Origin: Alloalcanivorax dieselolei B5
GTDB lineage: Bacteria; Pseudomonadota; Gammaproteobacteria; Pseudomonadales; Alcanivoracaceae
Assembly: GCF_000300005.1 (NCBI RefSeq)
Contig: NC_018691.1
Location: 1,984,001-2,048,000, forward strand
Reading direction: 5' to 3'
Length of the DNA stretch: 64,000 nucleotides
Part shown: one piece after another, positions 1 to 64,000 of the stretch
How positions within the stretch are numbered: the stretch's first letter is position 1
Layout: each line of letters starts with the position of its first letter
Notes under the pieces: model-generated
The model's database searches: none
What the model was told of the DNA's origin: nothing
The model's input: the letters and a program-made list of their open reading frames with translations, nothing else
Program-made: the position numbers and the translations under genes

Positions 1-526
1 CGCTGGCCATGGTTTTGGCCATGCTGCGGGCGACCCCTTTGAGCGGGGTGCTGTCACCGTGGCTTTGTTTCAGTCTGGCGTGTTGCTGCACATCATTGAG
101 CGTGATGGTGCCGCCGGGGCCGCTGCCCTTGAGGCGTTGCAGATCCACGCCGAGATGTTGGGCCAGGGCGCGGATCGCCGGCGCCGCGCCAGGGCCGCCC
201 TGGCTGCCGGCGGCGGCGCCGATGATAAAGTCATCACGGTCGCCGTCCTGTTCACTGGCCAGTTCCCCCACCACGCTCTGGCTGGTGTCCTCCTCGCCCT
301 CGAAGGCCAGCAGCGGCTCTCCGGTGTGCACCAGATCGCCTTCGGCGACAAAGCGGCGGGCAACGACACCGGCCTTGGGCGCCGGAATATCGACGATGGC
401 CTTGGCCGTCTCCACGCTCAGCAGCACCTGGTCCACGTTCACTTCATCGCCTTCCTGGACATGCCATTCGATCACTTCCGCTTCCTGAAGGCCTTCGCCC
501 AGATCCGGCAGGGTGAAGTAGCTCAT
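1..526 (-). CDS. bkdB: 2-oxoacid dehydrogenase E2 (dihydrolipoamide acyltransferase), partial
   Basis: This is the N-terminal 175 residues of the acyltransferase core of a 2-oxoacid dehydrogenase complex; the catalytic domain lies beyond the left edge. A lipoyl domain fills about residues 1-75 with the lipoylated lysine at K42 in VETAKA. After an Ala/Gly-rich linker comes a peripheral-subunit-binding domain at about 117-155 (AIRALAQHLGVDL, then GSGPGGTI), which docks E1 or E3. The ATG at 526 begins MSYFTLPDLGEG, the classic E2 start. It lies 175 bp after the E1beta stop, and the gap holds a family C repeat. Branched-chain substrate is inferred from the leucine dehydrogenase in the same operon; acetoin or pyruvate cannot be excluded. 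Confidence 0.88.
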   Translation of the reverse strand, partial: MSYFTLPDLGEGLQEAEVIEWHVQEGDEVNVDQVLLSVETAKAIVDIPAPKAGVVARRFVAEGDLVHTGEPLLAFEGEEDTSQSVVGELASEQDGDRDDFIIGAAAGSQGGPGAAPAIRALAQHLGVDLQRLKGSGPGGTITLNDVQQHARLKQSHGDSTPLKGVARSMAKTMAS

Positions 527-548
527 GGGGTGTGCTCCTTGGTCAGTT

Positions 549-695
549 GCGCTTGCACGCAGCACGCTTGCACGCTATCACGCCATACTTGCCAGGTCGC
601 GGGTCCATTCCTGGCGGGTTCGCTTGGAGAGCGGGGAGACGATCAGACTACCCGGTCTTTTAGCGTGTCAGCGTGTTGGCGTGCTGCGTGCAAGC
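549..695. repeat. Family C bracket element C1
   Basis: Inverted arms at 549-584 and 661-695 consist of short CACGC/GCGTG units. The outer 17 bases of both arms match as inverted copies (GCTTGCACGCAGCACGC), while the inner parts diverge. The core of about 75 bp has no coding signal. The element sits between the E1beta stop and the E2 start, inside what should be one operon. Related paired arms occur at 10011-10314 and 29370-29538. Confidence 0.7.
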
Positions 696-701
696 ACCTC
701 A

Positions 702-1709
702 TCAATACGCCAGCGTCCGTTTCGCCGCCGCCACGATCCGTTCCTCATCCGGCAGATAATGCTGCTCCAGTTGAAAATAGGGCATCGGACAATCGTAGCC
801 GGTGACCCGCTCCACCGGAGCGCGCAGGTGCAGCAGCGCCTGGTTGGCGAGGGTGGCGGCGATTTCAGCACCCATGCCGCCGTGCCCGGGGGCTTCATGA
901 ACAATCACGGCACGGCCGGTGCGGCTCACCGATGCCACCAGGGTATCCCGGTCCAATGGGTTGAGACAGGCCACGTCGATCACTTCGGCGTTGATGCCGT
1001 CCGCCGCCAGTTGATCGGCGGCGCCCAGGGTTTCGTGGATGGCCGCGCCCCAGCTGATCAGGGTGAGATCGTCGCCAGTGCGCAGGGTGAAACAGGTATC
1101 CAGCGGCAGGGGATCGCCGTCCGCCACCACCGGCAGCCGTTTCAGCCGGTACAGCCGCTTCGGCTCCAGGAAGATCACCGGGTCCGGACACTGGATGGCG
1201 GCCAGCAGCAGGCCGTGGGCGCGGGCCGGGGAGGACGGCATCACCACACGCAGGCCGGGGATATGAGCAAATAACGCCTCGGTGCTTTCGCTGTGGTGCT
1301 CCGGCGCGTGAATGCCGCCGCCGTAGGGTGCCCGTATCACCAGCGGGCAGCTGAGCCGGCCGCGGGTGCGGTTGCGCAAACGGGCGGCGTGGCTGAGGAT
1401 CTGCTCCAGGGCAGCGTAGATGAAGCCCATGAACTGGATCTCCGCCACCGGTTTGAGCCCCTGACTGGCCATGCCCACGGCCAGGCCGGCGATCAGGTTC
1501 TCCGCCAGCGGCGTGTCCATCACCCGGCGGCAGCCGAATTGTTGCTTGAGTCCCTCGGTGGCGCGGAACACGCCGCCGTTGGTGCCGATGTCCTCGCCGA
1601 GCAGCACCACGCTGTCATCCTCGGCCATGGCCCGCGCCAGGGCGCGGTTGACCGCTTCCAGCAGATTCATCGGTACGGCGTGGGCGCTGTGGGTTTGCAG
1701 TTCAGCCAT
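702..1709 (-). CDS. bkdA2: 2-oxoacid dehydrogenase E1 component, beta subunit
   Basis: Beta subunit (335 aa, usual family length) of the thiamine-diphosphate-dependent decarboxylase of a branched-chain-type 2-oxoacid dehydrogenase. Typical blocks are LLEAVNRALARAMAED and LGEDIG near the N-terminus, TPLAENLIAGLAVGMA, the PYGGGIHAPEHHSES loop, and the transketolase C-terminal domain with IVHEAPGHGGMGAEIAA. It binds the pyrimidine end of TPP and pairs with the alpha subunit. The ATG at 1709 overlaps the E1alpha stop by 8 bp, so translation is probably coupled. Substrate assignment (branched-chain 2-oxoacids) rests on the leucine dehydrogenase neighbour. Confidence 0.92.
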   Translation of the reverse strand: MAELQTHSAHAVPMNLLEAVNRALARAMAEDDSVVLLGEDIGTNGGVFRATEGLKQQFGCRRVMDTPLAENLIAGLAVGMASQGLKPVAEIQFMGFIYAALEQILSHAARLRNRTRGRLSCPLVIRAPYGGGIHAPEHHSESTEALFAHIPGLRVVMPSSPARAHGLLLAAIQCPDPVIFLEPKRLYRLKRLPVVADGDPLPLDTCFTLRTGDDLTLISWGAAIHETLGAADQLAADGINAEVIDVACLNPLDRDTLVASVSRTGRAVIVHEAPGHGGMGAEIAATLANQALLHLRAPVERVTGYDCPMPYFQLEQHYLPDEERIVAAAKRTLAY

Positions 1710-2715
1710 GACGCACCTCCTGGTCCACCGCCGCCAGGGCGCTGCGTTGATCGCGCAGGGCGGCGGGTAATTCCGCGTAAAGGTAATCGAGCATGTCGGT
1801 GGCCGGGGCCGGGGGCAGATTCAGATAGGTGTCGATGGCCTCTTCCACGGTGCGCTCGCACTGTTGTTGCCAGTCGGTTTCCCGCTGCGCGTCCCACAGA
1901 CCGGCCTCGGCCAGGGTGTCGCGCAGGCGCCGCACCGGCTCGTTCTGCCAGGCCCGGTGCAGGTCACTGGCCTTGCGGTAGCGGCTGGCATCGTCGGCGG
2001 TGGTGTGATCGCTGAGCCGGTAGCTGATCGCTTCGATCAGAGTGGCGCCCTTGCCGGCACGGGCCCGCTCAAGGGCGTCGTCCAGTACTTCGAGCAGGGC
2101 ATCCAGGTCGTTGCCGTCCACCTGCACGCCGGGGATGCCGGCGGCCACCGCCTTGTCGGCCAGACTGGCGCAGGCGGTCTGCAGCCCTCGGGGCACGGAG
2201 ATGGCCCACTGATTGTTGTTGATCAGCACCACCAGCGGCAGTTGCCAAACGCCGGCCACGTTGAGTGTTTCGTAAAAATCACCCCGTGAGGTGGCGCCGT
2301 CGCCGCAGGTGGCGAGCACCGCGGCGTGCTCGTGGCGCAGCTTGGCGGCGCTGGCGATGCCGGCGGCCTGGGTCAACTGGGTGGCGATGGGTACGCAGTA
2401 GGGCAGGTCGCGGCGGGCGTCGCTGTCGGCGGGAAAGGCGTTGCCGCGTTCGTCGCCGCCCCAATACTGCAGGATTTGGTGCAGCGGCACGCCGCGCAGA
2501 TAAAGCGTGGCATGGTCGCGGTAGTAGGGCACGAAGTAATCGTCCCGGGTCAGCGCCAGCCCGGCGGCGGTGCCGATCGCTTCGGCGCCCAGGCAGGAGG
2601 CGTAGGTGCCCAGCCGCCCGGTGCGTTGCAGGTTCACCGCTTTTTTATCGAAGTGACGGATCAACGCCATGGTCTTGTAGCCCGCCACCCGGCGGTTGTC
2701 ATGGTCGGTTCTCAT
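1702..2715 (-). CDS. bkdA1: 2-oxoacid dehydrogenase E1 component, alpha subunit
   Basis: Alpha subunit (337 aa) carrying the TPP-diphosphate/Mg2+ site: the GDG...NN motif spans about residues 138-169 (GDGATSRGDF to INNNQ). FVPYYRDH and the SYRLSDHTTADDASRYR phosphorylation-loop region are also family features. The start at 2715 has a very good ribosome site (AGGAGGTG, 2 bases before ATG). The protein starts some 30 residues later than many homologues, beginning almost at the first helix (YKTMALIRHFDKK), so it is a compact version. Its gene begins 9 bp after leucine dehydrogenase. Confidence 0.9.
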   Translation of the reverse strand: MRTDHDNRRVAGYKTMALIRHFDKKAVNLQRTGRLGTYASCLGAEAIGTAAGLALTRDDYFVPYYRDHATLYLRGVPLHQILQYWGGDERGNAFPADSDARRDLPYCVPIATQLTQAAGIASAAKLRHEHAAVLATCGDGATSRGDFYETLNVAGVWQLPLVVLINNNQWAISVPRGLQTACASLADKAVAAGIPGVQVDGNDLDALLEVLDDALERARAGKGATLIEAISYRLSDHTTADDASRYRKASDLHRAWQNEPVRRLRDTLAEAGLWDAQRETDWQQQCERTVEEAIDTYLNLPPAPATDMLDYLYAELPAALRDQRSALAAVDQEVRHG

Positions 2716-2724
2716 AGCACCTCC

Positions 2725-3762
2725 TCAGGCCACGTTGCGGTGGCCATTGAGCCGTTGTTCCGCCAGATCGTCGGCGGTGGCACTGGTGGACCAGCCGGCC
2801 CGTTCCGCTTCGCGAAAGATCCGCGTCAGGGTGGTGCCGATGGCGAGCACCTGCTGGCGGATGCGGGTCCGGCCAGCACCGGAGTGCCCCAGAGCCAGGG
2901 CGATCAGGCCGCCGGCGTTGGTGACGTAATCCGGGGCATAGAGGATGTCTCGCCGGCGCAGCCGTTCACCGTCCTCGTCCCCGGCCAGTTGATTATTGGC
3001 GCTGCCCGCCACCAGCGGCGCGCGCAGTCGGGCGATGGTGGCGCGGTTGAGTACGGCGCCCAGGGCGCAGGGCACGAAGCCGTCGCAGGGCACGTCGTAG
3101 ATGGCGTCGGGAGCGACGATTCTGGCCCCCAGCCGGGCGGCCAGTTCGCTGGCCCGTTTGGCATCGGCGTCGGCCAGGGTGAGACGGGCGCCGGCCCGGG
3201 TCAGCAGCAGGGCCAGGCGGCTGCCCACGTGCCCCACGCCCTGCACGGCGAAGTGCAGGCCGCGCAGGCTGTCCCGGCCCAGCCGCTGGCGCACGCTGGC
3301 GTCGAGGGCGGCGAACACGCCCAGGGCGGTGAGCGGTGAAGGGTCCAGGCCGTCGCCGCTGTAGCCCCAGACATGACGGGTGGTACGGGCAACCTGGTCC
3401 AGGTCCTCGAGGCGGGTGCCGGCATCCACGGCGGTGGTGTAGCGGCCGTTGAGGCTTTCCACGGCGCGGCCGAAGGCCCGGTACAGGGCACCCCGGTCAT
3501 AGCCGTCCGGCGGTTCCAGAATCACCGCCTTGCCGCCACCCAGGGGCAGTCCGGCGAGGGCGGCCTTGTAGCTCATGCCCCGGGCCAGGCGGGTGACGTC
3601 TTGCAGAGCGGCGTCCTCGTCGTCGTAGCGCAGGCAGCGGCAGCCGCCGACGGCGGGACCCAGTTGGGTGGAGTGAATGGCGATAAGGGCACGCAGCCCG
3701 GAGTGCGGATCACGATGCAGGTGCAGCTCGGCAACGTTGGTCCGTTCGAGGTTAGCGAACAT
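2725..3762 (-). CDS. bcd: Leucine (Glu/Leu/Phe/Val family) dehydrogenase
   Basis: NAD-dependent oxidative deamination of leucine, valine or isoleucine to 2-oxoacids, the step that feeds the E1/E2 complex encoded downstream. 345 aa. The catalytic lysines are visible as K66 (MSYKAALAGL) and K78 (LGGGKAV). The Rossmann nucleotide-binding glycine motif GVGHVG lies near residue 175, followed by an acidic ADADA segment that favours NAD+. The start at 3762 has AAGGAGAG 7 bases upstream. It is the first gene of the operon and is divergent from the flavoprotein at 4010. Phenylalanine or another substrate is possible, but the E1/E2 context favours branched-chain amino acids. Confidence 0.88.
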   Translation of the reverse strand: MFANLERTNVAELHLHRDPHSGLRALIAIHSTQLGPAVGGCRCLRYDDEDAALQDVTRLARGMSYKAALAGLPLGGGKAVILEPPDGYDRGALYRAFGRAVESLNGRYTTAVDAGTRLEDLDQVARTTRHVWGYSGDGLDPSPLTALGVFAALDASVRQRLGRDSLRGLHFAVQGVGHVGSRLALLLTRAGARLTLADADAKRASELAARLGARIVAPDAIYDVPCDGFVPCALGAVLNRATIARLRAPLVAGSANNQLAGDEDGERLRRRDILYAPDYVTNAGGLIALALGHSGAGRTRIRQQVLAIGTTLTRIFREAERAGWSTSATADDLAEQRLNGHRNVA

Positions 3763-4009
3763 GGCAACGCTCTCCTTGTCGTCCCGGGGGCTGGTAAGCC
3801 CACTGTGGGCGGTTCCGGGGCCGGATCACGGCCCCTTTGCTTAAACCATAGCGCGGCTTCGGGGAGGGTGCTTGGATCGATTGGTTATATGGCGGGGAGG
3901 GGTTAGCGGGGTTGGGTATGAGGAGAGGCTTCCCTCCCGCCCCCGCATCTGGCACCCCCGCCGCCATCCCGTTATGCTGCGCGGCTTCAGTGAACGAGGG
4001 CGTAACGGC

Positions 4010-5227
4010 ATGGCGGAACAGTACGACGTGGTGATCATCGGCGCCGGTGCCGCCGGGCTGATGTGCGCCGCCACCGCCGGCTACCGGGGCGCCTCGGTGC
4101 TGGTGCTGGATCACGCCAACAAGCCCGGCAAGAAAATTCTCATGTCCGGCGGCGGGCGCTGCAATTTCACCAATCTCAACACCACGCAGGCCCATTTCGT
4201 TTCCGCCAATCCGCACTTCTGCAAATCCGCGTTGAGCCGCTATACCCCCTGGCATTTCGTCGAGCTGGTGGAGCGGCACGGCATCGAGCATGTGGAAAAG
4301 GCGCCGGGGCAGCTGTTCTGTGCCGACTCCAGCAAAGCGATTGTGGAGATGCTGCTCACCGAGTGTGAATGGGCCGGCGTCAGGATCCGGTTGAACACGG
4401 CGGTAACGCACATCAACGATCAGCCGGTGGGCAAACCGGGTGCCGGGCGGGCGGAAGGGGCCTTTACGCTGCGTACCAGCGAAGGCGTGGTGCGCGCCGG
4501 CAAACTGGTCATTGCCAGTGGCGGGCTCTCCATTCCCTCCATGGGGGCGAGCCCGTTTGGCTATAAAGTGGCGGAACAGTTCGGTCTGAACGTGTTGCCG
4601 ACCCGCGCCGCGCTGGTGCCCTTCACGCTGCAACCCGCGGACAAGGCATGGCTGGCGGAACTCAGTGGTGTCAGCGCCGAGGTTTGCGCGGAAGCCGGGG
4701 GCCGGTCTTTCTCCGAGCCCATGTTGATCACGCACCGGGGCTTGTCCGGGCCGGCCATGCTGCAGGTGTCCGCGTTCTGGCAAGCGGGTGCCGACGTTAC
4801 CGTGGACTGGTTGCCGATGCTGGCGGACCCGTACGCGGCTCTGCTGGAAGAGCGCAAGCAACATCCCAACGGTACCGTGGAGCGCTGGTTACGCTCGTTT
4901 TTTTCCCAGCGTTTGGCGGCGGCTCTGGTGGCGCGGTTCGATTGGCGAGGGCCCTTGCAGCACCATGCCAACGAACACCTGGCCAGCATCGCCGCCGTGC
5001 TCAAGGGCTGGCGTTTCAAACCCTCCGGCACCGAAGGCTACCGCACCGCCGAAGTCACCCTCGGCGGTGTCGATACCGACGCCGTCTCCTCCAAAACCTT
5101 CGAAGTCAAAACCGTTCCCGGCCTTTATTTCATCGGCGAAGTGCTCGACGTCACCGGCCAGCTTGGTGGTTTCAATTTTCAATGGGCCTGGGCCAGCGCG
5201 GTGGCGGCAAATACAGTTGACAGTTGA
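4010..5227 (+). CDS. HI0933-family NAD(P)/FAD-dependent oxidoreductase
   Basis: Flavoprotein of the HI0933/YhiN family (405 aa, normal length). An FAD-binding Rossmann motif VIIGAGAAGLMCA lies at residues 8-20, GKKILMSGGGRCNFTN is the family signature, and the C-terminal FAD motif reads GLYFIGEVLDVTGQLGG FNFQWA. The physiological reaction is unknown. The ATG at 4010 places the Rossmann fold right at the N-terminus; a longer in-frame ORF upstream lacks homology-like sequence. The last residues (TVDS) and the TGA stop come from the arm of repeat A1, so the native C-terminus has been replaced or extended by the repeat. It converges on mfd. Confidence 0.9.
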   Translation: MAEQYDVVIIGAGAAGLMCAATAGYRGASVLVLDHANKPGKKILMSGGGRCNFTNLNTTQAHFVSANPHFCKSALSRYTPWHFVELVERHGIEHVEKAPGQLFCADSSKAIVEMLLTECEWAGVRIRLNTAVTHINDQPVGKPGAGRAEGAFTLRTSEGVVRAGKLVIASGGLSIPSMGASPFGYKVAEQFGLNVLPTRAALVPFTLQPADKAWLAELSGVSAEVCAEAGGRSFSEPMLITHRGLSGPAMLQVSAFWQAGADVTVDWLPMLADPYAALLEERKQHPNGTVERWLRSFFSQRLAAALVARFDWRGPLQHHANEHLASIAAVLKGWRFKPSGTEGYRTAEVTLGGVDTDAVSSKTFEVKTVPGLYFIGEVLDVTGQLGGFNFQWAWASAVAANTVDS

Positions 5228-5366
5228 TAGTGGACAGTTGACAGCGAAAAGCCACAAAAATGGTCCATGCGCTTTCTGTGGGAACTTGCTCCCAGAGCCA
5301 CTGAAGATCACCTGTTTTTGTCTTTCGTCTTTCGCTGTCAACTGTCCACTGTCAACTATCAGCTGC
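5213..5366. repeat. Family A bracket element A1
   Basis: The left arm at 5215-5242 is four tandem 7-mers (AGTTGAC, AGTTGAT, AGTGGAC, AGTTGAC) followed by AGCGAAAA. The right arm at 5337-5364 carries the inverted set GTCAACT, GTCCACT, GTCAACT, ATCAGCT, preceded by TTTCGC. The core of about 90 bp contains a decayed hairpin (GTGGGAACTTGCTCCCA). The element separates convergent genes, and its left arm supplies the stop codon of the flavoprotein gene. Confidence 0.85.
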
Positions 5367-5369
5367 CTT

Positions 5370-8300
5370 TTACGGTGCTTTCCCGTTCCCCGCCAGATGT
5401 TCCAACAGCTGCTCGACTAATTGAACGCGTTCATCGGCGGTTTCCGATGGCAGTTGGAAGCGCAGGGTGTGGGCGCCTTCCAGGCGGTAGCGGTTGGGGG
5501 CGTTCTGCATCAGTTTGACCACGGTGAGCGGGTCCACCGGGGTGCGCTCGGCGAACTCCAGTTTGCCGCCGGCGGCGTTGGCGTCCACCCGGGTGATGGC
5601 CAGCGCTTCCGCCTGTTGCCGCAGAGCGGTGACCTTGAACAGGGTTTTCACCGCTTCCGGCAGCAGGCCGAAACGGTCGATCATCTCCACCTGCAATTCC
5701 CGTAACTGGTCGCCGGTTTTGCAGCCGGCGATGCGCTTGTACAGGGTCAGGCGGGTGAACACGTCCGGCAGGTAGTCTTCCGGAATCAGGGCCGGCACCC
5801 GCAGGTTGACTTCCGGGCCGCCGGACAGCGGTTTGGCGGTGTCCGGTTGCTCACCGCGTTTGAGCGCTTCCACCGCCTGCTCCAGCATTTCCATATAGAG
5901 CGTGAAACCGATGGTTTCCATGTTGCCGTGCTGCTCTTCACCGAGCAGTTCGCCGGCACCACGGATTTCCAGATCCTGGCTGGCGAGCACGAAGCCAGCG
6001 CCCAGGTCGGTGGCTTGTTCGATGGCTTCCAGCCGTTTCAGCGCGTCCTTGGTCATCGCCTTGGGGGAAGGCGTGACCAGGTAGGCGTAGGCCTGGTGGT
6101 GGCTGCGGCCGACCCGTCCCCGCAATTGGTGCAACTGAGCCAGGCCGAGCTTGTCGGCGCGCTCGATGATGATGGTGTTGGCGCTGGGCACGTCGATACC
6201 GGTTTCAATGATGGTGGTGCACACCAGCACGTTGAAACGGCGATGGTAGAAGTCGCCCATCACCGCTTCCAGTTCCCGTTCGCGCATCTGGCCGTGGGCG
6301 ATGCCGACCCGTGCGTCCGGCACCAGCGATTGGATCTGCTCGGCGGCGCGGCTCATGGTGTCGATGTCGTTGTGCAGGTAGTAGACCTGGCCGCCACGCA
6401 GCAACTCCCGCAGGATGGCTTCCTTGAGGGCGGTGTCGTCCCGTTGCCGCACGAAGGTTTTCACCGACAGGCGCCGCTGCGGCGGCGTGGCGATGATGGA
6501 AATGTCGCGCATGCCGCTGAGCGCCATGTTCAGGGTGCGCGGAATCGGTGTGGCGGTGAGGGTGAGGATGTCGCACTCGGCGCGCATTTCCTTGAGCCGC
6601 TCTTTGTGGCGCACGCCGAAGCGGTGTTCCTCGTCGACGATGATCAGGCCCAGGTCCTTGAAGCGGACGTTCTCTTGCAGCAACTGGTGGGTGCCGACGA
6701 CGATATCCACCTTGCCCTCGGCGAGCCGTTCCAGCACCTGGCTTTTGTCCTTGGCGCTGCGGAAGCGGGACAGCACTTCGATCTGCACCGGCCAGTCGGC
6801 GAAACGGTCGACGAAAGAATCGTAATGCTGTTGGGCGAGCAGGGTGGTGGGGACCAGCACGGCCACCTGGGTGCCGTTCTGAACCGCCACGAAGGCGGCG
6901 CGCATGGCCACCTCGGTCTTACCGAAACCGACATCGCCACAGACCAGGCGGTCCATGGGTTTTTGCCGTTGCATGTCGGCGATCACCGCGTTGATGGCGT
7001 TTTCCTGGTCCGGGGTTTCCTCGAACGGGAAACCGCTGGCGAAACGCTGATAATCCTCTTGCTCCAGCGGGAAACCGCGCCCTTCGCGGGCTTCGCGACG
7101 AGCGTAGGTGTTGAGCAATTCCGCCGCCACGTCGTTGATTTTTTCCGCGGCTTTTTGCCGCGCCTTGCTCCATTGCTCACTGCCCAGGCGATTCAGTGGC
7201 GGATGTTCGCCGCCGCCGTAGCGGCTGATCAGGTGCAGCGAGGACACCGGTACGTAGAGCTTGTCGCCGCCGGCGTACTCCAGCAGCAAAAATTCATGGG
7301 GCTGGTGATCCACGGTCATGTGCACCAGGCCCTGATAGCGGCCGACGCCGTGGTCCAGGTGCACCACCGGAGCGCCGATGGTGAGCTCGCCCAGGGAGCG
7401 GACCGCCAGATCCTGACCGCTGTCCTCGCTGGTGCGCCGCCGCCGGCGCTGCATGATCCGCTCGCCGTACAGCTCGCTTTCGCTGACCACCAGCAGTTCG
7501 TGGTCCGGCGCGTAGAAGCCGGCGTCGAGCTCACCCCGGGTCAGATTCCAGCGCTCGGGGGCGTCGAGGAAGTCCCGCCAGCCTTGTTTCAAAGCCGGCT
7601 GGATCGAGATGTTTTGCATCAGTTCGAGCAGCGCCTCGCGGCGCCCGGCGGTTTCCGCCACCACCAGGATGCGGGTGTCCGGGTGAGCATCGGAGAAGGT
7701 ATGCAAGGGCGCCAGTACATTGCCGCTGCGCGGGTCGGCGGCAAGCCGCGGTGAGCGTGCCAGGTTGAAGGTCAGCGCCTGTTCGGAGTCACGCACCCGG
7801 GCCCGGGGCAGGGTTTTCCAGGCGCCAGCCAGCTCGTCCGGGCGCAGGAACAGACTTTGCGGCGGCAGCACCGGCCGGCGGATGTCGTGGCGACGGGACT
7901 CGTAGCGCTGACTGACCTCGTCCCAGAAGTGCTGGGCGGCCTGCTCGCACTCCGCCAATTCCACCAGCCGGGCATTGGGCGGCAGGTAGTCGAACAAAGT
8001 GGCCAGTTGCTCGAAGAACAACGGCAGATAGTACTCCAGCCCCGGACTGGCGATACCCTCGGACACTTCTTCGTAGAGCGGTACTTTTCTTGGCTCCACG
8101 TCGAAGGTTTCGCGGAAGGCACCGCGGAAATGGCGGATGCCGTCCTGGCTGAGCGGGTACTCCGCCGCCGGCAGCAGATTGATTTCCCGCACCTGGCCGG
8201 TGGAGCGCTGGCTTTCCGGGTCGAACAGACGCAGGGATTCAATGTCCTGATCGAACAGTTCCACCCGGAACGGTTGCGTCGCGCCCATGGGGAAGATGTC

Positions 8301-8825
8301 CATGATGGCGCCACGCACGGCGAACTCGCCGTGTTCATAGACGTTGTCGCGTTGCCGGTAGCCACAGGCCACCAGTTGCTGGCGGGTGGCTTCCATATCA
8401 AAGGTGTCGTTGACCTTGAGCTGGAAATGATTGCCATTGATATGGATCGGCGGCGCCAGCCGCTGCATCAGCGTGTTCACCGGCACCACCAGAACGCCGC
8501 TGCGAGCCTGACCGAGCCAGTGTAGCGCCTGGATGCGGTCGCTGACGATGTCCTGGTGGGGACTGAACAGATCGTAGGGCAGGGTTTCCCAGTCGGGGAA
8601 CAGCCGCACCGGCACCTTGCTGTCAGCGAGGTAAAAGGCCAGCGAGTCGGCCAACTGCTGGGCACGGTTGCTGGACGGCGCCGCTACCAGCAGCAGGCCC
8701 TCGTCGCGGCGGGCCAGTTCCGCCAGTACCGCCGCCAAGCCGCCGGCGCCGGGGTCGCGCCAGTCGCGGTAGTGTTCACGTCCAGTGGAAAACAGGGAAG
8801 AATCGGGTAACAGGGTCAGGGTCAT
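5370..8825 (-). CDS. mfd: Transcription-repair coupling factor Mfd
   Basis: ATP-dependent DNA translocase that removes stalled RNA polymerase at lesions and recruits UvrA. 1151 aa, the normal size (E. coli 1148). Domains in order: UvrB-like N-terminal module, RNA-polymerase-interacting domain starting around LGELTIGAPVVHLDHGVGRYQG, RecG-like helicase with Walker A CGDVGFGKTEVA, DEEH box (IIVDEEHRFGV), motif III LTLTATPIPRTL and motif VI QLRGRVGRS, then the C-terminal UvrA-binding mimic. The start at 8825 is chosen for GGAGG 8 bases upstream and MTLTLLPDSSLF, as in homologues; the ORF could extend 45 codons upstream without support. The 3' end abuts repeat A1. Confidence 0.97.
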   Translation of the reverse strand: MTLTLLPDSSLFSTGREHYRDWRDPGAGGLAAVLAELARRDEGLLLVAAPSSNRAQQLADSLAFYLADSKVPVRLFPDWETLPYDLFSPHQDIVSDRIQALHWLGQARSGVLVVPVNTLMQRLAPPIHINGNHFQLKVNDTFDMEATRQQLVACGYRQRDNVYEHGEFAVRGAIMDIFPMGATQPFRVELFDQDIESLRLFDPESQRSTGQVREINLLPAAEYPLSQDGIRHFRGAFRETFDVEPRKVPLYEEVSEGIASPGLEYYLPLFFEQLATLFDYLPPNARLVELAECEQAAQHFWDEVSQRYESRRHDIRRPVLPPQSLFLRPDELAGAWKTLPRARVRDSEQALTFNLARSPRLAADPRSGNVLAPLHTFSDAHPDTRILVVAETAGRREALLELMQNISIQPALKQGWRDFLDAPERWNLTRGELDAGFYAPDHELLVVSESELYGERIMQRRRRRTSEDSGQDLAVRSLGELTIGAPVVHLDHGVGRYQGLVHMTVDHQPHEFLLLEYAGGDKLYVPVSSLHLISRYGGGEHPPLNRLGSEQWSKARQKAAEKINDVAAELLNTYARREAREGRGFPLEQEDYQRFASGFPFEETPDQENAINAVIADMQRQKPMDRLVCGDVGFGKTEVAMRAAFVAVQNGTQVAVLVPTTLLAQQHYDSFVDRFADWPVQIEVLSRFRSAKDKSQVLERLAEGKVDIVVGTHQLLQENVRFKDLGLIIVDEEHRFGVRHKERLKEMRAECDILTLTATPIPRTLNMALSGMRDISIIATPPQRRLSVKTFVRQRDDTALKEAILRELLRGGQVYYLHNDIDTMSRAAEQIQSLVPDARVGIAHGQMRERELEAVMGDFYHRRFNVLVCTTIIETGIDVPSANTIIIERADKLGLAQLHQLRGRVGRSHHQAYAYLVTPSPKAMTKDALKRLEAIEQATDLGAGFVLASQDLEIRGAGELLGEEQHGNMETIGFTLYMEMLEQAVEALKRGEQPDTAKPLSGGPEVNLRVPALIPEDYLPDVFTRLTLYKRIAGCKTGDQLRELQVEMIDRFGLLPEAVKTLFKVTALRQQAEALAITRVDANAAGGKLEFAERTPVDPLTVVKLMQNAPNRYRLEGAHTLRFQLPSETADERVQLVEQLLEHLAGNGKAP

Positions 8826-8936
8826 CAAGGGCCTCCAGCGCGGGCGCATTGTAGCAGGGGAGCGGGGATCGGACACGGGGTGGAGAGCTGACGTGCTCTG
8901 AAACCGTTCGCTTCGAATCAACCCTGGACTTTGACA

Positions 8937-9014
8937 CCGCTGTAGGAGCTTGCCCTGCAAGCGAATCTTTTAGCCGGAAGCCGAATTCGCTTGCAGGGCA
9001 AGCTCCTACAGCGG
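8937..9014. repeat. Family B perfect hairpin B1
   Basis: Perfect 30-bp arms at 8937-8966 and 8985-9014 with an 18-base loop. Each arm contains the core GTAGGAGCTTGCCCTGCAAGCGAAT or its complement, and the arm itself holds the nested palindrome GCTTGC...GCAAGC. The element lies in the 305-bp divergent gap between mfd and the thioesterase, so here it is in a promoter region rather than at gene ends. Close copies occur at 35485 and 40285. Confidence 0.85.
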
Positions 9015-9130
9015 CTGCCGGGCGGCGCTCCGTTTGGCGGCGAATCGACCGCGATGCTTTTGCTTTAGAGCCTGGCCTGCGTTTGCGGTACTATTGCGCG
9101 CCTATGCGTGCACCACAGCTGGGGAGAACT

Positions 9131-10006
9131 ATGAGAGAGTCCGTCGCGGAACTAATGAACCGGTTTACCCTGGAACGGTTGGAGGACAACCTGTTTCGTG
9201 GCCAGACCGAGGCCAATGGCCAGCGCAGTATTTTCGGTGGCCTGGTGGCCGGCCAGGCGTTGCTGGCGGCGTCCATGACGGTGTCGGAGGACCGGCCCGC
9301 CCACTCCCTGCATGCCTATTTCCTGCGGCCCGGGGATATCCGCGTGCCGGTGATCTATGACGTGGACCGGATCCGTGACGGCAAGAGCTTCACCACCCGC
9401 CGGGTCAACGCGATCCAGCACGGCCGGCCGATCTTCAGCCTGTCCGCGTCGTTCCAGGTGGAGGAAGAGGGCGGCCGGCACCAGAATACCATGCCGGACG
9501 TACCAGAGCCGGACAGCCTGGAAAGCGATGAAAGTGCCCGCATGCGGGTGGTGGAGCAGATTCCGGAGCAGTTCCGTGGTGCTTTCCTGCGTGAACGGCC
9601 GGTGGAGTTCCGTCCGGTGACCCCCAAGGACCTGTTCGCGCCGGAAAGCCGGGAGCCGCTCAAACGCTTCTGGTTCCGGGTCAGTGACAGGGTCACCGCC
9701 GATCGTATGACCCAGCGGGCGCTGCTCGCCTATTGTTCTGATTTCGGTTTCATGGGCACGGCCATGCAGCCCCACGGCATGACTTTCTGGCAAAGCGATA
9801 TCCAGTGCGCCAGCATCGACCACGCCATGTGGTTTTACGATGATTTCCAGGTGGACGAATGGCTGCTTTATGACTGCCAGAGCCCCGCCGCCGCCGGTGC
9901 CCGGGGGCTGACTTTCGGCGCCATCCACCGTCAGGACGGCACTCTGGTGGCGTCGGTGGCCCAGGAAGGACTGATGCGGCTGCGGCCCAGCGCCAAGCCG
10001 GTGTGA
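9131..10006 (+). CDS. tesB: Acyl-CoA thioesterase II
   Basis: Double-hotdog thioesterase hydrolysing medium- and long-chain acyl-CoA to free acid and CoA in the cytosol. 291 aa against 286 in E. coli. Family landmarks include FGGLVAGQAL, the C-terminal hotdog sequence CSDFGFMGTAMQPHG (Asp of the triad), ASIDHAMWF (Ser where E. coli has the catalytic Thr, a conservative change) and VASVAQEGLMR (triad Gln). The ATG at 9131 follows GGGGAGA; upstream in-frame starts add residues with no family match. Monocistronic, divergent from mfd; the next gene is over 440 bp away. Confidence 0.93.
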   Translation: MRESVAELMNRFTLERLEDNLFRGQTEANGQRSIFGGLVAGQALLAASMTVSEDRPAHSLHAYFLRPGDIRVPVIYDVDRIRDGKSFTTRRVNAIQHGRPIFSLSASFQVEEEGGRHQNTMPDVPEPDSLESDESARMRVVEQIPEQFRGAFLRERPVEFRPVTPKDLFAPESREPLKRFWFRVSDRVTADRMTQRALLAYCSDFGFMGTAMQPHGMTFWQSDIQCASIDHAMWFYDDFQVDEWLLYDCQSPAAAGARGLTFGAIHRQDGTLVASVAQEGLMRLRPSAKPV

Positions 10007-10010
10007 ATAC

Positions 10011-10314
10011 GCGCGTGCACGCTAACACGCCGTCACGCTAACACGCTTTGAAAACACCCGGTCATCCCGGGGTAGAGAGTCCAATAACTCAAGGCCATTG
10101 AACTCCCCCTTCGGGGTGCCCTGAAGGGCGTTCAAACGGTACTCTAAGCCCCGTTGTGTGAGCCGGGATCGCCCTTTGTAGGGCACATGGCTGCGTAGAG
10201 GGAGATGCCGGATCAAGTCCGGCATGACGGGGTTGCTCTGAATTCATACCCCCAAAGCCCGCAAGCGGGCCTTGGGTTTGGCGTGCCAGCGTGTTGCGTG
10301 TAAGCGTGCCAGCG
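10011..10314. repeat. Family C bracket element C2
   Basis: Arms at 10011-10047 (GCACGCTAACACGC, CGTCACGCTAACACGC) and 10280-10314 (GCGTGCCAGCGTGTTGCGTG) face each other. The 230-bp core includes a hairpin at 10205-10225 (ATGCCGGA, TCAAG, TCCGGCAT) of a type common as dispersed repeats in proteobacteria. The element fills most of the 448-bp gap between tesB and the GAPDH gene; I see no gene in that gap. Confidence 0.7.
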
Positions 10315-10454
10315 AATTGTGGGACACCAATGGTCCACGGACCGTGATTTTTCTGATCCAAGGGGAGGGCCAATGCCTCCGCATTGGGTGGATATGCGCC
10401 CCCATTGGCGCTATTATGCGCGCCCCCAGGAACCCAATTGAGAGGGGCTCATCC

Positions 10455-11906
10455 GTGAACAAACTGGAAGACCACTTCGGACGATGGAAAAACCGTGAGG
10501 AAATCGCCGAGGCGATGATTCCGATGATCGGTCGGCTGTACCGGGAAAAGAACGTGGCCACCACGGTCTATAGCCGTTCCCTGGTCAACAAATCCGTTAT
10601 CCAGATCCTCAAGACCCACCGTTTTGTTAAGCAGATTGAAGACGGCCTGTCCGACAGCGGTCTGTCCGTGGTGGATTCGTTCCCCATTCTCCAGGAAGCG
10701 GTCAAACTGGACCTGGGGCCCTGCCGTCTGGACATCGGCAAGCTGGCGGTTGAGTACAAAAACGACAACCGCGGCCTGTCGGTGGAAGACTTCGTCCGCG
10801 AAGCGCTCACCGAAGCGGTGGAAAACAAGGCCAAACTGGCCGGTACCACCGATGTGGTGCTGTACGGCTTCGGCCGTATCGGCCGTATTCTCGCCCGCTT
10901 GCTGATCGAGAAAGCCGGTTCTGGCGATGGCCTGCGTCTGAAGGCCATCGTGGTGCGTGAGTCCGGCAAGGGCGACCTGCAGAAGCGCGCCAGCCTGCTG
11001 CGCCGTGACTCCGTGCACGGCCCGTTCGCCGGCACCATCGCCGTGGATGAGGAAGACAACGCTCTGATCGCCAACGGCAACTATATCAAGGTGATCTACT
11101 CCAACGATCCGGCGTCCGTCGACTACACCCAATACGGTATCGAAAACGCCGTGTTGATCGACAACACCGGTAAATGGCGTGACGAGGAAGGCCTGTCCCA
11201 GCATCTGCAATGTCCGGGCATCGCCCGCGTGATGTTGACCGCGCCGGGCAAAGGCAGCCTCAAGAACATCGTGCACGGCGTCAACAACGACATGATCGAC
11301 GACAGCGACAAGATCATCTCCGCCGCCAGTTGCACCACCAACGCCATCGTGCCGCCGCTGAAGGCCATCGAGGACAAGTTCGGCATCGAATACGGCCACG
11401 TGGAAACGGTGCACTCCTACACCAACGACCAGAACCTGCTGGATAATTTCCACAAGGGCCCCCGTCGTGGCCGCGCCGCGCCGCTGAACATGGTGCTGAC
11501 CGAAACCGGTGCCGCCACCGCCGCGGCCAAGGCGCTGCCGTCCCTGAACGGCAAGCTGACCGGCAACTCCATTCGCGTTCCCACCCCGAACGTGTCCATG
11601 GCGATCCTGAACCTGACCCTGGAGAAGGAAACCAGCCTGGAGGAGATGAACGAATACCTGCGCTGGGTGAGCCTGCACTCTCCGTTGCAGCGCCAGGTGG
11701 ATTTCGTCAGCAGCCCGGACGCGGTGTCCACCGACTTCGTCGGCTCCCGTCATGCCTCCGTCATCGACGCCGGGGCCACCATCGTCAACGGCCGCCACTG
11801 CGTGCTGTACGTGTGGTATGACAACGAGTTCGGCTACAGCTGCCAGGTGCTGCGGATTCTGCAGCAGATCTCCGGAGTGGAGTACCCGGTGTACCCGGCG
11901 GAGTAA
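10455..11906 (+). CDS. gap: Glyceraldehyde-3-phosphate dehydrogenase, long (Pseudomonas-type) form
   Basis: Phosphorylating GAPDH of glycolysis/gluconeogenesis. 483 aa, longer than the usual ~335 because of an N-terminal domain of about 130 residues (KLEDHFGRWKNREEIAEAMI...), as in pseudomonad GAPDH of the long class. The Rossmann motif VLYGFGRIGRILAR, the catalytic cysteine in SAASCTTNAIVP and the C-terminal WYDNEFGYSCQV are intact. The GTG at 10455 follows GAGAGGGG; an in-frame ATG at 10414 lacks a clear ribosome site and would add 14 residues. A strong terminator follows at 11918. Confidence 0.94.
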   Translation: MNKLEDHFGRWKNREEIAEAMIPMIGRLYREKNVATTVYSRSLVNKSVIQILKTHRFVKQIEDGLSDSGLSVVDSFPILQEAVKLDLGPCRLDIGKLAVEYKNDNRGLSVEDFVREALTEAVENKAKLAGTTDVVLYGFGRIGRILARLLIEKAGSGDGLRLKAIVVRESGKGDLQKRASLLRRDSVHGPFAGTIAVDEEDNALIANGNYIKVIYSNDPASVDYTQYGIENAVLIDNTGKWRDEEGLSQHLQCPGIARVMLTAPGKGSLKNIVHGVNNDMIDDSDKIISAASCTTNAIVPPLKAIEDKFGIEYGHVETVHSYTNDQNLLDNFHKGPRRGRAAPLNMVLTETGAATAAAKALPSLNGKLTGNSIRVPTPNVSMAILNLTLEKETSLEEMNEYLRWVSLHSPLQRQVDFVSSPDAVSTDFVGSRHASVIDAGATIVNGRHCVLYVWYDNEFGYSCQVLRILQQISGVEYPVYPAE

Positions 11907-11917
11907 GTCAGGCACGG

Positions 11918-11943
11918 AAAGCCCGCTTTAGCGGGCTTTTTTT
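11918..11943 (+). terminator. Rho-independent terminator after GAPDH gene
   Basis: The stem GCCCGC (11921-11926) / GCGGGC (11931-11936), with flanking AAA/TTT pairing and a TTTA loop, is followed by a run of seven T, 15 bases after the GAPDH stop codon. Confidence 0.92.
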
Positions 11944-12033
11944 CGTCCGTTCCCGAATTCGCCGGTATTGGCGTAAAACGGGGCGGGAAAGCGATCGGGA
12001 AGCGATACCGGACCATCGGAGGGGCTTGCCTCT

Positions 12034-12063
12034 CTGGCATACTTTTCATGTGGTCATTATAAT
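12034..12063 (+). promoter_or_regulatory. Probable sigma-70 promoter for the nqr operon
   Basis: A perfect -10 hexamer TATAAT at 12058-12063 lies 18 bases after CTGGCA (4 of 6 matches to TTGACA). It is 160 bp before nqrA and after the GAPDH terminator, the right place for the operon promoter. The rest of the 316-bp gap shows no gene. Confidence 0.5.
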
Positions 12064-12222
12064 GTCGCGCGCCGGCCGACGGGCCGGGCCCTTGAATCCT
12101 CATTCACGGGTGATCCTGACGCTATACCGGTTATTGCGCGAATTCCCCCATCCGCTGCCTGTGCAGTGCTTCCGAGGAAGGCGCAGCCCGACATCAGCAA
12201 CACGCAACGTGGGCGAGACACT

Positions 12223-13569
12223 ATGATCAAAATTAAGAAGGGACTGGACCTGCCCATCGCCGGCGCGCCGCGCCAGGCGATCGAGGAAGGCCACCAGGTC
12301 CGTTCTGTCGCCGTGCTCGGCGGCGACTACGTGGGCATGAAACCCACTATGGAAGTCCGCGAAGGGGACCAAGTCAAGAAAGGTCAGTTGATCTTCACGG
12401 ACAAAAAAACCGACGGCGTGAAATACACCGCGCCGGCCGGGGGCACGGTGGTCGCCATCAATCGAGGCCACAAGCGCGTCCTGCAGTCCGTGGTCATCGA
12501 AGTGGCCGACCAGGAAGAAGAGGTGACCTTCACCGCTTATCAGCCGGATCAACTGGCCTCCCTGGATCGCGAAGCCGTGGTGAGCCAACTGGTGGACTCC
12601 GGTGAGTGGACGTTGTTGCGTACTCGCCCCTTTGGCAAGGTGCCGGCACCGCAGAGCGTGCCGAATTCCATTTTCGTCACCGCCATCGACACCAATCCGC
12701 TGTGTCAGGATCCGTCCCTGGTGATCCAGGAGAACGAGCAGAGCTTCCGCCACGGCCTGACCGTGTTGTCCCGTCTCACCGAAGGGCCGGTGTGGGTGTG
12801 CAAGGCGGCCAAGTCCAAGCTGCCATCCTTCGCCCAGGGTCAGATCCGTGAAGAAAGCTTCGCCGGCAAGCACCCGGCCGGTAATCCCGGGACCCACGTT
12901 CATTTCCTCGATCCGGTCAGCCTGAACAAACAGGTCTGGACCGTGGGCTACCAGGAAGTGATCGCCATCGGCAAGCTGTTCATCGAAGGCCGTATCAGCA
13001 GCGAGCGGGTGGTGGCTTTGGGGGGCCCGCAGGTGAAAACACCGCGCCTGTTGCGCACCCGGGTGGGCGCGCAGAGCGACGATTTCTGCCGTGGCGAGCT
13101 GAAAGACGGCGAAAACCGGGTGATTTCCGGTTCCGTGTTCAATGGCCACCACGCCCGTGGTCCGGTGGCGCACCTGGGCCGTCTGTGCAACCAGGTGACC
13201 GTGCTGCGCGAAGGGCACGAGCGCGACCTGCTGGGCTACGTCTCCCCGGGCACCAACCGCTTCTCGGTGATGAACATCTACCTCTCCAGGCTGATGCCGG
13301 GCAAGCGTTTCAACTTCACCACCACCACCAACGGCAGTGAGCGCGCCATGGTGCCGATCGGCGCCTACGAGGAAGTGATGCCGCTGGATATTCTGCCGAC
13401 CCAGCTGCTGCGCGCGCTGGCGGTGGGCGATACCGACAGCGCCTCCGCCCTGGGCGCGCTGGAACTGGTGGAAGAGGATCTGGCCCTGTGTACCTTCGTA
13501 TGCCCCGGCAAATACGAGTACGGCCCGATCCTCCGCGACAACCTGACCACCATTGAAGTGGAGAGCTGA
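12223..13569 (+). CDS. nqrA: Na+-translocating NADH:quinone reductase subunit A
   Basis: Peripheral cytoplasmic subunit of the sodium-pumping NQR complex, 448 aa (family about 446). The N-terminus [14 protein letters not shown] and [16 protein letters not shown] (biotinyl/lipoyl-like barrel) are diagnostic, as are the SLBB-like middle and [12 protein letters not shown] near the C-terminus. It binds quinone near NqrB in the known structures. First gene of nqrABCDEF-apbE-nqrM, with nqrB starting 1 bp after its stop. No strong ribosome site is visible before this ATG (GGGCGAGACACT), but homologues start here. Confidence 0.97.
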
Positions 13570-13570
13570 T

Positions 13571-14824
13571 ATGGGTCTGCGGAATTACCTTGATACCAAA
13601 ATCGCCCCCCACTTCCACGAGGGTGGCAAGCTGCAGAAGTACTACGTCTTCTATGAGATGTTCGACACCATGCTGTACAGCCCGGACTCGGTGACCCGGT
13701 CCGCGGCCCACGTACGTGATGGTATCGATCTCAAGCGCATCATGATGACGGTCTGGTTCGCCACTTTTCCGGCGATCCTGTTCGGTCTGTACAACACCGG
13801 CTTTCAGGCCAACCTGCAAATCACCGAGTTCGGTTTCGATCCGATCGCCGGCTGGCGCACCGACCTGGTGGCGGCGCTCACCGGCTTCAGCCAGGAGAAC
13901 TTCTGGGCCAACATGGTCCATGGCCTGGCCTACTATGTGCCGATCCTGATCGCCGTCTACCTGACCGGTTTCTTCTGGGAAGCCCTGTTCGCCTGGAAAC
14001 GCGGCCATGAAGTGAACGAAGGCTTCTTCGTCACCGGTATCCTGTTCACCCTGATTCTGCCGCCGGCGATTCCGCTCTGGCAGGTGGTACTGGGTGTATC
14101 CTTCGGCGTGGTCATCGGCAAGGAAGTGTTTGGCGGTACCGGCAAGAACTTCCTCAACCCGGCGCTGGTGGGCCGGGCGTTCCTGTACTTCGCCTATCCG
14201 GCGCAAATGTCCGGTGACGCCATCTGGACCGCGGTGGACAACTTCTCCGGCGCCACGCCGCTGTCGCTGGCCGCCAGCGGCAATCTGGACTTTTCCGCCG
14301 GTCTTGCTCAGAACGCCCTGATCGGCGTCGATGCCGGCCAGAGCCTGAGCTGGATGAACACCTTCCTGGGCGGCATCCAGGGCAGCATCGGCGAGACCTC
14401 GCTGATCGCCATCGGTCTGGGCGCGCTCTTCCTGCTGTTCACCAAGATCGCCTCCTGGCGGATCATGCTGGGCGTGCTGCTGGGCATGGTGGCGATGAGC
14501 ACCGTGTTCAATCTGATCGGCAGCGACACCAACCCGATGTTCGCCATGCCCTGGTACTGGCACCTGACGGTGGGCGGTCTTGCCTTCGGTCTGGTGTTCA
14601 TGGCCACCGACCCGGTGTCCGCGGCCATGACCAACACCGGCAAACTGATCTTTGGCATTGTCATCGGTGTGATGACCGTGCTGATCCGGGTGGTCAACCC
14701 GGCCTTCCCGGAAGGCATCATGTTGGCGATCCTGTTCGGCAACCTGTGCGCGCCGTTGATTGATTATTTCGTTACCCAGGCGAATGTGCGTCGTCGCCTG
14801 CGTCGGACCGGGGGAGTAGCGTAA
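13571..14824 (+). CDS. nqrB: Na+-translocating NADH:quinone reductase subunit B
   Basis: Large membrane subunit that carries riboflavin and a covalent FMN and forms the sodium channel. 417 aa with about ten membrane helices. The FMN-attachment threonine is T229 in SGATP, the ApbE target. The gene starts 1 bp after nqrA stops; a 6-codon longer in-frame start would overlap nqrA and has no family support. The stop TAA shares bases with the nqrC start (TAATG). Confidence 0.97.
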   Translation: MGLRNYLDTKIAPHFHEGGKLQKYYVFYEMFDTMLYSPDSVTRSAAHVRDGIDLKRIMMTVWFATFPAILFGLYNTGFQANLQITEFGFDPIAGWRTDLVAALTGFSQENFWANMVHGLAYYVPILIAVYLTGFFWEALFAWKRGHEVNEGFFVTGILFTLILPPAIPLWQVVLGVSFGVVIGKEVFGGTGKNFLNPALVGRAFLYFAYPAQMSGDAIWTAVDNFSGATPLSLAASGNLDFSAGLAQNALIGVDAGQSLSWMNTFLGGIQGSIGETSLIAIGLGALFLLFTKIASWRIMLGVLLGMVAMSTVFNLIGSDTNPMFAMPWYWHLTVGGLAFGLVFMATDPVSAAMTNTGKLIFGIVIGVMTVLIRVVNPAFPEGIMLAILFGNLCAPLIDYFVTQANVRRRLRRTGGVA

Positions 14825-15642
14825 TGGCTGGAAATAGCGAAAGTGTCGGCAGAACGCTGCTGGTCGCCCTGTTGGTCTGTCTGGTGTGCGCGGTGGTGGT
14901 GTCCACCGCCGCCGTGTCACTGCGGCCGGTGCAGCAGAAGAACCAGGTGCTTGACCGCCAGGTGAACATTCTCCAGGCCGCCGGGCTGTATCAGCCGGGC
15001 ATGGACGTGCAGCAGGCGTTCGATACCATCGAGCGCAAATTCGTCGACCTGGAGACCGGTGAGTACGTGGACAAGCCGGAGTCCTATGATCCGCTGAAGG
15101 CGGCCAAGGATCCGACGGAAAGCGAGCGCTTGAGCGCGGATCAGGACATCGCCAGCATCAAACGTCAGGAGAACGTGTCCGAGGTGTATCTGGCGCGGGA
15201 TGATGATGGCAACCTGAGCCGTATCATCCTGCCGGTGCGCGGTTACGGCCTGTGGTCCACCCTGTACGGCTTCCTGGCTCTGGAAGCGGACGCCGAGACC
15301 GTCTCCGGCCTGGGCTTCTATCAGCATGGTGAAACCCCGGGCCTGGGCGGTGAAGTGGACAACCCGGCCTGGAAGGGGCTGTGGCCGGGCAAAAAACTGC
15401 ATGACGACAGCGGTGACGTGGCCATTCAGGTGGTCAAAGGCACTGTCGATTCCGGCGCCGCCGGAGCCGAACACAAGGTGGACGGCCTGGCCGGTGCCAC
15501 CCTGACCAGTAAAGGCGTCAACAATCTGGTGCGTTTCTGGGTGGGGGAAGACGGGTTCGGTCCGTATCTGGATCGCATGAAAGCGGCCAATGACGGCGCC
15601 GGTTCCGCCGCCGTCGAAGCCGACAACGGAGGAGAAGCGTAA
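14824..15642 (+). CDS. nqrC: Na+-translocating NADH:quinone reductase subunit C
   Basis: Periplasm-facing subunit with one N-terminal membrane helix (residues about 11-31) and an FMN-binding domain. The second covalent FMN site is T226 in GLAGATLTS, again modified by ApbE. 272 aa, slightly longer than Vibrio NqrC owing to a charged insert near residues 85-110. Start and stop both overlap neighbours in TAATG junctions, so translation is coupled along nqrB-C-D. Confidence 0.97.
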
Positions 15643-16307
15643 TGGCGGAGAAAACGAAGGACATTCTGTTTGGTCCGATTTTCGACAATAACCCCATCGC
15701 GCTGCAGATCCTGGGTATCTGCTCCGCCCTGGCGGTAACCAGTAACCTGAACACCACGCTGACCATGTGTATCGCACTGACGGCGGTGACGGCGTTCTCC
15801 AACTTTTTCGTCAGTTGCATCCGTAATCAGATTCCGGGCAGCATCCGCATGATCGTGCAGATGACCATCATCGCCTCGCTGGTGATCGTGGTGGATCAGT
15901 TCCTGCGCGCCTACGCCTACAGCATCTCCAAGCAGCTGTCGGTGTTCGTGGGGCTGATCATCACCAACTGTATCGTCATGGGCCGGGTGGAAGCCTTCGC
16001 CATGAAGAATCCGCCGATCCCGTCCTTCCTGGACGGTGTCGGCAATGGCCTGGGTTACTCCGTGATCCTGCTGGGTCTCGGTTTCACCCGTGAGCTGCTG
16101 GGTTCCGGCAGCCTGTTCGGCTACCAGATTCTGGAGCGCACCGTGGACGGCGGCTGGTACAACACCAACGGCCTGATGCTGCTGCCGCCGAGCGCCTTCT
16201 TCCTGATCGGCCTGTTCATCTGGGCGATCCGCGCCTGGAAGCCGGAGCAGGTGGAAGAGGACGTCTTCAAGATGAAGCCGCACACCCGCACCAGCGACGC
16301 GTTCTGA
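15642..16307 (+). CDS. nqrD: Na+-translocating NADH:quinone reductase subunit D
   Basis: Six-helix membrane subunit (221 aa) of the NqrD/E (RnfA/E-like) family. [16 protein letters not shown] at the N-terminus and [16 protein letters not shown] with its conserved Cys, which helps ligate the intramembrane 2Fe-2S cluster shared with NqrE, are intact. The start overlaps the nqrC stop in TAATG; nqrE follows after 13 bp with GGAGAAG as its ribosome site. Confidence 0.97.
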
Positions 16308-16320
16308 ACGGAGAAGCCGC

Positions 16321-16941
16321 ATGTTTGAACATTATCTGAGTCTGTTCGTCCGCGCCGTCTTCGTCGAGAACATGGCGCTGGCCTTCTTCCTGGGGATGTG
16401 TACCTTCATCGCCATCTCCAAGAAGATTTCCACCGCGATCGGTCTGGGCATCGCCGTGGTCGTGGTGTTGGCCATCACCGTGCCGGTGAACAACCTGATC
16501 CTGCATTACCTGCTCAATGAAGGGGCGCTGTCCTGGACCGGCATTCCCGCGCTGGCCACTCTGGACCTGCGGTTCCTGGGGCTGCTCAGCTATATCGGCG
16601 TGATCGCGGCGATCGTGCAGATCCTGGAAATGACCCTGGATAAATACGTGCCGGCGCTGTACAACGCGCTGGGCGTGTTCCTGCCACTGATCACGGTGAA
16701 CTGCGCCATCATGGGGGCCTCCCTGTTCATGGTGGAGCGGGACTACGCTTTCGGTGAGTCGCTGGTGTACGGCCTTGGCGCCGGTGCCGGCTGGGCGTTG
16801 GCGATCACACTGCTGGCGGGAATCCGGGAAAAGCTGAAGTACAGCGATGTACCCGACGGTCTGAAGGGGCTGGGTATTACCTTCATCACCGTGGGTCTGA
16901 TGTCCCTGGGTTTCATGTCGTTCTCCGGCGTGCAGCTCTAA
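16321..16941 (+). CDS. nqrE: Na+-translocating NADH:quinone reductase subunit E
   Basis: Six-helix membrane partner of NqrD (206 aa, inverted topology in known structures). [17 protein letters not shown] at the start, [12 protein letters not shown] with a conserved Cys, and [14 protein letters not shown] with the second cluster-ligating Cys mark the family. A ribosome site (GGAGAAG) lies 6 bases upstream. Confidence 0.97.
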
Positions 16942-16962
16942 GGGAAAGGGGAGAGCCAGATT

Positions 16963-18192
16963 ATGAGTTTTGAGATCATTCTTGGCGTCGCCATGTTCAC
17001 CGCCATCGTATTGGCGCTGGTGGCGGTGATCCTGGTGGCGCGTTCCCGGCTGGTGGCCAGCGGGGACGTTCACATCGATATCAACGGTGATGCGGAAAAG
17101 GGCATTGATGCGCCCGCCGGCGGTAAGCTGTTGGGTACTCTGGCCAACCAGGGCATCTTCCTGTCCTCCGCCTGTGGTGGCGGCGGCACCTGCGCCCAGT
17201 GCAAGTGTCAGGTTCTCGATGGCGGCGGCGACATCCTGCCCACCGAGGAAGGCCACTTCACCAAGGGCCAGATCCGCGATGGTTGGCGCCTGAGCTGTCA
17301 GGTGAACGTCAAGCAGGACATGAAGATCAAGGTGCCGGAAGAGTTCTTCGGCGTGAAGAAGTGGGAGTGCGAGGTCATCGCCAACGACAACGTCGCCACC
17401 TTCATCAAGGAACTGACCCTGAAGCTGCCGGAAGGCGAGGAAGTGGCCTTCCGTGCCGGTGGCTATGTGCAGCTGGAAGCGCCGCCGTTCGAGGTGAACT
17501 TCTCCGATTTCGATATCGGTGAGGAGTATCGCGGCGACTGGGAGCACTTCAAGTTCTTCGATCTGAAGACCAAGAACAGCGAAGAGGTGATCCGCGCCTA
17601 CTCCATGGCCAACTATCCGGAAGAGAAGGGCATTCTCAAGTTCAACATCCGGATCGCCACGCCGCCGCCGGGCTCCTCCGGCATCCAGCCGGGGCTGATG
17701 AGCTCCTATGTGTTCAGCCTGAAGCCGGGTGACAAGATCACCGTGTTCGGACCCTTCGGTGAGTTCTTCGCCAAGGACACCGACGCGGAGATGGTGTTCA
17801 TCGGCGGTGGCGCGGGCATGGCGCCGATGCGCAGCCATATCTTCGACCAGCTCAAGCGTTTGAACTCCAAACGCAAAATGAGCTTCTGGTACGGCGCGCG
17901 CAGCTGGCGTGAGACGTTCTACAACGATGAGTACGATAAGCTCGCCGAGGAGAACGACAACTTCCAATGGCACCTGGCGCTGTCCGATCCGCAGCCGGAA
18001 GACAACTGGACCGGCCTTACCGGCTTCATCCACAACGTGCTGTACGAACAGTACCTGAAGGATCACCCGGCGCCGGAGGACTGTGAATATTACATGTGCG
18101 GTCCGCCGATGATGAACGCCGCGGTCATCAAGATGCTGGAAGATCTGGGCGTGGAGCCCGAGAACATCCTTCTCGATGACTTTGGTGGGTAA
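16963..18192 (+). CDS. nqrF: Na+-translocating NADH:quinone reductase subunit F
   Basis: NADH-oxidising subunit, 409 aa. Order: N-terminal membrane anchor (4-26), plant-type 2Fe-2S ferredoxin domain with ligands C71, C77, C80 and C112, FAD domain ([11 protein letters not shown]), NADH domain ([14 protein letters not shown]) and the terminal [10 protein letters not shown]...LLDDFGG. It takes hydride from NADH and passes electrons through FAD and Fe-S. The ribosome site is GGGAAAGGGGAG. It is followed by 111 bp of hairpin-rich leader before apbE. Confidence 0.97.
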
Positions 18193-18200
18193 ATCGTGAC

Positions 18201-18281
18201 CGATATGCCAGTGGCATATCGCAGCACGATTGACGTTTCACCCTCTCCCTTGAGGGGAGAGGGACAGGGAGAGGGTGAAAC
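18201..18281. promoter_or_regulatory. Palindrome plus alternative hairpins between nqrF and apbE
   Basis: A near-perfect palindrome occupies 18201-18221 (CGATATGCCA G TGGCATATCG). Next, 16-bp perfect arms sit at 18235-18250 and 18266-18281. Inside, CCCTCTCCC (18241-18249) can pair either with 18255-18263 or with 18267-18275, so two mutually exclusive stems are possible. No U-run follows, so a classic terminator is unlikely; mRNA processing or stability control is one possibility. The CCCTCTCC-type hairpin also resembles dispersed repeats of many proteobacteria. Confidence 0.6.
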
Positions 18282-18303
18282 AAAGCCCGACCCCGGAGCA
18301 GCC

Positions 18304-19332
18304 ATGAAATCCCGTCTCTTACTGATTCCCTTCACGCTGTTGCTGCTGTTTGTGCTGAGCGCCTGCGACGACGCTCAACAACGGCTTTCGGCGCTGTCCG
18401 GACCGACCATGGGCACCACCTGGTCGGTGAAGTTCACCGGTTCCCCCCGTGACGGTATCCCGGCACTCAAATCCGAGCTGGAGGCGGCCCTGGAGCAGGT
18501 GAACCAGGAGATGAGCACCTATCGGCCGGATTCGGACCTGTCCAGGTTCAATCAGGCGGAGGCGGGGACGGTCCAGACCCTGCCGGAGGATTTCGCCAAG
18601 GTACTGGCGGCGGCACAGGCCTTGTCCCGGGACACCAACGGCGCCTATGACGTCACCGTGGGGCCTTTGGTGAACCTTTGGGGCTTTGGCCCGGACCCGG
18701 ACCGCTTCGAACCGCCGGCGGACGAGGACGTCCAGGCGGCGCTGAAGCGTATCGGCTGGCAGCGGCTGACGCTCCAGGGCCGGGAAGCCACCCAGCCCGG
18801 CGGCCTGTATGTGGACCTGTCCTCCATCGCCAAGGGTTTTGGCGTGGACAAGCTGGCCGGAGTGCTCAAAGAAGCCGGTATCAGCAACTATCTGGTGGAA
18901 GTTGGTGGCGAACTGGTGGCGTCCGGCACCAAACCCTACGGCCAGCCCTGGCGCGTGGCCATCGAGCGCCCGGAAGTGGGCAAGCGGGAAGTGGAGAAAG
19001 TGCTGAAACTGCACGATATCGCCATTGCCACCAGCGGTGATTACCGCAATTTTTTTGAGGAGGACGGCAAGCTGTTCTCCCACACCATCGATCCCCGTAC
19101 CGGTTACCCGGTCACTCATCATCTGGCATCGGTTACCGTGCTGCACGAGTCCTGTATGATGGCGGATGCCCTGGCCACCGCGCTGACCGTGCTGGGGCCG
19201 GAAGAGGGCGTCGCCTTCGCTCGTGAACATGAACTGCCTGTGCTGTTCATTGTCAGAACCCATGAGGGGCCGAAAGAAATTCTGACCCCGGCTTTCCAGG
19301 CCGTTCTGGACAGCCAGAAACAGGAGAAGTGA
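18304..19332 (+). CDS. apbE: FAD:protein FMN transferase ApbE
   Basis: Periplasmic lipoprotein (342 aa) that transfers FMN from FAD onto threonines of NqrB and NqrC. A lipobox LSAC puts the lipidated cysteine at C21. Family motifs: MGTTWSVKF, YRPDSDLSRFN, GPLVNLWGFG, VDLSSIAKGFGVDK, and the Mg2+/FAD region SHTIDPRTGYPV. The ATG at 18304 gives a clean signal peptide; a longer ORF upstream would read through the repeat hairpin. Two bases separate its stop from nqrM. Its operon place next to nqr agrees with its role as the NQR maturase. Confidence 0.95.
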   Translation: MKSRLLLIPFTLLLLFVLSACDDAQQRLSALSGPTMGTTWSVKFTGSPRDGIPALKSELEAALEQVNQEMSTYRPDSDLSRFNQAEAGTVQTLPEDFAKVLAAAQALSRDTNGAYDVTVGPLVNLWGFGPDPDRFEPPADEDVQAALKRIGWQRLTLQGREATQPGGLYVDLSSIAKGFGVDKLAGVLKEAGISNYLVEVGGELVASGTKPYGQPWRVAIERPEVGKREVEKVLKLHDIAIATSGDYRNFFEEDGKLFSHTIDPRTGYPVTHHLASVTVLHESCMMADALATALTVLGPEEGVAFAREHELPVLFIVRTHEGPKEILTPAFQAVLDSQKQEK

Positions 19333-19333
19333 T

Positions 19334-19570
19334 ATGTTTGCCACTCTGATCGCCGCCTTTGTCGTTATCGGCATCCTGTTCGCCGCCATGGCCGTTGGCG
19401 TGATCTTCTCCAACAAGCCGATCAAGGGCTCCTGTGGCGGCCTGGCGACGCTGGGCATGAAGGACGGCTGCGAAATCTGCGGCGGCGACAGCAACGCCTG
19501 CGAGGAAAACACCCGCCAGGAAAACGCCAAACGCGCCGGAAGCTTGGGTAAGGACGTGTTGAAAACCTGA
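19334..19570 (+). CDS. nqrM: NQR maturation protein NqrM (DUF539)
   Basis: Small protein (78 aa) with one N-terminal membrane helix (2-24) and four cysteines at C34, C46, C49 and C56 in a CGGLATLG...CEICGG arrangement. Family members are needed for assembly of NQR, apparently by delivering iron to the NqrD/E cluster. Its ribosome site (CAGGAGAAG) lies inside the end of apbE. Repeat A2 starts 8 bp after its stop. Confidence 0.94.
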   Translation: MFATLIAAFVVIGILFAAMAVGVIFSNKPIKGSCGGLATLGMKDGCEICGGDSNACEENTRQENAKRAGSLGKDVLKT

Positions 19571-19577
19571 AATAAAT

Positions 19578-19790
19578 ACAGTTGACAGTTGATAGTTGAC
19601 AGCTCGCGGGACAGGAGAAATTGGCCCGTAACCGATGAGGCCGCGTCCAAAGCCTGGGTGCGGCCTCATTACGTATAAAAGATTAAACGTAGCCAGGGGC
19701 AGAGGGCTGCGTATACGCAAATATGCTTTGCACGAACGCAAGGTCTTTTTCTTTTCGCTGTCAACTGTCCACTATCAACTGTCAACTGCC
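19578..19790. repeat. Family A bracket element A2, with a different core
   Basis: The left arm at 19580-19600 has three 7-mers (AGTTGAC, AGTTGAT, AGTTGAC); the AGTGGAC unit is missing. The right arm at 19760-19787 has all four inverted units preceded by TTTTCGC. The core differs from the other A copies: it holds a hairpin at 19635-19669 with 10-bp arms (ATGAGGCCGC / GCGGCCTCAT) and no GCTTGC-type hairpin. The element lies between convergent genes, and the right arm gives the stop codon of the minus-strand GNAT/C39 gene. Confidence 0.82.
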
Positions 19791-20872
19791 TTTACAATGA
19801 CTGCGGTGCGCAGCCGTGACTGCCCATAGCGGGCCATTTTGTCGAAGCCGTCGCGGGCGATGGGGATGTATTGGCAGTCCAGGGGGATCTGATCCTCCGC
19901 CGGGTCCGGGTCGTGGATGTAGAAGCACTCCCGGTCGCCGCCGGCCACCACCACCCAGTGGGGCGCTTTACGTCCGTCCAGCCGCCAGGTGCTGATCAGC
20001 ACCATGGCCACTTCACCGTTTTCCAGTGCCTGATCCAGCCGCTCGCTGCCCAGTTCCGCGTAGTGCACCGGAATCGCTTGCGCCTGTGCCTGTTCGACGA
20101 AGTGATGGTGGACCGTTTCCATCACCCTTTTCTTGTGCGCATCACGCACCGAATCAAGAAACAGAGGGCCTCGCTGATTGCACCAGACCTCGGCGGCGAG
20201 GCCGCGTCGACGGGCGGCCAGGGCCAGGCCGAGCGGGTGGCAGCCGCCATGGCCGGCGGTCATGAAGATGGTGGTGGCTTCGCGCCAGAGCAGCAGTTCC
20301 TCACTGTCGCTGGGCGGTTCGCCCTGCAGCGCGGCGCGGGCCATCATCAGGCAGGCGGGGCCGCAGGAGAAGTCGGTGCTCTGCCGGATCCACGGCACCG
20401 CCAGCCGCTCGCCACCGTCGGGCCGGTAATGCAGCCGCTTCTGAAAACGCAGCGCATCCTGGTGGTCCTCGTAGTAGTCGGCGGTCTGGCCGAACAGACG
20501 GTAACCGCGCCGCTCATAGAGACGAATAGCGGAGGCGTTGTCCTTGCGGACTTCCAGGCGCAGGTAAAGCCGTCGATGACGGTGCGCGTAATGCTCGGCG
20601 GCGTCGAGCAACTGCTCGCCGAGCCCTTTGCCACGTTGACTGGGATCCACGGCGATGGAGTAGAGGCGTGCCAGGCGGGTGCCGTTGTACAGCATGACCA
20701 GGGCGTAACCGAGCAGACCGCTCTCTTCTTGCTCCGCCACGATCAGGCCGCAAGGGTTCTGGCGCAGCCAATGGCGGAAGCTGCGGCGGGATAGCCGGTC
20801 GCTGCTGAAGCAGCGTTGCTCCAGGGCGCACAGGGCGTCCAGATCGTCGGCGCGGGCGGTGCGTAATGCCAT
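19775..20872 (-). CDS. GNAT acetyltransferase fused to C39-like peptidase
   Basis: Two-domain protein of 365 aa. Residues 1-150 are a GNAT/RimI-like N-acetyltransferase with the acetyl-CoA loop SQRGKGLG at 78-85. Residues about 158-355 are a papain-like C39-type domain with catalytic C170 in TDFSCGPACLMMA and a candidate His in APHWVVVAGGD. No signal peptide, so it is probably cytosolic. Such fusions occur in pseudomonads, but I know of no proven substrate; maturation of a small peptide is one idea. Its last residues (AVDS) and stop lie in repeat A2. Confidence 0.85.
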   Translation of the reverse strand: MALRTARADDLDALCALEQRCFSSDRLSRRSFRHWLRQNPCGLIVAEQEESGLLGYALVMLYNGTRLARLYSIAVDPSQRGKGLGEQLLDAAEHYAHRHRRLYLRLEVRKDNASAIRLYERRGYRLFGQTADYYEDHQDALRFQKRLHYRPDGGERLAVPWIRQSTDFSCGPACLMMARAALQGEPPSDSEELLLWREATTIFMTAGHGGCHPLGLALAARRRGLAAEVWCNQRGPLFLDSVRDAHKKRVMETVHHHFVEQAQAQAIPVHYAELGSERLDQALENGEVAMVLISTWRLDGRKAPHWVVVAGGDRECFYIHDPDPAEDQIPLDCQYIPIARDGFDKMARYGQSRLRTAVIVKAVDS

Positions 20873-21003
20873 TTTAGCGGGTGCTCGTCAGCGGCCGCGG
20901 AAGACGACCACGACGGCAGCATAAGACAGCCGAAACAGTGACGCCAGCGGATGACGCTGAGGCATGCCAAAGGCATACTGAGGCGCTTCGAGGAGAACCT
21001 TTC

Positions 21004-22146
21004 ATGGCATCACCAATACCCCCGGTGCGGGGGTTGATATTGTCCGGTGGCGGTGCCCGCGCCGCCTATCAGGTCGGGGTATTGCGCGCGGTGGCGGAAA
21101 TGCTGCCGGCGCAGTCGCGCAATCCGTTTCCGATTATTTGCGGCACCTCCGCCGGTGCCATCAACGCCGCCGGTCTGGCCGCCGGCGCCCACAACTACGC
21201 CACCGCGGTGCACAGCCTGGACCGGGTGTGGTCCAACATGACCGCCGAGCAGGTTTACCGCACCGACATTTTTGCGTTCACCAGCAGTCTGCTGCGCTGG
21301 GTATTTTCCGCCGCCACCGGCGGTCAGGCCAAGACCCGCAGCGCCTTGCTCGACAACACACCGCTGAAACGGCTGCTGCGCTTGCTGATCAATTTCCAGC
21401 GCATTGGCGACAGCGTGGACAAGGGGTATTTGCGGGCGTTGTCGATCACCGCGTCCAGTTACGCCACCGGCGAATCGGTATCGTTTTTCCAGGGCGCCGA
21501 TGATCTGCAGGAATGGACCCGGGCCCGCCGCCTCGGGCGCCGCTCCGTGATCGGCGTGCAGCACATGCTGGCGTCGGCGGCGATTCCGCTGCTGTTCCCG
21601 GCGGAGCAGGTGGACGGCAGTTTTTACGGCGACGGCGCGGTGCGCCAGCTGGCCCCGGTGAGCCCGGCCTTGCATCTGGGTGCCAACCGCCTGTTGGTGA
21701 TCGGCGTGTCCGGCGGCAACAGTCCGGGACAGCAACAGGCGCTCAGCGGTTATCCCTCCCTGGCCCAGGTGCTCGGGCATGTGTTGAACAGCGTGTTCGT
21801 CGATACCCTGGAGGGGGACGTGGAACGGCTCGAACGCATCAATAACACCCTGGCCGTCACCGACGCTGGCCAGAGGCGTCAGCGCGGCATCCAACTGCGG
21901 CCCGTGGACGTTCTGAAGATCTATCCCTCCGAGCCCATCGACGAGATCGCGGGCCGGCATTCGCGCGAGCTGCCACGCACCTTGCGGTTCTTCTTGCGCG
22001 GTTCCGGTGCGACCCGTTCGCCGGGCGCCGGCGCGCTCAGCTATTTGCTGTTCGAGCCCGGCTTTACCCGCGAACTGATCGAGCTGGGTTATCGGGACGC
22101 GATGGCCAGGGAGCAGGAAATCCGCGACTTCTTCAAGGATCCCTGA
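21004..22146 (+). CDS. Patatin-like phospholipase
   Basis: Serine acyl hydrolase with a Ser-Asp dyad, 380 aa. The oxyanion loop LSGGGARAAYQVG lies at about 13-25, the nucleophile is S49 in GTSAG, and the dyad aspartate is in YGDGAVRQ. No signal peptide or POTRA/barrel, so it is an intracellular RssA-type patatin rather than a PlpD-type exported one. A DUF3336-like tail after the patatin core is possible. The start at 21004 (ATGGCATCACC) is chosen because the Gly-rich loop follows at the usual distance. Its 3' end overlaps the convergent glycerophosphodiesterase gene by 14 bp. Confidence 0.9.
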   Translation: MASPIPPVRGLILSGGGARAAYQVGVLRAVAEMLPAQSRNPFPIICGTSAGAINAAGLAAGAHNYATAVHSLDRVWSNMTAEQVYRTDIFAFTSSLLRWVFSAATGGQAKTRSALLDNTPLKRLLRLLINFQRIGDSVDKGYLRALSITASSYATGESVSFFQGADDLQEWTRARRLGRRSVIGVQHMLASAAIPLLFPAEQVDGSFYGDGAVRQLAPVSPALHLGANRLLVIGVSGGNSPGQQQALSGYPSLAQVLGHVLNSVFVDTLEGDVERLERINNTLAVTDAGQRRQRGIQLRPVDVLKIYPSEPIDEIAGRHSRELPRTLRFFLRGSGATRSPGAGALSYLLFEPGFTRELIELGYRDAMAREQEIRDFFKDP

Positions 22147-22933
22147 GGCTCGGGTCCAGCTCGGCCTGGGCGGCGGGGGCCGCCTCCTGGCGTTGACCCT
22201 TGCCGCGAAAGTGGGCCAGGAAGCTGGTGGGGAAGTCGGTGATGATGCCGTCCACGCCCAGCCGCGCCAGCCGTTCCGCCTCATTGAGATCGTTGACGGT
22301 CCAGGTGGAGACCTTGAGCCCGCGCCGGCGGGCGCTGCGCATCAGCCGTGGCGAGACCAGACTGTGGTGGGGTATCAACCAGCGGCAGCCGAGCGCGGCG
22401 GCACGCCGGGTGGGCTGTTGATAGCGATATTCGCTGACATAGCCGCGCTCAAGATGCGGGGCCATGGTGGCGACCATGCGCAGGAAGCCGGTATGGCTGG
22501 AGGTGATCACCACCCGCTCACGCAGACCGTCCTGGTCGATCATATGCGTCAACTGATGGGCCAACTGGTGCAGGACGGCGCGGTCGGCGCCCTTCACCTC
22601 GAACTGAAAGCGCATGGCCGGCCCACACAGAGCCACCACTTCGCGCAGCGAGGGCACCCCCACGGTGCTGTGCCAACCGGGTGTGTTGACACGGGCGTCC
22701 AGCAGATTGAGCTGGGCCAGGGTGAAATGCCGGGCGTGGCCTTTCTGGCCGGTGGTGCGCTTCAGGTCACTGTCGTGCAGAACGATCAGATGGCCGTCGG
22801 CGGACAGGCGCACATCCAGCTCGATTTCTCCGGCGCCCGCCGCCACCGCCACCTGAAAGCCCGCCAGGGTATTCTCCGGCGCTTCGCCACGGGCGCCGCG
22901 ATGGCCGACGATGGTGGGGAAGGGCTGGGACAT
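22133..22933 (-). CDS. Glycerophosphodiester phosphodiesterase
   Basis: Hydrolyses glycerophosphodiesters to glycerol-3-phosphate and alcohol. 266 aa with the GDPD signature VGHRGARGEAPENT, ELDVRLSADGHLIVLHD (metal and catalytic His/Glu) and the C-terminal VDGIITDFP. No signal peptide, hence a UgpQ-like cytosolic form. Products of phospholipases such as the convergent patatin could feed it, an inference from position only. The start at 22933 is the only good ATG before the GDPD motif. Confidence 0.92.
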   Translation of the reverse strand: MSQPFPTIVGHRGARGEAPENTLAGFQVAVAAGAGEIELDVRLSADGHLIVLHDSDLKRTTGQKGHARHFTLAQLNLLDARVNTPGWHSTVGVPSLREVVALCGPAMRFQFEVKGADRAVLHQLAHQLTHMIDQDGLRERVVITSSHTGFLRMVATMAPHLERGYVSEYRYQQPTRRAAALGCRWLIPHHSLVSPRLMRSARRRGLKVSTWTVNDLNEAERLARLGVDGIITDFPTSFLAHFRGKGQRQEAAPAAQAELDPSLRDP

Positions 22934-23108
22934 GGCGGGTATCCTGTACGGTCATAAAAAATTGCCGGGAGCAATAAAAAAGCTGGCGGCATTGTGCAGC
23001 GTGCCGGGGAACGCCGCAAGCGTCGGCGCGGGGGTTGCAAAACGTCATAAAACGGTCATTCTTGAGCTCTAGGATCACCGCGAATAGCGTGAATCGGGAA
23101 GCCTCCAT

Positions 23109-24275
23109 ATGTGGCATGTGGCCAAACTGTACGGGCGGTTGTTCCTGAAATCCTGGAACCCGGATTATCAGGGCAGGGTGGGTGGTTGGTCGCCGCGACG
23201 GCTGCTGGCCATGGCGCTGTTCTGGCCCGCTTTCCTGCTGCTGCAGACGATCAATGGCCTGGCTTTGCTGCTGGATCGGGTGCTGTTTCCCCGTTATCGC
23301 CAGATCACCGTGCGCGAGCCGCTGTTCGTGGTGGGTATTCCGCGCAGTGGCACCACTTTTCTGCATCGCCTGCTGGCCGGCGATGACCAGCGTTTCACCA
23401 CCACCTCCCTGTGGGAACTGATCTTCGCACCCTCCATCAGCCAGCGTTACCTGTTTCACGGTATCAGCCTGCTGGACCGCCGGCTGGGCCAGCCGCTGGG
23501 CCGGCTGCTGACCTGGCTGGAGCGGCGCCTGCTCGGCGGTCTGGATGATATTCACAAGACCGGGCTGCGTGATCCGGAGGAGGATTACCTGGCGCTGTTG
23601 CCGGTGCTGGGCTGTTTCCTGCTGGTGCTGGTGGTGCCGGACGAGCGTCTCTGGCGCCTGACGTTCGCCGACCGTGATCTGCCGGCGGCGGAAAAGCGCC
23701 GAATCATGGCGGCCTACCGCCGGTTCGTGCAGCGGCACCTCTATTTCCATGGCGAGGGCCGGGTGTTCCTGTCCAAGAACCCCTCGTTCACGCCCTGGAT
23801 CCAGGCCCTGGCGGAGACCTTTCCGGACGCCCGTTTCATCGGCTGCCTGCGTAACCCCACTCAATCGGTACCCTCACAGATCAACTCCATCGTCGTCGGC
23901 GCCCGCCTTTTCGACGGCCGTGACACCGCCGCCTACTGGCGTGAGGGTTTCATGGCGATGCTCGATTACTACTACCGTCACCTGCTCGACAGCCTCGACG
24001 CGCTGCCGCAATCCCGTCAGGCGCTGTCGGTAATGGAGTCACTCGCCGCTGATCCGCGGGACACGGTGGAAGCGTTCTATCGGCGCTTCGGTTGGACGCC
24101 TTCGCAGGAGTACCAGAGCTATCTCACCGCCGAGTCGGAACGTGCCCGGCGTTATCGCAGCGGTCATCATTACGATGCCCGCGAACTGGGGTTGGAGGTG
24201 GAGCCGTTGCGGCGCACCTTCGGCTGGGTCTATCAGCGTTTTTCATTCCCGCTGCCGGAAGGAGAGAGTGGATGA
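23109..24275 (+). CDS. Sulfotransferase family protein
   Basis: PAPS-dependent sulfotransferase-fold protein, 388 aa. The 5'-phosphosulfate loop GIPRSGTTFLHRLL lies at 76-89, and a 3'-phosphate-like motif (FIGCLRNPTQSVPSQ) follows. A hydrophobic stretch at about 33-58 precedes the fold and may anchor it to the membrane. The acceptor is unknown. Neighbouring glycosyltransferase and deacetylase genes suggest a lipid or surface glycan acceptor. Confidence 0.82.
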   Translation: MWHVAKLYGRLFLKSWNPDYQGRVGGWSPRRLLAMALFWPAFLLLQTINGLALLLDRVLFPRYRQITVREPLFVVGIPRSGTTFLHRLLAGDDQRFTTTSLWELIFAPSISQRYLFHGISLLDRRLGQPLGRLLTWLERRLLGGLDDIHKTGLRDPEEDYLALLPVLGCFLLVLVVPDERLWRLTFADRDLPAAEKRRIMAAYRRFVQRHLYFHGEGRVFLSKNPSFTPWIQALAETFPDARFIGCLRNPTQSVPSQINSIVVGARLFDGRDTAAYWREGFMAMLDYYYRHLLDSLDALPQSRQALSVMESLAADPRDTVEAFYRRFGWTPSQEYQSYLTAESERARRYRSGHHYDARELGLEVEPLRRTFGWVYQRFSFPLPEGESG

Positions 24276-24393
24276 AAGTGGATTGTCACAAAACCGACAT
24301 CGGCTCTCACCATACTGTGCCCGCGAACACGCATCGCCCTGGTATCGTCATGATGATGTGCCAGCGCGATGCGTATTCACGAGGCAAAGTCCT

Positions 24394-25569
24394 ATGGTGA
24401 AACAAAGCGATTTACGCGTGCTGTTCGTCGTCGACGCCATGAAGGGACGCAATGGGGTCGGTGCCTACTTCCAGGATCTGGTGGCGCATTTGCAGGATCG
24501 GGTGGCGCGGGTGGAACTGGTCTCGCCCAGCCTCGAGGATCCGCACCCCTGTCAGGGGGCGTCCATTCCCATTCCCGGCGATGCCACCCAGCGGCTTTTC
24601 TTTCCCAAAATGCGTGAGTTGACCGCGCTGATGTGGGAAATGAAACCCCATGTGGTGGTGATCCCCGGTCCCGGGATTTTTTCCCTGGGGGCCTACTGGG
24701 CGGCTGGCAAACTGGGTATTCCCGTCTGTGTCACCTTTCAGACCGATTACGACAAGCTGGTGCGGCTCTATTGGGGGCCGCGTCTGGCGCGTCTGGCCGG
24801 CGGTTTTCTGAACTGGCTGAACCGGACGTTGTTCCGTGGCAGCAGCGCGGTGGTGACCATCAGCGAGGACATGTTGGCCAAGGCGCGACAGGCCGGCGCC
24901 CGCCATCCGCAACTGGTGGGCACGCCGCTGGCGCCGGAATTCGTGCACACGCCGGTGACGCCGCTGGCCGACAGGGTGTCCTCGGTGCTGTATGTGGGCC
25001 GGTTGGCGGCGGAGAAGAACATCGACCGCTTCCTGGAACTGGCGGCCGCGCGCCCGGAGCTGACCTTTACCGTGGCCGGGGACGGCCCGCAGCGGGACAA
25101 AGTGGAGGCCGCCGCCGAACGCTATCCGAACCTGCGCTATCTGGGCTGGTGCGATCGCGCCACCGTGGTGCGGGCATTGGATGACGCCCAGGTGCTGATC
25201 CTGCCTTCCACGGTGGAAGCGTTCGGCACCGTGGCGCTGGAAGCGCTGGCCCGGGAGCGCCTGGTGATCACGGCGCCGGCCTGCGGTATCAATCAATGGC
25301 CGGCGCTGGGGGCCGCGCTGGTGGTGCAGGGCCGCGATCAGAGTCTGGCGCAGGCGTTGGCGGAGCTGGAGGCGAAAAGCGCCGGCAGCCGGGCGCTGCG
25401 TGCTCGTAGCGGCCGCTCGGCCGCCGTGCTGATGAACGAACAGGCGGTGGGGCACTGGCTGCGGGTACTGGAACAGTGCGCTGGTCAGGCCCAGTCGTTG
25501 CCGAAGCCGTGGCCGTCGCCGACCCTGGCGCTGTTGCGGCGGCTTTCCACTCAGGCACGGGTGAGTTGA
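24394..25569 (+). CDS. Glycosyltransferase, GT4/GT-B type
   Basis: GT-B fold glycosyltransferase (391 aa). The N-terminal half has KGRNGVGAYFQDL (acceptor-side glycine loop) and the C-terminal half has VLYVGRLAAEKNIDRFLE, VAGDGPQRD and the nucleotide-sugar motif STVEAFGTVALEALA (EX7E). The pattern is that of lipid or mannosyl transferases of the MgtA/PimB group, but donor and acceptor are not visible. The ATG at 24394 follows GAGGCAAAG; the upstream ORF overlaps the sulfotransferase in another frame and is rejected. Its stop overlaps the next start (TGATG). Confidence 0.88.
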   Translation: MVKQSDLRVLFVVDAMKGRNGVGAYFQDLVAHLQDRVARVELVSPSLEDPHPCQGASIPIPGDATQRLFFPKMRELTALMWEMKPHVVVIPGPGIFSLGAYWAAGKLGIPVCVTFQTDYDKLVRLYWGPRLARLAGGFLNWLNRTLFRGSSAVVTISEDMLAKARQAGARHPQLVGTPLAPEFVHTPVTPLADRVSSVLYVGRLAAEKNIDRFLELAAARPELTFTVAGDGPQRDKVEAAAERYPNLRYLGWCDRATVVRALDDAQVLILPSTVEAFGTVALEALARERLVITAPACGINQWPALGAALVVQGRDQSLAQALAELEAKSAGSRALRARSGRSAAVLMNEQAVGHWLRVLEQCAGQAQSLPKPWPSPTLALLRRLSTQARVS

Positions 25570-26273
25570 TGGCACCGGTTCTGGTTTCGGTGCATGACGT
25601 GATGCCGGAGACCCGCGCCGCGGTGTCGTCGCTGCTCGCCGTGCTGGACCGGCTGCCGGCGCAAGCGGTGACCCTGCTGGTGGTGCCGGGTCGGGATTGG
25701 AGAGATGACGACCTTTCCTGGCTGCGTGGTCTGGCGGCGCGCGGGTACCCGCTGGCTGGCCATGGCTGGCGCCATCGCTGCGATCCTCCCCGAAGTCTCT
25801 ATCACCGTGCGCACAGTGCGCTGCTGTCGCGCGATGTGGCCGAGCATCTGTCCCTGGATGGGGAGGGCGTGGCCGCTCTGATCGGGGAGTGCCATGACTG
25901 GTTTGGGCGACACCGGGTTCCGGTCGGTGATCTGTACGTGCCGCCGGCCTGGGCGCTGGGTGCGCTGTCGCGGCGGCAGCGTGCACAGCTGCCATTCCGT
26001 TACCTGGAGACCCTGACCGGTATCCACGATCTGCGCGAGAGCCGCTTCCGTCTGTTGCCGTTGCTGGGGTACGAAGCGGACACCCCTGGCCGTGCCCGGG
26101 TGTTGCGCCTGTGCAACGCGATTAATCGCGGTCTCGCCGCCGTTACCGGCACGCCGCTGCGTCTGTCGATCCATCCCTTTGATCTGGATTACCACCTGCG
26201 CCGCGATCTGCTTGCCGACATCGCCCGGGTCGAACGGCCGCTGGCCTATGACGCCTCGGTCTGGTCACGCTAA
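25569..26273 (+). CDS. DUF2334 polysaccharide-deacetylase-like protein
   Basis: NodB-fold carbohydrate esterase relative (234 aa). The metal-site Asp is in VSVHDVMPET and the His pair in HGWRHRC; a late SIHPFDLDYH provides another His/Asp cluster. No signal peptide. Coupled to the glycosyltransferase by a TGATG overlap, so both probably act on the same glycan or glycolipid, for example removing an acetyl group before or after transfer. The substrate is unknown. Confidence 0.83.
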   Translation: MAPVLVSVHDVMPETRAAVSSLLAVLDRLPAQAVTLLVVPGRDWRDDDLSWLRGLAARGYPLAGHGWRHRCDPPRSLYHRAHSALLSRDVAEHLSLDGEGVAALIGECHDWFGRHRVPVGDLYVPPAWALGALSRRQRAQLPFRYLETLTGIHDLRESRFRLLPLLGYEADTPGRARVLRLCNAINRGLAAVTGTPLRLSIHPFDLDYHLRRDLLADIARVERPLAYDASVWSR

Positions 26274-26310
26274 GGCCTCAGGCGCCTTCTATTTGCTGTT
26301 GGTTCGTTTC

Positions 26311-26446
26311 CCTCCATCGGGGACAGCGGAGGCGCGTTACGCTTTTGCGGGACCCTGTCGAACAGGGACGTCAAACCGGGAGCCTACAGGGACGTATTCA
26401 CGGCGATCCCGGAGGGCCTCCGTACAGAGCCGCGCCTCGATGGAGG
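26311..26446. repeat. Inverted-repeat-bounded intergenic element
   Basis: CCTCCATCG at 26311-26319 and CGATGGAGG at 26438-26446 form the ends, with a second nested pair GAGGCGCG (26329-26336) / CGCGCCTC (26431-26438). The core has a CCCTGTCGAACAGGG hairpin and a CAGGGACGTATTCACGGCG stretch. No coding signal. The 334-bp gap otherwise shows nothing beyond the ribosome site of the next gene. Confidence 0.5.
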
Positions 26447-26607
26447 TAATTATCTCCGTTATTTGGCGATGAACCTTACATTTTCACAACACAGTTACCG
26501 GTTTCGATAACCCTGCTGTCATCGGGGCAACATGGGGTGCGCTTAAAGTGCCGCTGGTTTTTAAACCTGGAACCATGGTGCCTGGGCAGGGCAAGGAGTA
26601 ATCGGCG

Positions 26608-29334
26608 GTGGAACAAGGTAGCGGGATCAATCGATGGCTTGGCCTGGGGCTGTTGCTGCTGGCGCTTGCCAGTTGCGGAGGTGGAGGTGGTTCGGGGGGC
26701 GCCGGCCAGCCGGATGATGGTGGTGGTGACCCGGGCACGCCGCCGGGGCAGGGGGACCCGGATCCTGAGCCGGAACCCGATCCTGAGCCTGAACCGGAAC
26801 CGGAACCGGAGCCAGAGCCAGAGCCGGTCTATTTCGACCCGGAGTGGCGTAACGAGCCGCTGCCCGCGGCCCCCCTGGAGGCGCCGCGGGGTCAGTGGCT
26901 GGCCACCGACACCCATGTCCATACCGATCATTCCTCGGACGGTTCCATGTGGCGCCAGGCCAGCGATGATGCCTTGCCCGGCAATGTGGCGGTGGCCGAT
27001 CAGATCGGCCAGGCGGCGCGTCAGGACCTGGACTTCCTGGCTTTGACCGACCATCGCACCTATGACCAGCACTGGGACCCGCTGTGGACCTCTGGCGATC
27101 TGCTGCTGATCCCCGGAGAGGAGGCCAATGGCCGGCCCCACGCCAATGTTTTCGGCGCCGTGGACACCGTCCTGGACGGCATGGACGGCGCCGAAGGGGC
27201 GGAACACCGGCCCACCCAGCAGAGCTTGTGGGACGCCCACGGCCAGGGCGCGGTGTGGCAGTCGAACCACCCGGATCGGGACTGGAGCGATGACGACGGC
27301 ACGCCCAATGACCACGCCAGCCTGATCGGCGGTGACCTGATCGAGGTCTGGAACATCGCCCAGGACAAGGACGCCCAACTGGGCTATGCCGAGAGCCGCT
27401 GGAATCTGGGTATGGAAACCGGCGTCACCGCCAGTTCCGACAACCATTTTCGCGAACTGTGGCTGGGGTTCGGCCCGGGCACGGTGAAGACCCATGTGTT
27501 CGCTCCGGCGGTCACCGAGCGGGCGATTCTCGGGGCACTCCGGCGCGGCCATACCGTGTTGAGCCAGGGCGGCGCGCTGGCCCCGTTTCTGACGCTCGAG
27601 GCGGACGCCCGGGGCGACGGCGTTTTCGAGGCGTTACCCGGCGACGCGGTGGTGGCGCCGGCGGGGCAGCCGGTGACGCTGCGATTGAGAGTGCGGCGGG
27701 GGCTGGCGCACCGTCTGCGACTGTATGCGGCGCCGGGCAGGGAGGCCGGTCCTCTGGCCACCTTCCGGCCCTCCTCCTCCGATGACACCTTCGTGACCAC
27801 GGTGAGCCGGCCCGAGGGCGATGCGCCTTACTGGGTTTATGCCGAAGTCACCGATTTGCTGGGTGTGCGCAAAGCGCTGACCTCGCCGGTATTTCTGCGT
27901 GCCTCCGAGGCGGGCGGAGCGCCACAAGGGGAACGGGCGGTGCCGGCGTCCTTGGAATGGCAAGACGGCGCCGCGTTGGCGTTGGGGGAACGCGGCGTCT
28001 TCACCGGCTTTGCCGATGTGGCCGAAACAGAGGACGGCGTGCCTCTGGTGGTGGCCGAACGCCACGACGCCGAGGGAACCGACATCCTGTTCCGGCGCGG
28101 TGATCAGGCCGAGCTGGTGGTGCTCAATGCGCTGGCGGGCGCCGCACGCTTCCCCCGCATCGCCACCGGCGGCGGCCGGGTGTGGGTGATCTGGCAGGAT
28201 GAGCGTCGCGGGCAGCAACCGCGCCGGCCGCAGATCATTCTGCGCGGTTCCAGCGACGGTGGTTTGACCTGGGAACCGGAGGTGCTTCTGAGCGCCACCG
28301 AGGGACGGGCGATCCGGCCGGCATTGGCGGTGCTTGCCGACGGAACGCCGGTGGTGGCGTGGAGCGACAACACCCGGCGTTGCTTTGATCTGATGGTACA
28401 GATCGGCATTGACGGCGCTGCGGAGTCACTCAGTAGCGACAAGGTCTGTGAGGGTGGTCATGCGCTGGATACCCGCAGTACCCGTGATCCCGCCTCTCTG
28501 CACCCGGCGCTGACGGTGCTGGCGGACGACACCGTGGTGGTGGTGTTCCAGGACAATCGCTTCGACGTCAATCCGGGCTGGACCGGACAAACCGGTTTTT
28601 ACGATGGACTGGAAGGGCTTGATCGTACCGATCCGGACAATTGGGAGATCGTCGCCCGCCGGCGCGACCCGGACAGTGGTGTCTGGTCGCCGCTGGTTCG
28701 GGTCTCCAACAACGGCAGCCCGGATGACGCCTTCATCGAAACCGCGCTGGCGGATCGCCACCCGAGTCTGGTCGCGGACGGCAACGGCCGCCTGATCGCC
28801 GCCTGGGACGCCAAGGTGCTGCGCAGCGCCGGGGTCAACAGCGCGATTCTGGCCAGTGTGTCCGAGGATCAGGGCTTGAGTTGGTCGGAACCGGTGCCGG
28901 TGGGCAGCAATGATCAAGCCATGAGCCAGAGGCCGACGCTGGCGGTCCGCGGTGACGGCGCGATTCAGGCTGTTTGGATGGACACCCGGGACAGCGACTG
29001 GCGCCATCGTTTATGGGGGAGTAGCTGGCGCGCGGAGACGGGCTGGAGCCCGGCGCGGCGGCTGTCCGGTACGGGCAACGCGGTTTGGCCCCGGGCGGCC
29101 GGTGACCAGGTGGTGTTTGCGTCGGACCGGGGTGCCCTGGCGCAGCGGGATCCCACTTGGAGGGTGTTTTATCGCGTCGCCGACAGCGCGGTGGGCGAAA
29201 CGCCCTCGCTGCTGACCGGAACCCGGAGCGCCGCCAGCGATACCCTGGCCGGCTGGCGTCAGCGCTGGCTGGATCGGGCCCGGGCGATGCCTTCGCCGGA
29301 GACGCTGGATCATGATCATCCTCATCCGCACTGA
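26608..29334 (+). CDS. CehA/McbA-type PHP metallohydrolase lipoprotein with BNR-like propeller
   Basis: Large exported lipoprotein of 908 aa. A signal peptide ends in LASC (lipidated C23), followed by a Gly-rich and then a Pro-Glu/Asp repeat linker at about 48-75. Next is a PHP phosphoesterase-like domain with metal-site motifs THVHTDHSSDG, FLALTDHRTYD, IPGEEANGRPHAN, QSNHPDRDW and ASSDNHFRE, the CehA/McbA pattern. The C-terminal half contains Asp-box repeats (SSDGGLTWEPEV, SEDQGLSWSEPV), typical of sialidase-like propellers. The GTG at 26608 follows AAGGAG. The C-terminus is His-rich (HDHPHPH). Substrate unknown; probably outer-membrane or periplasmic. Confidence 0.82.
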   Translation: MEQGSGINRWLGLGLLLLALASCGGGGGSGGAGQPDDGGGDPGTPPGQGDPDPEPEPDPEPEPEPEPEPEPEPVYFDPEWRNEPLPAAPLEAPRGQWLATDTHVHTDHSSDGSMWRQASDDALPGNVAVADQIGQAARQDLDFLALTDHRTYDQHWDPLWTSGDLLLIPGEEANGRPHANVFGAVDTVLDGMDGAEGAEHRPTQQSLWDAHGQGAVWQSNHPDRDWSDDDGTPNDHASLIGGDLIEVWNIAQDKDAQLGYAESRWNLGMETGVTASSDNHFRELWLGFGPGTVKTHVFAPAVTERAILGALRRGHTVLSQGGALAPFLTLEADARGDGVFEALPGDAVVAPAGQPVTLRLRVRRGLAHRLRLYAAPGREAGPLATFRPSSSDDTFVTTVSRPEGDAPYWVYAEVTDLLGVRKALTSPVFLRASEAGGAPQGERAVPASLEWQDGAALALGERGVFTGFADVAETEDGVPLVVAERHDAEGTDILFRRGDQAELVVLNALAGAARFPRIATGGGRVWVIWQDERRGQQPRRPQIILRGSSDGGLTWEPEVLLSATEGRAIRPALAVLADGTPVVAWSDNTRRCFDLMVQIGIDGAAESLSSDKVCEGGHALDTRSTRDPASLHPALTVLADDTVVVVFQDNRFDVNPGWTGQTGFYDGLEGLDRTDPDNWEIVARRRDPDSGVWSPLVRVSNNGSPDDAFIETALADRHPSLVADGNGRLIAAWDAKVLRSAGVNSAILASVSEDQGLSWSEPVPVGSNDQAMSQRPTLAVRGDGAIQAVWMDTRDSDWRHRLWGSSWRAETGWSPARRLSGTGNAVWPRAAGDQVVFASDRGALAQRDPTWRVFYRVADSAVGETPSLLTGTRSAASDTLAGWRQRWLDRARAMPSPETLDHDHPHPH

Positions 29335-29369
29335 GAGGGAAGATAAGTCGTCGGGAGCCATTGGTGTTT

Positions 29370-29538
29370 GCTGGTACGCAACACGCTTACACGCAACACG
29401 CTGGCACGCTAAGCCATTCGCGGCTAAAGCCGCTCCCACAGACGGGACTTCGAGGCCACCTCTGAAGTCATGTCACCAAAACCCGCAAGCAGGCTCCGAC
29501 TTTAGCGTGTCAGCGTGTTGCGTGTATGCGTGCCAGCA
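29370..29538. repeat. Family C bracket element C3
   Basis: The left arm at 29370-29412 (GCTGGTACGCAACACGC, TTACACGC, AACACGCTGGCACGC) faces the right arm at 29502-29538 (TAGCGTGTCAGCGTGTTGCG, then TGTATGCGTGCCAGC). The 90-bp core contains GCGGCTAAAGCCGC, a REP-like mini-hairpin. It lies 36 bp after the metallohydrolase gene. Confidence 0.72.
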
Positions 29539-29550
29539 ACGGCCCGGTCA

Positions 29551-29578
29551 TAAAAAAGCCCACCGCTATGCGGTGGGC
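29551..29578 (-). terminator. Rho-independent terminator for the small peptide gene
   Basis: A perfect 9-bp stem (29558-29566 with 29570-29578, GCCCACCGC/GCGGTGGGC) has a 3-base loop. Read on the minus strand it ends in a run of six T. It lies 20 bp after the stop of the 47-aa ORF at 29598. Confidence 0.88.
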
Positions 29579-29597
29579 CAGAGCCCCCGATATGGCG

Positions 29598-29741
29598 TCA
29601 GGCAGAAAAAACGACAGCGCTTTGGGAGAAGGGCAAAGAAAGGGATGGAGCGGGCTCGTGGGCACGCGTCGAGGTGGTGGCGCCGAGCAGATAGATCAGC
29701 GCGGATGCCAGCAGCAGTTTGTGAAGCAAGCGGTCAGTCAT
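29598..29741 (-). CDS. Small secreted or membrane peptide, unknown
   Basis: A 47-aa ORF starting at the ATG at 29741 with a strong ribosome site (AGGGAGG, 8 bases upstream) and a perfect terminator 20 bp after its stop. The peptide has a basic start, a hydrophobic core LLLASALIYLLGA, then a probable signal-peptidase site at TRA-HE and a short polar tail HEPAPSLSLPF. If cleaved, the mature part would be only about 18 residues. I do not recognise it. The next gene on this strand upstream is the LysR gene at 30139, 398 bp away, so it may have its own promoter. Confidence 0.6.
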   Translation of the reverse strand: MTDRLLHKLLLASALIYLLGATTSTRAHEPAPSLSLPFSQSAVVFSA

Positions 29742-30138
29742 GATATGAACCTCCCTGTGAGGCCTCCTTGTTTGGAGGGCCAGAATGGCTGCGCATGGGG
29801 GCATCGAATGGAACCGTCTGGCCATTTCCAGTGGATCCGGCCGGGTTCCTTCGAGACTGCTCCGGCGGGGGTAGTGCCGGCTCGGGAGTCGGTAAAAACT
29901 CCGGGACCTGCGTGGGAGCTCATCCGCTCCCGTATCGCCCGTGCGCCTTGTTCAGTCGTGTCTTGCTGCAACCTGTATCGCCCGGTCCCTCGGGCCTCAC
30001 CTCCGATCTCTAACCGAAGGTTCTGCTCTTCAAGCTACGCTTATGGAGGGATAAAGAAAAGAAAAAAGAATGAAAAATGATCACCGCCCCATAGCCGGGT
30101 CGGGCCACCGGGGCAGCGTGGGTATGTTAAACAGGGGC
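29742..30138 (-). other. GC-rich unassigned leader/intergenic region
   Basis: About 400 bp without a convincing ORF between the small peptide gene and the LysR gene, same strand. It has many short stems, for example GGGAG..CTCCC around 29910-29930 and paired CCGGCTCGGGAGT / ACTCCGGG near 29877-29905. No riboswitch class that I know matches. It could be a structured 5' leader of the peptide gene or a small RNA, or merely decayed repeats. Confidence 0.3.
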
Positions 30139-31059
30139 TCAGGCGCGTAGGCGTTCAGGATTTTCCCGGGGGCGCAGCTGATTCTCGATGAACTGCACGA
30201 AAACCCGGGTTTTCGCCGGTATTAATTGGCGGCCACCGTAGATCACATAGAAACTGAGCCGGGGCATTTCGTAATCGGGCAGGACTTTGACCAATTCACC
30301 CCGACGCAGGTGCTCGGCGATGTCCCACTCGCTTTTCAGGGCCAGCCCGTGGCCGTCCAGCAGCCACTGCTTGAGCTGTTCGCTGTTATCGGTGATCTTG
30401 TGCGGCGCCACCTTGATGGTGTGGGTGCCGCCACGGGGATCGCGCAGTACCCAGCGATCGCGGAAGGCGCCGTGGCAATCGAGTATCAGGCAGTCGTGCT
30501 GATGCAGTTCCCGCGGATGGGCAGGCGCCGGACGCCGTGCCAGATAGTCCGGCGCGGCGCACAGGCAACACGGATGAGTGATCAGTCTGCGTGCCACCAG
30601 CGACTGGTCGATGGGCTCACCGGGCGAGATCACCACATCCACACCGGAGCGGAACAGATCTTCCGGCGCGTCGCCCAGTTGCAGCTGGATGGAGACCTCC
30701 GGATAACGGGCGCTGAATTCCGACAGCAGCGGCGCCACCCGGTGGCGCCCCAGCGCGATGGAGGAAACCACTTTCAGGGTGCCGGTGGGGTGGTCCAGCC
30801 GCGACATTGGCTCACCGAGAATCGGGGTCAGTTCCGGCAGCATGTGGTCGAGGCTTTCGAACAGTTCACGACCATGCTCGGTAAGATGGAAGCCGCGGGC
30901 GCTGCGGGCCAGCAGGCGCAGCTTCATGTGCTGTTCCAGTTGCGAGAGATACTTGCTGATCGCCGCCGCGGACATGCCGAGAACCCTGGAGGCTTCCGAC
31001 AGGGTGCCGGCTTTTACCACGGCGAGAAAGAGGCTGAAGTCTGGCGTCCGTTTCATCAT
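30139..31059 (-). CDS. LysR-family transcriptional regulator
   Basis: 306 aa with an N-terminal winged helix-turn-helix (FLAVVKAGTLSEASRVLGMSAAAISKYL, about residues 10-37) and a periplasmic-binding-like effector domain. FRDRWVLRDPRG and the conserved C-terminal LSFYVIYGGRQLIPAKTRVFVQF resemble the CrgA/DmlR-type subgroup, whose members often respond to aromatic or quinone-like compounds. The target is unclear: the divergent neighbour is the DUF192 gene across a 214-bp AT-rich gap, a natural candidate. Confidence 0.9.
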   Translation of the reverse strand: MMKRTPDFSLFLAVVKAGTLSEASRVLGMSAAAISKYLSQLEQHMKLRLLARSARGFHLTEHGRELFESLDHMLPELTPILGEPMSRLDHPTGTLKVVSSIALGRHRVAPLLSEFSARYPEVSIQLQLGDAPEDLFRSGVDVVISPGEPIDQSLVARRLITHPCCLCAAPDYLARRPAPAHPRELHQHDCLILDCHGAFRDRWVLRDPRGGTHTIKVAPHKITDNSEQLKQWLLDGHGLALKSEWDIAEHLRRGELVKVLPDYEMPRLSFYVIYGGRQLIPAKTRVFVQFIENQLRPRENPERLRA

Positions 31060-31273
31060 TCTTATCCTTCGTTCCGCACTTGTTTGTTGTTATGCGCGGA
31101 GGTGTGCCGACGGAGAAGCCTTTCTCCGCCTGGAGGGTCCTTGATGCACACCTCAGGAAAGCGAATTCAGTTGACTATATCACAAAACAACTTTTTGAAT
31201 ACAATTGTGCACATAAGTAATTAACCCGGCAATAAGACATTGCCATGTTAACAACCATGGGAGAATCAACGCC
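31060..31273. promoter_or_regulatory. AT-rich divergent intergenic region
   Basis: This gap between divergent lysR and DUF192 genes is markedly richer in A+T (especially 31160-31260) than its surroundings. It contains TTGACT at 31171, TACAAT at 31200 and the palindrome ACAATTGT at 31201-31208. The hexamer spacing is too wide for a clean sigma-70 pair, so exact promoters are not assigned. Confidence 0.35.
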
Positions 31274-31789
31274 TTGATAGCAAGGACTATCCATCGATGG
31301 ATTCCGGTCAGGTTGCTGGCGGTCGGGTTGGCGGTGATGGTGTCCCTGGGGATGGCCGTGGAAGTGCCGCCGGGGCATATGGTGCTGTGCGTGGATGGCG
31401 TGCCGCAGCGGATACTGGTGGAACTGGCGGATACCGGTGAAGAGCGAGCCCGTGGTCTGATGGAGCGGGATAACCTGGGTGAGTTCAAAGGCATGTTGTT
31501 CCGGTATGAACGGCCACAGCCGGCGGTTAATGGTTTCTGGATGTTCAATACACACATTCCGCTGGATATCGCGTTCCTGGGCCGGAACGGTGAAATTCTG
31601 ACGATTCACACCATGGAACCCTGTCTTCACCGTGACCCTTACTCCTGTCCCGTGTATCGCTCCGCTGCCCGCTATTCAAGTGCCCTGGAAGTGAATGCCG
31701 GTTTTTTCGCCCGCCACGGCGTGACGCCGGGCAGCCGGGTCAGACCGGCGAATTACGCCATGGAATGCAGTTCCGATTCAATCAAGTAG
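31274..31789 (+). CDS. DUF192 family secreted protein
   Basis: 171 aa beginning with a signal peptide (RLLAVGLAVMVSLGMA, cleavage near residue 28) followed by a DUF192 domain: ELADTGEERARGLMERDNL, MLFRYERPQPAVNGFWMFNTHIPLDIAFL and the typical late glycine-containing VNAGFFARHGVTPGS. Function of the family is unknown. The TTG at 31274 is the only start giving a full signal peptide; an internal ATG would cut it. Two extra Cys (C116 and C123 region, EPCLHRDPYSCPV) could form a disulphide. Divergent from the LysR gene at 31059. Confidence 0.78.
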   Translation: MIARTIHRWIPVRLLAVGLAVMVSLGMAVEVPPGHMVLCVDGVPQRILVELADTGEERARGLMERDNLGEFKGMLFRYERPQPAVNGFWMFNTHIPLDIAFLGRNGEILTIHTMEPCLHRDPYSCPVYRSAARYSSALEVNAGFFARHGVTPGSRVRPANYAMECSSDSIK

Positions 31790-31868
31790 CCGGACTCCTC
31801 ATCGCCAAAATCCGGTTTTAGCCCGGTGTTATCAGCCCAGGTTGCCTGCTCGTCAACAAAGGCCAGGG

Positions 31869-32789
31869 TTAGCGGCTTTTCTGTGGCACGGTATCCAGCA
31901 GGTAATCGATAAACAGACGGACTGGCCGGGAAAGCAGCCGGTCCCTGGCGTACAGCAGAGAAAATGGCCGTGCACAACCGCCATGGGGCACCAGCACTTG
32001 GTGTAACTCGCCCCGTGCCAGCGGCTCCTCCACCAGAAACCGGTAGGTTTGGTACAGTCCGGCCCCGGCACGGGCCAACTGGATACCGGCATTGACATCC
32101 TCCCGGCACTGATAATCGCCGTCGGTGAACATCGCGGTTTCCTCGCCGTTTTCCATAAACAACCAGGCCACATGCCGGCCGGTACTGGGCAACAGGAACT
32201 GTATGCATTGATGCGCGGCAAGGTCACTCAGAGACCGGGGCTCCCCCCGCTCGGTCAGATAGTCCGGCGACGCCACCACCACCAGGTCGGCCTGCTCCAG
32301 AGGGCGGGCAACCAGACCACTGTCCGCTGGTGGCCGGGCGCGCACCACCAGATCATAACGCTCCGCCACCAGATCCACGTTGCGGTTACCCACATGGATG
32401 TCAAAGCGTACCCGGGGATAACGCCGCTGAAACGCTGGCAGCAAGGGAAGAATCCGGGCATGGCCATAGGTGGTTGGCACGCTGAGCCGGATGGTGCCGG
32501 CCGGGTGTTGCTGAGCGCCGGTAAGCTCCAGCTCCACGTCTTGCAAGCGGCCCAGGGCCTCCCGGCAGTGCAACAGGTAGGTCTGGCCGCTATCGGTAAG
32601 CCGCAGGGAGCGGGTGGTGCGCACAAACAAGCGTACCCCCAGCCGGGCCTCCAGCCGAGCCATGGCCCGGCTCACCGCCGCCGGCGAGATGCCCGCGGCC
32701 TGCGCCGCCCCGGTAAAACTGCCCTGTTCCGCGGCCAGGCAGAACAATTCAATACCACCCAGTTCCACATTGCCGAAATAGCGCGCCAT
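31869..32789 (-). CDS. LysR-family transcriptional regulator
   Basis: 306 aa. HTH at about residues 18-45 (FTGAAQAAGISPAAVSRAMARLE), then the effector-binding domain with RLSVPTTYGHARILPLLPAF. It is divergent from the GST and nitronate monooxygenase genes, which it probably controls. An inverted repeat ATTAC-N5-GTAAT lies only 3 bases upstream of its start codon, suitable for autoregulation. Confidence 0.9.
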   Translation of the reverse strand: MARYFGNVELGGIELFCLAAEQGSFTGAAQAAGISPAAVSRAMARLEARLGVRLFVRTTRSLRLTDSGQTYLLHCREALGRLQDVELELTGAQQHPAGTIRLSVPTTYGHARILPLLPAFQRRYPRVRFDIHVGNRNVDLVAERYDLVVRARPPADSGLVARPLEQADLVVVASPDYLTERGEPRSLSDLAAHQCIQFLLPSTGRHVAWLFMENGEETAMFTDGDYQCREDVNAGIQLARAGAGLYQTYRFLVEEPLARGELHQVLVPHGGCARPFSLLYARDRLLSRPVRLFIDYLLDTVPQKSR

Positions 32790-32791
32790 TG

Positions 32792-32887
32792 ATTACACCA
32801 TGTAATAGTTGATATGCCTTTGAGTCTATTTGTTAATTATAGAGCAATAAAATACGCTGTGATTCCCGTTGTCACCGTCAGGAATCA
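32792..32887. promoter_or_regulatory. LysR box and hairpin in the LysR/GST divergent region
   Basis: ATTAC (32792-32796) and GTAAT (32802-32806) form a T-N11-A-like dyad fitting LysR operators. A second inverted repeat, TGATTCC (32860-32866) and GGAATCA (32881-32887), ends 5 bases before the GST start codon and could form an mRNA hairpin over its ribosome site. The sequence between is AT-rich. Confidence 0.5.
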
Positions 32888-32892
32888 CTATC

Positions 32893-33489
32893 ATGAAACT
32901 CTATTACGCCCCCGGCGCCTGCTCCCTGGCTGTTCACATTGTCCTGCGGGAACTGGATGTGGACTTTTCCCTGGTCACGGTGGATCTGGCCACCCACCGC
33001 ACTGGTGAGCAGGATTTCTTTTCTTTGTCCGACCACGGCCGGGTTCCCCTGCTGGTACTGGAGGACGGTACCCGGCTCACCGAAGGGCCCGCCGTTTGTC
33101 AGTATCTGGCGGATCGCTTCGCACGTGAGGATCTGCTGCCCGCCGCCGGCAGCCTGGAACGGTTCCGGGTGCATGAATGGCAAAACTTCATCGCCACGGA
33201 GTTGCACAAGAATTTTGCCCCCTTCTTCAAACCCGGTTACCCGGACGCCAGCCGGACACTGATGCGTGACACCCTGAGCACGGCACTGAGCTGGGTCGCC
33301 ATGCGACTGGAACGGCGCGACTTTCTCACCGGCGATACCTTTACCGTCGCCGATGCGTACCTGTTCACCATCACCGGCTGGGTGGATGCCGCCGCTATTA
33401 CCCTGCCTGCGCGGCTGCGGGCATACCGGCAAACCCTGATGCAGCGCGACAGTATTGCCCAGGCACTGAAAGCCGAAGGCCTACTGTGA
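32893..33489 (+). CDS. Glutathione S-transferase
   Basis: 198 aa cytosolic GST of the bacterial beta/GstA type. Thioredoxin-fold N-domain: MKLYYAPGACSLAVHIVLREL (the CSL segment carries the beta-class active-site Cys/Ser), HGRVPLLVLEDG (cis-Pro) and TEGPAVCQYLADRF (glutathione-binding). Alpha-helical C-domain with DFLTGDTFTVADAYLF. The start at 32893 is chosen because the fold begins immediately. It shares an operon with the nitronate monooxygenase gene (11 bp gap), so detoxification of nitro or electrophilic compounds is a reasonable inference. Confidence 0.9.
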   Translation: MKLYYAPGACSLAVHIVLRELDVDFSLVTVDLATHRTGEQDFFSLSDHGRVPLLVLEDGTRLTEGPAVCQYLADRFAREDLLPAAGSLERFRVHEWQNFIATELHKNFAPFFKPGYPDASRTLMRDTLSTALSWVAMRLERRDFLTGDTFTVADAYLFTITGWVDAAAITLPARLRAYRQTLMQRDSIAQALKAEGLL

Positions 33490-33500
33490 AGGAGCCCCTC

Positions 33501-34577
33501 ATGTGGAAAGCCAATCGCATTACCCAACTGCTGAATCTGCAAATTCCGCTGATTCAAGGGCCTTTTGGTGGCGGCCTGTCATCGGTGACACTGGCCGCCA
33601 CGGTCAGTCAGGCGGGTGGGCTGGGCTCTTTCGGGGCGCATCATCTGACGCCGGCGGAGATTATGGCGACGGCCGTGGCCATCCGCCGGCATACTGACCG
33701 CCCCTTCGCCCTGAACCTGTGGATTCCTCCCCACGATGCGGCGGGCCCCGCCGATGTTCAGCGCGGCACGGAGATACTGACGCCTTGCTACCGCGAACTG
33801 GGCCTGACGCCGCCAGAATCACCCCGGAGTGATTACTGGCCGGACTATGGCGAGCAGGTGGCAGCGATTCTGGAAGCCTGCCCAGCGGTGTTCAGCTTTG
33901 TCTATGGCATCCCCGAGCCCGCAATACTGGCCGCCTGTCGGCAACGAGGCATCCGCACCCTGGGCACGGCCACCACGGTGGCCGAGGCACTGGCCCTGCA
34001 GGACGCCGGGGTGGATGCGGTGGTGGCCACCGGCTTCGAGGCCGGCGGCCACCGGGTGTCCTTTCTGGAGCAACCGGAGCGTTGCCTAACTGGCAGCCTG
34101 GCACTGATCCCCAATGTTCGGAATGCGCTGACCGTGCCAGTGGTGGCGGCGGGTGGCATCGCTGATGGCCGTGGCATGGCGGCGGCCATGGTGTTGGGGG
34201 CCGACGCCGTGCAGGTGGGCACCGCCTTCCTTGCCTGCCGGGAATCCAACGCCAGCCCCATCCATCGGCGGATGCTGTTCAGTGAGAGGGCCGTGCACAC
34301 CGGTCTGACTCGTGCGTTCTCCGGTCGCCTGGCGCGGGGTATTCGCAACCGTTTCATGGACGCCATGGAGGATCAACCGGGTATTCCCGGCTACCCCTTG
34401 CAGACCTGGCTCACTCGCCCGCTGAAACAGACCGCCCAGCAACAGGACGACCCGGAATACCTGGCGCTGTGGGCGGGGCAGGCGGCACCTCTGCTGCGTC
34501 ATCGCCAAGCGGCAACCCTGATCGACACGATCATGAGAGATTGTCGGAAAAACTTGCCCGCCACGCTGCTGGATTAA
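33501..34577 (+). CDS. Nitronate monooxygenase (NPD/2-nitropropane dioxygenase family)
   Basis: FMN-dependent TIM-barrel flavoenzyme of 358 aa oxidising alkyl nitronates. Typical: QIPLIQGPFGGGLSS, VVATGFEAGGHR (phosphate/FMN site with the family GxEAGGH), VPVVAAGGIADGRGMAAAMVLGADAVQVGTAFLA. The ATG at 33501 has AAGGAG 6 bases upstream; a GTG 15 bases earlier is less likely. Transcribed with the GST gene and divergent from LysR. Confidence 0.9.
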   Translation: MWKANRITQLLNLQIPLIQGPFGGGLSSVTLAATVSQAGGLGSFGAHHLTPAEIMATAVAIRRHTDRPFALNLWIPPHDAAGPADVQRGTEILTPCYRELGLTPPESPRSDYWPDYGEQVAAILEACPAVFSFVYGIPEPAILAACRQRGIRTLGTATTVAEALALQDAGVDAVVATGFEAGGHRVSFLEQPERCLTGSLALIPNVRNALTVPVVAAGGIADGRGMAAAMVLGADAVQVGTAFLACRESNASPIHRRMLFSERAVHTGLTRAFSGRLARGIRNRFMDAMEDQPGIPGYPLQTWLTRPLKQTAQQQDDPEYLALWAGQAAPLLRHRQAATLIDTIMRDCRKNLPATLLD

Positions 34578-34714
34578 CGTCCGACACGGGCATGCTCCGG
34601 TTTCGAAAAATGCGAGCCGGCGAAGGAGGCGTGAACCGAGTAGCTTGCCGGGCGTCGCATTCCGCTCAAGGACCGGCTATGGTGAAGGGAAAGAAGAATC
34701 AAGCGAGCTGATCT

Positions 34715-35458
34715 ATGCAACCACGTCCAGCGGCTACCCTGGCCCTGCTTCGAGACGCCCGTGAGGGCCTCGAAGTACTTATGCTGCAGCGCACCCACAA
34801 AGCGGTGTTCATGCCCGGTTTCTATGTTTTTCCCGGCGGCGCGGTGGATCGCGCCGATTCCGATCCGGCGCTGATGCCCCATCTGGGCGGCATCGATGAG
34901 GTCGCCGCCAACACCCTGCTGAATCTGGAAGCGGGCGGTCTGGGCTATCTGGTGGCGGCGATTCGTGAGTGTTTCGAGGAAGCCGGTGTGTTGCTGGCTC
35001 GGCCCGCCGCCGCCGACTGGCCAGAACCACACCATCCGGTATTGGCCGATGACCGCGACGCGATAATGAACGGCGAACTGGACTGGCTCACTTTATGTCA
35101 GCGCCATGATCTGCGGGTGGCGCTGGAAAGTCTGGGCTATTTCGACCATTGGGTGACTCCGCCAGGGCCGCCGCGCCGCTTCGATACCCGTTTCTTTGTC
35201 GCCGAGGCGCCACCGTTCCAGCAACCTCGCCATGATGGCCAGGAAACCATCGACCACTGCTGGGTCAATCCCCGTCTGGCGTTGGAATACCACGGCGGCG
35301 GCGAGCGCCAGTTCGCTACTCCGACGTTGAGCGTGTTGCGTCGCCTCGGTCAGTTCGATTCAGTGACGGCGGTGATGGAGTACGCCGGCACTCACAGTCC
35401 GCGGCGGATGGCGCCGCTGAGCGAGGAAGACGCCGCCGAGCGCTTCGCCTCGCCGTGA
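34715..35458 (+). CDS. NUDIX hydrolase (NUDT19-like)
   Basis: 247 aa Nudix protein. The Nudix box is spread as GYLVAAIRECFEEAGVLL, with the REXXEEXGU core intact. FMPGFYVFPGGAVD is typical of the RP2/NUDT7-NUDT19 group acting on CoA or related diphosphates, and a long insert precedes the box. Substrate (CoA thioesters versus nucleotide sugars) is not decided by sequence. The gene is alone, and converges on aguB with hairpin B2 in between. Confidence 0.85.
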   Translation: MQPRPAATLALLRDAREGLEVLMLQRTHKAVFMPGFYVFPGGAVDRADSDPALMPHLGGIDEVAANTLLNLEAGGLGYLVAAIRECFEEAGVLLARPAAADWPEPHHPVLADDRDAIMNGELDWLTLCQRHDLRVALESLGYFDHWVTPPGPPRRFDTRFFVAEAPPFQQPRHDGQETIDHCWVNPRLALEYHGGGERQFATPTLSVLRRLGQFDSVTAVMEYAGTHSPRRMAPLSEEDAAERFASP

Positions 35459-35484
35459 AGGGTAAATATGCACACTGTTCTTTA

Positions 35485-35565
35485 GCCGCTGTAGGAGCTT
35501 GCCTGCAAGCGAATATATTCTCCGACGGTGGAAGAATTCGCTTGCAGGCAAGCTCCTACAGCGGC
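35485..35565. repeat. Family B perfect hairpin B2
   Basis: Perfect 30-bp arms at 35485-35514 and 35536-35565 with a 21-base loop. It has the same core as B1 except for one fewer C (GCTTGCCTGCAAGC instead of GCTTGCCCTGCAAGC), the matching change being present in both arms. It lies between convergent nudix and aguB genes, where it could serve as a two-way transcription stop. Confidence 0.85.
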
Positions 35566-35599
35566 CTGGTGCCGGCGGGTTGCCGGACCGCGGCTTTAT

Positions 35600-36508
35600 T
35601 CAGTCCCGGTAGCGTTTGCTGAGATCGCCGTAGGCGTCCACGCGGCGGTCGCGCAGGTAGGGCCAGATGCGCCGCACCGCCTCGCTGCGGCGGGTATCCA
35701 CGTCGACCACCAGCACGGTCTCCTCGTCGCTGCCGGCCCGGGCCAGAAACTCACCTTGCGGGCCGCAGACGAAGCTGTTGCCCCAGAACTGAATGCCATC
35801 GCCACCGTGCGGGCTGGTCTCGAAGCCGGTGCGGTTGGCCACCAGCACCGGCAGGCCATTGGCGACGCCGTGGGCTCGCTGCACGGTGATCCAGGCGTCC
35901 AGTTGGCGCTGTTGCTCCGCGTCGTCGTCGTTGCGATCCCAGCCGATGGCGGTGGGGTAGAGCAGCAGCTCGGCGCCGGCCAGCGCCATCAGCCGGGCCG
36001 CTTCCGGATACCACTGGTCCCAGCACACCAGCACGCCCAGCTTGCCGACGCTGGTCTGAATCGGCGTGAAGCCGGAGTGGCCGTCATTGAAAGTGGCATC
36101 GCCGGGGGTGAAGTAGAATTTCTCGTAAAAGCCAGGGTCGTCGGGAATGTGCATCTTGCGGTAAATGCCCGCCAGGGTGCCGTCCCGTTCCAGCACCACC
36201 GCCGTGTTGTGGTAGAGGCCGGCGGCGCGTTTTTCAAACAGACTGCCGACAATGACGATGTTCAATTCCCGGGCCAGAGCGCCGAGCCGTTCGCTGCTGG
36301 GGCCGGGGATCGGCTCGGCCAGGTCGAACACCGACGTGTCCTCGGTCTGGCAGAAATAGAGACTGCGGTGCAGCTCCTGCAGCAGCACCAGTTCGGCCCC
36401 TTCGGCGGCGGCCTGACGCACCAGATCCAGGGACCGGTTCAGGTTGGCTTCCAGGTCGTTGCCGTTGCTGTGTTGAACAATGTTTTGTTGAACCAGGGCG
36501 ATCCGCAT
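35600..36508 (-). CDS. aguB: N-carbamoylputrescine amidase
   Basis: Nitrilase-superfamily hydrolase converting N-carbamoylputrescine to putrescine, CO2 and ammonia. 302 aa, normal size. Catalytic Glu in ELVLLQELHRSLYFCQ, Lys in GIYRKMHIPDDPGFYEKFYF and the Cys in VLVCWDQWYPEAARLMA are all present; FYEKFYF and TPIQTSVGKLG are AguB features. It starts 1 bp after the aguA stop, so the two agmatine-pathway enzymes are translationally coupled. Confidence 0.94.
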   Translation of the reverse strand: MRIALVQQNIVQHSNGNDLEANLNRSLDLVRQAAAEGAELVLLQELHRSLYFCQTEDTSVFDLAEPIPGPSSERLGALARELNIVIVGSLFEKRAAGLYHNTAVVLERDGTLAGIYRKMHIPDDPGFYEKFYFTPGDATFNDGHSGFTPIQTSVGKLGVLVCWDQWYPEAARLMALAGAELLLYPTAIGWDRNDDDAEQQRQLDAWITVQRAHGVANGLPVLVANRTGFETSPHGGDGIQFWGNSFVCGPQGEFLARAGSDEETVLVVDVDTRRSEAVRRIWPYLRDRRVDAYGDLSKRYRD

Positions 36509-36509
36509 G

Positions 36510-37523
36510 TCAGTCCTCCAGCACGCCTTCCGGTAATTGCATGGTAACGCAATGCAGGCTGCCGCCCTGTTCGATCAGGGCGCGGCAGGGAATGCCGATC
36601 ACCGGCCGGCTGCCCGCTGCCTGTTGCAGCGCGGCCAGCGCCGCTTCATCGGTGGGGCATTGGTAGGTGGGCATCAGAATCGCCTGATTGGTGATCAGGA
36701 AGTTGGCATAGGTGGCCGGCAACCGCTCGCGGTCGTCATTGTACTGCGACGACACCATTGGCAACGGTGCCAGCGTCAAACCATTCTGCTCGGCCAGTAT
36801 TTGAAGTTCCCGTTCCATGGCCGCCAGGGCGGGATAGTGGCTGTCGCCCTCGTCCTGGCACTGCACGTAGGCGATGGTGGTGGGATTGACGAAGCGGGCC
36901 AGCGTATCCACGTGGGCGTCGGTGTCGTCGCCTTCCAGATGACCGTGCTCCAGCCAGCAGATGCGTTCCACGCCGAGATGCTCGCGCAGCGCCGCTTCCA
37001 GGGCCTGGTCGTCCAGATCCGGATTACGATTGGGGTGGCCCAGGCAATGACGGGTGGTGAGCAGCGTGCCCTGGCCATCGGTGTCGATGGAGCCGCCTTC
37101 CAGAACCAGCTCGATGCCCTCCACGGGAACCCGCCAGGGCAGACGGCGATTGAGGGCGTTGTCGCGCTCCGCCGGGAACTTATCGCCCCAGCCGTTGAAG
37201 CGGAAATCCAGCAGCCGCAAGTCGCCGTCGTCGGCCACCGCGATGGGGCCGAAATCCCGCGCCCAGGTGTCGTCGTAGTCGGCGTGCATCACGTGCAGCC
37301 GCGCCAGGTTGGCGCCGGCGGTGCGCAGACACTCCCGGGCGCGGTCCTCCACCGCCGCATCGCGGCACAGCAGCAGCACGTTTTCATGGCCGAGGATAGC
37401 GCCGATCAGGGCAGTGAAACTCTGTTCGGCCTCTTCCAACAACCCGGCCCAGTCGGTATCGGCGTCCGGCCAGGCCAGGAGTACGCCCCATTGAGGATGC
37501 CATTCAGGAAGCAGGCGGCGCAT
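36510..37523 (-). CDS. aguA: Agmatine deiminase
   Basis: Guanidino-modifying enzyme converting agmatine to N-carbamoylputrescine and ammonia, the step before AguB. 337 aa, close to the family length of about 350-370. Characteristic: LLPEWHPQWGVLLAWPD, DYDDTWARDFGPIA, LEGGSIDTDGQGTLLTT (catalytic Glu/Asp), EHGHLEGDDTDAHVD and the nucleophile C325 in LHCVTMQLP. The ATG at 37523 begins MRRLLPEWHP as in homologues; a TTG 20 codons upstream is less likely. No arginine decarboxylase gene in the window, so agmatine may be imported. Confidence 0.94.
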   Translation of the reverse strand: MRRLLPEWHPQWGVLLAWPDADTDWAGLLEEAEQSFTALIGAILGHENVLLLCRDAAVEDRARECLRTAGANLARLHVMHADYDDTWARDFGPIAVADDGDLRLLDFRFNGWGDKFPAERDNALNRRLPWRVPVEGIELVLEGGSIDTDGQGTLLTTRHCLGHPNRNPDLDDQALEAALREHLGVERICWLEHGHLEGDDTDAHVDTLARFVNPTTIAYVQCQDEGDSHYPALAAMERELQILAEQNGLTLAPLPMVSSQYNDDRERLPATYANFLITNQAILMPTYQCPTDEAALAALQQAAGSRPVIGIPCRALIEQGGSLHCVTMQLPEGVLED

Positions 37524-37611
37524 GATGTCGGGTTCCAATAAGGGATGGCCCGCGATTGTGGTATTGCCCGAAGGCGCCGTCAACTGGCCCCGATGCCGGG
37601 CATCGACGGTT

Positions 37612-38127
37612 TTACTGGCGCGCCGCCTCGCCGCCCTGATCCGTGGCCGGGCGGTCGTCTATGACGATGCGTCCAGTGACCGGGTCGAAGCGGAACTGGC
37701 CGTCGTCACCGCCGTCCTCCGCCTCGCTGGCGGTATCGTCGCGCGGTGCCGTCGACGGGGCGTCGCTGTCCTGCGCGGGCGTGGCAGCCACGGGCGGGGG
37801 AGAGGATTCCGCGTTGCCGGCGGCGTCGCCGGAATCCATCTCTTCGGCGTCGTCGGCTTCATCGCCATCGGTCGGCCTGGCGATGTCCGCTGCCTCGCGC
37901 AATGGCCGGGTGACGTTGTGCAGCACCACCTGATTCTCGAAGTAAACGGTGTAGTCCGGATAGACCCAGCGGCTGATCGGTGGCTGGCCCACCGGCCCCT
38001 TGGTGTCCTGTGGGGCGCCGAACTGCGCGCGCACCTGGGCCTGGGTCATGCCACGCTGTGGCGCCTCCCCGGCCAGCACAAGGCCGCTCCCCGCCAGCGC
38101 CAATAGCGCCACGACGATTCTTATCAT
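37612..38127 (-). CDS. Exported acidic protein, unknown function
   Basis: 171 aa with a signal peptide (MIRIVVALLALAGSGLVLA, cleavage around residue 19). A short N-terminal module follows (MTQAQVRAQFGAPQ, PPISRWVYPDYTVYFENQVVLHNV) that resembles the SmpA/OmlA-like 'FGxP..W.Y' pattern found in small pseudomonad periplasmic proteins. Residues 85-145 are a low-complexity Asp/Glu/Ala/Pro tail, and the end is a conserved-looking FRFDPVTGRIVIDD. Probably periplasmic. It lies 88 bp upstream of aguA on the same strand, but no functional link is evident. Confidence 0.75.
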   Translation of the reverse strand: MIRIVVALLALAGSGLVLAGEAPQRGMTQAQVRAQFGAPQDTKGPVGQPPISRWVYPDYTVYFENQVVLHNVTRPLREAADIARPTDGDEADDAEEMDSGDAAGNAESSPPPVAATPAQDSDAPSTAPRDDTASEAEDGGDDGQFRFDPVTGRIVIDDRPATDQGGEAARQ

Positions 38128-38156
38128 GGTGTGTCCCCCAACAACATAAAAAAGGA

Positions 38157-38185
38157 ATCCGGCCTGGCGACAGTGGCCGCCGGAT
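38157..38185 (-). promoter_or_regulatory. Possible attenuator hairpin in the leader of the exported protein gene
   Basis: ATCCGGC (38157-38163) pairs with GCCGGAT (38179-38185). Read on the minus strand the stem is followed by CC and then six T, a terminator shape, but it is located 30 bp upstream of the start at 38127, that is, in the 5' leader. No minus-strand gene ends here. Confidence 0.4.
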
Positions 38186-38325
38186 CAATAAAAACGCGGA
38201 TCATTGAATCAATTGTGATTTGCATGGTCGAGGATACTGGTCACAAAGCGGGTTGAGGTGATCCGACCAGGGGACGGAACCGAAAGCAGTTTCGTCATAT
38301 CAGCAATAGTGCTTAAATGCGCGCC

Positions 38326-39561
38326 ATGTTTCGACCATTCTCTCTCTATGTCGGCCTGCGTTACACCGGTGCCCGGGCCCGCAACAGCTTTATTTCCGTT
38401 ATCACGCTGATTTCGGCCCTGGGGCTGATGTTGGGGGTGGCGGTATTGATCACCGTGCTGTCGGTGATGAACGGTTTTGACCGGGAATTGCAGACCCGCA
38501 TCCTCGGCATGGTGACGCACCTGTCGGTATACGGCCGCGAACCGGTCAACGACTGGCAGCAACTGGCGGATCAAATCGAAGGCTACCCCGGGGTGGCGGC
38601 CGTGGCCCCGTTCCGGCAGTTGGAAGGTATGCTGACCTTTGACGGCAACGTGGCCGGGGCGCTGATTTCCGGGATCGAGCCGCAGGCGGAACGGCAGGTG
38701 TCGATCGTCGGTGACATGATGTGGGAAGGGGATTTCGATGCCCTGCAGTCCGGTGGTTTCGGCGTGGTGCTGGGCTACGGCGTGGCCCGCAAGCTGGATG
38801 CGGAACTGGGCGATAAAGTCACCCTGGTGCTGCCCGAGGCGACGGTGTCGCCGGCGGGCGTGATGCCGCGCTTCAAACGGTTCACCGTGGTGGGCATTTT
38901 CCGCGCCCGCGCCGAGGTGGACTCCCTCTACGCCTACATCAATGTGGAAGACGCGGCCCGCCTGGCGCGGCAGCCGGGCACCGTGGAAGGGGTGCATTTG
39001 CGGCTCAACGATCTGTTCGCCGCCCCTCAGGTGGGCTGGGAACTGCAGCAGAGCCTCGGCTACGGTTACTACACCAGTGACTGGACCCGCACCCACGGCA
39101 ATCTGTTCCAGGCCATCAAGATGGAAAAAACCATGATGACGCTGTTGCTCAGCTTCATTGTCGCGGTGGCCGCCTTCAACATCATTTCAAGCCAGGTGAT
39201 GCTGGTCACCGAAAAACGCGGCAATATCGCGGTGATGCGTACGCTGGGCGCGTCCCCCGGCGCGATCATGCGAATCTTCATGGTGCAGGGTACCGTGGTG
39301 GGCATGGTCGGCACCTTGCTGGGCACGGTACTGGGGATTCTGCTGGCGGATAACGTCAGCACCCTGGCGCAATGGATCGAGCGCACTTTCAATACCCATT
39401 TGTTTGACGCCTATTTCGTCAACTACCTGCCGTCCGAATTGCAGTGGAGCGATGTCGGCATCATCGTTGCCATCGCCTTGCTGATCAGCTTCTCGGCCAC
39501 TTTGTATCCGTCCTGGCGCGCCAGCCGGGTCCATCCGGCGGAGGCATTGCGCTATGAATGA
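38326..39561 (+). CDS. lolC: Lipoprotein-releasing ABC transporter permease LolC/E
   Basis: Inner-membrane permease that extracts outer-membrane lipoproteins for LolA. 411 aa, four membrane helices: one near residues 23-48 (ISVITLISALGLMLGVAVLITVL region), a large periplasmic domain, then three in the C-terminal third. TLGASPGAIMRIFMVQG is the FtsX-type coupling region. MFRPFSLYVGLRY matches LolC starts; an ATG 9 bases upstream is possible. The hook region (VSPAGVMPRFKRFTVVG) looks LolC-like. lolD overlaps the 3' end by 8 bp, and no lolE follows, so this may be a LolF-type single permease. Confidence 0.92.
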   Translation: MFRPFSLYVGLRYTGARARNSFISVITLISALGLMLGVAVLITVLSVMNGFDRELQTRILGMVTHLSVYGREPVNDWQQLADQIEGYPGVAAVAPFRQLEGMLTFDGNVAGALISGIEPQAERQVSIVGDMMWEGDFDALQSGGFGVVLGYGVARKLDAELGDKVTLVLPEATVSPAGVMPRFKRFTVVGIFRARAEVDSLYAYINVEDAARLARQPGTVEGVHLRLNDLFAAPQVGWELQQSLGYGYYTSDWTRTHGNLFQAIKMEKTMMTLLLSFIVAVAAFNIISSQVMLVTEKRGNIAVMRTLGASPGAIMRIFMVQGTVVGMVGTLLGTVLGILLADNVSTLAQWIERTFNTHLFDAYFVNYLPSELQWSDVGIIVAIALLISFSATLYPSWRASRVHPAEALRYE

Positions 39562-40237
39562 TACCGTGCTGCACGCCCGTGGGCTGATCAAGAGCTATCA
39601 GGAAGGCCATGGCGAATTGCAGGTGCTCAGCGGTGTGGAGCTGCATGTCCGGCGCGGGGATATGGCGGCCATCATCGGTGCTTCCGGTTCCGGCAAGTCC
39701 ACTTTGTTGAACCTGCTCGGCGGCCTGGATGTCCCAACCCGCGGCAGCGTCACTATTGGTGGCCAACCGTTGGCGGGGATGAACGAACGAGCGCTGGGGC
39801 AGATACGTAACCGTTATCTCGGCTTCGTCTACCAGTTCCATCACTTGCTGCCGGAGTTTACCGCTCTGGAGAATGTGGCCATGCCGCTGCTGATTCGTGG
39901 CGAGTTGCCGAAGCACGCCACCGAGCGGGCCGAACGGGTATTGTCCCGGGTGGGGCTGGGTAAGCGCCTTGAACACAAGCCTTCCATGCTCAGCGGCGGT
40001 GAGCGGCAGCGGGTGGCAATTGCCCGCGCGCTGGTGACCGATCCGGCGCTGGTGATGGCGGATGAGCCCACCGGCAACCTGGACGAGCGCACCGCCGCCC
40101 AGGTCCAGGATTTGATGCTGGAACTCAACCAGACCCTGGGCACGGCCTTCCTGCTGGTGACCCACGCGCCGGAGTTCGCCCGCCGTTGTCACACCCGCCA
40201 TGAACTGCACGACGGTCTGCTCAGGCCGCTGGATTAG
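39554..40237 (+). CDS. lolD: Lipoprotein-releasing ABC transporter ATPase LolD
   Basis: ATPase powering lipoprotein release, 227 aa. Walker A GASGSGKST at about 42-50, Q-loop YQFHHLLPEFTALENV, signature LSGGERQRVAIARAL, Walker B LVMADEPTGNLD, H-loop LLVTHAPE. The 8-bp overlap with the permease gene indicates coupling. Hairpin B3 lies 48 bp beyond its stop. Confidence 0.96.
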   Translation: MNDTVLHARGLIKSYQEGHGELQVLSGVELHVRRGDMAAIIGASGSGKSTLLNLLGGLDVPTRGSVTIGGQPLAGMNERALGQIRNRYLGFVYQFHHLLPEFTALENVAMPLLIRGELPKHATERAERVLSRVGLGKRLEHKPSMLSGGERQRVAIARALVTDPALVMADEPTGNLDERTAAQVQDLMLELNQTLGTAFLLVTHAPEFARRCHTRHELHDGLLRPLD

Positions 40238-40284
40238 GCGTCTACACTCTGATCGCTTTCCCTCTGAGGGGACTACGAGGCCGT

Positions 40285-40355
40285 TGTAGGAGCTTGCCCT
40301 GCAAGCGAACGGGCTATCGGGCCCCAGGAATTCGCTTGCAGGGCAAGCTCCTACA
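40285..40355. repeat. Family B hairpin B3
   Basis: Perfect 25-bp arms at 40285-40309 and 40331-40355 with a 21-base loop, sharing the core of B1. It lies between convergent lolD and the betaine/choline transporter gene. The rest of this 243-bp gap shows no gene. Confidence 0.85.
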
Positions 40356-40480
40356 GTGGCTTCGTGGCAATCTCTGAATTCATGTTTTCAGCACCTCTGC
40401 CAGGATCTCCCAAAGTGGTGCCTCACGGGCCGCGATCTTTTTGTTTTGGAGAAGCGGGCCCGGAAGGCCCGCCCGCCGAC

Positions 40481-42514
40481 TCACCGCATCATGTGCAGGA
40501 AGTGCATGTGCTTCTCGTACTGGTCGAGCACATCGCCGATCACCTGCTCGCGGGTGAAGCCCATCAGATCGTAGTCCTGACCGCCTTCGCTGAGGAACAC
40601 ATCGGCCCGATAGTAGCGGTCGCTTTCCGCTTTGCGCTTGGAGTATTCCAACTGACGCATGCTGATGGACGGCCGGGTGTAGCCGCGTACCCGCACGCCG
40701 TAGACGAAGTCCATCTCCTGTCCCAGGTCCACGGTCAGATAAACACGATCCCCTTCGTCGCTCTCGTTGACCTCCACCTTGAGGCCATGCCCGCGCAACT
40801 CCTCGGCCACCGACTGCAGTGCCGGAGCGGCCACCTCGGCCACGTATTGCAGTACCCGCGCCTTGCCGGGGAAATGGACCATGCCCCGCAGACGGGCTTT
40901 CCAGCCGCCGGCGGGGGTGCTGTGGCCCATGTGCACGGCGGGGGGCGGTGCCAGAGACGCCTGGAAGCTGAGCTTGCGGATGCCCTCCACCTTGAGCGAG
41001 CGCAACAGGCCGACACAGGCCACCAGCAGCACCAGAGAGAACGGCAGCGCCAGGGCGATGGTGGCGGATTGCAGTGCCTTCAGGCCACCGGCCAACATCA
41101 GGGCGATGGCCACGATCCCTTCGGAGCTGGCCCAGAACACCCGCTGCCATACCGGGGTGTCGTCGTGGCCGCCGGAGGCGAGCATGTCCACCACCATGGA
41201 ACCGGAGTCCGAGGAGGTGACGAAGAACACCACCACCATCAACACCGCGATGGAGGAAACCACACCGGACCAGGGGAACTGTTCCAAGAACTGGAACAAC
41301 GCCACCGCCGCGTCCTTCTGCACTTCGGTGCCCAGGGCGGGGAAGATGTTGTCCGCGATCATCTGGATGCCGGAGTCACCGAACACGGTCATCCACAGCA
41401 GGGTGAAAGCGGCCGGCACCAGCATCACGCCGAGGGCGAACTCACGGAGCGACCGGCCCCGTGAAATACGGGCGATGAACATGCCCACGAACGGCGACCA
41501 GGAGATCCACCAACCCCAGTAGAACAGGGTCCAGTCACCGAGCCAGCCCTGTGGCCCGCTGCCGTCGTTTTCCACCGGTTGATAGGTGTACAGATTGAAC
41601 GTCATATCCACCAGATTGGACAGATAGGCACCCAGATTCTGCACATAGGCCTTCAGCAGGAACAGGGTCGGCCCCAGGAACAGCACGAACATCAACAGCA
41701 GGAAGGCCAGCACCAGGTTCAGTTCGGACAGCCGCCGGATGCCGGCGTCCAGACCGGTGACCACGGAGATCGTGGCCAGCGCGGTGATCGAGATGATCAG
41801 TCCCACTTGCACCCATTCGGTTTTGGGTAACCCGAACAGGTGATTGAGACCGGCGTTGACCTGCTCGACGCCAAGGCCAAGGGACGTGGCCACGCCGAAC
41901 ACGGTACCCACCACCGCGAAAACATCCACCATGTGGCCGATCGGGCCGTAGATTTTTTTGCCGATAAGAGGGTAGAGGGCGGAACGCAGCGTCAGTGGCA
42001 GGCCATGGCGGAAGCTGAAGTACGCCAGGATCATCGCCACCACGGCATAAATAGCCCAGGCGTGCAGCCCCCAGTGGAAGAAGGTGACGCGCATGGCTTC
42101 CTTGGCGGCGTCGATGGAGCCGGGCTCGGCCATGGGCGGCGACATGTAATGCAATACCGGTTCGGCCACGCCGTAGAACATCAAGCCGATGCCCATGCCG
42201 GCGGAAAACAACATGGCGAACCAGGAGCCATAACTGTAGTCCGGTTCCGAGTGATCCGGCCCCAGTTTGATATCGCCATAGCGGCTGACGATCACGAACA
42301 CCACCAGCGATAAAAGAATCGCCACGGTGAGAATGTAAAACCAGCTGGCGTATTGCTGCACACCGGTTTTCATTGTTGAAAAGAACCCGGCCGCCTCGGG
42401 TTTAAAAAAGGTCGAGAACAGCACCAGACCAACAATGATAATCACGGATGTAAAAAAAACCGGGGGGTTTATTTTGACCTTTGCGGAAGGTTCCTCGAGG
42501 GAATTAGGTTCCAT
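40481..42514 (-). CDS. betT: BCCT-family choline/betaine transporter
   Basis: Secondary transporter for quaternary ammonium osmoprotectants, 677 aa with 12 membrane helices plus a cytosolic C-terminal domain of about 160 residues as in BetT. Family blocks: SYGSWFAMLFSAGMGIGLMFYGVAEP, FFHWGLHAWAIYA and the aromatic box WTLFYWGWWISWSPFVGMFIAR. The long tail typically mediates osmotic activation. Choline versus betaine specificity is not decided here, and no betA/betB genes are in the window. The 337-bp gap upstream holds repeat A3. Confidence 0.92.
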   Translation of the reverse strand: MEPNSLEEPSAKVKINPPVFFTSVIIIVGLVLFSTFFKPEAAGFFSTMKTGVQQYASWFYILTVAILLSLVVFVIVSRYGDIKLGPDHSEPDYSYGSWFAMLFSAGMGIGLMFYGVAEPVLHYMSPPMAEPGSIDAAKEAMRVTFFHWGLHAWAIYAVVAMILAYFSFRHGLPLTLRSALYPLIGKKIYGPIGHMVDVFAVVGTVFGVATSLGLGVEQVNAGLNHLFGLPKTEWVQVGLIISITALATISVVTGLDAGIRRLSELNLVLAFLLLMFVLFLGPTLFLLKAYVQNLGAYLSNLVDMTFNLYTYQPVENDGSGPQGWLGDWTLFYWGWWISWSPFVGMFIARISRGRSLREFALGVMLVPAAFTLLWMTVFGDSGIQMIADNIFPALGTEVQKDAAVALFQFLEQFPWSGVVSSIAVLMVVVFFVTSSDSGSMVVDMLASGGHDDTPVWQRVFWASSEGIVAIALMLAGGLKALQSATIALALPFSLVLLVACVGLLRSLKVEGIRKLSFQASLAPPPAVHMGHSTPAGGWKARLRGMVHFPGKARVLQYVAEVAAPALQSVAEELRGHGLKVEVNESDEGDRVYLTVDLGQEMDFVYGVRVRGYTRPSISMRQLEYSKRKAESDRYYRADVFLSEGGQDYDLMGFTREQVIGDVLDQYEKHMHFLHMMR

Positions 42515-42640
42515 GCAAGATTCCTTATCCTGAAGAAATAACAGCCACGGCTTTTCAACGGCTTGTCAGAAAAATGATTCGTACCCAGAAAACAAGGGTA
42601 ACAATTTGAGGGGGGAGCGTCGAATGGGAGGAAAAGAGGT

Positions 42641-42846
42641 AGTTGACAGTTGATAGTGGACAGTTGACAGCGAAAATCAAAAAATGCGGTCGATTCGCTT
42701 TCTGTGAGAGCTTGCCTGCAAGCGAATATTACTAAACACCGAATGAACCCCATTCACTTGCAAGCAAGCTTCCCACAGCGGCTAAAGATCACCTGTTTTT
42801 GTTTTTCATTTTTCCGTTGTCAACTGTCCACTATCAACTGTCAACT
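42641..42846. repeat. Family A bracket element A3 with nested B-like hairpin
   Basis: Left arm at 42641-42668 (AGTTGAC, AGTTGAT, AGTGGAC, AGTTGAC, then AGCGAAAA) and right arm at 42819-42846 as the exact inverted order. The core carries an imperfect family B hairpin: 42702-42727 (CTGTGAGAGCTTGCCTGCAA...) with 42752-42778. Unlike the other A copies it lies between tandem genes: the 3' end of the DUF58 gene and the 5' region of betT. Confidence 0.85.
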
Positions 42847-42851
42847 CTTCT

Positions 42852-44174
42852 TCACAGTCTCCCCGCCCGTTTCAACGCCAGATAGGTCTGTCCCAGGCGT
42901 TCGGCGAGGCGTTCCGGGGTGGTGGCGACCACGTTGGCGCCGGCGCGGCGCAGGCGCACGTGCAGGGCTCTCCGGTGTTCCTGTTCCTGGGCGTCCGCCG
43001 CCAGCCGCAGGGCATCGTCCAGGTCCTGGACTGGCGCCTGGTGCAGGGCTTCCTGCTCGGGCAGGCGGATGTCCGCCACCATCACCAGGTGGCGCCGGCT
43101 CAGCAGCGTGACGGCAGCGAGCAGATCGTCGCTGTCCTCCGGGTGCAGCCGGCTGACCAGCACCACCAGGGAGCGGCGTTGCCAGCGGCCGTGGAAATAG
43201 CGGGCGGCCTGGCTGAAGTCGCTGGCGTGCTCCTGGGGATGCACGTCGTAGAAGCCTTTCAGCAGGGTCTGGATGCCACTGGGGCCGTGCACCGGCGCCA
43301 GCCAGCGTGGCGTGTCCCGGGAGAACAGCAGGCTGCCCACCCGGTCGCCCTGCCGCAGTGCCGACCAGGCCAGCAGCAAAGTGGCGTTGAGCCCGTGGTC
43401 GAACAGGGTCAGATCGCCCACCGGCAGCTTCATTCGTCGCCCGGCATCGAGCAGTACCCACAGGCTCTGGTTCTGTTCATCCTGGTAGTGACGGGTGATC
43501 AGATGACGGCGGCGGGCGCTGGCTTTCCAGTCGATGCGGCGCGGGCTGTCGCCGGGCTGGTATTCCCGCAATTCGTGGAATTCCAGGCCCTGGCCGCGGC
43601 GCGGCTGCTGGCGGTTGCCGAAGCGCAGCTGGCTTTTATCCACCGCCAGGGCCGCCCGGGCGATGGGGGAAAAGTCCGGATACACCGGCACGGTACGGGT
43701 GGCGGCCACCCGGCGGCGGCCCTGCCACAGGCGCGCCGGGGACGGCAGCCACACTTCGATGTCGCCGAACGTCACCGGGCCGCGCCGGGAGGGACGGTAA
43801 CGGTAGCGGACCTCGGTGATGTCCGCCGCCAGGGCCACTTCCCGCGGCAGGCCGGTGTGACTGTCGTCATCGGGGTGATGATCGGCCAGATTCCAGATCT
43901 CACCGGGTCGCCCGCCGCTCAGACGCAAAGTGATGGTCTGCGGCACCCCCACCGACAGGGCGGCGGGCAGTGAGCGCTCGGCGGCTGGCGCCGGGCGCGC
44001 GCTCAAGCGCCGGGCGTCCAGCACCGCCCATAACGCCAGCGCCAGACCGGCCAGCACCCAGACCAGCAGGGCGCTGTCGCGCCATCCGGAGGCGAAGGCC
44101 GCCGCCAGCACCGGCAGCAGGCTCAGCGCCGCCCAGCACAGCAGCAGCAACAGCAGGCGCGACCCGGGTCTCAT
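42852..44174 (-). CDS. DUF58 domain protein (MoxR partner)
   Basis: 440 aa with two N-terminal membrane helices (about 7-27 and 33-50), a beta-rich middle and the DUF58 signature EFHELREYQPGDSPRRIDWKASAR. After it, LWVLLDAGRRM occupies the place of the MIDAS strand of von Willebrand A folds, but the serines are absent (DAGRR instead of DxSxS). DUF58 proteins nearly always pair with MoxR ATPases; a scaffold or substrate-presenting role is inferred. Last gene of the nine-gene operon, starting 4 bp inside moxR; repeat A3 follows 6 bp after its stop. Confidence 0.9.
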   Translation of the reverse strand: MRPGSRLLLLLLCWAALSLLPVLAAAFASGWRDSALLVWVLAGLALALWAVLDARRLSARPAPAAERSLPAALSVGVPQTITLRLSGGRPGEIWNLADHHPDDDSHTGLPREVALAADITEVRYRYRPSRRGPVTFGDIEVWLPSPARLWQGRRRVAATRTVPVYPDFSPIARAALAVDKSQLRFGNRQQPRRGQGLEFHELREYQPGDSPRRIDWKASARRRHLITRHYQDEQNQSLWVLLDAGRRMKLPVGDLTLFDHGLNATLLLAWSALRQGDRVGSLLFSRDTPRWLAPVHGPSGIQTLLKGFYDVHPQEHASDFSQAARYFHGRWQRRSLVVLVSRLHPEDSDDLLAAVTLLSRRHLVMVADIRLPEQEALHQAPVQDLDDALRLAADAQEQEHRRALHVRLRRAGANVVATTPERLAERLGQTYLALKRAGRL

Positions 44175-45142
44175 TGACGCGGGGCCTCCACTTGCTCGAG
44201 CAGGTGGGTCAGCACCGTCTCCACGGTCTGGCCTTCCAGTTCCGCGTCCACGCCCAGGCGCAGGCGATGGCGCAGCACCGGCGGCGCCACCGCCTTGATG
44301 TCATCGGGAATGACGAAGTCACGGCCATCGAGCAGGGCGTAGCTTTTCGCCGCCCGGGCCAGGGCAATACTGGCACGCGGACTGGCTCCCTGAACCAGGG
44401 CCGGGTGATCGCGGGTGGCGCGGGCCAGACGCAGCAGGTAATCGAGGATGGCGTCGTCCAGCAGCACCTGTTCCGCCCAGCGGCTCAAGGAGAGCACGCC
44501 GGCGCTGTCGGTGACGGCACTGAGCCCGGCGTCGTCGAGACTGTCCGCCAGGGTGCCGTCCAGCACCATGCGCAGCATCCGCGCCTCGTCTTCCTGTTCC
44601 GGGTAGTCGATCAGGATCTTGAACAGAAAACGGTCCAGCTCCGCCTCCGGCAACGGGTAGGTTCCTTCCTGGTCCAGCGGGTTCTGGGTGGCCAGGACCA
44701 CGAACGGCGGCGCCAGACTGAAGCTTTCGCCCTCGATGGTGATCTGCCGCTCCTGCATCACTTCCAGCAAGGCCGCCTGGGTCTTGGCCGGCGCCCGGTT
44801 GATCTCGTCCGCCAGCAGCAGATTGGTGAAGGCCGGCCCCTTGCGGATATGGAAGGTGGCGTTGCCGGCGTCGTAGATGGCATGGCCGGTGACGTCGGTG
44901 GGCATCAGATCCGGGGTGAACTGGATGCGCTGAAAGTCGAGTTTCAGCACCCGTGCCAGGCTCCGCGCCAGCAGCGTTTTGCCCAGTCCCGGCACGCCTT
45001 CGATCAGCACGTGTCCGCCAGTGATCAGGGCGATCAGCACCTGGCGGGTGACTCCGGGTTGCCCGATCAGCACCCGGTTCAGTTGCGCCTCGATGTCGGC
45101 GGCCAGGGCGGTGGCCTGTTCCAGGGTTTCAGCGGTTTTCAT
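44171..45142 (-). CDS. MoxR-family AAA+ ATPase
   Basis: 323 aa chaperone-like ATPase. Walker A GVPGLGKT at about 49-56, Walker B LLLADEINRAPAK, sensor 1 VLATQNPLDQEGTYPLPEAELDRF and the C-terminal lid with GASPRASIAL (sensor 2 Arg). MoxR proteins assemble or activate complexes with VWA/DUF58 partners. The ATG at 45142 is chosen because it overlaps the upstream gene's stop (ATGA) and begins the family fold; the longer ORF reads back into the DUF4350 gene. Fits the membrane gene set around it. Confidence 0.95.
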   Translation of the reverse strand: MKTAETLEQATALAADIEAQLNRVLIGQPGVTRQVLIALITGGHVLIEGVPGLGKTLLARSLARVLKLDFQRIQFTPDLMPTDVTGHAIYDAGNATFHIRKGPAFTNLLLADEINRAPAKTQAALLEVMQERQITIEGESFSLAPPFVVLATQNPLDQEGTYPLPEAELDRFLFKILIDYPEQEDEARMLRMVLDGTLADSLDDAGLSAVTDSAGVLSLSRWAEQVLLDDAILDYLLRLARATRDHPALVQGASPRASIALARAAKSYALLDGRDFVIPDDIKAVAPPVLRHRLRLGVDAELEGQTVETVLTHLLEQVEAPRQ

Positions 45143-46464
45143 GGTTGACTCCTGATCCTCTGCCTGACCTGTTGCAACAGCGCCACCATGGCCACGCATT
45201 GAGCGCGGTCGGCGGGGGTTTGCTCCAGGGCTTGGGAAAGCGTGTGTTCGGGGATGTCCAGACGCTTGGCGGTCAACGCCAGGGCCTTGACCGGGTCCGC
45301 GTGTTGCAGGGCGATGCGGCGCTGGATCTGCTGGCGCAGGGACGCCAGCAGTCGGTCGCTCTGGCCGGTGCGCCAATGGAAATGGCCAATGGCCCGCAAA
45401 TGACCGAGATAATCGGTGTGCTGGCGGGCCGGATCGCGCCACAAGGGCCCGCGGCGTGGCAGCCGCCGCCACAACCAGAATGCCAGCGCCAGCACCAGCG
45501 CCAGAATGAGGGGCCAGAATCGCTCCCACAGCCATATTGGCAGCGGCGGGATATCGATTCCACGTACGAACCATACCGGTCCCCGGGCAGTCAGGTCGGC
45601 CAGCAGCCGGGCGTGGTCAAAATGGTGCAGGTGCTGGTTGTCCCACAGTCCCAGCTCGGTAAGCACGGTGACGGTGCCGCCGCCCACCCGGAAACGCAGC
45701 AGGGTTTCGCCGGCCTCGTTGCTGGCGGAGGCTTCCAGTACCTGCGTCGGCTCGCCGGTGGAATCGTCTATCGGCAGGGGGGTGTAAAGCAGCCGTATCG
45801 GCGTCTCGCTCTGCAGCAGCCGGGGCTGGTCGCCCAGATTGTGGGTCGCCGCCGGCGGCTGCCAGTGTTGCGGTGCCTGACAGGTGAGGACCTCGCATTG
45901 ATGCAGCCGCTCCTTGGAGGCATCACCACTAAGGCAATACTCCAGAAACCAGTCTTCCATCGGCCGGAAACGGTCGAACAGCAGGGCCAGCGGGTCTTCT
46001 TCATTATCCTCGCGGGGCAGGGCCTCTACCTCCACCTCGAACAGGGACAGCAGCGAGTCCGGATCGCGGCGCTGTTGCTCGCTTTCGTCCTGTTCCGTTT
46101 CCTCCTCGGCGAACCAGCCGCTGGAGGGCGGCAGGTAGCGCGCGGCAATGATCAGATTGCCGCCGTCGTGAACCCAGTTGAGCAGATCCAATTGCCGCTC
46201 GTAGCCCAGCGAGCCACGGTCGCCATCGAGGATCAGGGTGGTATCGGTGTCCGGCAACGGAAACAGGGCGCGGGTGCTGAAGATGCGGCGGCTGGGCCGC
46301 CCCCAGTGGTCCAGCAGCTGTTGTGCGGCGAGGTACGGATTATTGCGCACGCTGGCGTCCGGTGAGGCCGGCGCGGCGTATTGCACCGGTACCGTGGCCA
46401 GGAAGTAGCCCGCCACCAGCGCCACCAGCAGCACCAGCACCAGATAGGGCCACCAGCGCTTCAT
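45139..46464 (-). CDS. DUF4350 membrane protein
   Basis: 441 aa. An N-terminal membrane helix (about 5-25) leads into the DUF4350 domain (NNPYLAAQQLLDHWG, TLILDGDRGSLGYERQLDLLNWVHDGGNLIIAARY), a class-I-amidotransferase-like fold without obvious catalytic residues. A C-terminal membrane helix (LPIWLWERFWPLILALVLAL) is followed by a cytosolic tail. The middle insert is acidic (EEETEQDESEQQ). The start at 46464 overlaps the DUF4129 stop (ATGA). Function unknown; family members co-occur with MoxR/DUF58. Confidence 0.85.
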   Translation of the reverse strand: MKRWWPYLVLVLLVALVAGYFLATVPVQYAAPASPDASVRNNPYLAAQQLLDHWGRPSRRIFSTRALFPLPDTDTTLILDGDRGSLGYERQLDLLNWVHDGGNLIIAARYLPPSSGWFAEEETEQDESEQQRRDPDSLLSLFEVEVEALPREDNEEDPLALLFDRFRPMEDWFLEYCLSGDASKERLHQCEVLTCQAPQHWQPPAATHNLGDQPRLLQSETPIRLLYTPLPIDDSTGEPTQVLEASASNEAGETLLRFRVGGGTVTVLTELGLWDNQHLHHFDHARLLADLTARGPVWFVRGIDIPPLPIWLWERFWPLILALVLALAFWLWRRLPRRGPLWRDPARQHTDYLGHLRAIGHFHWRTGQSDRLLASLRQQIQRRIALQHADPVKALALTAKRLDIPEHTLSQALEQTPADRAQCVAMVALLQQVRQRIRSQP

Positions 46465-47954
46465 GATGCTGCCTCCGCGCTGTTCAGCTGTTGCCAGCGC
46501 AGCAGCAACTGGCGCGCCTGTTCCGGCGTCACTGGCTGATGGGCCCAGGCGATGCGCGTCCATTGCTGTATCAGGTCGGCCAGATACGTCACTCTGGCGT
46601 CGTCACCGAGCAGGTGGCGGTAGGCATGCAGACAATCCCGTTCGGTGGCGCCGGGAGTGAGCCGGGTGGGGTGGCTCTGAAACAGGGTCACCAGGGCATG
46701 GCGTAGTAACAGCGCCAGCGCGGCGCGCACATCGTTGCTGGCCAGCGCCTGCTCCACGCCGTTGCCCAGATCGTCCGGCAAGGACTCGGCGCGGGTATCC
46801 AGACCCGCCACGCTCACCGGCATCTCCAGGGATTTGGAACGTCCGCTTTTCAGGGCACCGCGGTTGCGGAACAGGGCCAGCAGCAGGAACACGATCAGAG
46901 CCACCAGCACCAGACTGGCGAGCACCGTGACCAGCCGATCCGGCAGTTGCCAGTCACTGCCGGCGCGGTCGCGATCCGCGTGGTCACTGTTGAACACCTG
47001 GTCAAGCAGGTGGTTCCACCAACTGTCGTTGTCATCGCCGCGCAAGGACGGGCGCAGTTGGCGCTCCTCGCGAATTTCCACCGGCATGAACTGCTCGCCC
47101 GCCAGTAGTTCGATAGCCGCTTGCTTGGGGTCTTCCGGTTCGGTTTGCGCCGCCGGTGCCGGATGGGGCATCACGGTAAGCATCAGCAGCAGCGCCAGGG
47201 TGGTGACGCCGAGCGCCCGGCGGCGCCGGCCGATACGGTCCAGCCCCAGTTGCAGATCCCAGCCTTCCAGCCAAGTGCGCTGATTAAGATAGAGGGAAAA
47301 AGCGGCGGCCACGTAGAGCGGCTCGGTGATGGTCAGCGTCAGATACCAGGCCAGCGCCGCCAGCCCCTGATGCAAATAGTTCTGTTCGCTGAACCAGACA
47401 CTGAACTCCATGTTGAAGTCCCAGGGCACCAGCGTCAGCACCAGCACCATCAGGCCGGTGAGCAGCACTTGCTCGAGGGTCACCATCAACGCCATGAGCG
47501 TGCCGGCCCGCTGCCCGGGCGGACTCAGCAGCACCTGGATGCGGGACGAGGCCTGGGCGCCGCGGCAGCCTTCCAACTGCCAGATGCCGGTCAACAGGCC
47601 CCGAAACGGGCTCAGCCGGCGCCAGGTCAACTGCCCGACCAGTCCGTTCAGGCCATAGTCCGGGAAGCGCTTGAGCAGGGTCCAGGCGTTGGGGTAGTCA
47701 CCGAACAAGGCATGGCTGAAAAACGCCAGCAGCGGTCTTTCCCAGAGCGGCTTCAACCACCAGAACACCAGTACCGGCCAGAGGCTTTCCAGGCCGATGG
47801 ACAGGGCGCTGAGCAGGGCGTAGGGCAGTGCCGTGAACAGCAGCCATACCAGAGTGACCTGGCGCCACCAGCGGCGGTAGAAACGGGTACCCAGATCCAT
47901 GGCCTGCCAGGGAGAGCGGGGCGCCAGGCGGGCGCGCAGATTATTCAGATCCAT
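46461..47954 (-). CDS. DUF4129 multi-pass membrane protein
   Basis: 497 aa. The N-terminal half has five or six membrane helices (for example VTLVWLLFTALPYALLSAL and LEQVLLTGLMVLVLTLV). A periplasmic loop rich in charged residues lies around 270-335, then a further helix (VTVLASLVLVALIVFLLLALF). The C-terminal cytosolic domain has the DUF4129 pattern (VRAALALLLRHALVTLFQ, ATERDCLHAYRHL). DUF4129 domains are common beside transglutaminase or MoxR genes. Overlaps both neighbours; function unknown. Confidence 0.82.
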   Translation of the reverse strand: MDLNNLRARLAPRSPWQAMDLGTRFYRRWWRQVTLVWLLFTALPYALLSALSIGLESLWPVLVFWWLKPLWERPLLAFFSHALFGDYPNAWTLLKRFPDYGLNGLVGQLTWRRLSPFRGLLTGIWQLEGCRGAQASSRIQVLLSPPGQRAGTLMALMVTLEQVLLTGLMVLVLTLVPWDFNMEFSVWFSEQNYLHQGLAALAWYLTLTITEPLYVAAAFSLYLNQRTWLEGWDLQLGLDRIGRRRRALGVTTLALLLMLTVMPHPAPAAQTEPEDPKQAAIELLAGEQFMPVEIREERQLRPSLRGDDNDSWWNHLLDQVFNSDHADRDRAGSDWQLPDRLVTVLASLVLVALIVFLLLALFRNRGALKSGRSKSLEMPVSVAGLDTRAESLPDDLGNGVEQALASNDVRAALALLLRHALVTLFQSHPTRLTPGATERDCLHAYRHLLGDDARVTYLADLIQQWTRIAWAHQPVTPEQARQLLLRWQQLNSAEAAS

Positions 47955-48906
47955 GACGCCCCGCGAACAGCAAATAGAAGTAAAGCAGGGCCCAGCTGAT
48001 GCCGCCGACGGTGTATTTGATCTGGGCGTCCAGCTCCCGGGAGGACCAGAACGCCTCGATCATCGCCGCCAGCACCAGCAGCAGGAACACGCCGTACATG
48101 ACCGGCAGGGTTTCCCGTGCCGCCCGGCGCAAGGCGTCCACTCGTCGCCAGGAACCCGGCGCCACCAACGACCAGCCCAGGCGCAGCCCGGCGCCGCCGG
48201 CCAGCACGATGGCGGTCAGCTCCGGCGCCCCATGGGCAATGACGAAGGTGTAGAACGGCTGCCCGGCGCCTACCAGGGTCAGGTGGGCGGCGGCGGCGCC
48301 AAGGAAACTACCGTTGAACAGCATCACCACCAGGGAGCCGATGCCGAACAACACGCCTCCGGCGAAGGTGCGGAAGGCGATGCCGACGTTGTTGTAGATG
48401 TAGTAGCCGAACATCATCAGATCGTCGGCCCGGTTGCGGTCGCTGCTGTCGCGCAGATCCGGGTGGTACATGTTTTCCAGATCGCTGACGCCGTTGCCGT
48501 CCACCACGGTATGCACCAGTTCCGGGTCGTGCAGGATCATGGCCGCGACCAGACCGGCGGAGAGCAGGAAGGCGAGGGCGCTGATCAGATGCCAGCGCCA
48601 CATGGCGCGCACCGCGCGCGGGAAGTCACCGCGCAGGAACGCCGCCAGCCTCGGCATCAACGGCGCCCGGTGACGGTAGAGTTGGCGATGGGCACGGAGC
48701 ATCAGGTCGTTCAGGTAGTCCTGCAGTACCAGGCTGTAGCCCCTTTCCCGCGACAGCGCCAACTGATGGCACAGGTCCTGGTAGTCGTCGGTGAAGCGCG
48801 ACAAATCCACGTTCTTGGGCCGCTGCTTCTTCTCCAGCGCCGCCAGGCCCTGTTCAAGGCGGCGCCATTGAGGCTGATAGCGCTGTTCGAACTGGCTTTG
48901 TCTCAT
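47941..48906 (-). CDS. Stage II sporulation protein M-like (DUF95) membrane protein
   Basis: 321 aa with a cytosolic N-terminal region of about 95 residues and six or so membrane helices. SpoIIM-like features are YIYNNVGIAFRTFAGGVLFGIGS and FVIAHGAPELTAIVLAGGAGLRLG. In sporulators SpoIIM belongs to the peptidoglycan-degrading engulfment machine; this organism is not expected to sporulate, so another membrane function is likely. Its stop overlaps the DUF4129 start by 14 bp. Confidence 0.87.
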   Translation of the reverse strand: MRQSQFEQRYQPQWRRLEQGLAALEKKQRPKNVDLSRFTDDYQDLCHQLALSRERGYSLVLQDYLNDLMLRAHRQLYRHRAPLMPRLAAFLRGDFPRAVRAMWRWHLISALAFLLSAGLVAAMILHDPELVHTVVDGNGVSDLENMYHPDLRDSSDRNRADDLMMFGYYIYNNVGIAFRTFAGGVLFGIGSLVVMLFNGSFLGAAAAHLTLVGAGQPFYTFVIAHGAPELTAIVLAGGAGLRLGWSLVAPGSWRRVDALRRAARETLPVMYGVFLLLVLAAMIEAFWSSRELDAQIKYTVGGISWALLYFYLLFAGRHGSE

Positions 48907-49566
48907 GCCGCCCCCAGTACGTGATTGACCACCCGGCGTAACCGGGCCAGGGCGGCATCATCGTTGAGTTCCGGATAAGCCAGCCTGGCCAGTTCCCGTT
49001 GACGCTCCTCGGACAGCCGTGGGCCACGGTCATGAAAGGCCAGCAGCACCAATTGGTCGCCACGGTCCAACGGCCAATCCGGCGGCTCTCCACCGCTGTC
49101 ACCGGGAGCGGGACGGGTTTGCGATGCGGGCACGTGAATCACCAGAGTGTCGGCGGCGAGATCGCCCAGCCGTTGCTGGCGGGAGGAGACCAGCATCACC
49201 ACGAAGCCGGTCAGGTAGGCGAACGGGAACAGATCGGCGGTGCGTAGCAGATTGCGCACCAGCGAGCCGCTCAAGCCCACCGGAGCGCCGTTGCCGTGCA
49301 CCACCGCCAGGCCCATCATCGCCTTGCCCGGCGTGCGCCCCTGCCGGAACACCTCGAACAGCACCGGGTAAAACCATTCCAGCAGGAACAACAGCAATAA
49401 ATAGAGACCGGAGCCGCCACGGCCCAGCAACGTCAGGGGCGTGGCCACCACCATCAGAATCAGGCCTCGGATCATCAAATCGATGCCGTAGGCCATGCCG
49501 CGCGGTAGCGGCCCGGCCAGGGACAAGGTCAGCCGAGCGCCTTCCGGCGTATCAATGTGCAGACGT

Positions 49567-49586
<20 letters not shown>
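48903..49586 (-). CDS. RDD family membrane protein
   Basis: 227 aa. RDD domain with three to four helices: GMAYGIDLMIRGLILMVVATPL (the Arg/Asp motif is split as Y-G-I-D), EVFRQGRTPGKAMMGLAVV and the C-terminal soluble tail LVLLAFHDRGPRLSEERQRELA. The start is GTG at 49586, overlapping the DUF2069 stop by 20 bp; no ATG fits. RDD proteins next to SpoIIM and DUF58/MoxR genes are a recurrent but undefined association. Confidence 0.85.
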
Positions 49587-50854
<1,268 letters not shown>

Positions 50855-51028
50855 GGCCTCGCTCCCCTTGAGAAATAGTGGGCGGTGTCGTCCCCGTAGT
50901 CGGCGGCGCTCGCGAAAGCCCACGATTGTACGGCAGTGGATGGCGTTTGTGGGAGATTCCATGTCTCGCGGGAAGATGATAGGGGGCGCGACTTGACCTC
51001 CTGCTTTTATTTGGCGATCCAGTGAACG

Positions 51029-52366
51029 ATGGGAAAAAAGAAACCGATGACGGACAAGGACGAGACACCGCTGATTCCCTTTCGCGTCCGTATGCAGTCG
51101 CTGGTGGCGTTCCTGCGCTTGCTGCGGCGCCAGTTCGTCGAGGACGGTTGCCTGTCCTCGGCGGCGGCGCTCACCTATACCACCTTGTTTGCCATCGTTC
51201 CGGTGATGACGGTGATGTTCACGGTGATATCGGCGCTCCCGGCGCTCAACGAACGGGGGCTGGCGATTCGTCAGTGGGCGTTTCAGTATTTCGTGCCGTC
51301 CGCCGGTGATCAGATTCTTCGCCATCTGGAAGGCTTCTCCCGGCAGGCCACCAATCTCACCGTGGTGGGCGCCCTGTTCCTGGTGGTCACCTCGGTGTTG
51401 ATGTTGCGCACCATCGAGCAGTCATTGAACCGCATCTGGCGTATCGGCAAGCCGCGCAAGGGGCTGACTAGTCTGATGATGTACTGGGCGGTGCTGTCTC
51501 TGGGGCCGATACTGCTGGGCGTCGGTCTGGGTATCAGTTCCTACCTCACTTCCGTTTCCCTGGTCACCGATACCGTGGCGTATCTGGGCGGCGACCGTTT
51601 CTGGCTGCGCGCCTTGCCGGTGGTGATGACCACCGGTTTACTCTCGCTGCTGTATATCGTGGTGCCGAATACCTCGGTACCGATTCGGCAGGGGGTGCTC
51701 GGTGCTTTGCTGGCGGCCTTGGCGTTTGAACTGGCCAAGGGCGGGTTCGCGTTCTTCATCCGGCAGGTGCCCAGTTATCAGGTCATCTATGGTGCCTTTG
51801 CCATGGTGCCGGTGTTTCTGTTGTGGATTTATATTTCCTGGATCATCGTTCTCGCCGGCGCCGAGCTGGTGCGGGGCCTGGTGGTGTTCGAGGAATTTCG
51901 ACGCCGGGTGCCGCGCACCCAGTCGCTGCTGCGATTGCTGTGCCTGCTGTGGACACGACAACGTAACGGGGAAGTGCTACGTCATAATGAGGTACAGCGT
52001 GTGCTGCGGGACGCCGGCGTCACCCACTGGGACGAATTCCGCAATCTGCTGGAGGATCGTGGATTGATTCGCCGCACCGACGATGGCGGTTACATGCTCA
52101 GCGGAGATTTACGTTCGTTGACCCTGGCGGATCTGCTCGCCATGTTACCCTGGACCAGCGAGCAGCAACTGAACGTCAACGCTCAGGGGCTGGAGCCCTG
52201 GGAGACGGTGCTCAAGGCACGCTGCGATCAGGCGCGCGAGGGCATGCGTGCGCCGTTGTCGTTTCCCCTGGAAACGCTGTTCGAGAATCAGTTGTCGGAA
52301 ACCGGCCCCGATCCCGACCTCAGTGATGAGGGGGCCGGTCATCGAAAAGAGGATGAACGATCATGA
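51029..52366 (+). CDS. YihY/virulence factor BrkB family membrane protein
   Basis: 445 aa. The YihY fold has about six membrane helices (LTYTTLFAIVPVMTVMFTVIS, LTVVGALFLVVTSVLMLRTIEQSLNRIW, YGAFAMVPVFLLWIYISWIIVLAGAELV). It is followed by a cytosolic winged-helix-like C-terminal extension of about 140 residues, a form common in gammaproteobacteria. Despite old RNase BN labels the function is unsettled. A second ATG 18 bp downstream is also possible. Overlaps the acylphosphatase gene by 4 bp. Confidence 0.9.
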   Translation: MGKKKPMTDKDETPLIPFRVRMQSLVAFLRLLRRQFVEDGCLSSAAALTYTTLFAIVPVMTVMFTVISALPALNERGLAIRQWAFQYFVPSAGDQILRHLEGFSRQATNLTVVGALFLVVTSVLMLRTIEQSLNRIWRIGKPRKGLTSLMMYWAVLSLGPILLGVGLGISSYLTSVSLVTDTVAYLGGDRFWLRALPVVMTTGLLSLLYIVVPNTSVPIRQGVLGALLAALAFELAKGGFAFFIRQVPSYQVIYGAFAMVPVFLLWIYISWIIVLAGAELVRGLVVFEEFRRRVPRTQSLLRLLCLLWTRQRNGEVLRHNEVQRVLRDAGVTHWDEFRNLLEDRGLIRRTDDGGYMLSGDLRSLTLADLLAMLPWTSEQQLNVNAQGLEPWETVLKARCDQAREGMRAPLSFPLETLFENQLSETGPDPDLSDEGAGHRKEDERS

Positions 52367-52632
52367 TTGCCCGTCAAGTGGTGGTGCGCGGCCGCGTTCA
52401 GGGCGTGCTTTTTCGTGCCAGCACCTGTGATGAAGCCCGCCGGTGTGGCGTGGTGGGCTGGGTCCGCAATCTCGAGGATGGAGGCGTGGAGGCCTGGCTT
52501 GAGGGTAGCGAGGAAGCGGTCAGCGCCTTGCTGGCCTGGATGCGCCGTGGCCCTGCCCGCGCGCGCGTCACCGATGTGACGCAAACTGAACGCAGCCCGA
52601 GGGGCTACGAGGACTTCGAGGTATCCTGGTGA
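52363..52632 (+). CDS. acyP: Acylphosphatase
   Basis: Small enzyme (89 aa) hydrolysing acyl phosphates. The catalytic pair R18 (GRVQGVLFR) and N36 (VVGWVRN) sits in the usual places, and the C-terminus GYEDFEV matches the family. The start overlaps the yihY stop (ATGA), and the stop overlaps the next start (GTGA). Confidence 0.94.
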   Translation: MIARQVVVRGRVQGVLFRASTCDEARRCGVVGWVRNLEDGGVEAWLEGSEEAVSALLAWMRRGPARARVTDVTQTERSPRGYEDFEVSW

Positions 52633-53516
52633 AACAGGTTGAACTGGTGAACGGCGATCTGCGCTTTCCGGCGCTGCTGACCGGTGACGGCGAGCCGGTA
52701 TTGTTGCTGCATGGCTTTCCGGATACCCATGAGAATTGGGCCGATATCATGCAGCGGCTGGCGGGCGCCGGTTATACCGCGGTGGCCCCGGCATTGCGTG
52801 GTTACGCGCCGTCCTGTCAGCCCGGCAGCGGTGACTATGCACTGACCGCCGCGCTGGAGGATCTGATGGCCTTCACCGATCAACTGGGCGGGCGTGTGCA
52901 TCTGATCGGCCACGATTGGGGCGCGGTGCTGGGCTACCTGGCCTGTGCGCGCTACCCGGAAACCTTCAGCTCTTTTTCCGCGCTGGCGATACCGCCTTTG
53001 AAACGCTTGCCCCAGGCGCTGCTGCGGGTGCCGGAACAATTGGGTCTGAGCGCCTATATTCCGTTTTTCCAACTGCCGCTGGCGGCGGAAACCTGGCTCA
53101 ACCGCAACGACCTGGACGGTGTCGCCACCCTGTGGCGGCGCTGGTCACCGGGTTGGGAAGCCGGCCGCTACCTGGAGCAGGCCAAGCACACCCTGGCCCA
53201 ACCCGGCGTCTTGTCCGCCGCCCTGGGCTGGTACCGGCACTTGCCCCGGCTATGGCGCCGGGACCTGCGTCAGGCCAGCAAGACACTGCTGGGAGAAACC
53301 CGGGTTCCGACCCAGGTGTTGCTCGGCGAAAGCGACGGCTGCATGAGCCCGCGCCTGCTGGATCACACCATCTATCCCAGCGACTTCCCCGAAGGCCTCC
53401 ACGTCAAAACCCTGGCCGACGCCGGCCACTTCCTGCACCTGCAACAACCGGACGCCGTGGCGGCGCTGTTGGTGGAGCACATTCGAAAAGAAGAGAACAA
53501 GACAGTTGACAGTTGA
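52629..53516 (+). CDS. Alpha/beta hydrolase, epoxide-hydrolase-like
   Basis: 295 aa. Oxyanion motif HGFPDTHENW at about 29-38, and nucleophile elbow GHDWGA with D96, the aspartate nucleophile of epoxide hydrolases and haloalkane dehalogenases. A cap domain follows, with the acid in LGESDGCMSP and the His in DAGHFLHLQQPD. Epoxide hydrolase is more likely than dehalogenase, but not proven. Starts with GTG at 52629 inside GTGA. Its last residues (KTVDS) and stop lie in the arm of repeat A4. Confidence 0.85.
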   Translation: MKQVELVNGDLRFPALLTGDGEPVLLLHGFPDTHENWADIMQRLAGAGYTAVAPALRGYAPSCQPGSGDYALTAALEDLMAFTDQLGGRVHLIGHDWGAVLGYLACARYPETFSSFSALAIPPLKRLPQALLRVPEQLGLSAYIPFFQLPLAAETWLNRNDLDGVATLWRRWSPGWEAGRYLEQAKHTLAQPGVLSAALGWYRHLPRLWRRDLRQASKTLLGETRVPTQVLLGESDGCMSPRLLDHTIYPSDFPEGLHVKTLADAGHFLHLQQPDAVAALLVEHIRKEENKTVDS

Positions 53517-53711
53517 TAGTGGACAGTTGACAGCGAAAAGACCAAGTAGTCTGATCTTTAGCCGCTGTGGGAAGCTTGCTTGCAAGCGAATGGGATTTGC
53601 TCAAGTGTTCAGCAATATTCGCTTGCAAGCAAGCTTCCCGCAGTAGCTAAGGCTCACCCGTTTTTGTTTTTCTTTTTTTCGCTGTCAACTGTCCACTATC
53701 AACTGTCAACT
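53504..53711. repeat. Family A bracket element A4 with nested B-like hairpin
   Basis: Left arm at 53504-53531 and right arm at 53684-53711, each with four 7-mers in exact inverted order, extended by AGCGAAAA / TTTTTTCGC. The core has a family B-like hairpin at 53564-53591 and 53617-53643 (GTGGGAAGCTTGCTTGCAAGC and its complement). It lies between convergent genes; the left arm ends the alpha/beta hydrolase gene. Confidence 0.86.
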
Positions 53712-53717
53712 ACCTTT

Positions 53718-55004
53718 TCAGTAGAGTCTTGGTTGCCCACTGCTCTTGTCAATGCACCAGCAGGCGTGGGTGCCGTCGATGGGGATGCCGCCGACCCAGC
53801 GTACTGGCGGGCGGCTGTCCAGCCAGTTGCGGTAGCCGCTGAGGACGCCGTGGCCGGCATGGGTGACATCCAGCAGGCCTTCATCCCAGGGGCGCCCGGG
53901 GGTGCGGTGATATTCCAGCAGCGCCCGCTCGCCTTCCAGCAGCGGTTTCAGGACCCAGCGAAACATTTGCGGTGACAAATAGGGGAGCGGTTCGCGTTCT
54001 TCTTGCAGGGCGTTATACACCCCTCGTATGGAAATCGGCCCGCGTTCGGCCACCAGTTGCGCTGCCAATTGCTCGCTCAGTCCCAGGCCGGTGGCCGGAT
54101 CCGGCAGTTCCAGCAGATGACGGCGCAGGGCCCGACCGAGCATGGGCAGCGCCGAGGTGGTGTGCCGGGACAGGCGGTATAGCGCGTCGGGATGGTTGGC
54201 GGTCACCGCGCGCCAGGCCGCTTCGCCGAGCGACAGCTGCGCGGTACTGACCGCGCGCCGTTGCCGCCACAACCAGTTGAGAACAAAGGGCGCCAGTTGG
54301 GTGAGGCAGCGAAAACGCTTGACCCCCGGCACCGATTCCACCGCGATCAATTGCAGCGGAGCGCCGTTGGGATTATGGCTGAACTGGTGCAGCAGCCGGG
54401 CCAGAATCAGTTGGTCCTGACTGTCGTGCTGGAACCACAACACCACCCGCCGGCCCCGCGCGGCTTCCGCCAGCCGGTCTTGAATGTCTTGCTGTTCCCG
54501 CGCCACCCGTTGCCAGTCCTGTTGCCGCAGATTCGCCAGAAAACGGCTGCGCCGCTGCCGGAACAGCGGTATCGGTTCGTTACGCAGGGGGCCGAGACTG
54601 TACGGGTCCGCCAGGCTCAGTATTTCACCGACGAAGCCGGCCTTGCGCAGACGCGGGGTCAGGTCCGTGGCCCCGCACAGATGCAGAGTGGCTTCGTCGC
54701 CATCGGGGCTGAGGCCGTAGAGGGGTTGGCTGTGTTCCAGTTCGCGAATGTGGTGGCTCTGTGAGGCCCAATCCGGGAAACCCTGTTCCCGGGCAATGGC
54801 GCGCCGGGCATCGGCCAGCGTGAACGGCTGGTGTTGCGAACGGCGGCGCGCGGCCAGTCGTAACACCGCCGGGGTGTGATGGCGGCGGGCGCCGCGCAGC
54901 AGATTGCGGGCGCGGCGTTCCTGTCTTTCCAGCGTCAGATGGCCGTGAACAAAAGGGCTGGGTGGAGCGGGTACTGCAGAAGACATGTCATGGTCCCTGG
55001 ACAT
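53718..55004 (-). CDS. DUF1835 domain protein
   Basis: 428 aa. An N-terminal segment of about 90 residues, rich in Arg and including an ARRAIAREQGFPDW motif as seen in ankyrin/DUF1835 proteins, precedes the DUF1835 domain (LHLCGATDLTPRLRKAGFVGEILSLADPYSLGPL and WFQHDSQDQLILARLL). The C-terminal part (PPVRWVGGIPIDG) resembles DUF3658. Function unknown. The start could be 55004 or an ATG at 54986 with a better ribosome site (AGGGA). The gene ends 6 bp before repeat A4. Confidence 0.78.
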   Translation of the reverse strand: MSRDHDMSSAVPAPPSPFVHGHLTLERQERRARNLLRGARRHHTPAVLRLAARRRSQHQPFTLADARRAIAREQGFPDWASQSHHIRELEHSQPLYGLSPDGDEATLHLCGATDLTPRLRKAGFVGEILSLADPYSLGPLRNEPIPLFRQRRSRFLANLRQQDWQRVAREQQDIQDRLAEAARGRRVVLWFQHDSQDQLILARLLHQFSHNPNGAPLQLIAVESVPGVKRFRCLTQLAPFVLNWLWRQRRAVSTAQLSLGEAAWRAVTANHPDALYRLSRHTTSALPMLGRALRRHLLELPDPATGLGLSEQLAAQLVAERGPISIRGVYNALQEEREPLPYLSPQMFRWVLKPLLEGERALLEYHRTPGRPWDEGLLDVTHAGHGVLSGYRNWLDSRPPVRWVGGIPIDGTHACWCIDKSSGQPRLY

Positions 55005-55103
55005 TCTTCAAACCGGTTCTCACTACCATAGATCGGCGTGGCAAACGGTCAATATGCATACCGGCCGGAACGGTCATGTTTTCACAAGTTTTACCAATGA
55101 CAT

Positions 55104-55133
55104 AACGCAGGCACGCAACGCGCTGGCACGCTG
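55104..55133. repeat. Solo family C arm C4
   Basis: A single block of GCACGC-type units (AACGCAGGCACGCAACGCGC, then TGGCACGCTGA) matching the left arm of C3. I see no facing partner within 300 bp. It lies between DUF1835 and the lipase gene end. Confidence 0.55.
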
Positions 55134-55160
55134 ATTCGCCCTTGGCTCACGAGCCGCGAT

Positions 55161-56126
55161 TCAAGTTCGGGGCATCCGGCCCAGGAATTCACCGATACAC
55201 CGGTAAGTTTCCTCGCACGCTTCCGGCACCAGATCCTCCAGATTCAGATAAGCGTGAATCATGTCCGGGAAATGCACATGCTGATGAGGGATGCCGGCTT
55301 CACTGATTCGGTCGAGGTAGCGCAGGCCCTCGTCGCGCAGTGGGCACAGGCCGGCGGTGATCACCAGGGTCTCCGGCATGCCCGTGCCCATGGGCATGTA
55401 CAGCGGAGAATGGGCGCGCCGGTCCTCGCCGTGCTGGAAGTAATGGTCCAGGTACCACTCGATGCGGGGTGTTTCCAACAAATAGCCGTGGCTGTTTTCC
55501 TGCACTGACGGCTGTTCCAGGGTGTAATCCAGGCTCGGGTAGATCAGAATCTGGCGTTGCGGGCGATGTGCCTCATCGTCCTGCAGCAGGGCGGAAAGCG
55601 TGGCGGCCAAAGCGCCGCCGCCGGAGTCCCCGACCAGCGTCAGTGACCGTTGCACCGGATAGCCTTCCCGGGACAGCAGCGGATAGAGCCCGCGTGTCAC
55701 CGCCAGGCAGTCCTCCAGACCCGCCGGGTAGGGGTGCTCCGGTGTCAGCCGGTATTCCACCGACAGCAGCAGGTGACCGCTGGCCTCGGCCAGTTTGCGG
55801 CAGATCGGGTCGTACACCTGGACACTGCCGGCCATGTGGCCGCCGCCGTGAAAAAACAAACACACCGGCTTGCGCTGGCCCGGTGCCGGATCGTAGGCGC
55901 GCACCGCGATGGCGTGTCCGTCCGCATCCATCACCAGATCGCGCACTCCGGCGATGTCGGGAATGCGGGTGACCAGGGTTTCGGTCATCCCCGCCAGGCT
56001 GTCGCGCACCATGGCGGGGGTGGCTTCGATGCCTTTGCGGCGTTGTTCCTCGATCAGATGGTTGAGCCGGGTGAGCCAGGGCAACAGACCGGGGTGAAGG
56101 GTCTTGCTCAGCATTCCTGTCAACAT
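55161..56126 (-). CDS. Alpha/beta hydrolase, hormone-sensitive-lipase family
   Basis: 321 aa esterase/lipase of family IV. Oxyanion HGGG at 93-96, nucleophile S168 in VGDSGGGALA, and the C-terminal Asp/His region DMIHAYLNLEDL. Likely cleaves short or medium acyl esters in the cytosol. The start at 56126 overlaps the stop of the upstream MaoC-like gene, so it is in the same operon; a second ATG at 56114 is possible. A long upstream ORF extension is out of family. Confidence 0.88.
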   Translation of the reverse strand: MLTGMLSKTLHPGLLPWLTRLNHLIEEQRRKGIEATPAMVRDSLAGMTETLVTRIPDIAGVRDLVMDADGHAIAVRAYDPAPGQRKPVCLFFHGGGHMAGSVQVYDPICRKLAEASGHLLLSVEYRLTPEHPYPAGLEDCLAVTRGLYPLLSREGYPVQRSLTLVGDSGGGALAATLSALLQDDEAHRPQRQILIYPSLDYTLEQPSVQENSHGYLLETPRIEWYLDHYFQHGEDRRAHSPLYMPMGTGMPETLVITAGLCPLRDEGLRYLDRISEAGIPHQHVHFPDMIHAYLNLEDLVPEACEETYRCIGEFLGRMPRT

Positions 56127-56503
56127 TGAAACAGCACCAGGGCTTCGCCGGAACAGATCATCCGGCCATTGGCGCCGGTGCATTCGGTGGCCAGATTCAC
56201 CAGCGCCTTGTCGGCGCGCAGGCGGGTCACGGTGACTTTGGCGGTGAGCGCTTCGCCCACGTCGGCGTCCTGTTCGAAGTGCAGGCTCTGTTTGAGATAG
56301 TTGGTGCCGTGGCCGGGTAACTCCTCGCCAAGCAGATAGGAAAACAGGCCGGCGATAAGCGGTTCCGGCACGGTGGCGCATTGGGCCTCGGGGAAGTTGA
56401 CCAGCGCGCACCACTGGCTCAGGTCCCCAGCGCTGAAATGACGGGAGACGGTGGCCTGGTCGCCGACCTTCAGGGCGTGAAAACGGGGCAGGGTCTCGCT
56501 CAC
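56120..56503 (-). CDS. MaoC-like hotdog protein lacking the catalytic motif
   Basis: 127 aa single hotdog. EPLIAGLFSYLLGEELPGHGTNYLKQSLHFEQDADVGEAL is the MaoC/thioesterase core, but the hydratase motif (D-x4-HxD type) seen in the next gene is not present in the N-terminal region here. It starts at GTG 56503, overlapping the partner's stop (GTGA). It may form a heterodimer with that partner, as in split MaoC hydratases. Confidence 0.8.
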   Translation of the reverse strand: MSETLPRFHALKVGDQATVSRHFSAGDLSQWCALVNFPEAQCATVPEPLIAGLFSYLLGEELPGHGTNYLKQSLHFEQDADVGEALTAKVTVTRLRADKALVNLATECTGANGRMICSGEALVLFQC

Positions 56504-56886
56504 GGGGTGTTCTCCTCGGCGATGTGAATACGGGCGCGGCCTTCCAGGCAGACGCCGCCGTCGGCCTTGACCACGCGGGTAGTGAATAGATCGTCCTGTT
56601 GCCGCGCTTCGACGATCACCGTCAATGCCTCGCCGGCGTAGGCGGGGGCGGGGAACATCAGTTCCTGCATGGACAGGGTGGCACCGGGCCAGGACCGGGC
56701 GATCAGCGCGCGCAGATGGGAAAACAACAGCATGCCGTGGGAAACGGTGGCGCCGAAGCGAGTCACCGAGGCGTACTGGGGATCCACATGGATGGGGTTG
56801 TGATCGCCGCTGATCTCGGCGAAATCATCAAAGTCCTGTTGGGACAAGGTCACGGCCTGCTCCAGCCGTGCTTTATTCAGCGCCAT
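56500..56886 (-). CDS. MaoC-like (R)-enoyl-CoA hydratase
   Basis: 128 aa single hotdog with the hydratase-2 motif ISGDHNPIHVDPQYA (D28 and H33 as catalytic dyad) and FGATVSHGMLLFSHL. Hydrates trans-2-enoyl-CoA to (R)-3-hydroxyacyl-CoA. The ATG at 56886 lies 14 bp inside the acyl-CoA synthetase gene's end; the longer ORF is an out-of-frame reading of the synthetase. Coupled to the non-catalytic hotdog gene downstream. Confidence 0.87.
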   Translation of the reverse strand: MALNKARLEQAVTLSQQDFDDFAEISGDHNPIHVDPQYASVTRFGATVSHGMLLFSHLRALIARSWPGATLSMQELMFPAPAYAGEALTVIVEARQQDDLFTTRVVKADGGVCLEGRARIHIAEENTP

Positions 56887-58390
56887 TGCGCAGCTCCTGT
56901 TTGGTGACTTTGCCCAGGGCGTTACGGGGCAGTGCCGGCAGGCACTGGAAAACCTTGGGAACCTTGTAGCCGGCCAGCCGTTCACGGCAGTGGGCGCGCA
57001 AGGCGTCCTCGTCGACGTGGCTGTCCGGGCGCAGTACGTAGCAGGCCTTGCCCACTTCGCCCCAGCGCTCGTCAGCGATGCCCACCACCGCCACTTCGGC
57101 GATGGCCGGATGTTGTTCAAGTGCTTTTTCCACTTCGGCGGGATAGACGTTTTCGCCGCCGGAGATGTACATGTCCTTCCAGCGATCGACGATGTAATAA
57201 AAGCCGTCGTTGTCGCGCCGGGCGACGTCGCCGCTGTGCAGCCAGCCGTCGGCTTCGATGGCCTCGGCGGTGGCGTCGGGACGGTTCCAGTAACCCGGCG
57301 TAATGTTGGGGCCACGGATCAGCAGCTCGCCGGCTTCGCCGTCGGGCACGTCACGGCCATCCCGGTCGACGATGCGGACTTCGGTAAGCAATTGCGGACG
57401 GCCCACGGAGCCGATTTTTTCAATCACTTTGTCTTCATCGAGCAAAAACACCGTGGGGCCGGTTTCGGTCATGCCCATGCCGGTGCGCACATGAATGCCG
57501 TGCTCCACATAGCTCTGTGCCACGGGCAGGGACAGCGGGGCGCCGCCGCAACCCCAGGAACGTACTCGGCGCAGCCGTTCGCCGCTGAAGCCCGGTTGCT
57601 CCAGCAGCGCCTGGTACACCGCCGGCACGCCGAAGAAAATGGTCGCCCGCTGTTCCAATATTTCGAGTGCCTGCTGCGGCTCGAAGTTACGCGCCACCAG
57701 CACGGCGCCGCCAACAAAAAACACCGCGCTGGAATAGAGATTGATGCCGGCGGTGTGGAACAGCGGCAGCACGTTGAGCAGCACGTCCTCGCCGGTGAGG
57801 TTCACCGCCAGACCGATGTTCAGGTAGTTGGCCAGCATCATGCGAAACGTCTGCACCACGCCCTTGGGCCGGCCGGTGGTGCCGGAGGTGTAGAGCAGGT
57901 ACCAGGGCGTGTCCGGACTCTTTTCCGGGTGCGCGCTGAGATCCGGGGTCACCTGTTGAAGATCCTGGTGATAGTGACGCTCCGAGCCGACCGGCTGATC
58001 CAGCGCCACCAGCGTCAGGTCGGTGAAGGCGCTCCCCAGGGCGCGGGCCGCATCGGCCAGTTCGTCACCGAAGATCAAGGCCCCGGGCTGGCAATCGGCC
58101 ATCAGGACTTCCAGCTCCGGCACCGCCAGACGCCAATTCAGCGGCACCAGAATCAGGCCGGCCTTGGCGCAGCCGTACAGCATGGCGAAGAATTCCGAGC
58201 GGCTGTGACCGAGCCAGGCGAGCCGGTCGCCTTCCCGCAACCCCCATTGCTGACGGGCCGCCGCCGCCAGCCGCGCCGCCCGTTCGTTGAGCTGCGCGTA
58301 GTTGTAGCGTTCGCCGTCGTGCAGATCTTCCAGTGCCAGCCGGTCCGGGGTTACCCGGGCGCGTTGGGCCAGCAGGTCGAACATTTCCAT
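56873..58390 (-). CDS. Acyl-CoA synthetase (AMP-forming)
   Basis: 505 aa adenylate-forming ligase activating a carboxylic acid to its CoA thioester. P-loop LLYTSGTTGRPKGVV, MGMTETGPTVFLL (motif A5), GWLHSGDVARRDNDGFYYIVDRWKD (A7-A8) and the catalytic Lys in NALGKVTKQEL. Size and motifs suit a medium- to long-chain or aromatic-type FadD/FadK relative; the acid is not predictable. Head of the operon synthetase-MaoC-hotdog-lipase. Confidence 0.92.
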   Translation of the reverse strand: MEMFDLLAQRARVTPDRLALEDLHDGERYNYAQLNERAARLAAAARQQWGLREGDRLAWLGHSRSEFFAMLYGCAKAGLILVPLNWRLAVPELEVLMADCQPGALIFGDELADAARALGSAFTDLTLVALDQPVGSERHYHQDLQQVTPDLSAHPEKSPDTPWYLLYTSGTTGRPKGVVQTFRMMLANYLNIGLAVNLTGEDVLLNVLPLFHTAGINLYSSAVFFVGGAVLVARNFEPQQALEILEQRATIFFGVPAVYQALLEQPGFSGERLRRVRSWGCGGAPLSLPVAQSYVEHGIHVRTGMGMTETGPTVFLLDEDKVIEKIGSVGRPQLLTEVRIVDRDGRDVPDGEAGELLIRGPNITPGYWNRPDATAEAIEADGWLHSGDVARRDNDGFYYIVDRWKDMYISGGENVYPAEVEKALEQHPAIAEVAVVGIADERWGEVGKACYVLRPDSHVDEDALRAHCRERLAGYKVPKVFQCLPALPRNALGKVTKQELRNGAE

Positions 58391-58465
58391 CGATGCCTCC
58401 GGTTTCTTGTTCCATGGGCACGGGACCCGGACGTTCGCGATCAGGGTCCCGTTCCCACGCCTTTG

Positions 58466-60937
58466 TTACGGGTTCAGTTCCGACCAGCTGAAGCGGGTGA
58501 TGCGGTTGCTGATCAGTGAGAACACGAATACCGAGCCGTCACCCACGGCCACCTGTTCGGCGTCGAACAGGCCGCCCGGGCGGCTGCCCAGAGACCGGTC
58601 CAGCCAATGGCCCAGATAGTTCGGGCGGATCACGCCGTTGCTGTCCGGGGTGCTGTCGTCCGGGTTGGCCCAGGCCCGCGCCACCATGTTGAAGCCATCG
58701 GCCACCAGCAGGCTGTCCTGTTGCGCGTCGTAGGCCAGGCCGGCGGGCAGGAACAGCCGGTCCGCTTCCAGGTCTTCCGGATGGTCATAGGTGCCGCCGC
58801 CGACGCCCACTTGCCCGAGCAGGCCGCCGTTGGCCGGGGACAGAGCCTGGATGCGCTGGTTGCGCCGGTCGGTGACGTAGATGCGGTCGGACAAGGCCAG
58901 CACGCCGCCGATCTGATCGAAGGTGCCGGGCGCGCCCTGGTCGAAGAACGCCGGGCCGAGACTCCAGTTGTCGCCCAGGTCACTGCCTTTGCTGCTGTCG
59001 ACGCCGCCGGCGTACCAGATCCGGTTCAGCGTGCTGCTGCCGCTGTCGTAATCGAACCGCCAGGCGTAGTTGGCGAAGCTGGTGATGTACAGCTCGTGCT
59101 GATCGCCGCTGCCGCGGACCGAGATCGATACCGGGTAATTGATGTTGCTGGAGGTCAGGGCGATGCGCGGTGCCGACAGGCCGCCGGTGCGGTAGCTCAG
59201 ATTGAACAGCTCTTCCAGGTTGCCGTCGGCGTCGTAAATGCGAACGCTGGCGTCACCGGTGTAGGGCCAGGGCAGGGTGGCGTCGGCGCCCACCAGAACC
59301 GCCACCATTTCGCCGTGGTTGCTGTCGTTGAAGGTGGCGATGCCGGTGACCCCGTAGCTGATGTTGGTGCCGGGGAAACGGCCCAGGAAGTTGCCGCTGC
59401 CGTCGTACATGTTGATGCGGGTGTTGGGGGTATCGCTCACCAGCAAGCGGTTCTTGCTGCCAAGCCAGGCCATGCCGCTGGCGGAGTGCAGTTGTCCGGC
59501 GAGCGTACGCGGGTGCCCCCAGAATTCGTGGTTGCTCTCACCGCCGACGCCGGCGGAAACGGAGCAGCGCAGCAGGGTGGTACCGCCGGAGTTGGTCCAG
59601 CATTTCTTGATGCGGTTGTTGCCGCTGTCGCTGACCAGATGTACGCGGGCGTTACTGAAGAAGTAACCCCAGGACCAGATATCCTCGCGGTAGAAATTAC
59701 CGTTGGCATCGATCACTGGCACCAGATCGTTGGGCAATTGGAAAGCGGCATCTTCATTGGCGGCGGTGGTGGGGGCGCGCATTTCCACCTGATGAATGCC
59801 CAGATGGCCGTAGACCCAGGTGGCCTGAGCGTCGGCGCTGCCGCTGCTACGATATTTCACTGGATTGGTGTCGGTGGTGGCGGCCAGGTTGGGGAAGCGC
59901 AGGATGCGGCCGTTGTAGGTGTCCGCCACGTACAGGTTGCCCTGCAGATCGGTGCGCACACCGCGAGGCCGCTTCAGATGATCGGCGTTGCCGTCGTCAT
60001 CGCGGATGCGCCCGAGCATGTCGTCCAGGGTCAACTGGCCGGTGGCGGTATCGACGCGGAAAATCTTGATGCGGTTGTTGCCGTTGTCGGCCACGTAGAG
60101 ATAGGTGGCGCCATTATCCGGCGACTGGTAGTAGGTCATGCCCTGGGGAATGCGGAAGCCGTCGCGTTTTTCCGGTTCACCGGCGTAGTCGTCGTAGTAG
60201 GTGGAATCGGTGCCGTAGTTTTTATCGACACCGCGCAGGATCGGCCCGGCACCGACGTACTGGCCGCTGCCGTCCTGCCAGCCCACTGTCTGGATCAGGT
60301 TGACCTGATAGTTGTTGTCCGGATCGATGCTGAACGCCTTGATGCGATGGTTGAATTCATCGGAGATGTAGATGAACCCCTGCGGGGTGATCGTCATGTT
60401 ACGCGGCAAATACAGATCGGCGCCGCCACCGTGACCGGGCTGGCCGATAGAGGTGACGTATTCGAAATTGTCGGCGCTGCCGGCGACGGTGCGGAAAAAA
60501 TGCACCTGCTGACGGCCTACATCATTGACGTAAAGGCCGGCTAGGCGATCGTCATCCGCTTCGCTTTTCGACAGAAAAGCGATGCCCAGCGGTGCGCGGA
60601 TATCCGGAACGGCGCTGGCCGGGCTGTCCGCCGCCAGGGTCTGGTCGGCGTCGTCCAGGGTGCCGATGGCGGCGCCGTTGAGATTGAGCACGCGGATTGT
60701 GTAGTCGCCCATGTCCGCCACGTAAACGCGGGTCTGGGTGGCACCTAGCGCAACGGTGTCGCGGTCGTAAGTAACGGTGGTGGGGGTATTGAACTGATAG
60801 CGTTGGTGCGCCGGCTCGCTGCTCAGTTCCGCCGAACGGTCTTCATCGGCGAAGGTCTGGAAGGCGCTGGCCGACAGCGGCAGGGCGCTGATCAGCGCGG
60901 CCTGGCCGAGTCGGTATAGCAGGGTGTTTCTGGTCAT
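58466..60937 (-). CDS. Secreted NHL-repeat beta-propeller protein
   Basis: 823 aa with a signal peptide (TLLYRLGQAALISALPLSASA, cleavage near residue 26). NHL-type repeats follow along nearly the whole chain: TRVYVADMGDYTIRVLNLNG, GFIYISDEFNHRIKAFSIDP, TYLYVADNGNNRIKIFRVD, GNLYVADTYNGRILRFPN, RIYVTDRRNQRIQALSP. No enzyme motif is seen. A ribosome site GGGAGA precedes the ATG at 60937. Location inside an acyl-CoA cluster suggests a link to uptake or extracellular handling of the growth substrate, but that is speculation. Confidence 0.85.
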   Translation of the reverse strand: MTRNTLLYRLGQAALISALPLSASAFQTFADEDRSAELSSEPAHQRYQFNTPTTVTYDRDTVALGATQTRVYVADMGDYTIRVLNLNGAAIGTLDDADQTLAADSPASAVPDIRAPLGIAFLSKSEADDDRLAGLYVNDVGRQQVHFFRTVAGSADNFEYVTSIGQPGHGGGADLYLPRNMTITPQGFIYISDEFNHRIKAFSIDPDNNYQVNLIQTVGWQDGSGQYVGAGPILRGVDKNYGTDSTYYDDYAGEPEKRDGFRIPQGMTYYQSPDNGATYLYVADNGNNRIKIFRVDTATGQLTLDDMLGRIRDDDGNADHLKRPRGVRTDLQGNLYVADTYNGRILRFPNLAATTDTNPVKYRSSGSADAQATWVYGHLGIHQVEMRAPTTAANEDAAFQLPNDLVPVIDANGNFYREDIWSWGYFFSNARVHLVSDSGNNRIKKCWTNSGGTTLLRCSVSAGVGGESNHEFWGHPRTLAGQLHSASGMAWLGSKNRLLVSDTPNTRINMYDGSGNFLGRFPGTNISYGVTGIATFNDSNHGEMVAVLVGADATLPWPYTGDASVRIYDADGNLEELFNLSYRTGGLSAPRIALTSSNINYPVSISVRGSGDQHELYITSFANYAWRFDYDSGSSTLNRIWYAGGVDSSKGSDLGDNWSLGPAFFDQGAPGTFDQIGGVLALSDRIYVTDRRNQRIQALSPANGGLLGQVGVGGGTYDHPEDLEADRLFLPAGLAYDAQQDSLLVADGFNMVARAWANPDDSTPDSNGVIRPNYLGHWLDRSLGSRPGGLFDAEQVAVGDGSVFVFSLISNRITRFSWSELNP

Positions 60938-61049
60938 TGTGGTTCTCCCGATTGTTGTTGTTATGCCCTGATAGAGCCTGTGAACAGGCTCGCTCACTCA
61001 CTCGCTCGCTCTTACTGCTAGGGCGGTTCTGCTTTTTGCTGTTTCCGTA

Positions 61050-61808
61050 TCAGCGGGCGAGGAAGGCGGCCATGCCGCTGTCCGCTTCGTCGCTGTCGAT
61101 CTGTTCCAGAAAATGCTGGCGCTCGTCATCGAGGGCGGCGCGCACCCGGTGTGGATCCGGCCGCGTCAGTGCCAGGGTGTGACGGACACTGGACGGCTGC
61201 GCCCGGCACAACTGCTGTGCCAGCGCGAGTGCCTGATTGTGTTCCTCGCCCTCGTTCACCAGGTGCTGCACCAGCCCGATACGATGCGCCTCTTCGGCGC
61301 TTACCTGTCGGTTGAGCAACTGGATGTCGAGGGCGCGGGCGCGGCCGATCCGTTCCGGCATCAGCGCGGTCCAGCCGCCGTCGGGGCTGTAGCCCACCAC
61401 GGTGTACCAGGGCGCGAAGTTGGCGCGTGGCCCGGCCACGGCGATATCGCAGCCCAGTACCAGGCCGAGGGAGCCGCCGGTCACGGTGCCGTGCACCGCC
61501 ACCACCGTGGGGCAGGGCAGCGTCAGCAAGGCCAGGATGACGTCGTTGAGACGGCCCACCACGTGGTGGGCGTAGTCGCGGCGCAGCTCTCGCGGCGTGT
61601 GATAGAAGCCGGCCACGTCACCGCCGGTGGAAAAGGAACGGCCATTGGCGTCGAGCAGCAGTGCTCTGGGGGCTTCGCCATGGGCGCGGGCCAGAGCATC
61701 GGCGAGGGCATCCAGCAATTCCGGCACCAGGGCGTTATGCCGCTCCGGGCGGTTGAGGGTGAGCCGTGCCAGGCCGTCCTGGTTCTGATAAAGCACCAGC
61801 TCGCTCAT
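61050..61808 (-). CDS. Enoyl-CoA hydratase/isomerase family protein
   Basis: 252 aa crotonase. Oxyanion/CoA loops LTLNRPERHNALVPEL, GRSFSTGGDVAGFY and the HGTVTGGSLGLVLGCDIAVAG block, which has Gly at the usual G-G oxyanion position. The glutamates of true hydratases are not obvious: residues after SLGL and PERIGR differ, so the exact reaction (hydratase, isomerase or other) is open. The start at 61808 overlaps the TetR stop. Confidence 0.87.
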   Translation of the reverse strand: MSELVLYQNQDGLARLTLNRPERHNALVPELLDALADALARAHGEAPRALLLDANGRSFSTGGDVAGFYHTPRELRRDYAHHVVGRLNDVILALLTLPCPTVVAVHGTVTGGSLGLVLGCDIAVAGPRANFAPWYTVVGYSPDGGWTALMPERIGRARALDIQLLNRQVSAEEAHRIGLVQHLVNEGEEHNQALALAQQLCRAQPSSVRHTLALTRPDPHRVRAALDDERQHFLEQIDSDEADSGMAAFLAR

Positions 61809-62431
61809 GCTTTCTCCTTGCCGTCCAGGGCCAGCCCGTTGCGGAACAGATCCGATATGGTGGCGACGATCTCGTCGAAGGAGCGGTCCCGGTCCCAAAG
61901 GGCGAAACGCAGGCCGAGAAAGTTGGACAGGCCCATCAAGGCCCAGACCCGGATCTCATCGTTGCCGGGCCGCACTTCGCCCTTGCGGGTAGCGTCGGCC
62001 AGCATGCGCATGTAGCCCCGGCCGAACGCTTCGTAATATTCGCGGAAGATCGCTTCATCGACGAATTGCGCTTCCTGCAGCACCCGATACAGCGAGGGGT
62101 TGGCGCTGACGTATTCGAGGAAGGCGCGCAGACCCAGCTCCTCTGCCTGCAGCCGGTCGCGGGCGCTGATCACACTGGCGGCCAGATGGGCCCGCACTTT
62201 ATGTCCCATGTCGCGTACCAGTTCACGCAGGATTTCCTCCTTGCCGGAGAAATAGCAGTACAGCGTGCCCTGGGCGACGCCGGCGGCGCGGGTGATGTCG
62301 CTGATGCCGGCGCGGTGATAGCCAAGAGAGCCAAAGGTGTCCTCGGCGGCTTTCAGAATCCGGGCGCGGGTGCGGGCACCACGGGCGGTTTTCGGGGCGC
62401 TGGGGGCGATGTCCTTGGCGGCGGAACTCAT
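61805..62431 (-). CDS. TetR-family transcriptional regulator
   Basis: 208 aa. N-terminal HTH (ARILKAAEDTFGSLGYHRAGISDITRAAGVAQGTLYCYFSGKEEI, about residues 25-69) and a ligand-binding helical domain. Probably senses an acyl-CoA or related ligand and controls the divergent binding-protein gene and the acyl-CoA genes below it. The ATG at 62431 is chosen for family length; 25 upstream codons in the same frame lack support. Confidence 0.9.
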   Translation of the reverse strand: MSSAAKDIAPSAPKTARGARTRARILKAAEDTFGSLGYHRAGISDITRAAGVAQGTLYCYFSGKEEILRELVRDMGHKVRAHLAASVISARDRLQAEELGLRAFLEYVSANPSLYRVLQEAQFVDEAIFREYYEAFGRGYMRMLADATRKGEVRPGNDEIRVWALMGLSNFLGLRFALWDRDRSFDEIVATISDLFRNGLALDGKEKA

Positions 62432-62818
62432 GGGCAAATCCTGTTTTGTTATTTGAAAACTGAATCGGTAGTCAGAAAAATTACGACCGAAGCCGTGCAG
62501 TGTCAAGTTGAACCGTGCTTGAAAGGATTGCCTGGTGATCGCTGTTAGTGGCTGTTTTATAGGGTTTTATAGGCCATTTTGGGAGGCTGGGAATAGCTCG
62601 GTAGACGAAATAATAAAATTTGTCTCCATTACGGTGCTTGAAGAAACCTGATTCAGTTGTCATATTATGAGCCAATGCAGTTCGCCCTGTTTGATAAGGC
62701 GAGGTGCCGCGCCGTCCGGCCGTGCCGGGACGGTTCTCGACCCAATGACAACAACCGAACAACAAGCCCACTCATCGCGCTGCCGTGCAGACGATGAAGA
62801 TAGAAAGGGAGAGATAAC
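62432..62818. promoter_or_regulatory. TetR/LivK divergent control region
   Basis: 387 bp with no gene. Two perfect tandem 10-mers GTTTTATAGG at 62554-62573. An imperfect palindrome at 62603-62625 (AGACGAAAT / AATTTGTCT arms around AATAA) is a candidate TetR operator. TTGAAG (62638) and TATTAT (62663), 19 bp apart, could be the plus-strand promoter. Confidence 0.4.
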
Positions 62819-64000
62819 ATGAAGCAGCGTCTGCTCGCCGTAACGGCGTTCACCCTGGGTACCCTGTCGTTTTCCGCTGTCGCGCAAGCCGGTGACAGTG
62901 TCCGCATCGCCCATGTCACCGGATTCTCCGGTCCGCTTTCCGCCTACGCCAAGCAGTTGAGCGATGGCATGAGCATGGGCTTCGAATACGCCACCGACGG
63001 CACCATGGAAGTGGCCGGCCGCAAGATCGAGATCATCGATAAAGACACCCAGAACGACCCCGCCCGGGCCCGCTCCCTGGTGGAGGAAGCCTATGCCGAG
63101 GACGATGCCAGCATCGTGGTGGGGCCGGTGGCCTCCGGCGTGGCTCTGGCCACCTTGCCGATCGCCGAGGAATACGAGCGCATCATCATGCCGGAGGGCG
63201 TGGCCGACGCCATCACCGGTGAACAATGGAACCGCTACGTATTCCGGGTCGGCCGTAACTCTTCCCAGGATGCGGTCTCCAACGCGGTGGCGCTGGGCCA
63301 GCCCGGTGTCTGCGTGGCCACCATCGCCCAGGACTACGCTTTTGGCCGCGATGGCGTGGCCGCCTATAAAGAGGCGATGACCTCCAGCGGCGGCAAGGTG
63401 GTTCACGAGGAATACCTGCCCACCGACGCCACCGACTTCACCGCCGCCGCCCAGCGTCTGTTCGGCGCTCTGAAGGACCGCGACGGTTGTGACAAGGGCA
63501 AATACATCTTCGCCATCTGGGCCGGCAGCGCCAATCCGCTCAGCCGGATCCAGGATCTGCACCCGGAACGTCATGGCATCAAGCTCGCCACCGGCGGCAA
63601 TATCCTGCCCGCGCTGGCCAGCTACTCCGCCTTCCCCGGCATGGAAGGGGCCGGCTTCTATTACTTTGAATCGCCGAAGAACGAGATCAACGACTGGTTC
63701 GTGAAGGAACACTTCAAGCGTTTCGACGCGGCACCGGATTTCTTCACCGCCCAGGGCTTCGCCCAGGCCATGGCGATCACCGCCGCGCTGCGCAAGACCG
63801 AAGGGTCCAGCGACAGCGAGGACCTGATCGAGGCGATGGAAGGGCTCAGCTTCGACACGCCCAAGGGCAAGATGACCTTCCGCGCGGAAGACCATCAGGC
63901 GATGCAGGCCATGTACCACTTCCGTATCGAATCGCAAGAGCGTGATGACTGGTTCGCGGATCGCACCGTCACCGCCGGTGTGCCGGTGCTGGTACGGGAA
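62819..64000 (+). CDS. ABC transporter substrate-binding protein, LivK-like, partial
   Basis: First 394 residues of a periplasmic type-I binding protein; the 3' end is beyond the window. Signal peptide MKQRLLAVTAFTLGTLSFSAVAQA (cleavage after residue 24), then VRIAHVTGFSGPLSAYAKQLSDG, IIDKDTQNDPARARSLVEEA and VGPVASGVALATLPIAEEY, which are the branched-chain-amino-acid-binding (Peripla_BP_6) pattern. Such proteins in acyl-CoA clusters often bind aromatic or other carboxylic acids. A strong ribosome site AAAGGGAGAG precedes the ATG. Divergent from TetR. Confidence 0.9.
   Translation, partial: MKQRLLAVTAFTLGTLSFSAVAQAGDSVRIAHVTGFSGPLSAYAKQLSDGMSMGFEYATDGTMEVAGRKIEIIDKDTQNDPARARSLVEEAYAEDDASIVVGPVASGVALATLPIAEEYERIIMPEGVADAITGEQWNRYVFRVGRNSSQDAVSNAVALGQPGVCVATIAQDYAFGRDGVAAYKEAMTSSGGKVVHEEYLPTDATDFTAAAQRLFGALKDRDGCDKGKYIFAIWAGSANPLSRIQDLHPERHGIKLATGGNILPALASYSAFPGMEGAGFYYFESPKNEINDWFVKEHFKRFDAAPDFFTAQGFAQAMAITAALRKTEGSSDSEDLIEAMEGLSFDTPKGKMTFRAEDHQAMQAMYHFRIESQERDDWFADRTVTAGVPVLVRE

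Follow-up and report, generated by a model that had tools for sequence, protein, structure and literature searches.

Described heptamer repeats and related elements

Heptamer repeats have been described in Xanthomonas (GGGAATC) and Nostoc (GGGGA(C/T)T), and the bias of the Xanthomonas repeats toward four units has been linked to G-quadruplexes (Rehm et al. 2015, PMC4692102). On the sections of that report considered here, the Xanthomonas heptamers are the closest described system to the bracket elements of the present study, whose unit consensus is AGTKRAY (type A, AGTKGAY; type B, AGTKAAY). The initial annotation of this DNA knew of no description. Our literature search likewise found none, among the papers listed, for the AGTKRAY family itself, though a similar heptamer layout is in print for Xanthomonas (PMC4692102). 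Both families have arrays of four 7-mers, inverted pairing and adjoining stop codons, but a G-tract capable of forming a G-quadruplex is absent from type A units, and the G-rich GGGAATC, with its quadruplex reading, differs from AGTKRAY. Only 16% of the Xanthomonas repeats lie between convergent genes, versus 22 of our 37 paired elements, and hairpin cores, covarying arms, switches of arm type and exchange of entire elements are absent from the sections in question (PMC4692102). The TAACTGA repeats of Beggiatoaceae (MacGregor 2015, PMC4679880) are also tandem, intergenic 7-mers with similar letters. In the part of that report drawn on here they form direct arrays, mostly just upstream of start codons, with one inverted case in 170 sets.

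REPINs and BIMEs are palindromic and intergenic, as are the AGTKRAY elements, many of whose cores are REPIN-like. We know of no REPINs with heptamer arms; a REPIN is an inverted REP pair with bare ends, whereas here the REP pair is enclosed by heptamer arms, and not every core has a REP. Neisserial intergenic mosaic elements, flanked by dRS3, similarly set short inverted repeats around variable cores, but dRS3 is a single 20-bp repeat and not a four-heptamer array.

Four elements in the window

The window is a 64,000-nt stretch of the Alloalcanivorax dieselolei B5 genome (NC_018691.1, positions 1,984,001 to 2,048,000). Four elements (A1–A4) are present within 3 nt of where the initial annotation had placed them, each consisting of two facing arms and a core and predicted to form one very long hairpin filling most of the intergenic spacer. 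The left arm of A1 (5215–5242, + strand, four 7-mers) contains the stop codon of the gene at 3872–5227, and its right arm (5337–5364, − strand) ends 5 nt from the stop of a transcription-repair coupling factor-like gene (5370–8960, −; DEAD, TRCF, UvrB_inter and CarD_TRCF_RID domains); the 94-nt core between them (5243–5336) is by eye a shortened REP-like hairpin, while our script classed it as ‘other’. In A2 the left arm (19580–19600, +) lies 9 nt past the stop of the gene at 19334–19570, the 159-nt core (19601–19759) holds a GC-rich hairpin GAGGCCGCGTCC..GTGCGGCCTC and a TGCGTATACGCAAA..TTTGC motif, and the right arm (19760–19787, −) contains the stop codon of a gene for a GNAT acetyltransferase with DUF3335 (19775–20872, −). 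A3 has its left arm (42641–42668, +) on the start side of the gene at 40481–42514 (−), 126 nt away, and its right arm (42819–42846, −) 5 nt from the stop of the gene at 42852–44174 (−), with a REPIN-like palindrome of 150 nt as core (42669–42818). The left arm of A4 (53504–53531, +) contains the stop codon of an alpha/beta hydrolase gene (52629–53516, +), its 152-nt core (53532–53683) is again a REPIN-like palindrome, and its right arm (53684–53711, −) lies 6 nt from the stop of the gene at 53718–55004 (−).

Six of the eight arms read exactly AGTTGAC, AGTTGAT, AGTGGAC, AGTTGAC in that order, and the exceptions are those already recorded: the right arm of A1, with its first two units altered (AGCTGAT, AGTTGAC), and the left arm of A2, which has lost one unit and retains three 7-mers. 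An ending said to be shared by all arms holds in part: AGCGAAAA does continue the arm, but not in every case, as it is replaced by AGCTCGCG in A2 left, AACGGAAA in A3 right and AGCGAAAG in A1 right. Our own ORF calling agrees that three of the four lie between convergent genes (A1, A2 and A4), A3 being between two minus-strand genes. Rfam gave no matches at gathering score in the window.

Family size and unit number

A search of the 4.93-Mb genome with the 28-base arm, as had been proposed, returned 85 copies (40+45) at up to three mismatches, rather than four only. The recurrence is not due to chance, as the remaining 397 genomes of a 398-genome phylum sample had no copy; a reversed-pattern control (31+35 matches) was rejected as background, since reversing AGTTGAC yields a rotation of the same word. 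Related arms are abundant in several other Alcanivoracaceae, where match counts for type B include overlapping registers; the consensus arms of the two types agree at only about 23 of 28 bases. From 379,543 of the 4,928,223 genome bases we extracted at least 37 paired elements and at least 25 unpaired arms. As the list was built from arms within three mismatches of one 28-mer and from the matches listed for a 19-mer, degenerate elements are missed.

Exactly four units were found in 88 of the 97 arms of this genome that have at least three 7-mers, and in 45/55, 19/22, 10/13, 19/19, 22/23 and 10/18 such arms of six further genomes; the stop-codon distances below use the same minimum of three units.

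Placement at stop codons

With genes taken from our own hexamer-based ORF caller (two slightly different versions were used), 74 of the 97 arms have their outer edge no more than 15 nt from an inward-pointing gene's stop codon, a count that leaves out duplicates and arms less than 200 nt from a locus end. Among the six further genomes the corresponding figures are 43/55, 14/22, 9/13, 10/18, 14/19 and 17/23. Unlike the arms, standalone REP ends were never found this close to an inward stop, either here (0/16) or in the further genomes (0/23, 0/5, 0/25 and 0/1; two genomes had none to test). Of the 23 arms lacking such a stop, several sit on the start side where an element separates codirectional genes. 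Genes around the 37 paired elements are convergent in 22 cases, codirectional in 14 and divergent in one; for comparison, among all 298 pairs of neighbouring genes in these loci, those around paired elements included, 53 are convergent. A short A-rich linker (consensus AAARRC) precedes the arm, often beginning at or just past the stop codon, and at least four A within 10 nt outside the arm occur in 56/97 arms versus 30/233 arm-free stop codons.

Predicted fold and core content

Minimum free energy folding pairs the facing arms with each other in 32 of 37 elements, and the A4 RNA is predicted at −138.1 kcal/mol (z −17.8). A simple terminator scan gave no sites over A4, although its 8-nt loop limit would miss such a structure. 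The elements have the anatomy of intrinsic terminators (a stable hairpin, A/T tracts and a position at gene 3′ ends), and the proposal that they may be a structured terminator family agrees with their gene-end placement, very long predicted hairpins and A-rich outer edge. At position 5 of the unit the two arms agree, both having G or both having A, in 345 of 360 arm-to-arm comparisons. The arm-match test covered 90 elements whose arms both have four units (31 of the 37 from this genome) and allowed no register shifts. In five of seven genomes the true partner was a better match than most shuffled ones; in G012 and G545 it had no advantage over them (683/5000 and 1133/5000).

By eye, cores vary and arms are near-uniform. 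Among the 57 listed REP places with up to two mismatches, 41 have no known arm within 250 nt and carry GTAG (31) or GTGG (10), and the 16 near an arm carry GTGG (10), GTAG (5) or GTGA (1); the GTAG tag is a REPIN feature. In the extracted loci we found just one kind of transposase between arms, that of an IS3-family insertion sequence, of which four copies lie inside elements, flanked by 3-bp duplications (CGC, GAC, TTC and AGA, by eye). We rejected the arms as ends of an IS3 element, since these copies are later insertions with ends and duplications of their own. The element at 869077–869538 has a 406-nt core encoding a 118-aa ORF that matches PF05635, the 23S rRNA-intervening sequence protein (E 9.9e-26), and tblastn found no second copy among 245 sequence records. 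The ORF caller put no gene inside the 37 paired elements and was too strict for this one.

The same sites in related species

A close relative carries an element at the same site in 24 of 27 species-by-site comparisons, for which loci in relatives were partly picked because they carry arms. In these 24 comparisons the relative's arms are of type A in 7, mainly of type B in 16, often with a different core as well, and mixed in one; the flanks are mostly 86–99.6% identical between species. As both arms are usually of one type, elements seem to be replaced as units, and the earlier suggestion of a recombinogenic element gains from this apparent whole-element replacement at fixed sites. Among the distant species listed, none has an element at A2 (0/5) or at A3 (0/4), and at the A1 site of G001 an extra gene lies between the left neighbour and the element. 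Places that mostly persist between close species while their hairpins are exchanged suggest a common punctuation of gene ends more than jumping DNA of the ordinary kind.

Possible origin and role of the elements

Our preferred explanation, held with slightly better than even confidence, is that the elements are palindromic cassettes of gene 3′ ends, probably acting as two-way terminators, whose content is refreshed at each site through ectopic gene conversion. The cassettes would end or insulate transcription from both sides. Their long palindromes would be likely break points and their arms would supply homology shared among many dispersed copies, so that gene conversion or a similar copying repair, to judge from the pattern of types across sites, could change arm type and core while position and flanks stay. 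Counting against this reading are the agreement of the two consensus arms at only about 23 of 28 bases, the 23 arms lacking a nearby inward stop, the two genomes in which true partners have no advantage, the extra gene at the A1 site of G001 and the empty terminator scan over A4.

A MITE-like element, with the 28-bp arms as terminal inverted repeats moved in trans by a putative transposase preferring gene ends and older copies of itself, is a doubtful alternative that nonetheless deserves some weight. It would account for the many copies, an identical 28-mer in another genus (G620), nested arms at 1633628–1633968 and 3896636–3896879, a lone arm at 1978210 that three relatives lack, another in G012 near its own position 2019453, the distant species without A2 and A3, and the core encoding a 23S rRNA-intervening-sequence-type protein. 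Target-site duplications, however, were not seen: direct 3-, 4- and 5-mers flank 0/37 elements (shuffled mean 0.47 for 3-mers), and 2-mers 7/37 (shuffled 4.85). No clean pair of empty and filled sites emerged for a two-armed element at ten sites compared with close relatives. Together with the sites common to close relatives and the later origin of the IS3 transposase, this weakens the non-autonomous mobile element of the initial annotation, as variable cores inside near-uniform arms also do.

The strong four-unit bias and the tight distance to stop codons could instead mean that the arm is a four-fold repeated protein-binding site, or an RNA tag just past the stop codon, with the hairpin secondary. 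Beggiatoaceae TAACTGA heptamers have been proposed as post-transcriptional sites (PMC4679880, in the part cited above), and in a count from our list 16 of 19 unpaired arms (halves of IS-split pairs left out) adjoin an inward stop codon. We consider this unlikely, as orthologous sites of close relatives bear arms of two types, with either G or A in position 5, which implies no single fixed recognition sequence, and the own-partner match in five of seven genomes is what pairing would demand. Highly improbable is an origin of the arrays in G-quadruplexes or plain simple-sequence slippage, as proposed for the Xanthomonas repeats. Slippage does occur, since array length rarely varies (up to 11 units in G012), and some type B units read AGGGAAC. 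Yet the type A units AGTTGAC, AGTTGAT and AGTGGAC contain no GGG, on which ground we rejected quadruplex arms for type A, and four units dominate all the same; matched inverted arms and placement at stop codons do not follow from slippage alone. Until now the preference of bacterial heptamer repeats for four units has been unexplained or tied to G-quadruplexes; that the same bias, inverted pairing and stop-codon placement recur with a G-tract-free unit means that the quadruplex link cannot be the general answer.

The family also offers a natural experiment: its sites stay put while all that they hold varies from species to species, which makes repeat turnover by gene conversion or homing directly testable. 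More speculatively, and with the odds against it, hairpin cores that stand at stop codons between four-heptamer arms might be one general class of bacterial gene-end element, comprising AGTKRAY in Alcanivoracaceae and GGGAATC in xanthomonads, with the arms as the recognition part of a homing-like copying that could quickly carry a new arm type to almost every site in a genome, as it would have done in the dieselolei lineage. A GGGAATC search of 369 genomes of the class matched one, G166, in numbers too small for a wider claim: six arrays of 2–5 units at four loci, four of the six having an inward stop 2–15 nt away. At two of these loci GCGAAAACC, GAGAAAACC or GGCGAAACC and a GC-rich hairpin stand beside the arrays.

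A large family of heptamer-bracketed elements

The four bracket elements A1–A4 of the initial annotation (window 5215-5364, 19580-19787, 42641-42846 and 53504-53711) are all present as described there, an element being a core between two facing arms and an arm being typically four tandem 7-mers (AGTKRAY). The source genome (Alloalcanivorax dieselolei B5) is a single contig of 4,928,223 bases, with the window at positions 1984001-2048000, and searching it with the 28-base arm at up to 3 mismatches returned 40 forward and 45 reverse matches. From 45 stretches of this genome (379,543 bases) we obtained 37 distinct paired elements and 25 unpaired arms, counting the double listing 3896636/3896661, which has a common right arm, once; six of the unpaired arms are three pairs split by an insertion sequence (IS). 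Heptamer-bracket elements are a real and large family.

The nearest named relatives are Alloalcanivorax balearicus MACL04 (G001), A. xenomutans JC109 (G011) and Alcanivorax sp. 24 (G012). Allowing up to 2 mismatches, the arm occurs in 8 of 13 genomes of the genus and is missing from the other five, with 79 copies in A. dieselolei, 61 in G012, 23 in G007, 18 in G001, 8 in G011, 4 in G006 and 2 each in G005 and G010; in a phylum sample of 398 genomes it was found in A. dieselolei only. When 293 genomes of the order were searched with a wider pattern, AGTKRAY x4 + AG (up to 2 mismatches), 13 matched. Eight belong to the same bacterial family (three of this genus and five of a second genus, the latter with 151, 130, 74, 30 and 1 matches) and five lie outside it with 1-9 matches each; no match came from four other family members in the sample. 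Among arms of at least three units, exactly four units are found in 88/97 in A. dieselolei, 45/55 in G001, 19/22 in G011, 10/13 in G012, 19/19 in G545, 22/23 in G620 and 10/18 in G006. One G012 element (L175, 6786-7051) pairs a four-unit left arm with a right arm of 11 units, which is a slippage expansion.

Most arms adjoin stop codons

By the gene calls of our own ORF caller, 74 of 97 A. dieselolei arms have an inward-pointing gene whose stop codon is no more than 15 nt from the arm's outer edge, and for 75 it falls between -30 and +60 of that edge. The 15-nt counts elsewhere are 43/55 (G001), 14/22 (G011), 9/13 (G012), 10/18 (G006), 14/19 (G545) and 17/23 (G620). Distances peak at -13, -6 and +4 to +7, and at the first two peaks a TGA within unit two or one serves as the stop of the gene. 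In the six positions just beyond the arm, A, A, A/G, G/A, G/A and C are preferred, and at least four A in the 10 nt outside were seen for 56/97 arms versus 30/233 stop codons without a nearby arm. Genes around the 37 paired elements are convergent in 22 cases, codirectional in 14 and divergent in one; of all adjacent gene pairs in those loci, element-flanking pairs included, 53/298 are convergent. Standalone REP palindromes (short palindromic repeats with no heptamer arm beside them) in the same loci never ended within 15 nt of a stop (0/16, 0/23, 0/5, 0/25 and 0/1), and none were found in the loci of G545 and G620.

At window 19775-19790, linker and arm encode the C-terminal residues of the flanking GNAT/DUF3335 protein and contain its stop codon. 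Read by eye, the element rewrites this protein end, which is different in the distant relative G009.

Hairpins and cores

In the minimum-energy folds of 32 of 37 elements, arm-to-arm pairing spans 80% or more of the left arm, and the predicted A4 fold reaches -138.1 kcal/mol (z -17.8). A simple terminator scan of A4, which permits loops of 3-8 nt only, gave no site. Cores are mainly of two kinds, a REPIN-like palindrome or a GC-rich hairpin that in many cases carries a TGCG..CGCA motif, though some elements have both and some neither. When 57 REP places (up to 2 mismatches) were sorted by the presence of a known arm within 250 nt, the 41 without one carried GTAG (31) or GTGG (10) tags and the 16 with one carried GTGG (10), GTAG (5) or GTGA (1), a difference of tendency. 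Standalone REPIN-like palindromes with GTAG tags, lacking heptamer arms, lie at window 8937-9014, 35485-35565 and 40275-40365, the last two between convergent genes.

The core at 869077-869538 of A. dieselolei (L040 3078-3539) holds a 118-aa ORF matching PF05635, the 23S rRNA-intervening sequence protein (E 9.9e-26), with no second copy among the 245 sequence records compared. In rRNA, 23S rRNA-intervening-sequence genes also occupy hairpin-forming insertions, and this parallel offers a lead on the gene-bearing core.

Fixed sites with changing content

Ten A. dieselolei sites were each compared with two or three relatives, giving 27 comparisons. The element is present beside the same gene ends in 24; in one of these, A1 in A. 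balearicus (L070), an additional gene, very roughly 750 nt long, separates the left gene from the element, which adjoins the right neighbour and the inward stop codon of the extra gene. The three unoccupied comparisons all concern a single site, where A. dieselolei has a lone arm (1978210). The 300-nt flanks are 86-99.6% identical, with one exception of 72.4% in G012.

Arm type, set by unit position 5 (G in type A, AGTKGAY; A in type B, AGTKAAY), is type A as in A. dieselolei in 7 of the 24 occupied comparisons, mainly type B in 16 and mixed in one; three of the mainly type B elements of G011 have one G-type unit. A. dieselolei is nearly devoid of type B: a search with a type B 28-mer gave no match, and a looser pattern, counting overlapping registers, gave 8 there versus 166 in G001 and 187 in G011. 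The A2 core is a GC-rich hairpin in A. dieselolei and G011 and REPIN-like in G001 and G012, while at site 1930674 the arms and nearly the whole core are common to G001 and G011 and differ in A. dieselolei. In most aligned blocks the flanks of G001 are the most similar to those of A. dieselolei, so the simplest reading would be that the elements were replaced on the dieselolei branch.

For the 90 elements whose arms both have four units, 360 comparisons of unit position 5 between arms gave 345 agreements (G 179, A 166) and 15 differences, part of this agreement being due to genomes rich in one type; elements seem to be exchanged whole. Within single genomes, the two arms of an element matched each other better than arms re-paired by shuffling in G001 (an equally good match in 4/5000 shuffles), G011 (26/5000), G620 (41/5000), G006 (88/5000) and A. 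dieselolei (97/5000), and not clearly so in G012 (683/5000) and G545 (1133/5000).

Gene-end cassettes or mobile elements

AGTKRAY brackets are most likely palindromic cassettes at gene ends that have a terminator-like role and are renewed at their sites through conversion; we infer both the role and the copying process. The initial annotation had raised a mobile element, and the search for target-site duplications speaks against this, as none of the 37 paired elements has flanking direct repeats of 3-5 bases. By eye, spacers of more distant species lack the element at A2 (G002, G004, G007, G009, G010) and A3 (G003, G004, G006, G009), being short or holding other palindromes or an extra gene; G004, G006, G007 and G010 have heptamer arms elsewhere in the genome. 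Arms are nested at 1633628 and 3896636 in A. dieselolei, and G012 has a lone arm near its position 2019453 where A. dieselolei has a bare REPIN; both suggest that gains do occur. The A2 spacer of G002 and G004 (L080, L081) contains a small gene between REP palindromes, which by eye may encode a REP-associated tyrosine transposase.

One IS3-family element has four copies in A. dieselolei (503244-504485, 1501964-1503206, 2939575-2940816 and 4032377-4033619), three between two arms and the fourth in a hairpin core, with its start 18 nt inside a lone arm. Since the 37 pairs cover only 7,039 bases, about 0.14% of the genome, these landings are not chance, and the IS3-family element has a target preference for heptamer elements.

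Similar and possible further arm families

No description of the AGTKRAY bracket family was found in the literature searched, subscription papers being mostly outside its coverage. By layout, the elements are a variant of the Xanthomonas GGGAATC heptamer repeats, for which Rehm et al. (2015, PMC4692102) report that four units are preferred, that inverted pairs number 70 and 75, that the repeats adjoin stop codons, that 83% share their gene context with a second species and that only 16% lie between convergent genes; they link four units to G-quadruplexes and leave function open. TAACTGA heptamers, as described by MacGregor (2015, PMC4679880), mostly precede start codons. Of six GGGAATC-type arrays in G166 (L237, L240, L243, L244), 4 have an inward stop codon nearby, and a GCGAAAACC-like join and a GC-rich hairpin occur at two of the loci, a similar layout with another heptamer. 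Two more bracket-like inverted pairs in the window, 551-695 and 29382-29532, have arms of GCGTG-type repeated words, e.g. CACGCTTACACGCAACACGCTGGCACGC, and are possibly another arm family; a gap of 6 nt separates the first from the stop codon of gene 702-1709 (-).
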